Positions 1-64,000 of a stretch of DNA of 64,000 nucleotides are shown piece after piece (position 1 is the stretch's first letter; every line of letters begins with the position of its first letter). Source of the DNA: Antedon mediterranea (taxonomy: Eukaryota > Echinodermata > Crinoidea > Comatulida > Antedonidae); contig NC_092674.1 of the NCBI RefSeq assembly GCF_964355755.1, positions 8,313,001-8,377,000 on the forward strand, written 5' to 3'. Below the pieces are notes generated by a model, which made no database searches, had not been told where the DNA came from, and saw only the letters and a program-made list of their open reading frames with translations. Made by a program: the position numbers and the translations under genes.

Positions 1-700
1 GTGTCTGTAATATTTAACAGTGTCTGTAGACTTTTAGACAGTGTCTGCAGTCTAATTAGTGTCTAGACTTTTACAGTTTCTGTAGACTTTTACAGTGTCT
101 TTAGACTTTTACACAGTGTCTCTCTGTAGTCTTTGACAGTGTCTGTAATATGTTACAGTGTCTGTAATATTTGACAGTGTCCGTAGACTTTAAAACAGTG
201 TCTGTACACTTTTACAGAGTTTCTTTAGTCTTACAGTGTCTGTAGACTTCTACAGTTTCTGTAATATTTTACAGTGTCTGTAGCAGTATTTAACAGTGTC
301 TGTAGACTTCTACAGTTTCTGTAATATTTTACAGTGTCTGTAGCAGTATTTAACAGTGTATGTAGACTTTAAAACAGTTTCTGTAGACTTTAAAACAGTT
401 TCTGTAGACTTTTACACAGTGAGTGTCTATAGACTTTTACACAGTGTATGTAGTCTTTACGTTACATTGTAGAAGACGTTTACAGTGTGCATACTTTTAT
501 AGTATCTGTAGACTTCACAGATGTCTATACTTTTACACACTGTCTGTAGTAGTAGACACTGTCGGTGTCTGTAGACTTTTACAGTGCCAATGGACAAATA
601 CAATTTCTTGAATATTGAAACTTACTGTCTGTATACTTAGAGTGTGTCTGTACAGTATTTTACATTGAATGTGTCAGTAGACCTTTGTAGTGTATGTAGA
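1..700. repeat. Minisatellite, about 20-bp unit
   Basis: Degenerate tandem copies of a unit close to ACAGTGTCTGTAGACTTTT fill the left edge of the window and fade out after about 700. Copies vary in the spacer (TAATATTT against AGACTTTT), and some blocks are duplicated: the stretch at 240-300 is repeated almost exactly at 300-360. The array probably continues left of the window. Open reading frames in it are repeat artefacts. Confidence 0.85.
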
Positions 701-787
701 ACTCCACAGTGTCCTTTCTTATTGCAGTTCATGGTATACTGTACAGTGCAACAAGTTAAAATGAAAATTAAATGAAATAATACGTAC

Positions 788-871
788 CCTTTGCCATCTT
801 TTCGTTTTTGAAGTTTAAGAATTATTCGTTCAAAGCTTGGAAGTTCTTTATCTGGCTTTAATGAATCCATT
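788..871 (-). CDS. Possible first coding exon of an unidentified gene running off the left edge
   Basis: On the minus strand a T-rich acceptor ending in CAG (874-872) is followed one base later by ATG (870) and 27 open codons, then a good donor GG|GTACGT at 788/787 (phase 2). The peptide begins MDSLKPDKELPSFERI and is charged, ending in a Lys/Arg-rich stretch. Splice sites on both sides and sensible codon use argue for a real exon, but the rest of the gene would have to lie across or beyond the minisatellite at 1-700. I do not recognise the protein. If real, it would be transcribed divergently from the coiled-coil gene at 3934. Confidence 0.3.
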
Positions 872-917
872 CTGAAAAAAGAATTAAGTATGAAAATACA
901 ATACTGAATTCATTTCT

Positions 918-1362
918 GGGTGCCAGTTCCCTTTCGCACCTGCCTTGTATTTTGGTTTTAAACTAACTTTATCGTGAATACAACACCTCAGAATTAGGCC
1001 TCAAGTACTTTTATGAAGGAGAATCAGGGACAAAATATATTGATAATTAAAATTCAACATGATTTTTACACAAAAATGCATTAAATATACCTGTATGGAT
1101 TGTTTTACCCTCTATTGATATTGCTCTTTTCCATAGAAATAAAAATATTGAGTATGCAAAATTCGCGAACAGTGTGCGAGAAAACGTCTGTAAAGTCATC
1201 AAGTTTAGTTAAATGATTTATTTGTTACTTATGTGATTCCAATCTTCTTCATAATACTAGGCCTAGGTCTAGTACTAATTCTATGTGGTATTTAAGATAA
1301 AGGTAATTAACAAATTTGGCTCCAGTTAAAATACAAGCCAGTGCGAAAGGGAACTAGCACCC
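918..1362. mobile_element. MITE with about 22-bp terminal inverted repeats
   Basis: The ends are GGGTGCCAGTTCCCTTTC and, inverted, GGGTGCTAGTTCCCTTTC, continuing as GCAC on both sides with one mismatch in the first 22 bases. The 445-bp body has no coding capacity. The ends match no superfamily I can name, and the target-site duplication is unclear. Confidence 0.7.
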
Positions 1363-1489
1363 TTTTCTGTTTATATGCTTAGCTAGGTAGCCTAGTAGTA
1401 GTAGACAGTTTAGGCGGCATATTAGCATTTTGCGACCACAAACTCAAAATAAAATAATACTAGGCCTACTAGGCCTGGCGGTTTACAGC

Positions 1490-2081
1490 CGAAACGGCCG
1501 CCGACTGAAACGGTCGCCAATTAAAACACAATTGAATGTATGAAACGCCGCGTGGGCGGTTTGTCATACAACGTGTAATCAAAACGACGTGTGGTTTAAT
1601 TTTACTTTTTTTCAGATTGAAATGACTTTAGACGTATGTGACTTAATAAATATTAATTAACAGATAGATGTTTTTAATTATTTATGTATTATTATGTTTA
1701 TCGTATAATAATGAATGTTGTGTAAACATAGTTGGGTTTTTTATATATTTTTTAAATGTAGGCCTAGGGCCTTAGATACAGTAACTAAAAGTGTAAGGAA
1801 AAGAATTAAAATTGGACAAAATACAGTATTTGTTTGAATACGTTAAATAAATTTAGAATGGTGAATTATTATAATAAACATTATTTTAATAAAAACTTAA
1901 CTAAAAAATACGTTTATTCTTTGATTTTATTCTTAAACATATATGGCTATTTGTTCCTCCATCGTGGTTTCATAGGCTTTACTACTGTACGTTTATAATA
2001 CTGCATTGGCTTGTTGTAGCTGCGGCGGTATTGGCGTCCCATAGAAAATGTTGGCGGCCGTTTCAGTCGGCGGCCGTTTCG
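1490..2081. mobile_element. MITE with CGAAACGGCCGCCGACTG inverted repeats
   Basis: The left end reads CGAAACGGCCGCCGACTGAA and the right end is its inverse, with further GC-rich similarity inside (ACGCCGCGTGG at 1543). The ends contrast sharply with the AT-rich body. Subterminal sequence (TGTATG.AACGCCG, then TTTTTTCAGATTGAA) is shared with the larger element at 28938-31013, so both appear to belong to one family. No transposase frame is visible. Confidence 0.75.
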
Positions 2082-2619
2082 ATCACTGGCCTGGCCTGGC
2101 CCCCTGGGGCCTAGCCTAGGCCCTAGGCCTAACTTTGTACGGATTCCCCTTTGTACTATGTAGCCTAGCCGCTAGCTGGATTTAATAAATCAACCAACAC
2201 AAAGTATTATAAGGTACATTAGCAAGACATGTTCCTATATTGTTTATGTAGGCCTACTTACTTAATTAATGTTTTTTTTTTATAAAAACATAATTTTATC
2301 TGAGTAACGAGCAACGTGACTTTTTCACAAGAGCACGCCGCCAATCTGTCAACAAACAGAGCAGCTATGTACACGTAAGTCTATTTGGACTCAGTAATAT
2401 AATAACATTAGTATTCAGAATAAATTTCCTTGTAAATAGTCACCATAATAATAACTATATGTCGGTCGTCAATCATCGAGAGGAACTCGACGCGGCGAAA
2501 TTTAAAAAACGGAGAAAGACAATTTGAATTTATAATTCATTTGTAAATTCTGTAGGTTTTGTTAAATACAATCCCTATGTTATAATATAACTACTCCATC
2601 ATGTATTTAGGCCATGCGT

Positions 2620-2825
2620 TTAAGCCTAACTAGCTAGGCCAGGCTAGCTAGGCCTAGTAGCTAGCTAAGCCTAATAATAAGCACAGAAACAGGCTAGCCT
2701 AGCTAGGCTAGTTAGGCCTAGCCAACTGAGTGTAGGCCTAGGTAGGCTAGTTAGGCCTACTAAAGGGAGTAAGGCTTTTTATTTAGTAATTTAGACCTAG
2801 GGGCCTAGGCTAGGCGGCCTAAATT
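2620..2825. repeat. AGGCCTAG-rich low-complexity cluster
   Basis: Dense runs of AGGCCTAG, CTAGGCC and AGCTAGCTAGG, made of overlapping palindromes AGGCCT, CCTAGG and GCTAGC. Smaller clusters occur at 2080-2135 and 3240-3290, and a large one at 31100-31265. It looks like short-motif expansion rather than a gene or a single transposon. Confidence 0.7.
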
Positions 2826-2891
2826 ATAGTATTAGTAGGGATAGACAGGTGTTGCCGGTTGTGGTAGTGATAGAGAAAGAGGAGGGGATTT

Positions 2892-3575
2892 CTGTCACGA
2901 CAAATATGGTCCAGGGCCAAAATCGGTCCGGTCGGACCAGTTTTGGCTCTAAATTAGTGGCCAAAAGCAGTCTGCCACTGCCAAATTCGGTCCGGATTAT
3001 TCTTCTATCAATTTTAATTAAATTACTAGGCCTACGATATGTTTTAAGTTGTTATATGACTAGAAAAATATCCCATGATATACCTAGGCCCCTATTATAT
3101 GTAAGTTATCTTGTCGGATAAATACTATAAATAAATGTATTTTATCTAAAAACATGACTTAGTCAGATTTCAGCCTACCACACACTCGCATGAACGAGAC
3201 CCTGATATTGCCAACAAGATTTTATTTTATGATTGAGTCCTTTTTTATTCCTGGCCTAATCAATATTGGTATAGGCCTAGGCCTAATTGGTTTATAATGT
3301 TTGTATTGAATTAATTTATTGATTGTAACCATCAATCGATAATGAATTGAAATTTTTTTTTCCATGGGGAAATGAAGATTTTAAAACAAAAGAACAAAGT
3401 GGATTAAAAACAGATATATTGTACACAAAAAGCCTATATAAAAAAACAAAAGAACTAATTATTGATGAGTTGCTACTAATAATGATAATCAAAAAACTTT
3501 TGGCAGCCATAAATGCTCCCTCAGACGGATTTTGGCAACAAAAACTGGTCCGCCGGACCGATTTTGGTGTGACAG
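2892..3575. mobile_element. Inverted-repeat element, CTGTCAC ends
   Basis: Both ends carry CTGTCAC followed by CCAAAATCGGTCCGG and GGACCAGTTTT in mirrored order (2892-2945 and 3535-3575). The 684-bp body contains only short overlapping frames on both strands (3316-3604) that read through the right arm, so they are not genes. The symmetric GC-rich arms in an AT-rich body are typical of a non-autonomous DNA transposon; superfamily not assigned. Confidence 0.65.
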
Positions 3576-3933
3576 GCCTGTTTGACACTGCTGCTATCCC
3601 CTAGCAGCCTAGACCTACTGTATAGTTTAGGCTCTAGCCGATGAATATAGTAGGGATATTTCTGCATACAATACAGGCATAATTTGCTTTAATATTACCT
3701 GGTAATATACAAACAATTTTATTTCCAAATTATTTACAAAGTTTTACTTTTTTTACAGTTTTTAGAACTAGGCCTAGGCCTAGATTCATTTTCAGTCACT
3801 AGGCCTAGATTTGTCCAGCAGATTGAAGCTAGTTTGAATGATTATAACTTTTCTGATGTTCTATTAGTCTAGAAACGGAAAGATCATTCAAATTGATACA
3901 AGATCTATCACCTTATTAACTGATTTGTTCATG

Positions 3934-6900
3934 ACAGAGTTGACAATGGCCGATGGTGCAATCTTTAAGTTAGATGTCATCTACAACAGTATCAAAGATT
4001 CTCAAGCCGGTTGGTATTCATAATATGTAATTTTGAAAATTATAGACAGTTACTTGAATCATAATTATAACTAATTCCAAGTAAGACCAAATGAAAAAAA
4101 AAAGTTTGTTTCACATCCCCTCCCTCATCAAATTTTATGAGGTCCCGTTTATCGTGGTTGTCAAACATTTCAAATGGTGTAAGACTCTAACAGCAACTGA
4201 ACTTTTGGACTATCATTCTCATTTCTTTTTTATTTGACCTATTCAACAGGAAAGATGGTTAAATAATTGTTTATTATTACTGTTTTATATGAATAATAAC
4301 ATTTAAATTTAATTATGTATTCAAAGATATTAGAAGAGAAGGGGAAAATCAATAAAGCATTGACTAAGTAATTACCATATTTATTGTGTAAGCCCTCTCA
4401 CAAATAGTACTCTATGAATAAATTGTTTTATCATATTTGTTTGAAAGGTTATTTTAGGGCAAGTTTACACCATGAATTGCTTGACAGTTCACTTACGTTA
4501 TCAATGCCTAGTAATTTACATTGCATTAGTAATTATTGACTAATAGAGCAGACATGACAATTCTCCAATCATGGTCTCCCTCTCACTCACAAACTCTACA
4601 TTCTGGAAAAATTATTTTTTGTCAAATAGAAAATTTAATTGTGTATAATAAGGGTTTTATTTGTACCTCCTGACCCCTCTTTGTCTCACTTTTAGGGTGT
4701 TGTTAAATCTTGAGGCAAAAATTATATATTGGGTTAAATCTCCTCTGTGTGTGTGTTTTTGTTTTGTGTGGTTTTTTTTTTGCAGTATTACAATACACAG
4801 CTAACAAAGTAAATTTGTTTCTAACTATTTAGAAAAAACTCAAAATGAAGAAAGACTCGCTGAAGCAAGAAAAACTCGGTTAAATCTGGAACACCAATTT
4901 GAATCTGGTAAAAAAACTACCGACCATATCTACAAATCTAATCATTTTAATTAACTTCTTCCTTCCAGCAAAAATACATAGATAAAATACCTCCTTTTAC
5001 AAGGAAATTTATTTCATTTAATAATGTAATTTCCATAAATATTGTTCAGTAGGCTTCCAATATTATTGATTGCCTTTTTTTATAAAGTCTCCTATTCCCA
5101 GAGGTCTGAATTTACAATGTGAACAGTTATAGTGTCATAACCATCATTCTAATAAATGAACTATATATTCATGCCCTATAACTATTATCCTACTCTAGAT
5201 TATTTCAGAGATTATTGCAATCAATGCAATGCAATAAAGAATGATTTCTTTGAGTATAAAACATTTCAATTTTTTTTCTGGTTTATTCTAGTGGCTAGCA
5301 AGCATACACAACTACTGGAAATTCATAATCAAATGCAAAAAACTTCTAAAGTTGGTCAGTATAAAGTCGCACAAACACAGTCTCAAATAAACAGGTATGA
5401 ACAGAACATGTGTAATGGTTAGGGTTTTGGATTTTGAGAAAAGTTTTAAAATACAGTACTGCACGAAAAAAGGGAAAAATGTTTAAGTTAAAAGGGTAAA
5501 AGCCGAAGTCGATGCCAGTCCTTGAACTGCAATTAGTGCTCACCAGTTTCTCCTTGGTCAACAAAATTAAATGAATGGGTCTTAAATAAAGTTTACTTTC
5601 ACAACTTTCATTTTAATGCAAAGGATCATTATTCAAATTAAAACAATCTTAATGTAACTCTTGTAACAACTTTTAAAGTCTCAATTTGTCAGTGGACCAA
5701 TTTAGATTAAAATGTATTGTTTCAAATTGTCAGCATTTTGATAAAGAGTTATCTATATTTATTTTACTTTAAAACCTAGATATTAATTTTATTCCTTACA
5801 GCAAATTCAATTAACCCGAAGAACTTCAATTAACCTAAAAAGTTTAATCACAAAATTTAAGTACATTTTAGGCAATGCTTTTGGGCTTTAAGCAACTAGA
5901 TTTCTTTGAAATTTTTTTAGAGTTATCTCCCAATATAATCAGACTAAATTCCATAAGGGGTCTTTTAATTTTCTGCATTACATGGATTGTTATTCAGAAA
6001 AGATTAAATTCAAAGCTTATTTATAGTATGAAGCCAATTTCGGAAAATATGAAATTGGCAATTTTTGAATGAATGTTTATCTCAGTGGGACAAGGTAACC
6101 TATATACCTTATACTCGTTATTATTCATAATTCTACCCAATGCAATTTACTCTTCTCGTTCCTTGTGGGCTTTTATTCTTGTTATTTCTTTCATTTTACA
6201 TCTTCTACTCAATATGCAAATTATATGGTAATTATCTATTTGAATTATTTCCTTTGGCATTTGATTGATTAAATAATTTTATATGACATGTCCTATATTT
6301 TGCTTTATGTTTGGAATAAGAGGCTAAAAGACGTAGTTGAGATATATGGTGACAGCATGCATAATTGTGCTTGTGGGAGGTATATAAGGCTACTTAGCCT
6401 AATTTCTACCACCCCAGCCTTGTTTCATTCCATTACCCACCCTAAGATTAAAAGCATCTTTGTTCACCCATGCTAAAATCATCCTAAAAATAGAAGCCTT
6501 TTTGTGAGCCGTAGTATTAAAAAATAGACAATTGAACATTAATTAATCTTCATTCTCTTATTTTCACTTAACAAATTTTTGAAAATATATTTAGTATTCT
6601 GACCTCATACGATTTGTACTATCTGCCTGTAAAAGTCTATTTCGGTTTATTAAGATAATTTCCATGTACTTTACTGCTCTTTTGTATCAACAATGACAGC
6701 CAGGAAGTAATAAATAAAGAGATACAAGATAAGTTGAAGAAACTTGAAAATTTGATTGAGAAAGAGCAGAACAGTCAACAGTTTCAGAGGTACTGTAATA
6801 TAACAGCCAATCAACTCCTACCTGTATGAGATTATTACTAACATCATTTTTCTGTGTAATTATAAACCCCTTTTGAATAATAGTTCAAGCCTGTGGCTTC

Positions 6901-9900
6901 ATACTAGGGCTTGAAAGAACCCTCTTTTATCTGAAGTGCCGTTTTCAAACTAGTGGCTAGCAGTGCTAGTAAATAGGCCTAACATGTTTCAATGTTATGG
7001 TCAATACTAACTAGCCAGCAGTCAAATTATATTCATCTAGTAGGCTAGGCCTAAATCTAAATTTTCTTCAGTTGCAATTAATTTTCCCTTTTCATGGAAA
7101 AAAATAACCCTTCTGTAAGCCAAAATTCTGGCTAGGGGCTTGTACTGTAGTTCAATCCTCTTGTGGCAGATTCAGGATCTGAGAAGGCATTATAGACTAG
7201 AGAATTCCAGATTCTTCTTTTCATTTTCTAGGGAAGAATATGAAAAGAAGCTCAGTGCAATGGAACAGGTCTACCGTGATGCGTATCAAAATTATGTGAG
7301 TTTTAAACCTAGTCTACTCTAGAAAACTTTTACTCAATTGTTTGTGTTCTCCAATTTGCAAACAAAGAAAGGTTTGCTTGTGTAGATTTCTGCAAACTTG
7401 TTTTCTACACTTTGCCAGAGTCAAGCAAACTTAGAAAAACTTTTCTTGACAAACTGTGAGTTTGCTTTAGTTTGAAAACAAACATTTGCTAGTGTAGACT
7501 TCTGCAAAGTTGTTTTCTGCAGTTTGTCAAATTGTCTGGCAAACTTTGGAAAAACTTTTCTTGACAACCTTTGAGTTTGATAACAAAAGATTACTACATT
7601 GCTAGTGGTTTTTGTTTAGTTTGGTTATTTGCCACCCAACAGCTGTGACATAAGGCAATAGATTCAGTTGTAGCAAATTCAATCAATTACTATTCAAAAC
7701 ATTTAAACTATGACAACTAGCTTTACCACCAAGTTGCATAAATCTAGTAGAAATTTGGTTGCCAATACCTGTGCTCTATAAAAAAAGTATTGTAATATAC
7801 AATCTAGCCTAATTTAGAATTAATTATTAAATACTATTAATATATATTATAATTATTATGTTATACTCACAGTCCCCCATGAGAAATTAAATTTCAATGA
7901 AAACCTCATAAAGTTATCATGTTTCCTTGAAAGTTATGAATTTTCTAATTTTTATGGTCACCAACGACTAGTTAAAATCAGTTTCCTTCCATTGTCGACA
8001 TACTGTAAGCGTTTCACTCACTGGTTTCGTTCAGTTTCTCGAAATTTCGACATAAGTGCTCTTGCGCAACTAGTTCGGTTGAGTTGCATTGAGTTCCGTG
8101 TGGACACAAGTTTACCTTAGTCTGTGAAGTGTGAATGTACTGTGTCAAATTGATAATTTCAAAGATAAATAAGCATGATACCTATATCGATAATTATGGA
8201 ATCATACAAGCCGTAGCATTGATGTGTAAAATACAATCGTTATAAAAACCATTTCCTGTGTGTACATAAATCCACTAAAGTCATTTTTTATTAATTTCAC
8301 AGAGAGAAGATTCATTAGCATTGGAGATTTCACAGATCTCAAAAACCAAAGATAATTTGTCTGAGAAAAGTATGTATATTTTAAAATTTTATATAGGAAC
8401 ATTGCTGATTGGTTAAAAATAATGTATTGCTCATGGCTTAGTCAATTCAATCAATCTTGTTTTACAAAACAATTGTTTAAAAGAAATATTTTAAAATAAA
8501 TATTACAAATTTAATATTGTTAAATGTGGAAATGAAGTGCAGTTGGTTAATGAAAACCCATCTTGAAAAGAAGTAACGTTTATCGTGGACTTGGAAAGTA
8601 GGGCTAATGTATGCACATTCAATTGATAATTTGTTTTTATAATAAAATGATTTAAGCCGTTTGTTTTTACTAGCAATTCTAAATACATTTTCATCCTTTA
8701 TTTTTATCATACAAAGAAATAGTGCCTTTTCTAATGCATTGTAAGGGAAACTGTATTCTGTCTTAGAATTAATGACAAATTAGTATTTGAATGCCATTGG
8801 TCATTTTCATTGAAATCTATTTATCTGACTAGACTAATTAGTTACGCCAAGCTGTTTTCACTGTGCTTCGATTCAGTTTAATTTGTCAATAATAAAGATA
8901 TGAATCAATTTTATTCAAACCCACTCACAAAAGTAATAGCTACTCTCATCAGATAGGAAATATTGATATTGGATTTTAAAATGAAGAATATTGTATAGAA
9001 ATAAATGAATGTGTTGAAATATGGAGAATATTTTCACAAGTTGTTGTTCTATGAGACGAAACAAAGAAAATATTCTCTCCATTAAACAAAAAATTAAAAA
9101 AAAACATTCATACAGTTTTGATTAAACAGTCACCGGCCGCGCGTAGCAAAAATGTATAGAAATATTCACTAAAAGCTGTCATGTAATAGAACCATTAAAT
9201 AAAACGTTTATCGCGCAATAGAATAAATACCTTGAGACTGACTGGCATTGAAACCATACGAATGACAAGTATTCACTTGAGTATGTTATATAACACCTAA
9301 ATAAATTCCTGTCATTTGATTGGACGATTGTGGGTCACGTGGCGTGCAATAATATGCACTATTAAACGATCGTACTTTTTGAACATTTTTGTGTGCGTTA
9401 AGTATTGTTAATTCTGTATATGATAATGATTTTAAATGGATAAATATGATGTTACAAGTTGGATGAATAACCAAATGCATTGATCATCTCAACACGTTCA
9501 ATACATACTATTACAAGGTCATTTATGATTCACTGTCAACTATTACTAATGAATGAAATTTCTAACAAATGCTATTATATACAGATCCAATCTGGGACCC
9601 GTGGAATGCCTAGTATAGGTGTGACGCGGTTGATTGATTACACTATGCAATATATAGTGTAGAGGTGAAACAGAAACTTGAGCTGTAAACTAAATTAAAA
9701 GACTCATTAATGAAACATTGGTTGATAGTAACACACATTTTATTAGTTTATATGACTAATATCAGTTGGTGAAAAGTGTAAAATATATTATTTGCAATCA
9801 TACACAATTAAAATCATCTTCAGAAATGCCCTGTACGTGAACTCTGAGCCAAGCATGTGTATGTATGCATGAAGTTAAATACAGTTGGATCTTAAAAGAA

Positions 9901-12900
9901 TCATAAAGCTCTGTGTCTACACTATCAAACTATTGAACAAATGACAAAAAATGTTGTGTGCCCATTATTATATGGACATGATGATGTCATATCACTATCA
10001 TATTTGGGGATATCACTACCATATTTGGGGGATATCACTACCATATTTGGGCACATCACACTTTGTCAAACTAGGTTGATAGTGTAGACAGTGCTTAACA
10101 CTTCAAAGTGTTATTGGTACAGTAGGCCTATGATATAACTACTATTTGATGTTGCTAATGTAAAAAATGTTCAGTTTAATAAACTGGAAATAACAATTTT
10201 TAGTAGATATTCTGGGAAACAAGAAAAAACAAAGTACAACTACAGTATAAACTACTATTTTACATAAGTTTTCCAGAATAGTATCTTCGCATACTTAACC
10301 AATATGTCAAATACTAAATACCATGTTTATTATTACTAGTTGCATAGTATCACCATAAGCTGTAATTACCAAAGGATATTACCCTAGATCACTTTATAAT
10401 AGAAACACATGCTTTCCCTAAGGAAAAATCCTATAATCTACATGCTTTAAATTGGTGTACTGATACTTAGACATTCTAGGGAACAATTTATATGAGTACG
10501 TATAAAGATGTGAATAACAAGACTTTGCCTACGGGAAAAATCAGCAGTGTAGGTTGTACTGGGTGAATAGGTTGGGAAAACCTTCCAGTCATGTACTTCT
10601 GGATAAACAAAGTACTTTCCAAATGTGCATCATGCATGTACAATCTTCAAGGTTACAGATACATCATATTTATACACAAGTTCATGCACATTAATAATCT
10701 ACACTCAGTTCACCCACCTTTCGTTTTATTACTCACGGAATACCGTATGCGGTGATAAAGGAACTACGAATGAAGTAGTAAAAATGAAAATGTGTTGTGA
10801 GCAATAAAATGAAACCAACCAGAAATCAGACTGTGAATGTTTACAGATTCCGTTGGTATTAGCAATCGTAAGAAAGAGAGTTCAGAGACTACATTGTGAT
10901 ACGTGAATAAATTTGATGATGAACATAAAGACGAGTGAACCAGAATTTAAGAAGATATGAAGCCGTCTTGGGTATGCTTCATGTCAAAAAATAGAATCAT
11001 AAAATGATCTATGAATTTGAAATTTATGATTTTGTTTATTAGAATGAAGAGACTACTTCTCAACTTCTTGTTTGAAAACTTTCAATAAGTTACAGAACTA
11101 TTAACTATAATTATTCCATAATAACTTGTATACATTAGTATTATAGTATTTTAATATTTTTATGTTATATATTATTATTTTATAGTAAATTAATTAATGT
11201 TCAATGACCCACAGAGAGCTGTGAACTCGGTGCATTTGTTGAAAAACAAAGCTATTATATTAAAGTGTATTGCAATATTAATGCAATGAATTGATCACAG
11301 TCATGGAAATCGCAGCAAAACACAACATTCATCTTTTCTTTACAGTGATTTTTTTTCTTTTTTCAGTAAAACTTTTTTTTTCTTTGTAGTTGGTCAAAGT
11401 GATACAGAAATGGACAAATTAAGAAAGTTAATTGAGGGACTAAGTTTGAAGGAGGATGAAATTATTGACCAAGATGACATTGATGAACAAAAACAGATCC
11501 TTTTACAGTAAGTTCTTACACATAGAGTAGTCCACACATAATACAGTAGAACGCCTCCTTTGAGACATCCCTATTCAGGGATACCTCTCTGTTCCCATAA
11601 TACAAACAAGTCACAATACTGTATATGTTTTAACACTATGGCCGTCCTCTATTTGAGGTACACTTTTTTGCCTCTGAAGTTTCTACTGTATCCAAATACT
11701 TTTAAATTCTGCCGTTTAATGTCATCACAGGATCCAATAATTATTGATAATCTATCTAAATATATTTATCATGCTTATAAGTTAAGATATATGTTTTGCT
11801 TAGAGAACGAAATTAATTAATTCATTTATCTTGTGACCATAAATTGCTTTATTTTTCAATGTAATTATTATTTTGTTAATTACTAGGGGCCAGAGGCCTA
11901 AAGTAAATAAAGTCAGGCGATAAGCCTGAATGAATTGAATTGTATATATGATTCAGCCATAACTTCTTGATCCATTCTATCAACTTGAGCTACAGAGGCT
12001 TGGATTGGAATATAAGGCCCTGTACAGTACTGTAAGTGATAAATGGAGCATATGGAGGGATCAGAGGGTCTTTTTAATGGAGAAGGGAATAACATTTTCG
12101 GTAGGAATTTAAAAAGCTGATACAGTATTTAGTTAGCTCAGTCCCACAGTTCCATGTTGTGCTGTTGGGTGGTGAAGTAACAACATTTTGTGCAAAGTTA
12201 ATTTAAGGGAAATTCTTTTTTAGCCTTCAAAGGTGTATTGAACTTATTTCCTTATCTCAAAATTGCTTGTGTATCTTTTTTTAGCAATATGAAATCCTAA
12301 TTAATTATATAGTACAGTACAACAAACTGATAATAACCATACTACCACTAGATTATTTCTCAGAACCTTATGTACAGCAGCACCTGAAGAATGAAGATAG
12401 ATTTTATCACCTTCATAGTCTAGTGTGCAATAAAATATTGAAATCTTAACACAAGTCATTTATTTATGTGTCTAGATGTTTTATTGTATAATTTATCTAT
12501 CTAGATGTTTTACTATATATTTATTTTATTATTTTATTTTATTCAGTTGACAACCAACAGCGATGAAACCGCCACTAACAGGTTGAATCTAAACATAATA
12601 AACTATAATAATATATTCAAATAAGCAAAAATAACATAAACAAAGATTGGAACATTATAGAGATTTAACAATTTATATATTCATTTATATTTTATTTTCT
12701 AATAGTTCAATGTTCCAGGCTAATTTAAAATCAAAGAACGAAGAATTGGTGAAAATCCAACAAAACAGACTCAAGATAGAGCAAGAGCTTACACAGTAGG
12801 TTAAACTTAAGCAGTTTCTATGGCGCTAGTTGCCATAGCTATGTAACAACTGAAAAAAAACCCTAGATGAATTATCTGCCTCATTTATGTTTTGATTCAA

Positions 12901-13815
12901 GCTATAATTTATTTTCCAAACATGATGAAGTGCTCTGCATTTTAATGAAATCTCTTCTATAAATATAATTTCCGAAAATGACTCGTATGCATCATCTGTT
13001 TTTGAATTAACATTAATTGTATATATTTTTGTCTTGAGAAATTTATTGGCACATAATTTTAATTTTATGAGGTTACAAAAGTGGATTAAAGCGAATAGTA
13101 GAAGCTACGGAATGTTTTGACATTCCATTGAATTCAACATTGTATTATTTTCATTGTATATTATATTACTAATTAGAATTATGGATATAATAAAGTAGTG
13201 TACTTGTAATATGTTGTATTAGAAATATAAAACACATTCCTTTGTGGTAAATATTTGAAGAATTTCATCTGGTTAAAAAGACAATTAAGAATGCTCTTAT
13301 TTCGTACTACCAAATCTACATTATACAGTATTTTGAGATAAATGTATTCTTCATCAACAATGCTATTTAGAATTGTTATGATATTAGTGGTTCATACTTA
13401 GTATTATTTGCTGAAATAAAAAAATGTTTGGCCTTGCTTCTTTTCCCAAATACTATTATTAAGCTTCTATATTTGTCTTTGCTGTATAGCTTTTATATAT
13501 TAAACTACTTTTCTTTTCTTTTTTCACTAATTTTGGAGTAGGGTTGACAATTTTCCTTGCTATATTTTAGCTTTGATATGTTTTAAGCTACCTTTATCTA
13601 TTTGTTTATCCAATATTTATTTTCAGGTTATCTGAATCGAAGTACCTGAGAGTGATTGCATTTATTTGCAGATAACTGAAATAAAAACCAAACATATATC
13701 GATCAATCAATATTAATAGGTTTGTTTTTTGGTTTTTTTTAGGTTATCTGAATGGAAACCCCCTAGTGACCTCATGTTTGTCTTGAAGGAAGATCAACCA
13801 TCACTACAAGTTTAA
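3934..13815 (+). CDS. Nine-exon gene for a coiled-coil protein of about 251 aa, unrecognised
   Basis: Coding exons: 3934-4009, 4833-4907, 5292-5394, 6700-6789, 7232-7295, 8303-8369, 11390-11507, 12706-12795, 13743-13815; introns keep frame (phases 1,1,2,2,0,1,2,2), total 756 nt including TAA. The start may be 3934 or the in-frame ATG at 3949 (MADGAIFKLD). An acceptor at 3867-3868 suggests an upstream 5' UTR exon. The product is almost entirely heptad-like, Gln/Glu/Lys-rich coiled coil with no signal peptide or membrane segment; the only non-helical part is the tail WKPPSDLMFVLKEDQPSLQV. The segment around residues 135-158 (EEYEKKLSAMEQVYRDAYQN) faintly recalls the N-terminal half of SIX6OS1 (C14orf39, synaptonemal complex), but this is a guess. 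The large introns hold the 7371-7590 duplication, the 9004-9113 hairpin and a MITE at 9905. Confidence 0.75.
7371..7590. repeat. Two-copy tandem duplication, about 111-bp unit
   Basis: The block beginning GTGTAGATTTCTGCAAAC at 7380 recurs diverged at about 7491 (GTGTAGACTTCTGCAAAG), each followed by GTTTTCT, AAACTT and AAAAACTTTTCTTGACAA. It lies in an intron of the coiled-coil gene. Confidence 0.75.
9004..9113. mobile_element. Small hairpin element (possible MITE)
   Basis: An imperfect inverted repeat: TGAATGTGTTG...GGAGAATATTTTC at the left and GAAAATATTCTCTCC...CATTCA at the right fold back on each other around a short loop. Size and structure suit a foldback MITE; no family is assigned. 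Confidence 0.4.
9905..10098. mobile_element. Palindromic MITE (GCTCTGTCTACACTATC family)
   Basis: It starts AAGCTCTGTGTCTACACTATC and ends in the inverse GATAGTGTAGACAGTGCTT. The interior carries TGATGTCATATCACTACCAT and three copies of ATATCACTACCATATTTGGG, so internal amplification has begun. Other copies in the window: 17283, 18959 (amplified array), 23605, 47483 (fragment), 60871, 62800 and 63671. Confidence 0.85.
13627..13675 (+). other. Possible alternative last exon of the coiled-coil gene
   Basis: Upstream of the terminal exon at 13743 is a second acceptor with the same downstream bases: TTTTCAG|GTTATCTGAATCGAAG here against TTTTTAG|GTTATCTGAATGGAAA there. Joined to exon 8 in the same phase, this version continues for 15 codons (LSESKYLRVIAFICR) and stops at 13673-13675. 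It is either a duplicated exon start now decaying or a genuine alternative C-terminus that replaces the conserved-looking WKPPSDL tail. Confidence 0.4.
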
Positions 13816-14498
13816 CTACAAGCTAAGCCAAAAGGTTTCAAAATTGACAAACCGGCTCAAGATTGATGTATTTATGATGACGATTTTTAGTCTCTCTTTA
13901 TAATTTTATTGTGTGAATTTCAATTTAACTTCTTTTTATATTGCTAATAATGTCTGAATTGGTGCAATATGTTTTAGAAATTTGTAAATTTTATTTATTT
14001 TAAATTAACTATTTGTGCAATTTTGCGTCAAAGTAACTGATGAGTCTGCAAACTAAGGTCGACGTTTATAAGGTTTTGAAGACTTCTTTCAAAACTAAAC
14101 AATCTGTAGTATTCGACTGTAGTTGTTCAGTATTTGAAAAGCATTATTTTCATGTTATTTTAGTTGTATATTTAATGTAAATATTAAAAAAAAAATGATT
14201 TATAATATTGTATTATTTTTTAAAACTAAAATAGACCTATACTACGAATATAATTAAAAATGTTAAAATATTGAGATTGAAGATGAAAAAATTGATTGTT
14301 GACATTTTGCTTATTAATATTATGCTATCATTTTGCATTTCAAAAAATCACATAGAACAATATACTTGACCTTGTTGTACATAAGGTCAAATCGAGTTAT
14401 AAACGAGGTGGCTATAGATTAAAAGTCTTGTTTGATGGATTGAGATGTGTTTTTTATTAAAGCTGTATACCTTTCATTAATTGAACATTCTATACCTC

Positions 14499-14504
14499 AA
14501 TAAA
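14499..14504 (+). promoter_or_regulatory. Candidate polyadenylation signal AATAAA, coiled-coil gene
   Basis: The clearest AATAAA downstream of the stop codon at 13813-13815, 684 bases on. Other weak A-rich signals lie nearer (around 14185), so the true 3' end is uncertain. Confidence 0.3.
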
Positions 14505-15029
14505 TCTCATGTCGTTTAAATTTCGTGCCTATCATTTAATTGCTGGATCGATATCTGAATTCAATACACCTTTATTGAACGCTTGCGTAACCTTTGAACT
14601 TTGTTAAACGATTTAGGCTTCTAATTCGATTATCTCGAATTATCGGTCTATTTGAAGTAGGCTACTCGTTGCGTATTAAACGTTATTTACGTTTTCTTAT
14701 CTTGCGAAAACCGTACTTGATATGTTTAATTGATGTTGTGTTATGTATCGTATACAGAATTTGCTTTTAAAGTGTAGATATGATAAAGTTGATTTTATCT
14801 TTGAATGCTCCAGGATAGAAAACAATAATATTGTATCATATGCATAAACTCTTTGATATGGCTATATTCAGTAAACATTTAAATGGATAAACATAAGATA
14901 ATATATAGATGTAAATTTACACAAGCATACCCATCAAATTATAAACAAATTAAACAATAATGGAGTTAAAGCAAAGTCAGATGATTTTCCTTACTCTGAC
15001 GTAATTGTACCGAATGTTTGGTACATTGT

Positions 15030-15140
15030 GCGAACAGCGTGCAAAAAAATTCACAAATAATTCGCGAACCCACGACCTCCAGATCACTAGCCTGATCATA
15101 TGCTTCTAGACCACAAAACTAGAGCTCGATTTGAACCTGG
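15030..15140 (-). mobile_element. tRNA-derived SINE remnant
   Basis: Read on the minus strand it has a box-A-like TTTGTGGTCTAGAAGCATAT followed about 30 bases later by a box-B-like GGTCGTGGGTTCGCGAA. It cannot form a full cloverleaf, so I call a SINE head rather than a tRNA gene. Confidence 0.4.
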
Positions 15141-15419
15141 GGGAGCAGCGGATACGTTTAAATACGAAGCTAGTTATTCATCATTTTTCCAGTTAAAAGT
15201 GGCCAATGAATTCTTGTAATTTTCTTTCAATGAATCGTTTAGTCCCAGTTTTATTTAGATTACCTTGCATTCGTTTTAATTAACAATTTCCTATTGGTAA
15301 TTCCTTAACCGATCTTATATTCCTTATATCTCAACAAAATAATATTTTCACCTTGATCAACATAAGTAGGTCTACTATTATGTTCCTTGCGTAATTGTTA
15401 AATTACCTTGCCTGTCTTC

Positions 15420-16150
15420 AATCGATCTTTAAATCCTATCTAAACTAAATATTTCATCTTCTGTACAACATTGAGATTATCTATATTATCCGTGGATTAC
15501 CTGTGTATTTATGTTTTAATTAATCAATACTCTGTAGATAACCTCTAATCCACTAAACATCTTATGTTTCATACGCTGTCCTTTTTTGATCTTCTATAGA
15601 TTGTCTGTTATTCCATTCAATTGATCATATTTATAAATAATCTTTAAATCCTAACTAAACTAAACATTCCATCTTCAACAACATTAAGATCTGTATTATC
15701 GGTGGATTACCTATATTATAATTATTTATGTTTTAATTAGTCAATAGGCCCTACTCTCATGTAGATAACCTAAACATCCTATGTTTCAAACGCTCTCTCT
15801 TTCTTATCTTCTATAGATTGCCGGTTATTCCATTCACTTGATCCTATTTATAATAATCTTTAAATCCTACCTAAACTAAACATTCTATCTTCAACAACAT
15901 TGAGATTATCTGGATTATCCGCTAAACGTCTTATATCGTTTCATACGTCCTTTTTGGATCTTCATTGCCTGTATTACATTCAATTGATCCTTTATAAATA
16001 ATCTCTAAATCCTAACATTCAATCGATCCCCTATTTAATCTTCAACAACATTGAGATTATCCGTGGACTACTATGTATTTATTGTTTAATTAGTCATTGC
16101 TCTGCTGTACATAATCACTAAATCCAAGAAACATCTGTTTTTTTAGCAGT
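15420..16150. repeat. Diverged tandem repeat, about 215-bp unit
   Basis: The anchor CTTTAAATCCTA..TAAACTAAA occurs at 15427, 15642 and 15858 (spacing 215-216) and, in a shortened unit, at about 16003. Each unit also carries ATCTTCAACAACATTGAGAT and GTGGATTACCT. Copies differ by substitutions and small indels, so the array is old. Confidence 0.75.
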
Positions 16151-17282
16151 TAATCACTAGAATTATCAATGGTACAGTATTTCATTTCCAATGGCTCTAT
16201 ATAAACTAAACGTCTTTAGTAAACACTGGGTTATACATGAAGTAATGACATAGACAAATAAATGTAGTTTATTTCACCATGGTATTAAAACAGGTTAACA
16301 ATACTGAGAAATATTAATCATTACGATGTCGGCCTACGATATTTTGATCGTTTTCTAAACCCGATCTTGTTTTACTTGACAGTCAACGTTGTATAAACGA
16401 AGCATCTTTAAAGTTTATTGAAAGTGGATGAACTTTGTAACTGATAAACACTGATGGAGAATTCGTAGATAATCTCTGAATAATCTTACAAGTTAGATAG
16501 GATTATTACTACGAATAATCTAGATTGAATTCCAAAGTAATAATGATGTGTATTTGGTTTTGAAGTGTACTTTCCTATTTCTGTTCCACAATATCAAGAG
16601 GGAGGCTAAATATTACCGTACTAAAAATGGTTTTGTTAATCGTTTGCCTAAGTTATACCACTCACTATGTAAAGTTGATGGATCTGTTGAAATTTCTTTA
16701 TTCACTTGCTTGTTTCCGTCACAAGGTTTTGTCTAATGTCAGTAATATTTAAATGTTGTCTTGTTATCTGTTGATTTTTGCTTGTATATATTATATTATA
16801 TTTTATAACTTTCAACCATGTTAATGGTGACGTTTGGTCACTGTAGGGTGATGATGAAATAAAATTTTTAAAAAATACCATAAATGATTCGTAAATATTA
16901 GTTCCTAATTTCTTCGTAATTGAATTACTTCAACTAAAGATGAACTATATTTTATCGAACTATTTAAAACAAGATTGGATGTTTTGAAGATTAATATTTT
17001 AATAAGCAAATTAAATCCCGTTACTGAGCCATGTTTTGAGGCAGAACATACACTGATGATAGGCCTAAGTATGTATAAGAGGTATTTCCTATCATTTTCA
17101 TATCATATGTTAGTTGACCATTCTCACCTCGAATCGATGCAGTCCAATGTGTAAAACACACAAACAAAAAAGAGAGAGAGGAAAATGTTGAAAAAGAAAA
17201 AAAGACCTTTAAATAATGTTTTAAAAATAACGAAACTGCAATATTTATAAGAAGCAACCATTAGAATTTCTTTAAATCGTAT

Positions 17283-17385
17283 TATTCTTTCTACACCTTC
17301 AAACTTTATGTGCCCATTATTATATGGACATGATTCCTGATGATGATGTCATATCACTACTACTGTATATTTGGGTATATCCACG
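17283..17385. mobile_element. Degraded copy of the palindromic GCTCTGTCTACACTATC MITE
   Basis: TTCTACACCTTCAAACTTTATGTG then TGCCCATTATTATATGGACATGA and GATGTCATATCACTACTA match the left half and middle of the family. The right terminus is missing or unrecognisable. Confidence 0.6.
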
Positions 17386-17842
17386 TATGTTTCCACGTAT
17401 TAACTATGTGAAAGTGAACTATTTAAATGTACTTAGCTAAATCAGTTCATGATTCCCTGTGTTGGATTAACGCCGACTGTTTTCAGACTATTAATACTTA
17501 ATTATTCTCCGCGTACAACCAATGTATCTATGACAATTCTCAACACATTGTTAACTCTTAGTTCTACATTCTTGTCATGGTAACACATGGATCCATCAAT
17601 TTGTTTTGTGATTTGAAATTGCAAAGTGTTCCAGAAAGTATTGCTCAGGAAAATTGTCTCGGATAGATGCAAAAGATCAAACTTAAAATGGAATTGTTCT
17701 TCATCAGAAAAAAATACATCTATTGCATGTCCTAAATAATATACGTACAGTATAGTGGGCCTGTATTAGTTTAAATACTTTGTTGTAGGACTTTGTCTTA
17801 TTTAAATACAGTAGAACTTTTCCACTAATCTAAATTCATCTA

Positions 17843-18006
17843 TCACAGTAGCAGGAGGAACCCTCACCCCAGCCGCAGAGGATCACAGTAGCAGGAGGAA
17901 CCCCCACCCCAGCCGCAGAGGATCACAGTAGCAGGAGGAACCCCCACCCCAGCAGCCGCAGAGGATCACAGTAGCAGGAGGAACCCCCACCCCAGCCGCA
18001 GAGGAT
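17843..18006. repeat. Tandem repeat, 40-bp GC-rich unit, four copies
   Basis: Unit GATCACAGTAGCAGGAGGAA + CCCCCACCCCAGCCGCAGAG. The first copy has one substitution and the third has a 3-base insertion (AGC). Near identity shows recent expansion. The unit has no open frame of note and lies far from any gene I can define. Confidence 0.9.
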
Positions 18007-18958
18007 TAAAAACCCAATGGAAATAAGTTTGTTTTTGGTTAAACTTTCTTGGGTTATTCTTAGTTAATTCAGTTAATATTTTCTCGTACCCGTTTTAATG
18101 CATGCTCCTGTTTATAATTGATTGATTTGAAATAAAAAATGAAGACGCCAGAAAGATGAGCATGGGTGGATATATCATCATAAAACTAGATTATAAAAAT
18201 GCATTTATGGACCACATATATTTAAGAAACCATCCAATTCTCTGTACTGTATTTCTATATCATAATGTCATAGGAAAATTATGTAATACAGTATCACATG
18301 TGTATCACATGTGTATCTGTGCATACAGTAAGAACAAAGTAAGCATAGACAACAACATTATTCTTTTATCTCACAATATATTTACACAATTAAAACGAGT
18401 GACATTTACAATACAGATTATTGGTGTACTAAACTGTATACATATTCAATAAATTGTTTGTTAAACTTTACTCAAAAATTATTATTTTAGTATACATTTA
18501 GACATATTTGGCTTTAGGTGGAGAGAGATAATATACCACATATTAGTTTAAAGGTTAAAGTCAAACGATTTTGGTTAAGGCATGTTGATGAAGACATCTC
18601 ATAAGGCTTCTACAATCAGTAGAAGTGGAGTCTATTTATAAAGTCAAAAATATGTTTGACAAATGAAATTAAGCTATAAAATATCTTGTGAAATAAAGAA
18701 GTGAAATATATATTATTATTTGGTTCAACACTGGTGCAAGACAAATTTTTTTGGAGTAGTGTATGGAGCAAGCCTAATCATGGTACAGTACAAAATATCT
18801 TTTCTTTAACTGTTAAACTTGTTCAAACTACCATAAACATTTAATATTGAATAGTGTCTAATTAGTAATAAATAAAAGCTTTTAGAAAACCATGTGAACA
18901 CAGTCTTAATAAAGACATTGATTGTTAAGTTTTGTGTATAAATCCTTACCCTAGTTAG

Positions 18959-19649
18959 CTAAAGCTCTTTCTACACTATCATACTTTATGTGACGACAAA
19001 AACATGTGATGTGCCCATAATAATGGACATGATGATGTCATATCACTACCATATTTGGGCACATCACTACCATATTTGTACACTTATTTGTCAAACTAGT
19101 CTGATAGTGTAGACAGAGCTTTATAATAATGGACATGATGATGTCATATCACTACCATATTTGGGCACATCACTACCATATTTGGGCACATCACTACCAT
19201 ATTTGGGCACATCACTACCATATTTGGGCACTTATTTGTCAAACTAGTCTGATAGTGTAGACAGCTTTATAATAATGGACATGATGTCATATCACTACCA
19301 TATTTGGGCACATCACTACCATATTTGGGCACATCACTACCATATTTGGGCACTTATTTGTCAAACTAGTCTGATAGTGTAGACAGAGCTTTATAATAAT
19401 GGACATGATGATGTCATATCACTACCATATTTGGGCACATCACTACCATAGTTGGGCACATCACTACCATATTTGGGCACTTATTTGTCAAACTAGTCTG
19501 ATAGTGTAGACAGAGCTTTATAATAATGGACATGATGATGTCATCACTACCATATTTGGGCACATCACTACCATATTTGGGCACATCACTACCATATTTG
19601 GGCACATCACTACCATATTTGGGCACTTATTTGTAGACAGAGCTTTAGA
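18959..19649. mobile_element. Tandemly amplified array of the palindromic MITE
   Basis: A left terminus (AAGCTCTTTCTACACTATC) starts a block of five head-to-tail bodies, each beginning TAATAATGGACATGATG and ending TTTGTCAAACTAGTCTGATAGTGTAGACAGAGCTTTA. The bodies start near 19015, 19122, 19268, 19391 and 19517. Inside each body the 20-base motif CATCACTACCATATTTGGGC is itself repeated 2 to 4 times. Only the outer left end and the internal right ends are present, so this is a two-level tandem array grown from one insertion. The 70-codon minus-strand frame here (repeated PKYGSDV) is an artefact. Confidence 0.85.
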
Positions 19650-20868
19650 ATGTATTTCAATGTATGTAAAACATGAGTGGGAGAATATCTACATTATTAA
19701 ACTTTAAATACACTTACAGTGCACATATTGTATTTTGCATTCAAATTTACTAAATCATATTATTCATTTTCAAACAATACAGCATCTATATCAGTAGACA
19801 ATCAATATTATGTAATATTTTTTTTTACATAGATGAAAATAGAATTCTGCTAGAAGACATCAAAATAGTTATTGTGAATTCATAAACATTCATATCTATA
19901 TAATAATTAAATGATCAAATCTTTATAATCCATAGTATATTTTTGGTATATAGAGAAGGAGTATTGAATACATTGTGATTTTATTTAATTTTTAGCTCTT
20001 AGCTCTAGTCGACATAAGACACACAGCTAGGAGGAGACGATGCACAATTACAAGTGAGAATTGATTGATTCAACTGGAGACATTAGCTATTAGAGTACGT
20101 AGAAGAGTATTTTATCAGAAAAGATAACCATTAAAATTTGACTAATATGTCTAGATTTCAACAACTTCTCAAATGCATTCATTCAACAGTAAAATTATAA
20201 ATTTGTTTCCTGCTTATAAATAAAACATGTGCACACTAAAAGCACAGAGAATTTTAGTTCGATCGTAAATGGGCATCAACAATAATTAAAATATCTGTTA
20301 TAAAAGAATATTAGGATAAAACTATAGGAGACAATTAGCACAATTTGTATGCATCTCACCATTGGCTACTACGTAAATCTTTTTGTGTAGATTACGTACT
20401 ACTGCACAACAGAGGGCGACAGATGCTTCTGGGAGGTTACAATACATGCTGTCAAGACATTGGTTTTTTTAATTAATCAAATTTTGTTTCTTTGCAAAGT
20501 GTGTGTTTAACAATGAGAGAAGCATCAATTGATGGCTCAAAGGTAACAATGGCCATGTAGGCCTAATATGTGATAAATATTACAATATTTGACAAGACTG
20601 CAACAATGGTATGGAATGGGAGAGCTCATTAAAAATGGTATCATGAAAGTAAATAATAAAAAACCAAATTAGTCTTCATTTTAAGACATATATAATAGTT
20701 ATGCAAATTGTACTTTATAACACATACAAAAGGCTTAGCCAATGAATCAGCCGGTGCACAGAATTTCTACCCCAGTTCCCTTAGAAAAGTAAAATATTTA
20801 CAGGACTTTTTTGTATAATAGTTTCACTCTTTATTTACGATTTATACAGTTATTTCATATTAAAGTGG
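19650..20868. other. Gene-free stretch 3' of EFHC2
   Basis: AT-rich sequence between the MITE array and the EFHC2 3' end. Nothing recognisable as coding or RNA. ACAGAGGGCGACAGATG at 20408 shares the AGAGGGCG word with 59603 and 59646, possibly a worn repeat end. Confidence 0.4.
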
Positions 20869-20874
20869 TTTATT
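20869..20874 (-). promoter_or_regulatory. Polyadenylation signal AATAAA for EFHC2
   Basis: AATAAA on the minus strand about 75 bases after the EFHC2 stop codon, in AT-rich 3' UTR-like sequence. Confidence 0.55.
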
Positions 20875-20948
20875 TATAATAACAAATTTTAAGTCAATGC
20901 ATAAAAATGTTGTGTTTCTCACAAAATTAATTTATCTTAACAACTTTT

Positions 20949-23900
20949 TCATTGTGTACTATCTGGAAATATTACTTGAAGCAAAGCAACGTAGTTAACG
21001 GTCATGACTGAATCTTGTGTGTTGAGTGGTTTCCAGTCTTGATTGAATTTGACAGGGGGCGCTGTGTACTTCATTGTGCTCACCGCATGGTCTTGCCAGT
21101 TTAAGTATTGCATGAATGCGTTGAAGTTCACTTGCCCTTGTTCATTCATGTTCATTCTGTAAAAAAAGAAAATTGATGAGAGAAATTGGTTAACCGCAAT
21201 GACGTCCCTAAAAATTACGTACTTTAAAATTTGGGTAGGCTACAAATTGTAAACAAGCGCTATAAATTTATAAATACTGTAGCTTTACAACTTAAACATC
21301 GAGAAGGCACTGATGTATATAATCATAGGAAATTTAACGCCTTCCAAGCAGTTTGTTATGATTTCATACCCTTTCTAATTTTGGTTTGATTGTCCTAAAT
21401 GCCAGGAAAGGCGTTTGAACTGTTATTAATTTGTCAGATCTGAAGAACGACTCAAACTCATGCATACATTTTGCATGGCTTATAATTTATGCGCATATGA
21501 CAGTTTTCTTACCCGTAGAATGAAAAACCTTAAAATATAGACATTATCAAGAAAATACACATCCTACAGCAAATAACTCACCAAGGACGGATAAACTGTA
21601 ACATGCTCACAATAAGTCTTATTTGAGGATAGGGAGTTACAACCCTGGCACTAGGTCAGAATTGAACACTAGACCTCAGGATTGAAGGCAAGTACTGTGT
21701 GTTAACCACCAAGCTACAGCTCCGCTATAAACATTCTAGTACTTTCATAAGACTGTTTGTCATTGCACTTTTCCTAATCATTTCTGTACATCATTTTACA
21801 AGAGGTAACAGTACTATAAAAATCACTTATGATTGATTAATTAGCCCATGGCAGTAATGTATTTTATTACTAATATGAAAACTGTTATCATTATAAGTAA
21901 ACAAAATGCGCTGTTCAATGGCGGTATACCAGTGAGGTTATGGGTTCATTGAAACCCTCTGCCAAATTCAATAAATGAAATTCTTCTAGCTTTTAATTTT
22001 GAGGGCTTAAATTTCAATCAAATTTGATAATGACCTCTGTTCTTGGAAATATTAGTGTTAGAGTATATAATTAAACAAAGTGCTCCAACCAATAGTTTTT
22101 CTAATTTAGGTAAAAATATGGAATATTACATTTTTTAAATTGTTTGATTTCGATCATATTTAGAAGCTTAGATTAAATCTTTCTTGGTTAAATTTGGTAG
22201 ACCCACTTATGGTAATTTAATATCTATGGAATACATACCTTGAAAGCACCGCCCTCAGCAGGTCATCAGGGATGGGTACATGGAAAGCATGACAAGTACT
22301 TCTAATTTGATCAGGGTCAATGAACCCTGACCTGTCAGTATCATGATGGATAAATCCTTCTGTCAGTTTAGTGAAGTTTTCAAAGTTGTTCTTTCTCAGT
22401 TGCTCCTGAACAATGGACACAAGTGTGTTGAGGTCGATCTTGGTGTCTTGTGTATCACAGTAAAAGCGAGCTAGAGTCATGATCTCGTGCTCAGCTAGCT
22501 GGCTGCCACCGAGTTGCACCATTAGATTTCTGAAAGATGAAGCAACTATCAAACATGAATGATTTTTACTAGTAACACTTTGGAACAGCATCCCTTTGGA
22601 TATCTGACAGGCTCCTAGTTCTCATCTTTTTAAGAAACAACTAAAAACGTATTTGTTCCCTAACTAGCATTTTTATTTATTTTTGTCTATGTTGTTTCTG
22701 ATAATTTTCTCTATACAGCGCTTTGATCTTCTGGAAAGGCACTTTATAAATAATGAATAATAATAATATGTTGTGAACTTCTGCTCCATCATGAAATTTA
22801 GCCAACACTGATCGCATTTCCAGCCTGGTTAAACTACTGTACTCATTTTTCTTACCTAAATTGATCATAACCTAATTTTCCTGTATTTTGTGGATCGTTG
22901 CGATTGAAGAATTCCTTAACACGGTCTTTTTCACGTCCAGCAATACCCTTCAGTTTGGTAATTATTTTTTCAACATCGGATACTGAAAACTGTGAAACAA
23001 ATGTTTTGATTTATTAATATAATAACTTTATTGGGATTTGGAATATTAAACACATTTTTTAAACATTGGTAGTGGCTAAACTGTGCAACCAAATTTGGAT
23101 TTAGAAACTAGCATACTACAGTAAGTAAGGGGGTGGGGAATCAGAGGCAGATTTATACACTTTATGATTTGTAATTTAAGTGGCACATACTGTATTCAAT
23201 AACTCTGCTGAAAATAACTTACATCTTCGTTATGTTTTTCCATATATCTAAATGCATACTCATCAGCTTCTATCAGTATGAAGAAATGATTGTGGAAATT
23301 CACACGGCTACCAACATACAGATCTGCAGTGGTGTAGTACTCTGACAGATGAGTGCCAAACAGAGGCTGGCCAGGCTTCTTGATTCGGTTACGTTCCAGG
23401 AATTTACCACCAATTATGCCTAGGAAGGACAAGATTCATATCAATAACGTTTATGAAGTTTAAAAATACTTGTATTATTTGTTCTGCACATATCCAACAG
23501 CAAATAGGCTAGGAATATCTCATGCATTCTGGACTGACTTAATACAAAGTGGATGTGGCATCATTTGGCCATAAGAAAAATACCTAAAGAACCTAGAACA
23601 TGGCCTAAAGGTCTATCTACACTATCACACTTAATGTGACAAAAAATGTGATGTGCCCATTTATTTTATGGACACAATAATTTCATATTACTACCATATT
23701 TGTTATTCAGATTTTTGTAGACAGAGCTTAAAAGCTACAAGTGGACCTTACAATTTGTTTGCTGTTGGTTGTGGTTTTAAAAATAAAGAAATAATACATG
23801 TTATAAAAGATTGTGTGACAGAATCAACACTTGCAAAATATATTTCTCTGTTTTAAGAAGGCACTTCAGGTCAATCATTTATTACTTAACTAATTGTAAT

Positions 23901-26900
23901 AAGCCACTGTAAAGATAATTAAATAATTCAACAATCCTTTATTAATCATGCATTATACAGTGACAAAACCAATAAATTACATTATTTTGTAATTAAAATT
24001 AATATTCATGAAAAGATTGAAAAAGTATATTTGGCATCGAGCCAAGGGCAATTACCCCTTTTAAAGTGAATTATTAATATATTTTATCAATTATTAAAAT
24101 AGACTATTATTATTCTTTTATTATTAAATCTATCAATTTGAACTTATTCAGCTTTAGTTGGTCAAAATATTCCTAAAAACGAATAAAGAAATTGTATTAC
24201 AAATTAATTTTGACAAGATATTAGCAGCGTAGATGAATTATTGATACTTTAATGGTTTTTATATTTATTGTATTATTTATTGTAGAACAATTTAAATGCA
24301 AATCTATATTTTATAAACTGTTTTTCTATTTGCCATCCAATCATATCTCAGGAAATAAGTTTGTCAGATTTTCATTAGCCAATCGAACAGCTCAGCAGCT
24401 ATTTTTTTTTCTATGTGAAAACATTGCGATTCGTGCGACTATATTTGTCTAGTAGAAAACAGGCTTAAAGCAATGCCTAGAGCAGGGGGTTCTGAACATT
24501 TTTGTAGTGCGGGACGAAATTTATAAATAATCTCGCAGGCCAAAAAGAACATACCGCACAACAGGCATGTGATGATGGCCGGAAATGGTACTCTTGCACT
24601 TAAAATTAATGATAAATGGCACCTTTAGTTGGCCAGACATGACACTCTTATAGTGCGCTAGCAATCGGCAAAAACGATACCTTTTTTCCGCTGCATGCTA
24701 CTAAGATAACATTTGTGTTCCCACTGATGCGAACATCAAGGGGAAGTCCAAGATGACGGTATTGTATTTCCGGTACGGTTATAAATTTATGCTAATAATT
24801 TTATATTTACATTATAATTAATGCAAATATTAATTTTATATACTTACCTTGGATTATTAACTCTTTTTTTATTTACTGTACTTTGCTTTTAACATTTTTA
24901 GTAGCTCTTCGCAGAGCATCTAGCCCGAAGGCCGGCTGTTGAGAACCCCTGGCCTAGAGCTACCATCATGAGGATGTATGGATTGTGACATTCAAGAATT
25001 AATGCTACTGTTGTGCCTTACCAGAGTTTCTCACAGGTGGTTCAAACACAGCAATTGTATCATCCGACAAGAAGTACGAGATGATGAATCGTCGGTCAAC
25101 ATCAATCGGTTTGTTAGTGTCCAACCGAGCAACAAAGCGTAACACATTGCTCTCTAGGCCATGTCTATAAACGAAAGAAGTGGTGTTCAATGTGTAAAAC
25201 AAATTGGGCTTGCGTTCAATTTATTTCAATTGAGCTTGGCAACAAATATAGCTTATATAATCAATCAACAATATCCCTTGCAATACTATCAGATATCTAG
25301 GCTAATGCTATAAAAGGAATAAATAAATTACAGGTTTGTTTTTAAATAGTATTAGCTTATTACAACTATAAAGACAAATGCAAACTAAATACTGTAATAA
25401 TATAATTATATTTTATTTACAATAATTAATTACTTGGTTTTTCTTTTCCAAAGGTACACATTAGCTTCAAGATCTTTGCTCTGTGTAACACAGATATTGA
25501 AAACCAATTGAAATGGAATTTCTGGTTTATGAAAAGAATAAGACACTTTGTAATCTGGATTTCTTAGGCCTTTGATTTTATGAGAGTTGTTACCTGTCTT
25601 TCTCCATGAACTTGATAAAGTCTCTCCTTGGAGGCTTAGGTAAAAGACCCATGCATGAACAGAGTGAATCCTCCTCAGATCCAAATCCAGTGTATGGTGG
25701 CCATTCATGGTTGATTGGCTCTCCAGAGGATGACTGGTAATTCAATGGTTTGAATGATGCTACAATAAACAGAAAGTCAACCATCAATTCATAGCAAATG
25801 AGATACTAATTTGGCATAATGATAAATCTCACTTGTATGAGAGGCATTGACACCTGCCTGTACCATACTCTTTGTATCCTTAAGGGTCTTTTCACACATT
25901 TTCCAGCACGGTTCTGATCCGGCGAATCGAACATCAATTTTTGGTTTTCACGACGTTCCACGCGGCTATGCACCAATCGATATGCACGTAGCCCAAGAAA
26001 ACAAAACATTGACGTCCGATTGGATTCTCCGTCGCCGGACCGGAACTGGTGTGAAAGACCCTTTAGACAAGATGTTTTACTCTCATTAACTCGTCTTTCA
26101 GATGGGATGTCCCACGTAGTACATAATAAAGAATTTGTTTCCAGTTAAACAATCGAGGTTAGGATATTACACTTACATTATGAATATAATATAAAATGAA
26201 CATTATTAATTTAATAGCAAATTCAATTCTTCTGTCAAATTCTTGCAATATAACAATATATTCATACTACAGTAGTGTCATGTAATTAATAAATATAATA
26301 ATATCAATATTACTGTACTTACTGACACCATATTTAGTGGAATAGTATTGTTTTGTAAAGTCATCACAATCGGTGAGTGTGAGAGTGCGCCCCCACAGGT
26401 TGATTTGAGTGCCAATGCAAAGATTACTGTCATGGTAATATTCGCTGTGAACTGCACCTGTCTAAAAATAGCAACAAAAAAGAAGAAGACAATCCTAATT
26501 AATATTCATAAGACAAAATGACACCTATTCAGTACAATCAATTGTGAACTATTTAACCGTGTTACTGCAAAAACAAAGAATTGCTATTGATGAAACTTGT
26601 TTAAAGTTAAGCTTAAACGATAAAAACAAAGATCTTATGTACTCATTTAAAAAAAGTAAGACTGATATAACAAAACTATTAAACTCAAGTTTTATAGTAA
26701 GGCCTATACAAATGTCTTTATTATTCTCCAGTCTAGAATACTGCATAAAGTTCTCTTACCTTTAGACTGTCAAGAATATATCTTCCTTTATGTCCCATAG
26801 GGCCAAATACATTTAGCACTGTTCGACCTGTGGTCTCTCCAGGCTGTGGCAGAGCTTCTGGCGCAGCCTTCGGGAGACGACCTCTCCTCAGGAACATGGG

Positions 26901-29900
26901 TGCAGCATCCCTCCCAGCATTTGGGCGAATGATTTCTTTAACTTCAACTGTATCGTCAGCCAAGAAATAATGTAAAATCATTTCACGAGCATCTCCAAAC
27001 ATGCTGTCTTTATCGTCCCATAGTCCGAAAAATCGCAAGACTTGACGATCATGGTCAAGAAACTGTTTCAGGGTGTCGACCTTCTCGTAGGGTCGTAAAG
27101 GCTGCTGCGTTTCATCCATCTGAAAGGAAAGACAAATAAAAAAAATGACAATTAAATAATATTTTGTTTTTTCTATACCTAAAGACATCAATAAAATGTC
27201 ATTATATATTACATATTGTAATAAAAACAGTTCAGTTAGTCATGATAAAGGAATTTCATTTTCCATCAGATTTGAGAAACATTTTTGCATTCTTGTTTTG
27301 TTAATAGTTTGACATTTTCTTAATTTTTTTTTTTATGTTTGTTTGTTTTGTTTATGAAAATTAATTCTTAAATTGGTTTAAAAGTGGGAAAGTAAAGTAT
27401 CTCAAGAAGCGAGGCTTGCATAGGGAAGAAAAAGAAACATGTATAAATTTGTATTTAACAATAAATAAATAAATCTTTGTCCTGTGCTGGAAAAAGAAAT
27501 ATTGGTCAAAACAGTTTCCGGCTAAAAGGACCTTTTACCCAAATATAGAAGATATTCAAATATCTAGTTGATAAGCCTCCTACTTACAGCTTTTCTATGT
27601 TCAGTGTTCGGGTCGCTTGGAGTGCCTACAGGTGCCTTGATCCGCACTCCCAGTTTACGTAAAAAGTTGTATGTGAATTGATCACAGCCTGTGATTTTAA
27701 AGGTGCGTCCATACAGTGTGATCTCCTTATCTACATTAAAGTGTTCAACCGTGTAGAACTGATCATCATTGGGTGGTGGTAGAGGAATACGATGTCGTCG
27801 GATCAATGTACCTAAAGAATATAAAACATTAACAATATTATTATTAATATTTAACCATCTCAAGTTTCGCCCATATGTTACCGAAGAGTTCTCATTAATG
27901 ACAATGGAGGGACAAATGAGCTAGTTCTCAATGTCCTACGGTTCAAGGTATAATATTAATATCAATTCATTTTTTTTTTATTTCATTATATAAGAAATTA
28001 CAAAGGAAAACATAATACAATTAAAAGCAAACAAAAACAACATAGATATCCATCTCCTTATAAATTAAATAAAGTTTCATAAAATTATTCTAATCTCTAA
28101 CAATTTCATATCTAACAAGAGAGATTATTATCAATTAATACTTTAAATTAGGATTATTGTGAGCTTTATAATATATTCTATATTGAATCATGTGTTGAAA
28201 TAAATTTTGAATATGCATTTATCATAAATATTATATAATTATTTAAATAAAAAGGCTTTAGAGTTTTTGGTTACATTTAATAACTGTTTATTTTATTTTG
28301 TACATTCTGTGTTTTTGGAAAGAGTGAATAATTCATAATTAACAAAACTACAAAATGTTTTGGGGTGTTGCATAAAATTCAAATTAGTCAATTTTATCAA
28401 AAGTAATCACCTTGTGGTATGCCACTATTATTAACCTGAGGTTCAATTACTTGAATTGAGTCGTCTTCTAAGTAAAAGTAAATCTTGCATTTTCTTATTC
28501 GGTACTGCTCTTCTCGTTTCTCATGCACTGCTTCTTGGAAGTAAGCATCGAACCTCATCACTTGACGGTCGAATGCTACCCAGGCTGGGGCGGCATTGCC
28601 TTCCCCTTGTGGGATATTGCTGAGCTGTGGCTTAGGTCTTTGCCCAACGAGTCTTTGACCTCCTATTCCAGATTTATGTTCACCAACGTACATTGAAACA
28701 TCATTGCGGTTGTCGAACTGATGTGATTTTTTGAAGTTTGTTTTACCAACCTGAAAGTTAGTTAAAATTAAAAAAAAATGTTAAATTTGATTAAGTTTAA
28801 ATAAAGCTTGTCAAGAATAAATAACAAAAATAATTGATGTGTGCCACACACAGTTTGAATGAATCTAACTTCAGTGATGTACTGTACTCCTCCTAGCTAG
28901 GCTATCCCTACTAATTAGCAAGGCCAACAAGGATTACGGTCGAAGCGGCAGCCAACTAAAGCGGTTAAATAACGGTAATCTGTATGGAACGCCGTGTGCG
29001 CTTTGATTGTCGTTGTTTTGTAATCTTTGATTGTCATTGTTTCGACAGGTTTTCTTTACCTCGGACGTAATTAACAATCTCCATTATTATGTAATTTATT
29101 CTCTTTTTTTTTTTACAGATTGAATGTGATACGCGTACGTTCTTTTAAACGAAATGGCGAATCGATGATTACTTATTTTAACTGTTCTAAATGATATACA
29201 TATGTTTAATAAAGTCTATAAAATACATTGTGGTGTTTATATTGTATATTAATATAATATAATAATAAGCCAATTATTAAGAATTATATATAAATAAACC
29301 AATCAATAAAGTATATCAAAATATATAAATATATTAATAATTAAAAATATTTGTTATTGTATATTAATTAATTAGTAAAGTAACTATAGTAGTGTTCGCA
29401 ATCATAATTTAATTACAATAACATGATGACAGCAATTTATTTAATATCCTACACTATTTTATTACTTCAGATATTTAAATATTGATCAATTGAAAATGAG
29501 TTTTAAATACTAAAATAAGATGAAAGTGTCTGTTTGATACGGTAATTAATTACGTGAATTTCTGCTAATAACTCGACTGACGGCCAGCAATAGTGCTGCT
29601 GCACATTAGGTGGGCGTCCCATGTTGCTTTATTGAAAACACAAACAATGTATTACAATGGAATAACACTTAAATGTATAACACACACTATTACTAATAAT
29701 AAAAACCAAGATTCGATAGTACAGTATGTCAATGAGATATAAATATTCGGCAATACCGTACGTAAATTATTATTGCAATACTGTATAAAGATTCGATAGT
29801 ATGTAAACAAGATATAAATATTCGGTAATACCGTACGTAAATTATTAATGCAATACTGTATAAAGATTCGATAGTATGTAAACAAGATATAAATATTCGG

Positions 29901-31360
29901 CAATACCGTACGTAAATTATTATTTAATGCAACACTGTATAAAGATGATTCGATTAAGTCTGTAAATGAGATATCAAGATTCGGCAATACCGTACGTAAA
30001 TTATTAATGCAATACTGTATAAAGATTCAATAGTATGTAAAAATGAGATATAAAGATTCGGCAATACCGTACGTAAATTATTAATGCAATACTGTATAAA
30101 GATTCAATAGTATGTAAACGAGATATAAAGATTCGGCAATACCGTACGTAAATTATTAATGCAATACTGTATAAAGATTCGATAGTATGTCAAATGAGAT
30201 ATCAAGATTCGGCAATACCGTACGTAAATTATTAATGCAATACTGTATAAAGATTCAATAGTATGTAAAAATGAGATATAAAGATTCGGCAATACCGTAC
30301 GTAAATTATTAATGCAATACTGTATAAAGATTCGATAGTATGTAAACGAGATATAAAGATTCGGCAATACCATACGTAAATTATTAATGCAATACTGTAT
30401 AAAATTCGATAGTATGTAAATGAGATATAAAGGTTCGGCAATACCGTACGTAAATTATTATTGCAATACTGTATAAAATTCGATAGTTAAATGTAAATGA
30501 GATATAAATATTCGGCAATACCGTACGTAAATTATTATTGCAATACTGTATAAAAATCGATAGTATGTAAATGAGATATAAAGATTCGGCAATACCGTAC
30601 GTAAATTAATATTATTATTGCAATACTGTATAAGGTTTCAATAGTATATAAACGAGATATAAAGATTCGGCAATATCGTATACGTAAATTATTATTGCAA
30701 TATTGTATAAGGATTCAATAGTATGTAAACGAGATATAAAGGTTCGGCAAAATATATTTCGATATATGTATTAGTTAATAATAATAGTAAATACAAATAA
30801 AATATACATTGATTTATCGGCAGGCAAACTTAATTATTATAGAAATATAAAGATTTGATAGTACATGAGTTGGCTTATATTTATTTAGCTGTAACTCAAC
30901 TCGCCATAGGCCATGGCGTTGACAACGACAATCAAAGATTAAAGCGCACATGGCGTTCCATACAAATGACGATATTAAACTGGCGGCCGCTTTGGTTGGC
31001 AGCCGCTTCGACCATACTCCGCCAACAATAGGCTTAGCTAGGGCCAGGCTACTCTGACACCGTGGTGGTGGTGGTCAGGTGCGCTGATTTTTAACTGATT
31101 TGGATTTGTGTATGTAGGCCTCTAGCTAGATAGGCCTAGATAGCCTCCTACTACTACTATAGGCCTACTAGTACTAGGCTAGGCCTACTGGCCTAGGCCT
31201 AGGGCCTAGCTAGTAGCTAGCCTAGCTAGCTAGGAGGGCCTCTAGCTAGCTAGCTAGGGCTAGTAGGCTAGTGGACTGCTTGAATTATTACATCAACAAC
31301 ACCTAAAAATCGACTTACATTTGAATTCAATGAGTTTCCTGGAAGAAATGGAAGTGACAT
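20949..31360 (-). CDS. EFHC2: EFHC2: three-DM10 and EF-hand axonemal protein
   Basis: Coding exons in transcript order: 31360-31319, 28750-28411, 27811-27588, 27119-26760, 26461-26323, 25759-25594, 25164-25022, 23419-23223, 22989-22856, 22529-22239, 21156-20949. They join in frame to 747 aa, against 749 for human EFHC2. The N-terminus MSLPFLPGNSLNSN, then KSGIGGQRL, matches the EFHC family; RRHRIPLPPPNDDQFYTVEH favours EFHC2 over EFHC1. DM10 domains lie at roughly residues 75-180, 225-360 and 420-525, each with an FxRxFDA- or LRF-type start and an SIQVIEP- or TVEVKE-like core; an EF-hand loop DTDRSGFIDPDQ is at 645-656, with Gln in place of the usual last acidic residue. Family members (including Chlamydomonas Rib72) are inner proteins of ciliary doublet microtubules, so an axonemal role is expected. 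Introns carry the elements listed separately. Confidence 0.95.
21632..21726 (-). mobile_element. tRNA-derived SINE head
   Basis: On the minus strand GGAGCTGTAGCTTGGTGGTT (box A) is followed about 55 bases later by GTGTTCAATTCTGACC (box B), the layout of a Pol III tRNA-like promoter. There is no anticodon arm that would make a functional tRNA. It sits in the last intron of EFHC2. Confidence 0.6.
22579..22775 (+). mobile_element. 3' end of a CR1/L2-type LINE
   Basis: Plus-strand remnant of a reverse-transcriptase C-terminus: WNSIPLDI, an in-frame stop, then SSHLFKKQLKTYLFPN and a stop. It is followed by a 3' UTR-like CGCTTTGATCTTCTGGAAAG...CACTTTATAAATAA and an (AAT)n tail, typical of CR1-like elements. 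It lies in an intron of EFHC2, antisense to it. Confidence 0.7.
23605..23735. mobile_element. Palindromic GCTCTGTCTACACTATC MITE copy
   Basis: AGGTCTATCTACACTATCAC at the left, AAAAAATGTGATGTGCCCAT inside, and TTTTTGTAGACAGAGCTTAA at the right; the right arm has lost about 12 bases. Located in an EFHC2 intron. Confidence 0.75.
24483..24951. mobile_element. Non-autonomous hAT element with 8-bp target-site duplication
   Basis: It starts CAGGGGGTTCTGAACATTTT and ends GCTGTTGAGAACCCCTG, imperfect inverted repeats of the classic hAT CAGGGGTTCTCAAC type. It is flanked by a perfect 8-bp duplication GCCTAGAG at 24475-24482 and 24952-24959, the length hAT transposases make. The 469-bp body has no transposase frame. 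It lies in an EFHC2 intron. The intact target duplication implies a fairly recent insertion. Confidence 0.9.
25883..26062. mobile_element. PIF/Harbinger-type MITE, TTA target-site duplication
   Basis: Termini AGGGTCTTTTCACAC and GTGTGAAAGACCCT are inverted repeats, with CCGGCG/CGCCGG symmetry further in. TTA flanks both ends (25880-25882 and 26063-26065), the 3-bp site used by PIF/Harbinger elements. It is 180 bp, non-coding, in an EFHC2 intron. Confidence 0.8.
28938..31013. mobile_element. DNA transposon with satellite core, first intron of EFHC2
   Basis: The left arm reads GGTCGAAGCGGCAGCCAACT and the inverted right arm GGTCGAAGCGGCTGCCAACC, continuing AAAGCGG on both sides; subterminal segments (GGAACGCC, GCGCTTTGATTGTCGTTG) are also mirrored. 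The element is about 2.08 kb, and about half is the satellite at 29700-30755. No transposase frame is visible. Its ends are diverged relatives of the MITE at 1490-2081. Confidence 0.8.
29700..30755. repeat. Satellite array, about 75-bp unit, 13-14 copies
   Basis: Each unit contains GATTCGATAGTATGTAAA, GAGATATAAAGATTCGGCAA, TACCGTACGTAAATTATTA and TGCAATACTGTATAAA. The word TACCGTACG recurs at 29754, 29829, 29904, 29988, 30065 and 30140, so the period is 75-77 with occasional 84. Copies at the right end are more diverged. Long minus-strand frames here are repeat artefacts. Confidence 0.95.
31100..31265. repeat. AGGCCTAG/AGCTAGCT cluster upstream of EFHC2
   Basis: Dense TAGGCCTAG, GCTAGCTAGC and CTACTACTA words between the EFHC2 first intron transposon and its first coding exon. 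Same composition as 2620-2825. Confidence 0.6.
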
Positions 31361-32229
31361 CGTTGTGTTTAAATTGATAAAATTGCAGGTATTTGGTTTT
31401 CTTCTCCGTATGTTTTCAACTGCCAGTTGTTGTGTGTCTTCGATTTGTGTTGTGAAAATGCTAGCAGCCGACAATTTGTTGGTGAGGTTGCCATGCGACA
31501 AAGCATGATAATAAAGTAGTAGTATTAATTTATTTGTATTATTAAACCAGTTATTCAAAACAATTAAGATTAAATAATATTACACAATGATTAGTAAATT
31601 ATGCAAGATAATATATTAAGTATTTATTTTAAATGCACAAGAATAATATCAAATAAAACTTTTAATGTACAAACATACCAAACAACAGAGGGCAGTATAT
31701 ATATATATTTTTTTTTCTTGAAGGTACGTTTGATTGACGCCGCCCGACCCCCCCCACACGCACCATCTCGTAAGTTCTAGCTGGCCTAGGCTAGCTTAAA
31801 TTATTTCGTTTTTTGTATTACATTCTATATTGATTCGGATTAACATTTGGTATATAAAATAATAATAGTCTAGGCCTATTATTATATAGGCCTATGTATA
31901 AAGTTAAGCCAGGTGTCTGACATCGTTTTTGACAGAGAGAGCGCGCGGACAATGAACCAGGTACGATCTCTTTTGGTAAAGTCGATTGGCCCCATACAAT
32001 TTGCCTTGAGCCTGGCGCATATTAGTATTATCCTCTATAATTACCGTACCTTTAGTTTTTAGAAGTATAGATACGGTACCGTATCTTTAGCCATATTAAA
32101 CGTTAAAAATATATATATAGGTAGGCCCTAACTTTATTCCAAAAAATGTAACAAAACCACGCACTGTGGATTTACAAAATCTGATACGTTCTTATATGCA
32201 TGCATCCTACAACAACAAAAAATATAAAA
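31361..32229. other. EFHC2 5' UTR/promoter region and adjoining spacer
   Basis: Sequence immediately upstream of the EFHC2 start on the minus strand (about 31361-31560) probably contains the 5' UTR; no TATA box is convincing. Further right are an AT microsatellite (31697-31712), a C-run at 31749 and scattered GGCCTA words. No gene seen. Confidence 0.4.
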
Positions 32230-32505
32230 TAACGTAAAAATAAAGATTCAAAATAACAAAAGCCACTTATTTCTGTTGCTGGCAATCTCACGCAAATTAA
32301 TTAGGTCGTTTAAATTATTTATCTTAAAATTTCTGATAAATAAATCATTTTTAAGTGTACTTAACAGATTGGTTTGATGTTTTCCAATTCGCACTTTTAT
32401 TGGATTAGAGTGTACTATACCAAACACCAATGCTGAAAAAGCAGGAGTATCTTCACTCATTCTAAGTATATGGCCAAGCATAGACCACCTATGTTTATTT
32501 ACATT

Positions 32506-33069
32506 TACACTTAACTTACACTTAATGTTTGATGGAAATAGTTTAGGCTAGTGCCTATTAGATTCCATTTCTAGCCGAAAATAGTTGTCAAGTCTAGACT
32601 TAAAGATGTTCACTGAAGAGGCTTGTATTACTGTACATATTCAGGCAGAGAATTCCAGTGATGTATGACTCTGATGGTAAAAAAGTTGACCCTGCACATA
32701 AGATTTCCTCTAAGTTTTGGACGATATAGTTTTAAGCTGTGTCCCCTGGTTCTGATGTTGTGAGACAATTTAAATAAATATTTTGGGTCAATATCCTCAA
32801 AGCCTTTCAAAATTTTGAAAGCTTCAATCAAATCTCCTCGTAGTCTTCTTGTCTCTAATGGTTGAAGATCAAGATATTCTAACCTTTTTTCATATGGTAG
32901 ATCACTTATTGACTTGACCATCTTTGTAGCTCTTCTCTGCACCTTCTCCAAGATTTCTTTGTCTTTGTTATAGTAAGGAGACCAGGACTGTATACAGTAT
33001 TCCATATGTGGACGGATGTATGCCTTGTACATGACCCAAAAACTTTCTTTGTCAATATTATTATTATTA
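32506..33069 (-). mobile_element. 5'-truncated CR1-type LINE fragment nested in the larger LINE
   Basis: The minus strand encodes a CR1-like reverse-transcriptase C-terminus: YKAYIRPHMEYCIQSWSPYY, LEKVQRRATKMV, RGDLIEAFKIL and HHWNSLPEYV, then in another frame QASSVNIFKSRLDNYF. The 7-bp word TTACATT occurs at both borders (32499-32505 and 33070-33076) as a target duplication, and removing the fragment makes the host LINE read NV-NKHRWSMLGH without a break. Confidence 0.8.
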
Positions 33070-33163
33070 TTACATTCTCAGATAACAGTTTAGTATTTGT
33101 TACCAAATGTAACTTATTATTGCTAATCTTTTTCGGATATTTCACATTAATAATAGTTCTTAA

Positions 33164-33902
33164 CACTTTCACCGCCAAAGACGGAAATCTCCGTCTTTCG
33201 ATGCCCAGCGCCAGACCGACAAAGACGGAAATTTCCGTCTTTGGCTTTTTATTGCACAATTTGTTAGATCAGGTATATATGGACCGCATGTAGAAATTTC
33301 AACATCCAAATCGATCTGGACCGCAAATATTTTGATACTTTATTAACCCCTAGTGCCATTGACTCAGCTGGTCTACATCGTGTCCTATCCGTAAACAACA
33401 TAAAGTGCTTACTGCCGCTGCGGACGAAGCAATTGCAGAAATATTTGCCAACTCTGACTCTGAAAATGAGTATTTATTATCCCCAGATGATGAAGGTATA
33501 TTTGTACCTAAATCTGGTTTATAAAATGTAATAAATAATAGGAGATAATTTAGCTAGCCTGGCCTAGGCTAGTTTGTAGAATAGGTTGAGAATCGTGACA
33601 CTACACTGACAGACGGTGCAGCCAGGCTAAAAACCTCATTATCTCTGCTTTGTTCTCCGATTGAGCCTAAAGTGCTAAAAGTGAGCCAAGTTCTTTGTAC
33701 AATTATGTGGTATTACAGTTTTATTTCAATAAAGTGTTAGGTACCATTGGAAAGTTTATTTCTATCTCATTATTTGAGTGTATATTGCATGTTATTCTGA
33801 TTACAAACACCTTTGCTATGAGCTTTGAAAAACAGGTAAATTTATCTAAAATGGCTGGCGGTGAGGGGTACTTCCTTTATTGAATGCCTGGCGGTGAAAG
33901 TG
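33164..33902. mobile_element. piggyBac-type MITE, TTAA target site
   Basis: TTAA flanks both ends (33160-33163 and 33903-33906) and the termini CACTTTCACCGCCA/TGGCGGTGAAAGTG are perfect inverted repeats. Near the left end are two palindromes built on AAAGACGGAAAT, the second (33220-33243) a perfect 24-bp palindrome centred on GGAAATTTCC. Inside, plus strand about 33395-33523, is a short acidic frame (ADEAIAEIFANSDSENEYL) like the acidic N-terminus of piggyBac transposases, so this looks like an internal-deletion derivative of an autonomous piggyBac element. It interrupts the LINE C-terminal region. Confidence 0.85.
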
Positions 33903-34110
33903 TTAAGTGGGACCTATGACAGGTATCAATTTTTTTCATAACAACTTTGGGAGCAGACCAGCTATTGCAATTATACAATAAAATAGATACAACTACTGTA
34001 ATACATTATATAACTTGAGTTTCAAATCAGTTGCAATAATTTTCTTAAGCCACACATTATTAAAGTTGTTAAATGCTACATTTGCTAATATAATTCTATG
34101 CTTAATATCC

Positions 34111-35703
34111 TTAGGAAGTAGTATCTAAAAATGAACCTAAGACCTTGTGAGACCTCCATACTTCAGATTTTGGGTCCTTACTATCAATAAACACATGGTT
34201 AAACTCAGTCTTACTTTCATTAATAAATAAATTCCAATCTTTAAAAACTTTAACAGCAATTGGCAAGACATTATCAAGTTCGCTCTTGAGTTCAGAAAGA
34301 AAGTCAATATCGTCAGCATAGGAGAATTCAAGCGGGAAACATTTAATGTCAATTGGTGGATTAGGTCTGAAAGTAGTCATAGCTCTTAACTGGTACAAAG
34401 CTCCAGCAAATGTGATAGTAAAAAAAAGTCCTGATAAACAATCGCCTTGAAACGAACCTAATACAGATTCAAACGAACTGGAAAGTTTACCACCAACTTT
34501 CACTTGTAGTTTGGTATTTGACAACATAAACCTAACTAGGCGTATGTCATCGTCAGAACAACCAGCATCGCTTAGTAAACGTAACACAGTATCACGTTTA
34601 ATAGTATCAAACACAGAAGACATGTCTAAACCCATTTTGTAGAATTCCCATTTCTTTTGTTTGACTATAGATGTTAATATTCTTTGCGCCCATACAATAT
34701 CAGCACAGCTCCGACCTCTCTTATAAGCACTTTGGAAGGGTCCAGTATAATTGTTAACGTTTTCCTCAATACGTTTATAAATAATCAATGACATTACTTT
34801 GCGAATAACGTTGCTCAATGTAAGAGGCCTTAGATTTTTACATGGTCCCTTCGGTTTTTCAGGTTTTTGCAGGGGTGTAATTAAACCTTCAGTTATACTC
34901 TGCAGATGTATATTTCTTTCAAAACATTTCTTAATGATGCAAGCGTAAAGCACATAGACGTCATCACTCGCATACTTGAACAATTCTGGTGCAATCTTGT
35001 CAGGTCCACAAGCTTTATTATTTTTTAAAGAGGAAGCAGCATTAGCCACTTCACTGACCGTTATTGGGTAGTTTAACTTTCTTGGTGGACCATCAAATGC
35101 GTTTATTGGATCAATGCTGACATCAGTTAACTGTTTGCAGAACCAATCTTTCACGACTTCTGCTTTCTTTTGATTTGAATAAATCGCACTTCCGTCATTT
35201 TCTGTTACAAATATTTCATTAGTTTTCTTGTTTGTGCAGAGTAATTTTACAGAATCAAACATTTTCTTTGTTTCATTTGTAGTAGTGATTCTATCGATCA
35301 ATTGTTTTGCTTTGTTTTCTTCAATGTTTTTCAACCGTTTAGAAATTGCATTTTTTTTCTTATTAATATACGTACGCAATAAACTACGATCTTTCGAGGT
35401 ATTGCATGAGTTTAATTGACAACGTAACTCAGATCTTTCAACAGTGAGTCTTGACAACTCATTGTCTTGTACATAATTAGGTCTATCATTATTTGTCATA
35501 CCATTTGCTGTTAACAATTTACTCATTGACACATTAGGATCATTATTAATATTAATATTCATTTTACAAAGTTCACGTTTTATTTGATTACAATATCTAT
35601 CACGTGATTCCTGATTTAATAACAATGAACAATTAAGCTTGATTGTATATTTACTTTTCTTAAAAGTTAGTACACGCATATTTAGATTAAATTGAGCACA
35701 CAC
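34111..35703 (-). pseudogene. LINE reverse transcriptase, 530-codon open stretch
   Basis: The longest open frame of the window and the middle of the dead LINE. It contains the fingers/palm pattern of non-LTR reverse transcriptases: NNKACGPDKIAPELFKYA, then ITPLQKPEKPKGPCKNLRPL, PFQSAYKRGRSC, GLDMSSVFDTI, GSFQGDCLSGLFF and the catalytic FSYADDIDFL (YADD box). The endonuclease (upstream to 38165) and C-terminal region (downstream) lie in shifted or interrupted frames. The missing continuation after residue 530 resumes one frame over at about 34125. Confidence 0.85.
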
Positions 35704-36167
35704 TATTTTGTGATCACTGATGGTTCTGGTGTCACTATATGCCCTACTATTTTTTAAAGTACTTTTAAAACGAGTTTTACAAAGTATGAAGTCAATCTGT
35801 CTATGATATGGCTTAGTTTCTTTTGTTACTCTACCAGCATCCCAGGTTTAAACATACATTAATTTGTGTGTGTTGTTACATGGCCAATTTTATGTTTGAA
35901 TGCTGTATTACAGGCAAAAAGCTTATTATTCATCATAAAATTAAAAAAAACTTGACCACTATCATTAATAACACTGTGTCCATAAGAACCAATGTGTTCA
36001 GATAAGTTGTCAAAACCAATATTGTTAGCTTTACCAAGTACAGCGTTAAAATCACCCAGCACAAACAATTCCCATTTTGCAGGTACACAACATGCTTTCT
36101 CAAGATCATTATAAAATTTATTTAGCAATCCGGGATTAGTTTTTGCCCTCACAGCAGTGGGGCTATA

Positions 36168-37795
36168 TGTGACCCGATCTCGCAAAACCCTCTCTTTGTC
36201 GGCAATTCAAAATTCACGTAATCAGTCAAAATACGTCCAATTCGACTACCCTGGCAGATTACATGTTTTTGCATTTTCGAAATATTTCACTATTTAAGAA
36301 TACGTCTACCTGATTTAAACTCCCGAAATTTATTTAAAATTATGAAAAAAGAAAGTTTTAAAAACATGTATTTTCCTCAAGCCTAACAATTTATTCACGA
36401 TCTACGCTAAAATCTTGCGTAAATTCAGTTGAAAGTTGCCGAGTTTGACGACATTTTGATCGCCAGTTCGCTGCACAATGTTGAAAGGTCACACATCAAA
36501 ATAAAGCTCATCCATTTGACATTCCAAATATGGAAGTTTTAGGGCGGAGTTTAAAGAAGGAACCAATGAAATCTTTGATTTACTATGACATAATTTCAGA
36601 AAATTCGGTTCTTCGAAGTTTCTGGAACAGCGAGTGTTGCTATGGCACATCATCGCAATAACAAACGTTATTGGTCAACGCGCTAGATGTTATACGCTCT
36701 ACGCGCGGAAATAAAAAGTTGTTTACATTTTTGTGAGGTTATTTTCATTTTACACACAGCATGTCGTAAATTGTAATAAAAACGATTTTAATATTCAAAG
36801 TAAAGTGTTCGGCGTGTTCTCCAATAGCTGTAGCCTGTATTTGTTTATTCCATAGTAAAATAGACAAGTCAAAAACAATTCACGTCATAAATTCAATTGT
36901 ATTTTCTATATTTTTTTTGGGCTAGGCCTTAATTTTATGATGTTTGTAGGCTTACTACTACTGGGCCTAGCTTTATTGTCGATAATAGTTTTCTTTATAC
37001 ATTTTATATATCCAATCGGCTCTTAATTATTTATTTAATTTATTGTCCAGTCCATTCATATTAAATGTTTTTTTTTAATCATTGGATTCAAGTCCAAACA
37101 TTACAGCGAATCTTCCACGTTATAAAAAAAATAAATGTATTAAATCGTCAATACAATGTTAGTAGCTAGCAAGTTGTGACTCTGCAAGGCGCCAAACTTG
37201 TCTAGGCTAGTTTACTACTAACGCCGGCCCAGTGTCGATGCACCGCTGCCATACACGGCAACCCATCAGCAGTAAAGTCTTACAGGCGATGACGGCGAAA
37301 ATCTGAATAGGCCTAGCTAGGCCTAGGCCTGCTTGGTTTTTCGCTGTTGATATCGTAAACACCTACGAAACCAGTTAAAATAAGCTTGACGTTATAATGC
37401 TGCTTTTCAATAGTGCAAAATAGTTAATTCGAGTGACTAAATAGGTTAAAACGGGGTCTGAAATCAGTCAAATTGACTATGATGTGCACGCTGCTATTAT
37501 TGCACACACTTCCTGGTATGACGTCATTGTGCCTTAGACCAAAATACCGCGTTGCTACGGAGTGAGTTTTCAGCGCGTATCAAAAAGAATTTCATTGCAA
37601 ACTTCAAACGCGATTTTCTCGTAAACTAATTGAATGATTTGTAAGTTTTTAAAATGTAATAACTTTTTAAATATTTACTCAATTTTTATGAAATTAACAC
37701 CACTACAAAGCTTATGATTAAAATAATCCAAATATATAAAAAAATACAAAATGAATATTTCCGACAAAAGTAGGGTTTTGCCAGATCGGGTCACA
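36168..37795. mobile_element. TA-flanked 1.6-kb DNA transposon, non-autonomous
   Basis: The termini are TGTGACCCGATCTCGCAAAA and, inverted, TGTGACCCGATCTGGCAAAA; similarity continues for about 35 bases (CCCT...TTTGTCGG). TA flanks both sides (36166-36167 and 37796-37797), and excision with one TA restores the LINE endonuclease frame (VNAYSPTAV). The 1628-bp interior has no frame above about 60 codons. A 2-bp TA duplication would suit Tc1/mariner-like or ISL2EU-like elements; the terminal sequence does not decide it. Confidence 0.85.
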
Positions 37796-38165
37796 TATGC
37801 ATTAACAACTCTACACTTAATGTAACCATTATTTTTTCAGGTTGGAAAAACAATGTTAAGGTACGCAATATCATCGTTAATTACGTTCCATGTCTCAACA
37901 TATTCATTAATTCTACTACCGTACTTATAACGAAACCTACTCCTCTGTGTCAATGATTTTGTTTAAAACAAATTAATCTATTTTTTGATGGAAAAGTAAA
38001 GTCATATTGTTCACATATTTTAGTTTCTTGCAATGCTATGATATCACTTCTATACCTCTTACAATCATCATCTAAAGTGTGCTTTATATTAACAATACCA
38101 CGTACATTAAAGGTGGCAAGAGATAACATAATTACATTCACTAAGTATACTAGCCTTATGTACAT

Positions 38166-38851
38166 ATCTAGGAATATTTAAGGAACAATACTGACTATAA
38201 AATACCACACAAAAGACAAAACAGTGCGTCAAAACTAAACCAGCTCCATCATGTAGTTAAAAAACAACGTACTGTATATTCAAATGAAGCACAATTCGTG
38301 TATTCGTGTATTGTTTACAGCTGTACAGTTTGGTCAAAAAAAAATTCGCTCGTGGTTCAGAGGTCATGACTTTCAGGATGCATCCAATCACGTGGATTTA
38401 GGCTGGCAGTGACAGTCATACTCATAGTCCAGCAAGGCGGTCTGTTCCGGTGCCTGTTTTATAACTCTGATAGTGGCGCGCAGGCTAGGTTCCGTGTAAC
38501 ACTTCGCCGTAAAATTACAGAAAAATATACAAAAAACTTCAAAAAACGATAAACAAATAGCAACTTCTGATAATCATAAGCAGCATGCACATAAGTTAAA
38601 CTGTCTAGCAGTGGATTAAACACGTCGTTTTGACGGTAAAATATGCTCCACTGCTATGCGTGGTCGTTAAACTAACGCGCCATTGCATAAAAATATATTG
38701 GCCTAAACTAAATAATGAAATATTTAATGAAATTTTGTATGTTTTATAGTAAACAGTAAAGTTCAAAATGTTTTTATTTGTTCATTCCTGTTACTTGTAG
38801 GTTCAGTAGAAGTTGATGTAGTATATCGTTTGCAAGATTTTTGTGTTTAGA
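38166..38851. other. Spacer between the LINE and CMC4
   Basis: Probably contains the CMC4 promoter and 5' UTR. A splice-acceptor-like TTACTTGTAG at 38801 precedes GTTCAG and the untranslated leader, suggesting a non-coding first exon further left. Otherwise nothing recognised. Confidence 0.35.
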
Positions 38852-40022
38852 ATGCCAAAGAAAGAGAAATGTCTACCAATAGCTTGTGACATCCAGACAT
38901 GTTTGCAAGGTACTGTAATATCATAAAAAGTATCATCTTATAGAAATAATATAAAGGCAGAGCAACCTTTATGCACTCCCACTTTCTATGCACCCACCAT
39001 ATGACCCACGGGAGAGTTGCGTCATTTACAAATAATTAATGATGCAGGGGTGTGTCAAAAAACCAAGAAGGTACAGTATGTCACATCAATGCACGATGGT
39101 GTGTTAATTGTTGTATTCGATTGAGACCTTTACCGTTGAGTACAGTTTTTCCGTTAAGTAATTATTTAACAGATTATTTTGAGCGTTGAGATTGTTCTTA
39201 ACGAAAAACCTGGTGTTGTCAACGTTTTCTATTCGAATGACTTTCAGGTGAGCACAAATTTACAATTCGAATACAAAAAGTACTCAACGAATCTTTATGT
39301 TAACAACGAAAGTTCCCATTCGAATACGACAAATGTCCGTCGCTTTACCACTCAAAATAACATAAACAACATCACAGTGCGTCAAAAATTGTGCGTCATG
39401 GTCATCTAAAGGTAAGTCACATATTTGACGCATGGGTGCATACCTTTTCAGACATATATAGAAACGTTGATTGATGGACTAACATAAAAAAGACAATACA
39501 CAGACTTGTGGCAAGTCTATTATGTACAGTACACTACCACACATACACACCATGGAGTGGAGTTGTGGCTTGGTGGTTATGCTGGGCTACCACTCCAAGG
39601 GTCCTAGGTTTATGTCCTGTCACATGTCAGGATTTTTTCTAAGGACGAAATTACATCTCCACTCCCAAAGACTTTGTTTATGTAGAGCATCTTGTGTATA
39701 TGTTTGTCTTGTAAACCTATGAGGGTCCCTAATGATCAGCAATTGCTGGATGGATCACCCTCATTAAATATGGTACAAACAAAACATACCTACTAAATCA
39801 CCAAATGTTGTTTGCACCCACTATACCCATTTGTAATGACTGTATACATTTTAACGCTGATTGTATAAATTGTTAACATTTAAACTATCTTCCACAGCTA
39901 ATAAATACAAGGAATCTGCTTGCCAGCATATAATTGATGCTCTAATTAAGTGTTGTGAAGACCAAGATAAAGATTCTGTTGTCTGTTCTGGATTCAGAAA
40001 GAAAAATACAACCAAACAATGA
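38852..40022 (+). CDS. CMC4: CMC4: twin CX9C mitochondrial intermembrane-space protein
   Basis: Two coding exons, 38852-38909 and 39898-40022 (phase 1 intron), encode 60 aa. The start MPKKEKCLPIACDIQTCLQA and the later VVCSGF are diagnostic of CMC4 (p8-MTCP1). Cysteines are at 7, 12, 17, 28, 38, 39 and 49; pairs 7/17, 28/38 and 39/49 are each spaced CX9C, the pattern oxidised by the MIA40/CHCHD4 relay during import into the mitochondrial intermembrane space. The human protein is 68 aa with a longer tail. In mammals CMC4 shares a transcription unit with MTCP1; no MTCP1-like frame is seen here, but a same-strand Myb/SANT gene follows at 40655. The intron holds a SINE (39553-39785) and a frame at 39179-39409 that I do not believe. 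Confidence 0.93.
39553..39785 (+). mobile_element. tRNA-derived SINE
   Basis: A box-A-like GTGGCTTGGTGGTTATGCTG followed by box-B-like AGGTTTATGTCC, then a non-tRNA body (ATTTTTTCTAAGGACGAAATT) and a 3' end around CAATTGCTGGATGGATCACC and ATTAAATATGG. Head-body-tail organisation identifies a SINE. It sits in the CMC4 intron just before exon 2. Confidence 0.6.
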
Positions 40023-40654
40023 ACTGAATATAGTGGCAACCATTAGACATCTAAGGTAATTTATCATCAAATATAAACTGCTCGGAGGATAACCATAATA
40101 GAGTGCTATAACTTTCCCCATGACGCTGTATAGGCCTAGAGGTGCCAACATAGGAGTCTATTTGGGAATATAACATCAAGTCTTTTCTTGCATTCAAAAT
40201 CAACATTTTCAAATATTTCTTATTTTCTACAATTATTATTTTTTTGCTCCTAATCTATTATACGATATACACAGCTTTACGCACACACATCGAAATGCAA
40301 GCATATCATTCTATACGCAAACCCACCTTTTTAAACCAAACCAAATCATACAATGATAATACATCAACCGATTCAGTTCAAAACCAGTTTAAGGTAAATT
40401 CTAATTTATGTATTTTTATTTTTTTATTTATTTTAATTTATGTTCTGCCTACTCTACCATAACGATATTGTGTAATCAAGTCAATTTTTCACTAATTATT
40501 CTTCATATCCTTTAAAAAATAAATAGGTTATTGTCTAATTCGAGTCTTATGACAAATTAAAAACTTTTCTTAATAAATAGTCCTTTGAAAAACTTTTTTT
40601 CATTTTAATCCAATTTCTGTTTTATTATTTGTTTAGTGTGAAAATCGTTTAATC

Positions 40655-42127
40655 ATGGAGGCTGATCCTACACTTAAACTAGAATGCCGAAGGAATGCGT
40701 TTACTATCAGAGAAAAAGAATATTTGGTTGATCTTGTTGAAGAGCATAAAGATCTTCTGGATCCAGTGATACGCTACAACGACTCGATGACTGTGTACAA
40801 AAGAAATCAAATCTGGAAAGTAATCGGGGCGCAATACAACGAGAAATTTAAAGAAAACATCCGAGATGTTGAACAATTAAAAAGAATGTGGTCTAAGATT
40901 AAGATACAAATCAAGAAATATATGAAGGTTCCCAGATCCAAAGCTAACATTTGGAATCTAGCAAGGGAAATGTTTAGGCAGTCATCTCAAAACGTTAAAG
41001 ATGAAAACATGTCAAAAAACATTGAAACGATAGTGGCTAAAATGTCTGTAAGGAAAGATTTGTTGATTCAGACTGAGGTGGACACCAGTGCCTCACGGCA
41101 CAAAAACAGTCAGTTGAATGCTTCATCAGATGATGATTTGATTATTTTAAATATTGCCGAAAACCGATCTACTGGTATGTCTGGCTTGGAGGATGTTGTT
41201 GAGGTTGTAGATGATGATAGTGAACAGGTACCAAATGGATTAGGACAAATAGAATATACCACTGACAATCATGAGAAGATTGCTCTTAACGCCATTAATG
41301 ATCAACCGACGGGCAGACCAACAGATGGTGTCCGTGTAATTCAGATTGAACCAACGCCAATTCACTTCAGCAATGATTATCAAAAAGTGGTTGAATCTGA
41401 TGGTCTTAGTACCACTCTACACCAAAACCAAGTCATTCTTAAACAGGATCAAAACCAAGTCATTCTTAAACATGATCAACACCAACACCAAGTGATTCTT
41501 AATCACGATCAAAACCAAGTCATTCTTAATCACGATCAACACCCAAACCAAGTGATTCTTAAACATGATCAACACCAAAACCAAGTGATTCTTAATCACG
41601 ATCAACACCAAAACCAAGTAATTCTTAATCAGATGATACCAAAAATTGATCATGTTACGTCATATTATCCAGAACCTTCAACTTCAAAGTCCTCAGGAAG
41701 CACTGGAGAGTACACTCTCTGGCAAAACATCAACTGTGCTGATGAAGCAGCACCTGAAGCCTCTTCATCAGGTATCAGTGTTGGCAGAGTCAGAGCTTCT
41801 AAACGACGTAACTACAGCTCAGAAACGAATAATTCTTTTAACAGAGGTAAAGTTTCAAGAAATCGGCACAATTTTTATAAGAATCGATCTTTAAGAAGAA
41901 ATTTAAGAAACCGCAACAGGTTAAGACAACTTGAAGATTTCTATGAAGAGGAATTTCAAGACGATGATATGTCGATGGATGATAACTTTGTAAGTGAAAG
42001 TTCGTATAGGAAACGTATGCTTGAATTAGCCGAAGAAGAGCATGCACAAAAGATGCACCTGTTGAAGTTAAAATGTGAAGTGGTTGAGTTGCAGAAACAA
42101 GAACTTGTCAGCAAGCTGCAAAGGTGA
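40655..42127 (+). CDS. Myb/SANT-like DNA-binding protein (MSANTD3/FSBP type), 490 aa
   Basis: One long open exon starting ATGGAGGCTGATCC. An acceptor-like TTATTTGTTTAG at 40636 suggests a spliced 5' UTR. Residues about 13-95 form a Myb/SANT-like domain of the Myb_DNA-bind_5 kind: FTIREKEYLVDLVEEHKDLL, then WKVIGAQYN, RDVEQLKRMWSKIKIQIKKY, matching the MSANTD3 pattern. The middle is low-complexity and acidic, with a 65-residue block of NQVILKHDQHQ repeats (about 257-325), then a basic Arg/Asn-rich region (RRNYSS..NRHNFYKNRSLRRNLRNRNR) that could be a nuclear signal, and a C-terminal coiled coil (LAEEEHAQKMHLLKLK) as in MSANTD3. Function is probably nuclear DNA binding; such genes often descend from Harbinger-type transposon partners. 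The human relatives are shorter (about 275 aa for MSANTD3). Confidence 0.85.
   Translation: MEADPTLKLECRRNAFTIREKEYLVDLVEEHKDLLDPVIRYNDSMTVYKRNQIWKVIGAQYNEKFKENIRDVEQLKRMWSKIKIQIKKYMKVPRSKANIWNLAREMFRQSSQNVKDENMSKNIETIVAKMSVRKDLLIQTEVDTSASRHKNSQLNASSDDDLIILNIAENRSTGMSGLEDVVEVVDDDSEQVPNGLGQIEYTTDNHEKIALNAINDQPTGRPTDGVRVIQIEPTPIHFSNDYQKVVESDGLSTTLHQNQVILKQDQNQVILKHDQHQHQVILNHDQNQVILNHDQHPNQVILKHDQHQNQVILNHDQHQNQVILNQMIPKIDHVTSYYPEPSTSKSSGSTGEYTLWQNINCADEAAPEASSSGISVGRVRASKRRNYSSETNNSFNRGKVSRNRHNFYKNRSLRRNLRNRNRLRQLEDFYEEEFQDDDMSMDDNFVSESSYRKRMLELAEEEHAQKMHLLKLKCEVVELQKQELVSKLQR
41425..41632 (+). repeat. In-frame minisatellite inside the Myb/SANT gene
   Basis: Tandem units such as AACCAAGTCATTCTTAAACA + TGATCAACACCAA encode NQVIL(K/N)HDQHQ. 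Seven to eight copies of 24, 30, 33 or 36 bases occur, always multiples of three, so the frame is kept. Near-identical copies indicate recent slippage or unequal exchange. Confidence 0.9.
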
Positions 42128-42275
42128 TAGTAGTTGCAAGCTGCAACGATAACAGGTAGTTGCAAGCTGCAACGATAACAGGTAGTTGCAAGCTGCAATG
42201 GTAACTGTAGTTGCAAGCTGCAATGGTAACAGTAGTTGCAAGCTGCAACGGTAACAGTACAGTAGTTGCAAGCGA
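42113..42275 (+). repeat. Hairpin minisatellite spanning the stop codon and 3' UTR
   Basis: The word GTTGCAAGCTGCAAC, a 6-bp stem around a 3-base loop, starts at 42133, 42159, 42185, 42210, 42235 and, truncated, 42265, with 25-30-bp spacing. A related GCAAGCTGCAAAGG overlaps the last codons (SKLQR) of the Myb/SANT gene, so the array seems to have grown out of the coding 3' end. Minus-strand cysteine-rich frames here are artefacts. Confidence 0.85.
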
Positions 42276-42340
42276 TAGTGTTTGCAATTACATGGTACAT
42301 CTGACAAGTCAGTAAAGATTTTGCAGGGATTTTTGCAACA

Positions 42341-42346
42341 AATAAA
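42341..42346 (+). promoter_or_regulatory. Polyadenylation signal AATAAA, Myb/SANT gene
   Basis: The first AATAAA after the stop codon at 42125-42127, directly beyond the hairpin array. Confidence 0.55.
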
Positions 42347-43020
42347 TGATTTAAGGTTTACTATATAATAAAATAGTAGGTATGCATTATTGGTTAGAAA
42401 AACAATTTAAGGGTGCATGCAAAATTTGATATGCTGTATATAGATCAGGGGGATTTGCCAACAAAATCTGTTGGTGAAAAATGCATTTTGCACGGTGCTG
42501 ATAAAACAAATTGTATTGGGGTGTGTTACAAAAAGCTATGGTTGTAAAGTTACATTTACAGTATTTTGAGATAAAGTATGTTCTACTGTATGTATAAAGG
42601 CTGAAAACAGATAGGGGTGGTTGCAAAATATTATATTACGGAAGGCTACACTTTTTAAAAAACTGAACAAATAGCCTCACTTTCCCAAGATCGAACTGCT
42701 TGGAAAAGTCTTGTAATGGCCTGCTCTGCAGCCGAAGGATAGATTTAGACACTTTTAAACAGTACTGAATACTTCTTATGTGAGCCCAAGATGACGTTAG
42801 GGTTTAATAATCATTTTGTATATTGCTTACTGCCGTAATTACATTTATTTTAACCATTTTAATTGACCTTTATATAGTTTACCTTTATACAGTAGTAATA
42901 ATAATATATTGCCAATATTCAGGATCTGTGGAAGTAGGCCAGTAAAGAATAATCTATTAAGAATGTTCTCAATTTTGTTTCTGTATGTGTTACTGTGTTC
43001 ACAGACAGTTTCTATAAAAA

Positions 43021-43318
43021 GTGCTTTGTCAAAGAAGAGTTTTTCTTTTAAATTGAAACGACAACTCTTATCCAGTTATGTGTAATTATCCTTTCACTTA
43101 TTGTAATTTTCAGCATTTTTGGGTACCCTGAAACTAAAAGTCTTCATTACAGTTTTTCTCCTATTTGCGGTTCCCGCGTTGTCCTGTTTTCTTTTTCAGT
43201 TTTCCTTTTACAAGCTTCGCCTTTTTGGAATTTTGCCCCTCTTATTTTAATCATATTTACTGTTAATTTTTATTTATTATGAAATTTTAAGAGAAATAAA
43301 TGTTACTTTGATTGATTT
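43021..43318 (+). mobile_element. LINE 3'-end remnant
   Basis: A short reading SKKSFSFKLKRQLLSSYV-stop resembles the final residues of LINE reverse-transcriptase proteins. It is followed by a pyrimidine-rich 3' UTR-like stretch ending ATTTTAAGAGAAATAAATG. The preceding 42347-43020 holds nothing I recognise. Confidence 0.4.
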
Positions 43319-43324
43319 ATACTT

Positions 43325-44290
43325 AATATAGCCGTGGAGAAATAAGTTTAGAAACTTGTAATGTACCAGGTGGTAATGTTTGATTAGAGTGGCATGTCTC
43401 ACACTCTTTTGATATGTCTTTTTCCATATAATTAGGCCACCATAAGGAATTCAGAGCAAATCTTTTCATCCTGACAATTTCAGGATGACCGTCATGTAGT
43501 GCTTGTAGTAACTGTTTTCTATCAGGCTGTTTTCCCCACAAAATACATCCATCTTGTATAGATCCATCTTTGTCGGATCCAATATGGTTGCAAGTTGTCT
43601 ATCTTTGGGTTAGTATTGGGGCAACCCTTTTCATTGTAGTAAAGAACTCAATAAAGTGTTGGATCTTTAACCATCCAACCTTTAATATCTGCCGTGGAAA
43701 CTGGAGATATGTTCATTGTTTCCATCAAGAGTATAGTTTCGGCAGGCTGTGGAATCGATTCTGGTTTCCCAAAAGTTGGTAATCTGCTTAAGGCATCCTT
43801 ATTCGCATGGGACTTTGTCGGTTTAAATCTCAATGCGTAATTGTATATACCGAATTTCAATGCCCAACGTTTGATTCTAACTGACACTTGGCTAGGCACA
43901 AGTTTGTCCTCAATATAAGACCCAGCAATTGCTTATGGTCTGTTACCAATGTGAAATGTCTACCATAAATGTAAGAGTGAATTCGAGTTACTCCGAAAAC
44001 ACTTGCCAAACCTTCTTTCTCAATTTACCAATACTTTTGTTCTGCTTCTGCAAGTGTTCTCATGATGGGAATCGCTCTTTCTGTACCGTCACTTTGTCGG
44101 TGTGCTAACACAGCTCCAATTCCATATTGAGATGCGTGACACAATGCTATTATTTCCTTTTTTCGATCATAATGTGCAAGTACTTTTGAGGAAAGTAGCA
44201 ATTGTTCTAATTTTGTCCAGTTCCAAGCTTTATCCCTACGAAATAAGGCATATAACGGAGCAAGCGCATTGGATAAGTTTTGTAAAATTA
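43325..44290 (-). mobile_element. Decayed Ty3/Gypsy LTR retrotransposon fragment
   Basis: Minus-strand order: end of reverse transcriptase (NALAPLYALFRR), RNase H (LAHYDRKKEIIALCHASQYG, then VTDHKQLLG, then KPTKSHANKDALSRLP) and the integrase zinc-binding region (LHDGHPEIVRMKR, WWPNYMEKDI, CETC). At least one in-frame stop near 44027 and a frameshift near 43915 break it. No LTRs, gag or integrase core remain, and both borders are abrupt. Confidence 0.85.
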
Positions 44291-47282
44291 AATTAAATAA
44301 AAAAAAAACTGTATGGTACACCCAATAACATAAAAACGTGGTGTAGGTGTGTAGTCTAGCAATACAAATCCTGTTTTTTTGCATTGTGCTAATTTTGATC
44401 ATTTTTTGTAAATTTGTGCAATATTGTTACATTTTTTGGCAACTACTTTCTATGTATTTTATCATGCTCATACATGGCAAAGGTTATTACTTACTGCATA
44501 CAATAGAATACATTCATACTCCAATTTAGTCCAGTCTTGCATCATTATTCTTTTTTTTGTATATTTTTTTCAAATTTGTTTGTATTTCATTTTTGTTCTT
44601 TTTTTTTCTGTATACTCACAGCTTTATACTTTATTTGTTCATAAAATTATATATTTATTTAGTTAAGATCATTGGACTGCTGACTCTTGTAGTTACAGTA
44701 ATCGTATTACTTTAGCAGTCCCTGACCAATTCATCTTTGTACATTGTATATTATGTTTTGTTGGTCAAATAAATACTGTAAATGAAATGAAAATGAATTA
44801 AAAATAGTATGAATGAATTTTGTAGGAAGAAGAATTTAGTAATTTACAACCACACTTTCAGTAAATTTTTCCAGATTCAAAATAGAATATAGTATACAGG
44901 CACTTTGACTAAATTAAAATATATGCATCTCATTTTATTTAATCCATAGGTGTTGAGAATCCAAAAATAGTACTGTATGTATTGCTTTTTTATTAAATGG
45001 TTTAAACAAGCTTACAGCACATTGGCTTTCATTTCTTGTTTACAAATTTCATGAAAGTTTAAAAAAATTGTCATTTAATCTGTTAAAACACTTGCTATTT
45101 TTAACAGTGCAATGTGAAATAGATAGTTTTGTTTTAATAGAACCGTTGCTACATGCAATACAATTGGTTTCATTTTTTTTTTTTTTCAAATGCCTTTTGA
45201 ATTTTTTTCAGACGGCAGACAAATGGCTTTTTCTGATCATGTATCAATTATCATTTTATAATGTTCAACATACAGTAGCCTTTGTGTGATAAAACAACTT
45301 CCCACCTGTGGTTAGTTTGGTTTAACCATCAAAATGTAGTTTTTCCTGTGTCGGCTACTGTATTTACTTTATTGAATGGAGCACGTTTCACTATCCATTT
45401 TTTCAGTGTCTCCCCTATATCCACCAAAACGTCAAAGACATTGAACTGCCTTTTGTGTAGTTATATTACAAATATATCTGTTTAAAAAAAAATATTATTT
45501 TACCTTGCAAGTTAGTGTTGATGTTAACCTTATGGTGTTAACTTATCTTAGTAAACCACTTGGTAAGGCTACTTCCTGTAAGGCCATCTGGAGTTTGCAG
45601 ACTACTTATTTAACACTTGGAATTAAAGCCAATTATACATGTACATGTTTTTCCACTGTATAATTAATATTATCTGACTGGTTGTGTTTTATAGTCAACG
45701 ATACCAAACGATTTAAACAGTTTTTAAGCTCAAAGTGGCATATATATATCAAATCTAATTTCGAATAAATATTTATCAGACGTTACGAAGCAGATACCAA
45801 CCCTGGCCCTAGTTCTCTTCATGAATAATCTGTCGATTTTTATTATAATAAATTGTAAAAAAATCTGGTTGAAATAATTCTCTGTGCATATGCTAATTTG
45901 TTTCATCGGGTAAATCAAGTTCTATTTTGAAATTTCATTCTTAATGGACAACATTTTTTTCAAAATGTCATTGTTGTTTATTTTAAACTATATATAGATG
46001 CTAAAATATGGATTGGAATGAAAACAATAAAAAAAATACTATGTGTATCAATGTAGATTTAGTGCCTTTAATATCTAAACATCCAGTACATGTAAATAAC
46101 TACTTATTATTTGTGAATGTAGATAGCCTCAACATTTCCGTCGGTTAATTAATTCAGAAGGGGACATGAGATTATTTGCTAATTTACTTTCATATTTGCA
46201 AGAAAAATATCTTAAAAATCATTTTTTTCTTCAGATTATAAAATTATAGTTTTCTTTTAATGGATACAGTGAAATAAATTCTACAACTGTTATTTTTATG
46301 ATTGCAGAGGAAATCGCATGACGTGTCCTTTGACAGTTTACTGTATGTGTTTTTTTATGAAAAAAGTATGTCACTTTAAGTGAAATTTATCATGCATTTA
46401 TCATGCATTGTTTTTTTGGAAAATGACAGATATCTAGAGATGACATTTTGTGACATTAATGTTTTTGTTGTTGCATTATGTTAATGATCAAATAAACATC
46501 GCAATTGAATTTGCAGTAGCAAAGGCCTTTTTATTACATGTGCATTATTTCCTCCTTTTTTTGGCTTCACCAAACAGGAGAAAATGAGAAAATCCTGTAT
46601 TGTGTTATTTTCATATTTTGTACATAATTAAGTTCCTTTGTAAATAGGCCTATTAGTGGGAAACATGCTTTAAAGAAATATCGCGATTAAATATTAAAAA
46701 CACTGAATCTAGGAAGCTGTACATGGAACATTTATTGACCAGGTCACTCTAATGACATTAAAATTCAATAAATTAAGTAGAATAAGCAATATTAATAATG
46801 AGATAATTCATGCAAAGTTATGTACACACATTTTACTGTTACTGTCAGCCACATTTAGCACCATTGACATAGGGCTTTAAAATATTAAAATACCACTTAT
46901 TCACAACTAAAATCTTATTTGTTATATTTTATTACATAAACATCTAAAGACCACAAAACGTTGCTGGCCCGTAATTGAAGCATGGAGTAATATTCTTTAC
47001 TTCATGATTGGAGGGAAATTTTGGATTTGTTTTGCATTTTATTGTTTAATTCTAATGGGCTTAAAATAGGTAAATTACTATACCAACATTCAAACTTATA
47101 CTAAACCTACAAAAACTAAAATCTTATACATATTGTATTATATACATAAAACAGCTAAAGACCACATAACCTTGACGGTCCTTGATTGGAGGGAGATTTT
47201 TTAATATCTTTTGCATTTCAATTATTAAGTATAACTACGCCGCCAGGTTTTTCAACTTATCAAGAGTTGAAACTTACTAATA
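44291..47282. other. Gene-free stretch between the Gypsy fragment and the tetraspanin
   Basis: AT-rich sequence with homopolymer runs. GTTGGTCAAATAAATACTGT near 44760 may be a retroposon tail. No splice-bounded frames, RNA genes or inverted repeats stand out. Confidence 0.4.
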
Positions 47283-47288
47283 TTTATT
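47283..47288 (-). promoter_or_regulatory. Polyadenylation signal AATAAA, tetraspanin gene
   Basis: AATAAA on the minus strand about 46 bases after the tetraspanin stop codon; a short 3' UTR is implied. Confidence 0.65.
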
Positions 47289-47333
47289 ATACAAAGCATT
47301 TCACATGTAAACAGACTTTAGTTGCTCCACTTC

Positions 47334-50300
47334 TCAAACCATCTCATACTTGTTCATGTTGATCATACGAGCTAGACAACATGTCAGAAAAACACCAAAG
47401 ACCTGTAAAAATAGATCAGGTAAAATTTGTACTGTATAATACTCTAGGATGACTGCGATTAATTGGAATAAGAAACTTATTCCACAAGTTTGATAGTGTA
47501 GACAGAGCTTAAAAATTAAATGGAAGTTAACTTTCATTTAACATGAATGTCACATAAATTTATATTTTGGCATTCCAATTTGCTTGATATAAAAAAAAAA
47601 CTATAAAAAGATAAGGATATTTTAAGCAAAAGTAAAAGATAAAGTTTACAGCAACACTTTATATGAAAGGAAATATGAGATTTGTTGGTTGGTATGATTT
47701 CGTCTTTTTCAATTTTGAGTAATGCCAATAATGAATGATTCACTACAAACAATTTAGGCTTTCTCTCACAGATCGGAGTTTATGGAAATATTCCGATTTA
47801 AATTAATGGTTTAATACCAGAAATGGTTGTGCGTGTTGCATAAAATAAAAGTGTATATCATTGTTAGGCCTATATTCTGGAAACAAGGTCAGTAGGCCTA
47901 CTGTAGGTATGAATACCAGGGCTGATGTCTAACATATCAATATTTAAAGTTTAAAGATGTATTGTTATGTCCCCCAAAAACATGAGCGCCACATGGGTGG
48001 AGGATACCGGCGCTATATAAGTTTTCATTTATTATTATTATTATTAATAAAATAAGATTTTTAATATATTATTTTGTAGTTTTAACAAAGTTAATCACTT
48101 CTGTAGAAAAATAACAGAAACAATTAATGTTTTTACTTATAAAATGACAAAATAAATTGTTAAATTTAACCAAAAACCCATTGGCTGGCAGCCAATTTGA
48201 CTATTTTTGCTTTAAATTACAGATTTTCCAGGTAAATAATTTTGTTTTTGATCCAATTTTTGGTCAAAGTGGATAACTATTATGTGACATTAAAATGGCA
48301 TATTCAACAAAAAATGTTTTAAGAATTATTTTTTCAGGGGATAATACATCTTTAAGTTGTGTTTTTTGTTGTTTTTGTGTTATACTCACTTGGAAGAAAG
48401 CAAATCCAAGAGCACTACCACCGATGACGGACATGTTATTTCCGAGGAATCCGCTTACCTTTGAATAACACCCCTAAAGAAGAAAGACTCAAAAGTTAGT
48501 CGTACAATTAAATTCTACCAAACTGTACCTGTTAAATCATTCAATCATTATAAACCGTTGGTCAGATATTGTATATTAATTTTGGTATAATAAAATACAT
48601 TACATGTATCGTAATTCATATCAAACACTTATCAGGAAAACTATAATGTGTAGTAATTGTTTGCGTTAGTTTAATATTTTTAAACTGTTTACACAAATTT
48701 AGACATAAAATATGAATGACAGTGTCTAGACAAACAACCCCCATTTCCTTTCGTCCACTGTACAAACGTCAATGCAGACCTACATTTAACTTAATTCGGT
48801 TTTTTTTATCAATAAATAAAAATGTCTTAATTTTGATGAGGTATTTGTAACCACCTACATATTACTTCTTGAATGATTTATTTTGTCATTTTTTAATTAT
48901 AATCTGTATATATCAAATATTTATTATTATTATTTGTAAAACAACTTCATCCTTTTGGTAAATAGATAGTTAATTAGTTTTCATATGTTCATAATATGTT
49001 TCCATTGGCTATTTCAACTTATTTTATTTGCATCACTTTTAATTGTAATAAATTTATAAATTTATGAAATAAAAATCTATAATTAGTAATTATTACTAAA
49101 TTATTTTTAATTAGGTAGGACCTATTACATGCCACAATAGTAAAAAGCAGTTGTTAGAATGTGTATAGTACTTCATTAGGGAACTAATAGCATCCCATCA
49201 ACAGGATATTGGCAATTAGAGCACATAGAGATGTGTTTTATTAAAATAAGAATTAAACACACCTTCGACTGTTGTTAATGCTATGTGAAAAGAACAACGA
49301 TACTCTGTATTGCAAGACTACATTTTTGTTTGATTTGTTTAGAACTTACTATCACATTTTACGGTATTTTCTGAACAAGGGTGGGTTTAGGATTTCTTTA
49401 ATGGGGTGGGGTGATAATAGAGAGTGTATAAGACTTGGCCCCAGGTGTGTCAGTGTGCACCCCAGCACAGAAGCCCCAGGGATTCAAGGGTGTAATAATG
49501 ATTTGACCATAATTTGATTATAATGTAAAATATAAATTGTTTAATTAATAGTAAAGTAGTTTGTCAAAAATAAATTGATATAAAGAGCTGTAACATTGTG
49601 AGGCCATAGATGGATTCAAGGTAGAGGGGACACCACTAGATTTTCCACAGCTGAACTCACTATCTTAGATCAACAACAGACTGACATAATAATATTAAAT
49701 AATATTCATTGTTATTCCATTCTAAAAGAACATATTGATTTCAAATGACATTTAAGAAAGTCTCTATTGATATTGATAATATTATATTACAGGTAATGTA
49801 GACTTATACTTATACTTATTTATTTAATTTTTGATGGCTTATCCTCAGAATATATTCTACACTGCAGTTCACTCAGCTGCATCTTTCCTTCACATATCTT
49901 ATATACAGCATTTTTATATTCCTTTCTGAGAATATACGTCCATAATTTACATACACATACAGAATCATTGATTAAATTTGTTTAGTATGCCAATCCTACT
50001 TTAGACTATTCTATAGAAACAGTACAGGATTTCATTGGAAACAAAAACACTAAATAAAATGTTCAGAAAGAATGCATTATATTGATAAACTTTACTGTAT
50101 ACTGAAAAACTAAAAGCATATTTGTTGTTTATTTGGGCCCAGGCAACAACAGTGATTTCTCCCTTTGTCCAATTGTATAAATAAAACATAGTTATGTATT
50201 TTGAAACCAATGCTTTAAAACCAACCAAACCAAACCAAACCAAACCAAAAAAGTGACTAACTGACATTACCACCAAATTGCCCACACATGTTTTCAATAT

Positions 50301-53300
50301 TTTAATAAGATATAAGCTGAAGATAAAATACTTTTGTATTACTGTCTTCTCGGAAAAGGACTATAAACTGTAGGTCCAGTGTACACATCTAGTTCATGTT
50401 CCCTTTAAAGAACCTAGGTTGTCCCTCGACGAGTAGGGGGTTCCCCGGTGTACTTAGACACACAGCCACTGTCGCACACAACCACTGATCATACCTGGGC
50501 CAACTGGGAGATCAGTCTTTGACTGAAGAGGCTATATAAAGAAATAATAATTTTTTTTTTTAAATTACCAAAGACCCAAGCTTTTTCTCATTTATGATAA
50601 TAAAACAGGAATTCATGAAAACATACTTCCAAGGTTTACAGCTTTTCACGCATAATATAACTCATCATTATTATGACATGCATAGTGAGGTCATCCATGT
50701 TAAGCCTCTGTTTGTCGCCCAGCAGGCTCAGCTACAGGACAAACTGTGCCTTCCGTCTGACCTTTAGGCCTTTCTGAAATTTGCATATCACAGGCCTACA
50801 TGCTTTGTTTAAAATCGCTTGACCAACAATGTGTTAAAAATTAATTGTTTTCCTATTTCAAAATATTTTGAATTAAAATTTTCTTTTGAAAACACGATTC
50901 ATATTAATCACACTTTCGATTTAACACATTAATTATAATAGCTAACAATATTTTTTGATTAATAAATATAGCAAATTTAATTAATCATTGACGTAAACAA
51001 AAATTGTTTTTTCACCTGGACAGTAATTTTTTTTAAAAAGACCAGAGGCCTATATCTCTGGAAGTTCATTGGTTTTTGGTTAAACGACATTTTTATAAGT
51101 GATGATATTTTTGTTTTTTTGCAAAAGTGGAGCTATATTAAAATTTCAAAGATTTTAGTAATCTTTATTTTTTATCTAAAATTGTATTTCTTCTTTTTCA
51201 AATAAATGTTATTTTGAATTGAATGATGCATAAAAAACTATAATAATTTATTTATTCTTCATCTACTGTATGTTTTCTCTATTCATGATTTCTATGTCAT
51301 CTCCATTTTCATCTCTCTTGATTTTATTTGAATACATTCTCACTCTTTAATATCTCTTTAACTCATGACATTTGCAAAATCAACTATGAGATAAGTAGAC
51401 GATACATTCAATATCATCCCTCATTAGCAGATACTAGTATATGATCTCAAAATGCAAATTAACTTTAATAATTACAGTAAATCTGGCTATCGTAGACAAT
51501 CCGTTCTTTCACGATTTCACAATTTTAATTTCTCTCATTATAGAAACCTCTGCGACTAAATTTCTAGTTTGTGTCTGATGCAAGACAGTGTATATATCGT
51601 ATAATGTAACTCTTGGTTTACTAAATCACGTTTTTATTTTACTAACCAAACAATCCATTTTCTTCTGCTTGTCATAATTTGACAAGAACTTAATTTCTCT
51701 CATAGAATATGCCATGATAAAAGTGCTTGGAATAGCTATGTATAATACGCATTGCAGTGCATTATACTAAATGTTACTTGAATTCTCCGATTATGAAACC
51801 ACAGTTTATTTAGCTATCGTCTTTTAAGCAGAAAATCCATTTTGTTCTGCCAGTCATAATTTCACGAATTTAAGTTCTTCCATATAGAAAATGCCACGAT
51901 AGTAATTTCTTGCTCACTGTAATAACACATTGACGTTTAGTATCCTATAATGCAAATTAAACTCTCGGATTACTAAATCACCTTTTTATTTGGCTATAAT
52001 TAGACAATCCATTTAAGTTTGCCATTTGCAATTTCACAACTTTCATGCCCATATAGAAAATGCTGTTATAAAAATTGATTGGCTACAAGACGCATTGCAG
52101 TGTGTATAATACTATAACGTTAAGTTGAATTCTTTGATTACCTAATCACCGCAGTTTTATCAGCAAACAGAAATCAATTTTCTTCTGCCAGTCATAATTT
52201 CAGAACTTTCTTTTCTCCTTTATTATCATACAAAAGGCTCAAATAAATTTATTCAGGTTCACTATCTATAACTGAGACACACTTTCTTTCTTCTTTATTT
52301 TTAAAATGTAATATAAACTTTATTTTGCTGTATATTTTTAATAATTATGAACATACATGATTCTTTCAATCATATATACCAAAATTCTGGAAGAAAAATT
52401 GCTTATTTTTTTATTTATTAAACTTTATCACTGCACATAAAACCATAACATAAAAGCAGCGAAAAGAAAGGGAAGAACAGGTGACAAGCACCTCTATCCA
52501 CTTCCCCCCTTAAAATACACATATCAGTAACAATAGATATCAAGTATTCCCTTCATTGAAAATGAAAGACAACATTTTACTGGTGAAATGAAATTGTATA
52601 TCTGTACTGTACAGTATTAACCTGTAAAAAATATGCAATTACATAATTGGTGAACTGGATGGTTGGGTGCTTACAGGATAAATTGAAGGTTGCCCGCAAG
52701 TTAATATACAGTACAATGGTTGAGGAAATGTAGGGCGGTGGTGAGGGTGAGGAGTTGGTGATAACAGATGCGTTGTGGATTGAGATATTTGCTAGAAGTC
52801 ATAGGAGCCAGAAGATTTAGATTTTTATCAGTAGATTGTATCTGTTTAAAAATCCATTAATATTATTATAACAATATCAACAACAAATTTTATTTCTATT
52901 TTGTCAAAATTCAGGCTCATAGAATGTTTTAATCGAAATAGATTTCACTTCAAACAGATTGTTTATTCACCCGATTACAGTTATCTAATTAAAAATAATG
53001 TCTTTCTACTTTACCTCTGAGTACATAGTCTTGTTGGCAACATCAATTTCAATTGGTGTGTGATTCTTCTCTCCTTTCTGACATCGTTCCAGATGAACCT
53101 CCTCGTTACAACAGCTCCATGGTAGAGTAGTGTTGCCGTGCATATTTTCCCATTTAGTTCCATCAACTATCCAATCGGTGTAATTGTTTGTGCCACAACA
53201 TTTCAACTTGAAAAATGTTACATAATTATTATATTTAGTTTTTATTGCAGTATTATTATATTTAGTACTTTTAAGATGATTGGAAGACATGAATTTTGTT

Positions 53301-56300
53301 TATTATTTAATCGTGTTTACTTGTTCTATTTATTGGGAGATTTCTGTTTTCGTTGACCATTGACCGAAGACCTACAGTACTGTAACTATCTGACGTTAAT
53401 TATTGTTCTAGGTCTTCTGGTGTTGCAAACTGGAATTCCCTATATTCAATTACAGAAGAATTTAATTTTTTAACGAATGTAGAGAAGTCTTCTGTGTTGG
53501 CAGAAGTACAATACTGTATGACAGTTTTTTTAAAAAGGAATAAAGGTTTAGTTCCTCAAGTAGGGTAAAACATTAGTGCCACTTCTTAGGCGTCAAGGAT
53601 TAGTGCCCACATTAGGGTTAAAGGAATGAATGTTTAGTGCCTCAGGTAGGGTTAAACATTAGTGCCACTCCTTAGGCCTCAAGGATTAGTGGCCGGATTA
53701 GTGGCCACATTAGGGTTAAAGGAATGAATGTTTAGTGCCTCGGGTAAGGTCAAACATTAGTGCAACTCCTTAGGCCTCAAGGATTAGTGCCCACGTTAGG
53801 GGTTAAAGGAATGAATGTTTAGTGCCTCATGTAGGGTCAAACATTAGTTCCACTTCTTAGGCCTCAAGGATTAGTGGCCACATTAGGGTTAAAGGAATGA
53901 ATGTTTAGTGCCTCATGTAGGGTCAAACATTAGTGCCACTTCTTAGGCCTCAAGGATTAGTGCCCACATTAGGGTTAAAAGGAATGAATGTTTAGTGCCT
54001 CATGTAGGGTCAAACATTAGTGCCACTTCTTAGGCCTCAAGGATTAGTGCCCACATATAGGGGTTAAACATGGTAAGAAAATTAAGGATTACATCCTCAA
54101 GTAGGGTTACATTAGTGCCACTAGTTAGCCATCATGAATTTCTTTTAATTAATTATCTCTTACCCTCGATTGTAATTTGTCTAAGTAGTGATCATGTTCT
54201 GTCTTGTCAGCGTAATCTTCAATTGCTGTTTCTAGTCCTTCACGGAAGCTGTCTTGCAGCTATTTAACAAAAGCATCAAAACATCAGAATATCAAAAAAA
54301 CTATTTTCAATTTTAAAAGGCCGTATTTCGTGTTGCTGTAGTTTACAACTCAGAAAAATTAACTAAGGTTACAATCTTCTATCAATTAGTATAAACAATG
54401 ACAATTTTATAAAACTTACTGGACTACGGTATAAAAACCCTGAAATTCCGGCTGATAGTAGCGATACAAACACTATAAAAGTCAGCACACCAAACTGAAA
54501 AGGAATTTAACGTTGAATTGTAATTTATAATACTCTAGTCCTAATCCTATCCTTTAACACTTAAGTAGACAAAAGTATGATTACGTTTTCAAGTACTGAA
54601 AGTTGACAACAATTTGTGATCAGTGTAAAATATCTTCGTTATAGTATGATATTTTACGATAAAATATATTTTGCAGAGATATGTAGCAGGCCGATTCAAT
54701 ATCATTTAAATATACAACGAATTCAACAAAACCTGCCAGAATGGATATTTAAAATACTGTGAAAATCTTTACATTAGTTACAGCAACCAGTTTATAATAC
54801 ATTTCTACTTTCAAATTGAATATCATGAGGAAAAAGATACAAAAAAACTAAAACAAATAATGTTTTCAAATTTATAAAAAAAGACAATAATAAATGATTA
54901 AATTCAACCAAAAACTTATTGACATCCGGTCAATTTGACAATTTTTTTCCTTTAAATTACAGTTTTTCAGGTTTTTTTTCAATCTTATTTTTGATCAAAG
55001 TAAACAATTCTGTGACATTAAAATGGAATTATTAAAAAAAAACATTTGAAAAAAAAAAATAATAATAATAATGTACATCTTTGAAATTCATATTCATAAC
55101 AATTTAATACCAACTCAGGAAACTGTGTTTTCCACACATAATAATATATCGTGACCCAAGATGTTTCTTTTATGTACTACAATATAAAAAAAGCAAAGCT
55201 GACAACGTGTTTCACTTGCACATTTTTATCATATTTCACTAATTAATATGCTAAAAATGTCCCCTTGCTATAGGCTACAAGCTGATGAGGTGCACTTGTA
55301 CATTATCATATTTTACGAATTAATATGGTCAAAAAATGTCCCCTTACTATAGGCTACAAGCTGATGAGGTGCACTTGTACATTATCATAAACGTCATGAC
55401 TTATTATGACACACACATTATTTAACAGCTTTGTACCTAGCATTCTGAACTCTGTGCAGGAAGCAAGCAAGGATTTGAGGAAACAATTAATTGATGGGAA
55501 AATGTGTGTGTCACATGTGTGCCTAACCTCACAGTAAGAGAATGGAAAGGACTTTTAAATTTTTAATTTCGTCAATTTTCAGAAAATATTATTTTTCTTA
55601 TTTTATATTTTTGCTAGTCAAAAATGATACTGTATATAAAATATGGGGTGGGGGGGGGGGGGGGGTTAAAAAAATGTCCTCAGGGGCAGATCAAGGTTTA
55701 TTTTAAAGGGATAGGGGTGAGGGGGTGGGGAGGGAAAAGGTGCTAAAAATTAATTTAGTCCCTCAAAAAGGTTATTTTTATTACCTGTCAAAGAAGGAGC
55801 GTAATGTTAATAATAATAATATAAAAAGTACAGTCAATGAAAAAAAAAACACCTTTAATTATATTGAAATAGTAATGAAATACAGAAGTACAAGTTGAAT
55901 AAATATACAATGTTTCATTTAGGTATTAAGTAATCTTTTGTGCATTATTAGTCTGGGTTCCAGACGGAGTTTTGTCTTAATATTAGTAAAAAGATAAATA
56001 TTTTGGCACATATGGCGTTTCATACGTATACTACTTGATTTTGGATACTCCGTCTGGGGAAACACGCACAAGTCACATGGTTTGACACCAAGAATTCTTG
56101 GTGCATACGATTATCCGGTTGACTAGTTTCAGCTGCATGCGATTGGATACTCACTCGTACACCGTTTTAATATTCATATTTCAGAATTTCAAAGACTCAA
56201 CAACTAAGATGATGCTATGTTACGTTTAGACAATGTGTACTTCTTGGGTACATTTATGAAAGTTTCTGAAGGCTAGAAATTATTTTATAGGCCTATGCCT

Positions 56301-59300
56301 AGTAGTCTGGTAAACATTTGATGGGATTTTTCCCAAGAACATGCTCGTCTTGATGTGATAGGCTAGCTTCTCCGCAATTCAAACATTGAGAATGGATCAT
56401 TTATTACGCGGAGATAATTTTGATTTAATTCCCACCCAGCCAGACCCTGTCCTGTTCTGTGTGGTGGTGTATCCCTGTTGTGTGCCGGTGGTATGTAGGC
56501 CTCGATCTTTATTGGCGTTTTATTTGGCAGGTCATACGTGCGAGTTGAGTAGGACCTACGAAAGAGGCCTAGGCCAAGGACTAACCATTCATAAACAAAA
56601 CAACTTGGCATTACGATTTTATATTTTAACAGTCTCGATTGTACATTCAGCACTGTACGTATTCCATCTTTTTCATTTTGAAACAAAATAATCATTGGTT
56701 GATTCGAAATCCATATTTACATACCGCCCACCCCATATAGCCAAATACGGTATGATAACCTACGTCATTCTTATAGGATGTTTGCGGTCTGCAAATCGAT
56801 TTCTATACGTGTTTCACAAGTCTGTATTTTCAGACAAAAATCGCGGTCGAAATAAAAACAAATAAATAAAAAAAAAGATAATACAGACTTGGGGCAAGTC
56901 TAGTGCATTATGTGTAGTTGTAATAAGCAATACAATAAACATGGAAAAGATTATAATACATATATTAAAATTGTAAGTATATAACAGATTGTGTTTAAAA
57001 AGATGAGATTATAATTGGCAAAGGCCTACCAAAGTACATGGTTTAAGAAAAACTTATATATTGATTGATTGAATCGGGCATCATTTATATACTGTAAGCA
57101 AGGCTTTAAAATGTGATGTCCTATGTAACAATTAAAAATTGGAAAACAAAAATTTACATTAAAAATCTCAATCTAATGTTTTATATTCTAATGTTGGCGG
57201 AGGCCATAACAAATTGTCTTGCCATACAACATGACCATAAAACATTCCTATTTTCCTATCTAAATAAACAATTTTTCATTCTCTACAAATAAACTAAACT
57301 GGCCTCTTTTGGTATCAGTAAGTTACTGGGTCACCGTATACAGTATGTACAATTGAGACAGTATGACAGAATGTCATTAAATGTATTTTCCAATTTATCA
57401 ATTTGAATACATTGTCACCTTTTGACAGGTGAAATATGTATAGTGCAAAATTTTCTGTAAATAATGTTCATTGTTTGGTTGACATCTCCAATTGTCTTTA
57501 CATCTTCTTTTTTCCTTTCATAATTCAGTCACAGCTGAGTGATTTGAGCCAATTTTCTTTTGTCTTATGGGCCAATGCCAAGTTTTCAAACTGTCTATTT
57601 TAATCCCACTGATTATCAACACATTGTCTTATCCTAGGCCTAGTTTAACTTATTGATAATTTCCCCTCATTATATTATATTCATCATAACTCGGTCACAG
57701 GTGAATTTTGTAGGCCTACAAATGCCAAGCTTTGATTATTTTGTCATTGCAGTATTCTCAGCTGCTGTGGTTGCAATACCTGTGTCTTTACCACCAAGAT
57801 TTTTCTTAGTAATATTTTGTCTGTTTTGTCATCCGTGTCACAGGATGTGGAATTTTACACATCATGTCAAAAAACCATTGTTGGATTTGATCTATGAACT
57901 CATCTTCTCAACTCAAGTTACATTGGATCATTATTCTAACATCTGCCTAACATTATGATGTGTACAAATAAACACTCCAGTGTGATGTTTTTTTTTTTAC
58001 TGTTTATTTGTGAATGAAATCCAGAAGAAACTTAATTAATTACTGTCACAGGTTCACACACAAAACATCACGAGTAAGTTAATCATGATCAACTCTGAAT
58101 GTGAATGTAAAAATGAATATCTATTATTCCAAACTCACAGCTGTAAAAATTGGAATAATTTTGTAGTTTTATTAAAAACTTTCATTCTTTATTACTATTC
58201 AGGAAATTTACATTAGGTCAGCTTCCTTCCTGAGTAATTCATGTCAATTTAATAAGGTTTTAAGGATACATAACTGTACTAAACTTTTATTAGAAAATTT
58301 ACCAGATACAAAACTTACATATTTTCTATAGCAGAGCATACACTTATTAAATAATCTTAATCTATTATAAATAAATATTTCTATGCATTTATTTATAAGC
58401 ACACTTTTTTTATTCTTGGTGAAATTCAAAATTTATTGTAAAGAATAGCTGTGAAAAAGTACATTTTTATTAAATTTATATCATCTATTTATTAAAGATG
58501 TATGGTATTGTCACCAAAAAGAATGAAAATATGGAAATTAATAAAATCAGATTTCACTACTACTTCTGTAGAAAAATTAAGCGAAAAAAAATAATCCATG
58601 TCACTTAAAAAGACAAAATAAATTGTTAAATTCAACCAAAAACTTGTTTCCTTTCAATTACAGTTTTTTCAGGTAAACAATTGTTTTTTTCCATCTTGTT
58701 TTTGATCAAAGTAAACAAATATGTGACATTAAAATAGCATATAACAAAATCGTCAATAAAAAAAATGTTTATAGGCCTATTGTTAAAACAATAAACATAT
58801 ATTTTTTAAATGTGTGTTTCTTACCACTTGCAGCAACCAAGCGTAATTCCTCCATGTAGCACAGAGACCAATGATTCCTGAGGCGAACATAAAGACGCCG
58901 GTACCAATTAAGGCGTACGGAACTTTAGAATAATCTGACGTGGATAACGCCAAGTACATCTTAAGTTCTATTACGCCCCATAGGCCGATTACTAGCATTG
59001 TTAATCCCATAATCTGAACAAAGATAAAATATTAATAATGTTTAAAAAAAAGGAAATATTATATAGTCACAGAAATCTTGTGTTATAAGGCATTGAAAAT
59101 TGAATTATTCAGAAAAAAATTTTAGAAATTGAAAAAAGAAATTAATTCTATTAATTAATGTGATCGTAATTATCATAATTTAATGGTATTTTATTTCAAT
59201 TCTGAGCAAATCCCTGTTTTCTACAATAAAATTATGTGGTTTATTATTCGACCTCCATCAGTTGAACCTGAGATGCTACGTTGCACAAGAAGACGGGAAG

Positions 59301-59462
59301 CACTCACAAAGTTAAGACAACGTCAACCAACGAACTTAACTCGGGTTCGCTTCCGATCAAAAAAAAAATTATCATATTTCTTACCATAAAAACTAGTGTA
59401 AAGAAAGTCAAGAGCAGCTGCACCAAAGTCATGGTGGCCGTGGTTTGCATTCGCTTCCCCAT
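47334..59462 (-). CDS. Tetraspanin of the TSPAN6/TSPAN7 type, 260 aa
   Basis: Coding exons in transcript order: 59462-59385, 59013-58825, 54494-54420, 54259-54164, 53206-53015, 48473-48390, 47402-47334; every intron is phase 0. The protein starts MGKRMQTTATMTLVQ and has four hydrophobic segments: about 11-37 (across exons 1-2), 54-78, 87-109 and 222-247. The large extracellular loop has the CCG motif at 149-151, WSCC at 176-179, Cys188 and GCY at 211-213, i.e. six cysteines, plus N-glycosylation sequons NYT, NTT, NHT and NKT. The C-terminus NKYEMV is nearly that of TSPAN7 (NQYEMV). Tetraspanins organise membrane microdomains with integrins and other partners. The long introns hold repeat arrays (51475, 53537) and three copies of one MITE family. 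I cannot separate TSPAN6 from TSPAN7 orthology by eye. Confidence 0.93.
47483..47514. mobile_element. Fragment of the palindromic GCTCTGTCTACACTATC MITE
   Basis: AAGTTTGATAGTGTAGACAG followed by AGCTTAAA is the right terminus alone, in the last intron of the tetraspanin gene. Confidence 0.65.
47952..48355. mobile_element. MITE with TTAAAGATGTATT inverted repeats
   Basis: The left end TTTAAAGATGTATTGTTATG and right end GATAATACATCTTTAA are inverse. The body includes CTTCTGTAGAAAAAT, AAATTGTTAAATTTAACC, TTTCAGG-like tracts and TGTGACATTAAAATGGCAT. A foreign-looking GGCGCTATATAAG + (ATT)n stretch at 48010-48050 resembles a CR1-type tail and may be a secondary insertion. Related copies: 54880-55085 and 58490-58765. 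Confidence 0.65.
50340..50525. mobile_element. SINE-like element
   Basis: A GC-richer island: GGACTATAAACTGTAGGTCC, TTCCCTTTAAAGAACCTAGG, TCGACGAGTAGGGGGTTCCC, then GGAGATCAGTCTTTGACTGA and an AATAAT-rich tail. Composition and tail fit a SINE body and 3' end, without an obvious tRNA head. In a tetraspanin intron, near an (AAACC)n microsatellite at 50213-50250. Confidence 0.4.
51475..52225. repeat. Old tandem repeat, about 165-180-bp unit
   Basis: The anchor CAATCCATTTTCTTCTGCC.GTCATAATTT recurs at about 51498, 51652, 51834, 52006 and 52171. Units also share CATATAGAAAATGCCA, GCATTGCAGTG and GATTACTAAATCACC. Copies are 20-30% diverged by eye. Located in a tetraspanin intron. Confidence 0.75.
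53537..54115. repeat. Minisatellite, about 85-bp unit, six to seven copies
   Basis: Unit: GGAATGAATGTTTAGTGCCT, CA.GTAGGGT.AAACATTAGT, GCCACTTCTTAGGCCTCAAG, GATTAGTGCCCACATTAGGG, TTAAA. Copies are highly similar. The array ends about 50 bases before exon 4 of the tetraspanin on its downstream side. Confidence 0.9.
54880..55085. mobile_element. Second copy of the TTAAAGATGTATT MITE family
   Basis: AAATTCAACCAAAAACTTAT, CAATTTGACAATTTTTT, TTGATCAAAGTAAACAATTC and TGTGACATTAAAATGGAAT match 48150-48300. The right terminus is degraded to GTACATCTTTGAAA. Confidence 0.6.
55238..55395. repeat. Two-copy tandem duplication, about 80-bp unit
   Basis: AATGTCCCCTTGCTATAGGC + TACAAGCTGATGAGGTGCAC + TTGTACATTATCAT is repeated once with a single substitution in the first 40 bases. 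Tetraspanin intron. Confidence 0.85.
55396..58489. other. Remainder of the second tetraspanin intron
   Basis: Contains a G-run at 55645-55665; a possible MITE at about 55935-56075 (CCAGACGGAGT and ACTCCGTCTGG facing arms); and frames at 56363-56695 (both strands) and 57653-57958 with no splice signals or recognisable domains. No gene supported. Confidence 0.4.
58490..58765. mobile_element. Third copy of the TTAAAGATGTATT MITE family
   Basis: ATTAAAGATGTATGGTATTG at the left, then CTTCTGTAGAAAAATTA, TAAATTGTTAAATTCAACC, TTGATCAAAGTAAAC and TGTGACATTAAAATAGCAT. The right inverted end is lost. It lies about 60 bases downstream of tetraspanin exon 2. Confidence 0.6.
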
Positions 59463-60285
59463 GGTGTAAAAACTTCTCTTGAAACAATGGACTTTAAAAC
59501 TTTAATACAATGAAAAAGCAAACAAAAATCCCGACTTTTCACTCTCCAGTTGTCACCAATTCTTTTATTGGTTATGCTTGACTGAGTTTGCGTACTTAAT
59601 AATAGAGGGCGATATACAATTTCAATTAAACTCTTGACAAAATACAGAGGGCGGTATTGCAGATATATCTATCGGAGATCGGAGATCAGTGAGGCGTTTC
59701 ATGTAGCATGTTTCTTGTACACCCAGTATTCAATGTGTTATTGTTGTGTTGACTTTTACTGTTTTAATCATCATTCAGCCAATATTTGAAGCAAATGTAA
59801 TGTAAGTATGTTATGTATATATTGAGTGAAAAATTGAATTATTGTTAACCATACTACTAACAACAAAAATGAAAAATTAGAGACAGTTCTCCAAGGCTAC
59901 AGAGACAGTTCTCGAAGGGGGAATACAATTTAAAAGTCAGTGTCACTGTCAGCCAGCAGAAATACATCCTTCCAGGGTCCTAAAAACAACAAAATGATTA
60001 GCTAAACTGTAGGATAATATATTTTTTATTGCGAATTTTTTTCTAAATAAACACACCAGTGAGTCCTTTCAATTCATCAACCTCTGTGCAATGTTGTATT
60101 GAATTGCAGATGACTTGTAATCTATTTGATAGATTAATTAACCTGTTATTAATATTATTATTGATTGACAGAATTGGACACAGTTGTGGACATGCCCATT
60201 GTTGTGTAATGACATGTTCTAATCGTGATGTTTAATCCAGTGTTTACTTGTACTTTCTAGTTTTCAGTTATCAGTTGTGACAAAG
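59463..60285. promoter_or_regulatory. Shared upstream region of the tetraspanin and TMLHE
   Basis: 823 bases separate the start codons of two head-to-head genes. It must hold both promoters and 5' UTRs. No TATA box is obvious; two AGAGGGCG words lie at 59603 and 59646, and a possible 5' UTR acceptor TACTTTCTAG is at 60251-60260 before the TMLHE start. Confidence 0.5.
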
Positions 60286-63200
60286 ATGAACAATATCTGC
60301 AGAACTAGAGTGCTATCTGCCCTAATCAGCACTTTACAGACAACTAAAAATAAACTTGGCAAAGTTTATTTTTCAAGCAGATCTACGTTTAAATTGACAA
60401 ATACGAATCTCAACCAGATACATGTTCTTAGACAATCTTCTACAGGTTTTAGTGCTGTTAAAGATCAACTCTGCGCACAACATGAGGATTATCTGGAGCT
60501 TCCTGTAGAGAGCGCTGTGCCACTAAAGATTCCGTATGTTTGGCTACGAGATCATTGCAGGTACAACATTTTTAAATGACATCATTTAATATCCAATCAG
60601 CGATGATTTCTTTTCTATATTATTCCGAGTGTTTCAATCATTGTACTTTAAAAGTTTTGATAGACCGTAAATATTGGATTTTAAAAGATAGCGCTAGGTG
60701 GTCATTGTTTTAAGATTTAAACCCTAAGAAAGATTTAAAAAGAAAATTAGAAATTGTAAAAGTTATAATTGGATTAAATTGGATTACTACTCAATTATTT
60801 AAAGTGCAAGCAAAGTCAATAAATTTATTTAAAGCTAGGATTCTATAAATTTGGTCTGACCACCACCTTATAGCTCCGTCTACACTATCAACCTAGTTTG
60901 ACAAAAAAATGTGTGATGTGCCCATATAATGGTAGTGATATGACATCATCATGTCCATATATGGGCACATCGCATTTTGTTGTCACATAAAGTTTGATAG
61001 TGTAGACAGGGCTTTAGTTTTGCCCTATTAATATGAAGAATTTTCAGTTTAAATGACATCGAACGGGACAAATCAAGCTTAGTTCTCAAGTCCTAATACC
61101 TTCAAGAAAACATCTAAATAATGTGTTTTTATCTCTTTGACTGCAGATGTTCAGAATGCTACAATCAGAAAACAAATCAACGTCTGTTTGATTCATTTGT
61201 TATTGATGTTGATGAAGCTCCAGTCAGTGTTGAAAGTTATGATGACAAAATCAAACTTACATGTAAGATGTTCTTTAAATTATAATTATGTTAATAACAG
61301 TGGTGGATCCAGGATTTTTTTAATAAGGTTGGGGGGGGGGGGGGGAGAGGGACATGGCCTAAAAGTAGTGAAATGAAGTGCATAACATAATTTGATGTCC
61401 TATCTTTTTGCATTTCAATTTGTGAATTTTAGAGGGGGCTGGGCTGACTGGAAACCAGTTGAGCCACTACATACTTGTGTATAATTAAGCTGCTTCATTT
61501 ATTTCTTTTCCACTCATGCAGGGAAAGACACCCATGTAACCACCTATAACTTATCTTGGTTGAAGCAAAATTCACCAGGTTCCAATCTTCAAGATAGTGT
61601 GAAGAAAGTGTTATGGAATGGTGAAAAAATCCAAAAAGAAATGCCAGACGATGTGCCATATAAGGACTTTATGAATAATGATGAATCACTTAAAGAAGTG
61701 CTCATGAATATTCATAAGTATGGTTTTGGAATTGTTGGAGAGTGCCCACCTACTGAGGAAAAAACAGTGGTAAGTATACTTGGAACTTTCCTATTATTCA
61801 GTTTCAGTTTCAGTTTATTTTTCATTTCAATTTATGAACATAAGATAAACAACTTATATGGATTATTGAATACCTGCATGGAATAAATTGTCTGAAACTG
61901 ATAGAGATAGTCTTTCGGTAGGACACATCTTTGCCTGTTTTCCTGTCGACGTAACGTTACGGCGAGTTGCTTTGAATTTTTAAAGTTGAAAATTAGTTTG
62001 ACTTACACTTGTTATTTTGAAATATCAGACCTTAAAAGTGTACAAAAAAGGTTAAAAACATCGTCGGGTTGTAAAATTTCAAGAATCGTCAGCGTGTACC
62101 TATATTTTCACAAACTGCAATGACCACATTTGTTAATCATTTGATTGGTCAGTTTTAACGATCGTAACCTTGAAGTTGAACTCGGTTCAACTTTAACGAT
62201 TGCAGATTTCAACGATTTTTAACATTGATTTTTACCCCGGCCCTTTTCCAGTAAAAAAGCCTTTCTACCACAGCACTGATTTAATTTGTTCGGTTTGTGG
62301 ACATGTGCAAGTGCCTGTTATGCCTGATTGATTTTGTGGTGCCATTTAGTACCATCAAAACCTATTAGTTTAACATGTAGCAATTATATACAAATATCAT
62401 TTAATAGTATTTTACTATCAATTTGTAGGAATTGTCGGAACGAATAGGTCATGTCCGGCCTACATTTTTTGGAAAATCCTGGGGTTTCACAGATAATGAA
62501 GTTTTTGACGATACTGCCTACACAAGTGATGCTATAGGTCCACACAATGATAATACATATCTGCTTGAAGCTAGTGGGTAAGCATAGAATTTTACTATTA
62601 TTTCTCTGAGATTCCTTGGTAAATCATATTTTTTTTGCATGAAATCTTTTTTCACCATAGATTTATTTTAAAAAATAGATTATTAACTCCATTGAAATAC
62701 AAGCTAACAAGTAAGCCACCGTGGGAAAGGTGTCATCGGATATGACTGTTTCAATCATCATCTAATCAGACACTGGTGTTTGTAAGACACGCCAATGAAT
62801 TAAACTCTGTCTACACTATCAAACTAGTTCAACAAAAGTGTGTTATGCCCAAATATGGTAGTGATATGACATCATCCCCATATATGGGCACATCACATTT
62901 TTTTTTCACATTAACTTTAGTCTTAGGTGCTTGAAAAGAGGAGAAAAAAAAACTGTGACAGACCTTTGACCTGAAAGAATTCTGGGAATGTTAAGCAAGC
63001 TATAGTCGCACAAGATTTAATGTTCAAAAATCTCTGTTTCTGTTTTGCAGTATTCAAGTGTTTCATATCCTTCATCATGATGGGGAGGGAGGTGAAAATC
63101 TTCTGGTTGATGGCTTCAATGCTGCCAGCATTCTTAAACTTAAACATCCTGATTATTATGAAGCTTTGGCTCGAATCCCGATACGAGCTGAATATATTGG

Positions 63201-64000
63201 AGATGGTCACGAAGTTATAAGTATTATTAATCTGATTCAAGAAAATAAAATCACAAAAGAGATTGATGCTTTTAGGTGAATTCAAATTTGTATATTTACC
63301 AAACAAATAGTTTTTTAGTGTTTTTTTATATTTTGTATCGCATTATTTTTTTTCAATTTTAACAATTGAAAGTATCGTACTGTATTACATTTTTTATGCT
63401 CAGCTTTTTGGGAAAAAATGGAGAATTTTTTTTGATGCGGTAAGCTAGTGAATATTACGCTTTATTGAGTATAACAGTCAATTACTTCCCATACAACTCA
63501 TGTATTCATTACTTTTATATTAGTAAATGATAATAAATTGAATGACATATATTTTTAATTGCTTATTTGATGTTGAGAACCAAAACACTTTTATATTTAA
63601 TGAAAACTTCCAGTTACAATAATTCTCCAAAAACAACTCTTTAATTTGAAATGTTGCCCTGCTTTTGCCTAAAGCTCTGACTACACTATCAAACTAGTTT
63701 GACAAAAAAAGTGTGATGTTCCCAAATATGGTAGGGATATGACGTATGTCACATATAGTTTGATAGTGTAGACAGAGCGTAATACTGAAATAATAATCTT
63801 GGTGCCAGCATTCATTTTGTCCAGGACCCTATATGTACACGGTCCCAGGAACCACAACCTGGACCTGGATAAAGTTGAATTTACCATTTATTTAATTTAT
63901 CTTATAGGTACAACCCTTTCGATCGAGCATTGCTTTCACACACCTCCTTTGAAGACACCAAACTATTCTACAAGGCACTTAAAGCTTTGTCTGCAGAAAT
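60286..64000 (+). CDS. TMLHE: TMLHE: trimethyllysine dioxygenase, 3' end beyond the window
   Basis: Coding exons 60286-60560, 61147-61262, 61522-61769, 62429-62577, 63051-63275 and 63908 to the edge join in frame to 368 aa; human TMLHE has 421. ATG 60286 is preferred to the in-frame GTG at 60277. The N-terminus (MNNICRTRVLSALIST...) is basic, hydroxylated and without acidic residues for over 30 positions, fitting a mitochondrial transit peptide. Next is the family N-terminal zinc-binding domain with WLRDHCR (H90, C91) and CSEC (C93, C96). The Fe(II)/2-oxoglutarate dioxygenase core follows: FGKSWGFT, DDTAYTSDAIGPHNDNTYLL with iron ligands His252 and Asp254, GIQVFH and GGENLLVDGF. The third ligand His and 2-oxoglutarate-binding Arg lie beyond the window. 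The enzyme hydroxylates trimethyllysine, the first step of carnitine synthesis. DTAYTSDA and NPFDRA favour TMLHE over the sister BBOX1. Confidence 0.93.
60871..61015. mobile_element. Palindromic GCTCTGTCTACACTATC MITE, full-length copy
   Basis: The most symmetrical copy: TAGCTCCGTCTACACTATCA at the left, GATAGTGTAGACAGGGCTTTA at the right, and inner arms TGATGTGCCCATATAATGG/CCATATATGGGCACATC pairing around GATATGACATCATCATG. First intron of TMLHE. Confidence 0.9.
62800..62919. mobile_element. Palindromic GCTCTGTCTACACTATC MITE copy
   Basis: TTAAACTCTGTCTACACTATC at the left, the inner GGTAGTGATATGACATCATC and CCCATATATGGGCACATCAC; the right terminus is eroded. Intron 4 of TMLHE. Confidence 0.8.
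63671..63781. mobile_element. Palindromic GCTCTGTCTACACTATC MITE copy, short
   Basis: AAAGCTCTGACTACACTATC to GATAGTGTAGACAGAGCGTA with the centre (CATCATC..GGGCACATC) largely deleted. Intron 5 of TMLHE, the third copy in under 3 kb. Confidence 0.85.

Follow-up and report, generated by a model that had tools for sequence, protein, structure and literature searches.

The four genes considered here, EFHC2, CMC4, a tetraspanin of the TSPAN6/TSPAN7 type and TMLHE, are very probably neighbours on an echinoderm chromosome in which an ancestral linkage group of bilaterians survives. They were found in a 64-kb stretch of Antedon mediterranea DNA (C5:8313001-8377000), called the window below. The chromosome in question, C5, measures 31.9 Mb and makes up 9.0% of the genome, which amounts to 354.4 Mb in 18 contigs; 11 contigs are 22-41 Mb long, and those examined past C11 are smaller than 0.6 Mb each. 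Animal genes seldom change chromosome but are freely shuffled inside it, so that gene content persists for hundreds of millions of years; a gene on C5 is therefore likely to have its human counterpart on the X, and a short X-linked run is expected.

Four window genes are good candidates for orthologues of X-linked human genes

It had been noted that the four orthologues lie within about 43 kb, and spliced gene models, obtained with a small protein-to-DNA aligner, bore this out for all of them, each resembling its human namesake more than the closest paralogue that was compared. They span 20.96-64.17 kb of the window, and all of them are multi-exon genes of clean structure; judged by their sequences, they are good orthologue candidates of human genes located on the X.

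The EFHC2 orthologue occupies window positions 20961..31360 on the minus strand and has 11 coding exons in the spliced alignment to sea urchin EFHC2 (exons 1-6 at 31319-31360, 28411-28750, 27588-27811, 26760-27119, 26323-26461 and 25594-25759; exons 7-11 at 25022-25164, 23223-23419, 22856-22989, 22239-22529 and 20961-21156). Spliced alignment gives 72.5% identity over 743 aa to the sea urchin protein and 49% to the human one, a difference that by itself makes an echinoderm source very probable, and the model carries DM10 domains and an EF-hand. In the PDB search (E=0), animal full-length EFHC2 chains reached 702-1199 bits against at most 469 for EFHC1-type chains, and a distinct EFHC1-like match is present on another chromosome (C1:37.28 Mb). 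By these scores, the predicted window gene is closer to EFHC2, which in human lies at Xp11.3, than to EFHC1. Its first intron contains a tandem array (29652-30605, minus strand) with coding repeats such as 'NLRTVLPNIYISFTYYRIFIQYCI'.

The next gene is short, with two coding exons on the plus strand. Exon 1 (38852..38909) was found by tblastn, at 58% identity to human CMC4, and by spliced alignment; exon 2 (39898..40004) gave a tblastn E of 6e-9, the match covering human residues 20-56 and the C-terminal tail falling outside the model. The twin CX9C motif is intact (C-x9-C, 10 residues, C-x9-C) and spans the exon junction, which identifies the predicted protein as a relative of CMC4. Human CMC4 is located at Xq28.

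The tetraspanin gene (47337..59456, minus strand) has 8 coding exons by spliced alignment, at 59385-59456, 58825-59013, 54420-54494, 54164-54259, 53099-53206, 49261-49317 (an uncertain one), 48390-48473 and 47337-47402. Its best match in the PDB, which lacks many tetraspanins, is TSPAN7 (8e-53), followed by TSPAN15 (2e-19) and CD9 (2e-9). As its product is 38% identical to TSPAN7 and likewise to TSPAN6, the gene looks co-orthologous to this pair, whose human members are located at Xp11.4 (TSPAN7) and Xq22.1 (TSPAN6). Best matches, taken in place of a full family tree, assign it to the TSPAN6/TSPAN7 group, and its C-terminus, NKYEMV, fits the group pattern -YE[MI]V. A search of the genome found no closer copy of a tetraspanin of this type.

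The TMLHE orthologue (60478..64172, plus strand) consists of 6 coding exons (60478-60560, 61147-61262, 61522-61769, 62429-62577, 63051-63275 and 63908-64172), the last of which ends 172 bases past the window. By spliced alignment it is 43% identical to human TMLHE, an Xq28 gene, and 29% identical to BBOX1; the relatives available in the PDB are of the BBOX1 type only. The model has a TauD Pfam domain and the Fe ligand pattern HxD...H (HND and ...NWRVLHGR). A second TMLHE-like gene, with intron positions largely matching those of the window gene, is located at C5:3161500-3165965; it is more divergent, being 35.7% identical to human TMLHE and 35% identical to the window copy. The introns of the window gene harbour a short MITE-like element (CTACACTATCAAACTAGTTTGACAAAAAA and its inverted counterpart), with copies at 60890-61010, 62805-62910 and 63675-63780.

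Flanking genes have both autosomal and X-linked human counterparts

The four genes are not strictly adjacent. Between them there is an uninterrupted, possibly transposon-derived ORF of 496 aa (40637-42127, plus strand), which encodes a Myb/SANT DNA-binding domain together with a series of near-identical 'QNQVILKHDQ' repeats, as well as a LINE-type reverse transcriptase fragment and pieces of a gypsy-like element with integrase zinc-binding and RNase H-like domains (34111-36206 and 43323-44426, minus strand). The beginning of the window, at about 640-11508, contains short coiled-coil-like ORFs, which may belong to one gene; they gave no convincing Pfam or PDB match, and a weak PDB match of those at 4.8-11.5 kb was judged to be due to chance. 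Scanning the 64-kb window for Rfam families and tRNAs gave no hits. Before these ORFs, a neuroligin-like gene lies at -63 to -39 kb relative to the window start.

Directly beyond TMLHE we found TTC14 (from 65.8 kb), followed by COG7 (76-85 kb), and as their human counterparts are autosomal (3q26 and 16p12, respectively), the X-linked run is broken immediately after TMLHE. Farther on are ATP6AP2 (87.8-93.5 kb), which has the Pfam renin receptor domain and scores 386 where shuffled sequences score 48-76; a large retroelement-type ORF; BCOR (about 175-189 kb), which has a PUFD domain and 44% identity and scores 389 where shuffled sequences reach 37-53; a carboxylesterase; and then a guanylate cyclase. 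ATP6AP2 and BCOR are thus placed together at C5:8.40-8.50 Mb, while CASK and MED14 are found at 8.89 and 9.30 Mb, respectively, of the same chromosome. All four map to human Xp11.4, as does TSPAN7. The expectation that flanking genes would be X-linked therefore held for ATP6AP2 and BCOR and, further out, for CASK and MED14, but it failed for the nearest ones, TTC14 and COG7. Because these immediate neighbours are autosomal in human, the run of four X-linked genes seems to be partly a matter of luck.

C5 and C7 together hold most genes of the X-added and X-conserved regions

We placed 91 marker genes in the genome, namely 61 human X genes, several of which (PRPS, PHKA, CUL4, AP1S2, RBBP7, TBL1X and others) have more than one human copy, some off the X, and a small set of autosomal controls (n=30). 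The X markers were divided into 43 genes of the X-added region (XAR) and the X-conserved region (XCR) and 18 genes of the third block (gene-rich parts of Xp11 and Xq28). Conserved stretches of human proteins were joined end to end as queries, and the chromosome of the best match was scored; each placement rests on the strength of the match, mostly 55-90% identity over 35-100 residues, and orthology was assigned by best match rather than by gene trees. HSD17B10, UBE2A, HDAC8, RPL36A, MAOA, RPGR, RAB39B and ATP7A were dropped from the counts for paralogues or ties. FUNDC1, CLIC2, SAT1, SMS, PCNA and TAFAZZIN had no clear match among the approximately 20-45 best candidates scored per search, which is not proof of absence.

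C5 holds 25 of the 43 XAR and XCR genes and 4 of the 30 controls, i.e., RPS3, RPL8, RPL31 and RPL21 (Fisher p = 1.1e-4). We thus observe an excess over controls, and an ancestral linkage shared between C5 and the human X is very probably real. C7 holds a further 13/43, compared with 1/30 controls (p = 0.005), so that the two chromosomes combined account for 38/43 vs 5/30 (p = 6e-10), the remaining 5/43 being elsewhere. Half of the XAR genes (11/22) are on C5 (TRAPPC2, CASK, PRPS, POLA1, AP1S2, KDM6A, USP9X, TBL1X, MED14, PHKA and DDX3X), 7/22 are on C7 (EIF2S3, PDHA1, EIF1AX, DYNLT3, DMD, CYBB and RP2), and HCCS, PIGA, RBBP7 and GK are on other chromosomes. Among the XCR genes, C5 has 13/20 (DKC1, OGT, PIN4, PGK1, MTM1, CUL4, TIMM8A, FMR1, MCTS1, PGRMC1, VAMP7, SMARCA1 and AMMECR1), C7 has 6/20 (BRCC3, VBP1, RPS4X, CSTF2, ABCB7 and SNX12), and HPRT1 is on another chromosome. 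SLC9A6/7, with one human copy in each region, is also located on C5. Near-identical CUL4-type C-terminal segments occur at C5:3.30, 3.378 and 3.406 Mb and at C1:30.5 Mb, with stops in the surrounding stretch that was read, and they may be duplicates of recent origin, pseudogenes or no more than the ends of exons. The NOX2/CYBB-type gene is present in three neighbouring copies at C7:23.15-23.23 Mb.

The original prediction regarded the window as a remnant of a linkage group. This wording is not supported: genes of that group occur all along C5, which is an intact chromosome and not a remnant. EFHC2 and TSPAN7 belong to the XAR, and CMC4, TMLHE and TSPAN6 to the XCR. As the window genes are split between two regions which chicken and frog keep on different chromosomes (PMC3472169), their 'X-linked' label is a mammalian afterthought; the fusion that brought these regions together in mammals is taken here from the literature. 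That both regions draw on C5 as well as C7 would be expected if they had arisen by duplication of a single fused ancestor. Simakov et al. (PMC7269912) describe bony-vertebrate segments of mixed two-group ancestry, arising from fusion before a second duplication. The idea that the linkage is evidence for a sex chromosome or for sex determination in this animal was considered and rejected.

The third block of human X genes is located on C9

Unlike the markers discussed above, 15 of the 18 third-block genes are on C9 (UBA1, HUWE1, SMC1A, TIMM17B, NAA10, GDI1, G6PD, HCFC1, PHF8, ALAS2, FAM50A, HDAC6, SYN1, SLC35A2 and EBP), where none of the 43 other X genes was found (p = 1e-11); the C9 controls number 3/30. 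No third-block gene is on C5 (0/18), and WDR45, RPL10 and IDH3G are elsewhere. HCFC1, FAM50A, SLC35A2, EBP, HDAC6 and SYN1 all lie inside C9:3.6-5.4 Mb. With XAR and XCR genes on C5 and C7 and the third block on C9, three or more ancestral groups have probably contributed to the human X, the largest of which is matched by C5.

Kohn 2004 proposed that the X has a third building block, which has been disputed; Macha et al. 2012 (PMC3472169) discuss both Kohn 2004 and Delbridge 2009. In frog, according to that paper, the Xp11 and Xq28 genes share a chromosome with the XCR, which corresponds to a two-component model. In the light of our data, it looks as if the third block was a separate unit at greater depth and joined the XCR before tetrapods. 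The two views can then be compatible, each at a different depth, and the dispute may be restated in these terms: in this genome the genes are apart from the other X genes, and in frogs they are already joined to them. On the other hand, the third block may be apart on C9 through a split in this lineage.

A possible local layer of conserved linkage among Xp11.4-p11.3 genes

Six human Xp11.4-p11.3 genes (EFHC2, TSPAN7, ATP6AP2, BCOR, CASK and MED14) are positioned within about 1 Mb on C5, and ATP6AP2 and BCOR are near each other in human too. With the four window genes left out, 4 of the 7 Xp11.4-p11.3 genes on C5 fall in C5:8.3-9.31 Mb, as compared to 0 of the 19 other X genes on this chromosome (p = 0.0023 in a small, flank-biased sample). 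The bias stems from the flank having been read densely, as BCOR and ATP6AP2 come from that reading; without these two, p is 0.035, and when only independently queried genes are used, there is no signal (2 pairs observed, 1.79 expected, p = 0.55). These results hint that linkage around Xp11.4-p11.3 may also be conserved on a finer scale, with a local cluster that would be tighter than expected. Such a layer would amount to a local neighbourhood that decays more slowly than the linkage of the chromosome as a whole. A literature search on this particular gene cluster yielded nothing relevant.

Alternative explanations of the linkage

One could suppose that four unrelated neighbours are all X-linked in human by chance, the pattern having been picked after the fact. 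The autosomal status of the next two genes agrees with this, the TSPAN6/TSPAN7 type has two opportunities to be X-linked, and if many of the genes on C5 can be X-linked, four in a row are no rare event. At the level of the chromosome, however, chance is contradicted by the enrichment on C5 (p = 1e-4), and the flank adds two more Xp11.4 genes, so we consider it very improbable. It is also quite unlikely that much of the mammalian X derives from a single ancestral linkage group, as originally worded. What stands of this claim is that C5 is enriched in X genes and is the largest single source of XAR and XCR genes; what does not stand is that it acted alone, since C7 contributes 13/43 and the third block is on C9, so that the blocks are not all on C5. 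This chromosome also houses the human-autosomal TTC14 and COG7 along with the four ribosomal protein genes mentioned.

A rather unlikely explanation is that shared regulation, e.g., BCOR or CASK enhancers in bystander genes, keeps the linkage under selection. The proximity of the six Xp11.4-p11.3 genes, while the remaining human X order is scrambled on C5, would fit this, as would the closeness of ATP6AP2 and BCOR both here and in human; yet the order is not collinear, TTC14, COG7, CMC4 and TMLHE are interspersed, and the sample is small. The most far-reaching reading, which we regard as rather unlikely, combines a regulation-held bilaterian neighbourhood of these six genes, more than 500 million years old, with a third block that was an independent chromosome before vertebrates. 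We prefer to see the window genes as neighbours on a chromosome with an ancestral gene content. Deep chromosome conservation being already established, the basic linkage finding is expected, and what merits following up is the local cluster, along with how deep the separation of the third block goes. If a small set of X genes stayed neighbours since early bilaterians, their linkage would be a candidate for regulatory constraint.

Comparison with known systems

Chordate and bilaterian ancestral linkage groups are treated in Simakov et al. 2020 (PMC7269912), and deuterostome ones in PMC11175523. As in those cases, chromosome-scale gene content is kept from invertebrate to human with the order scrambled, vertebrate chromosomes having arisen by duplication and fusion; unlike them, our analysis covers one window and 91 marker genes in one 11-chromosome genome. 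The scheme of XAR, XCR and third block (PMC3472169) is the same partition of human X genes as that used here, and it proves meaningful in this echinoderm. The frog (PMC3472169) differs in that its Xp11 and Xq28 genes are joined to the XCR, whereas here they are apart on C9. At the local scale, the Xp11.4-p11.3 set resembles ancient metazoan microsynteny such as the pharyngeal cluster (PMC11175523), as in both a few neighbouring genes would have been kept close for more than 500 million years, but it is looser (about 1 Mb), is not collinear and is seen here in one genome.
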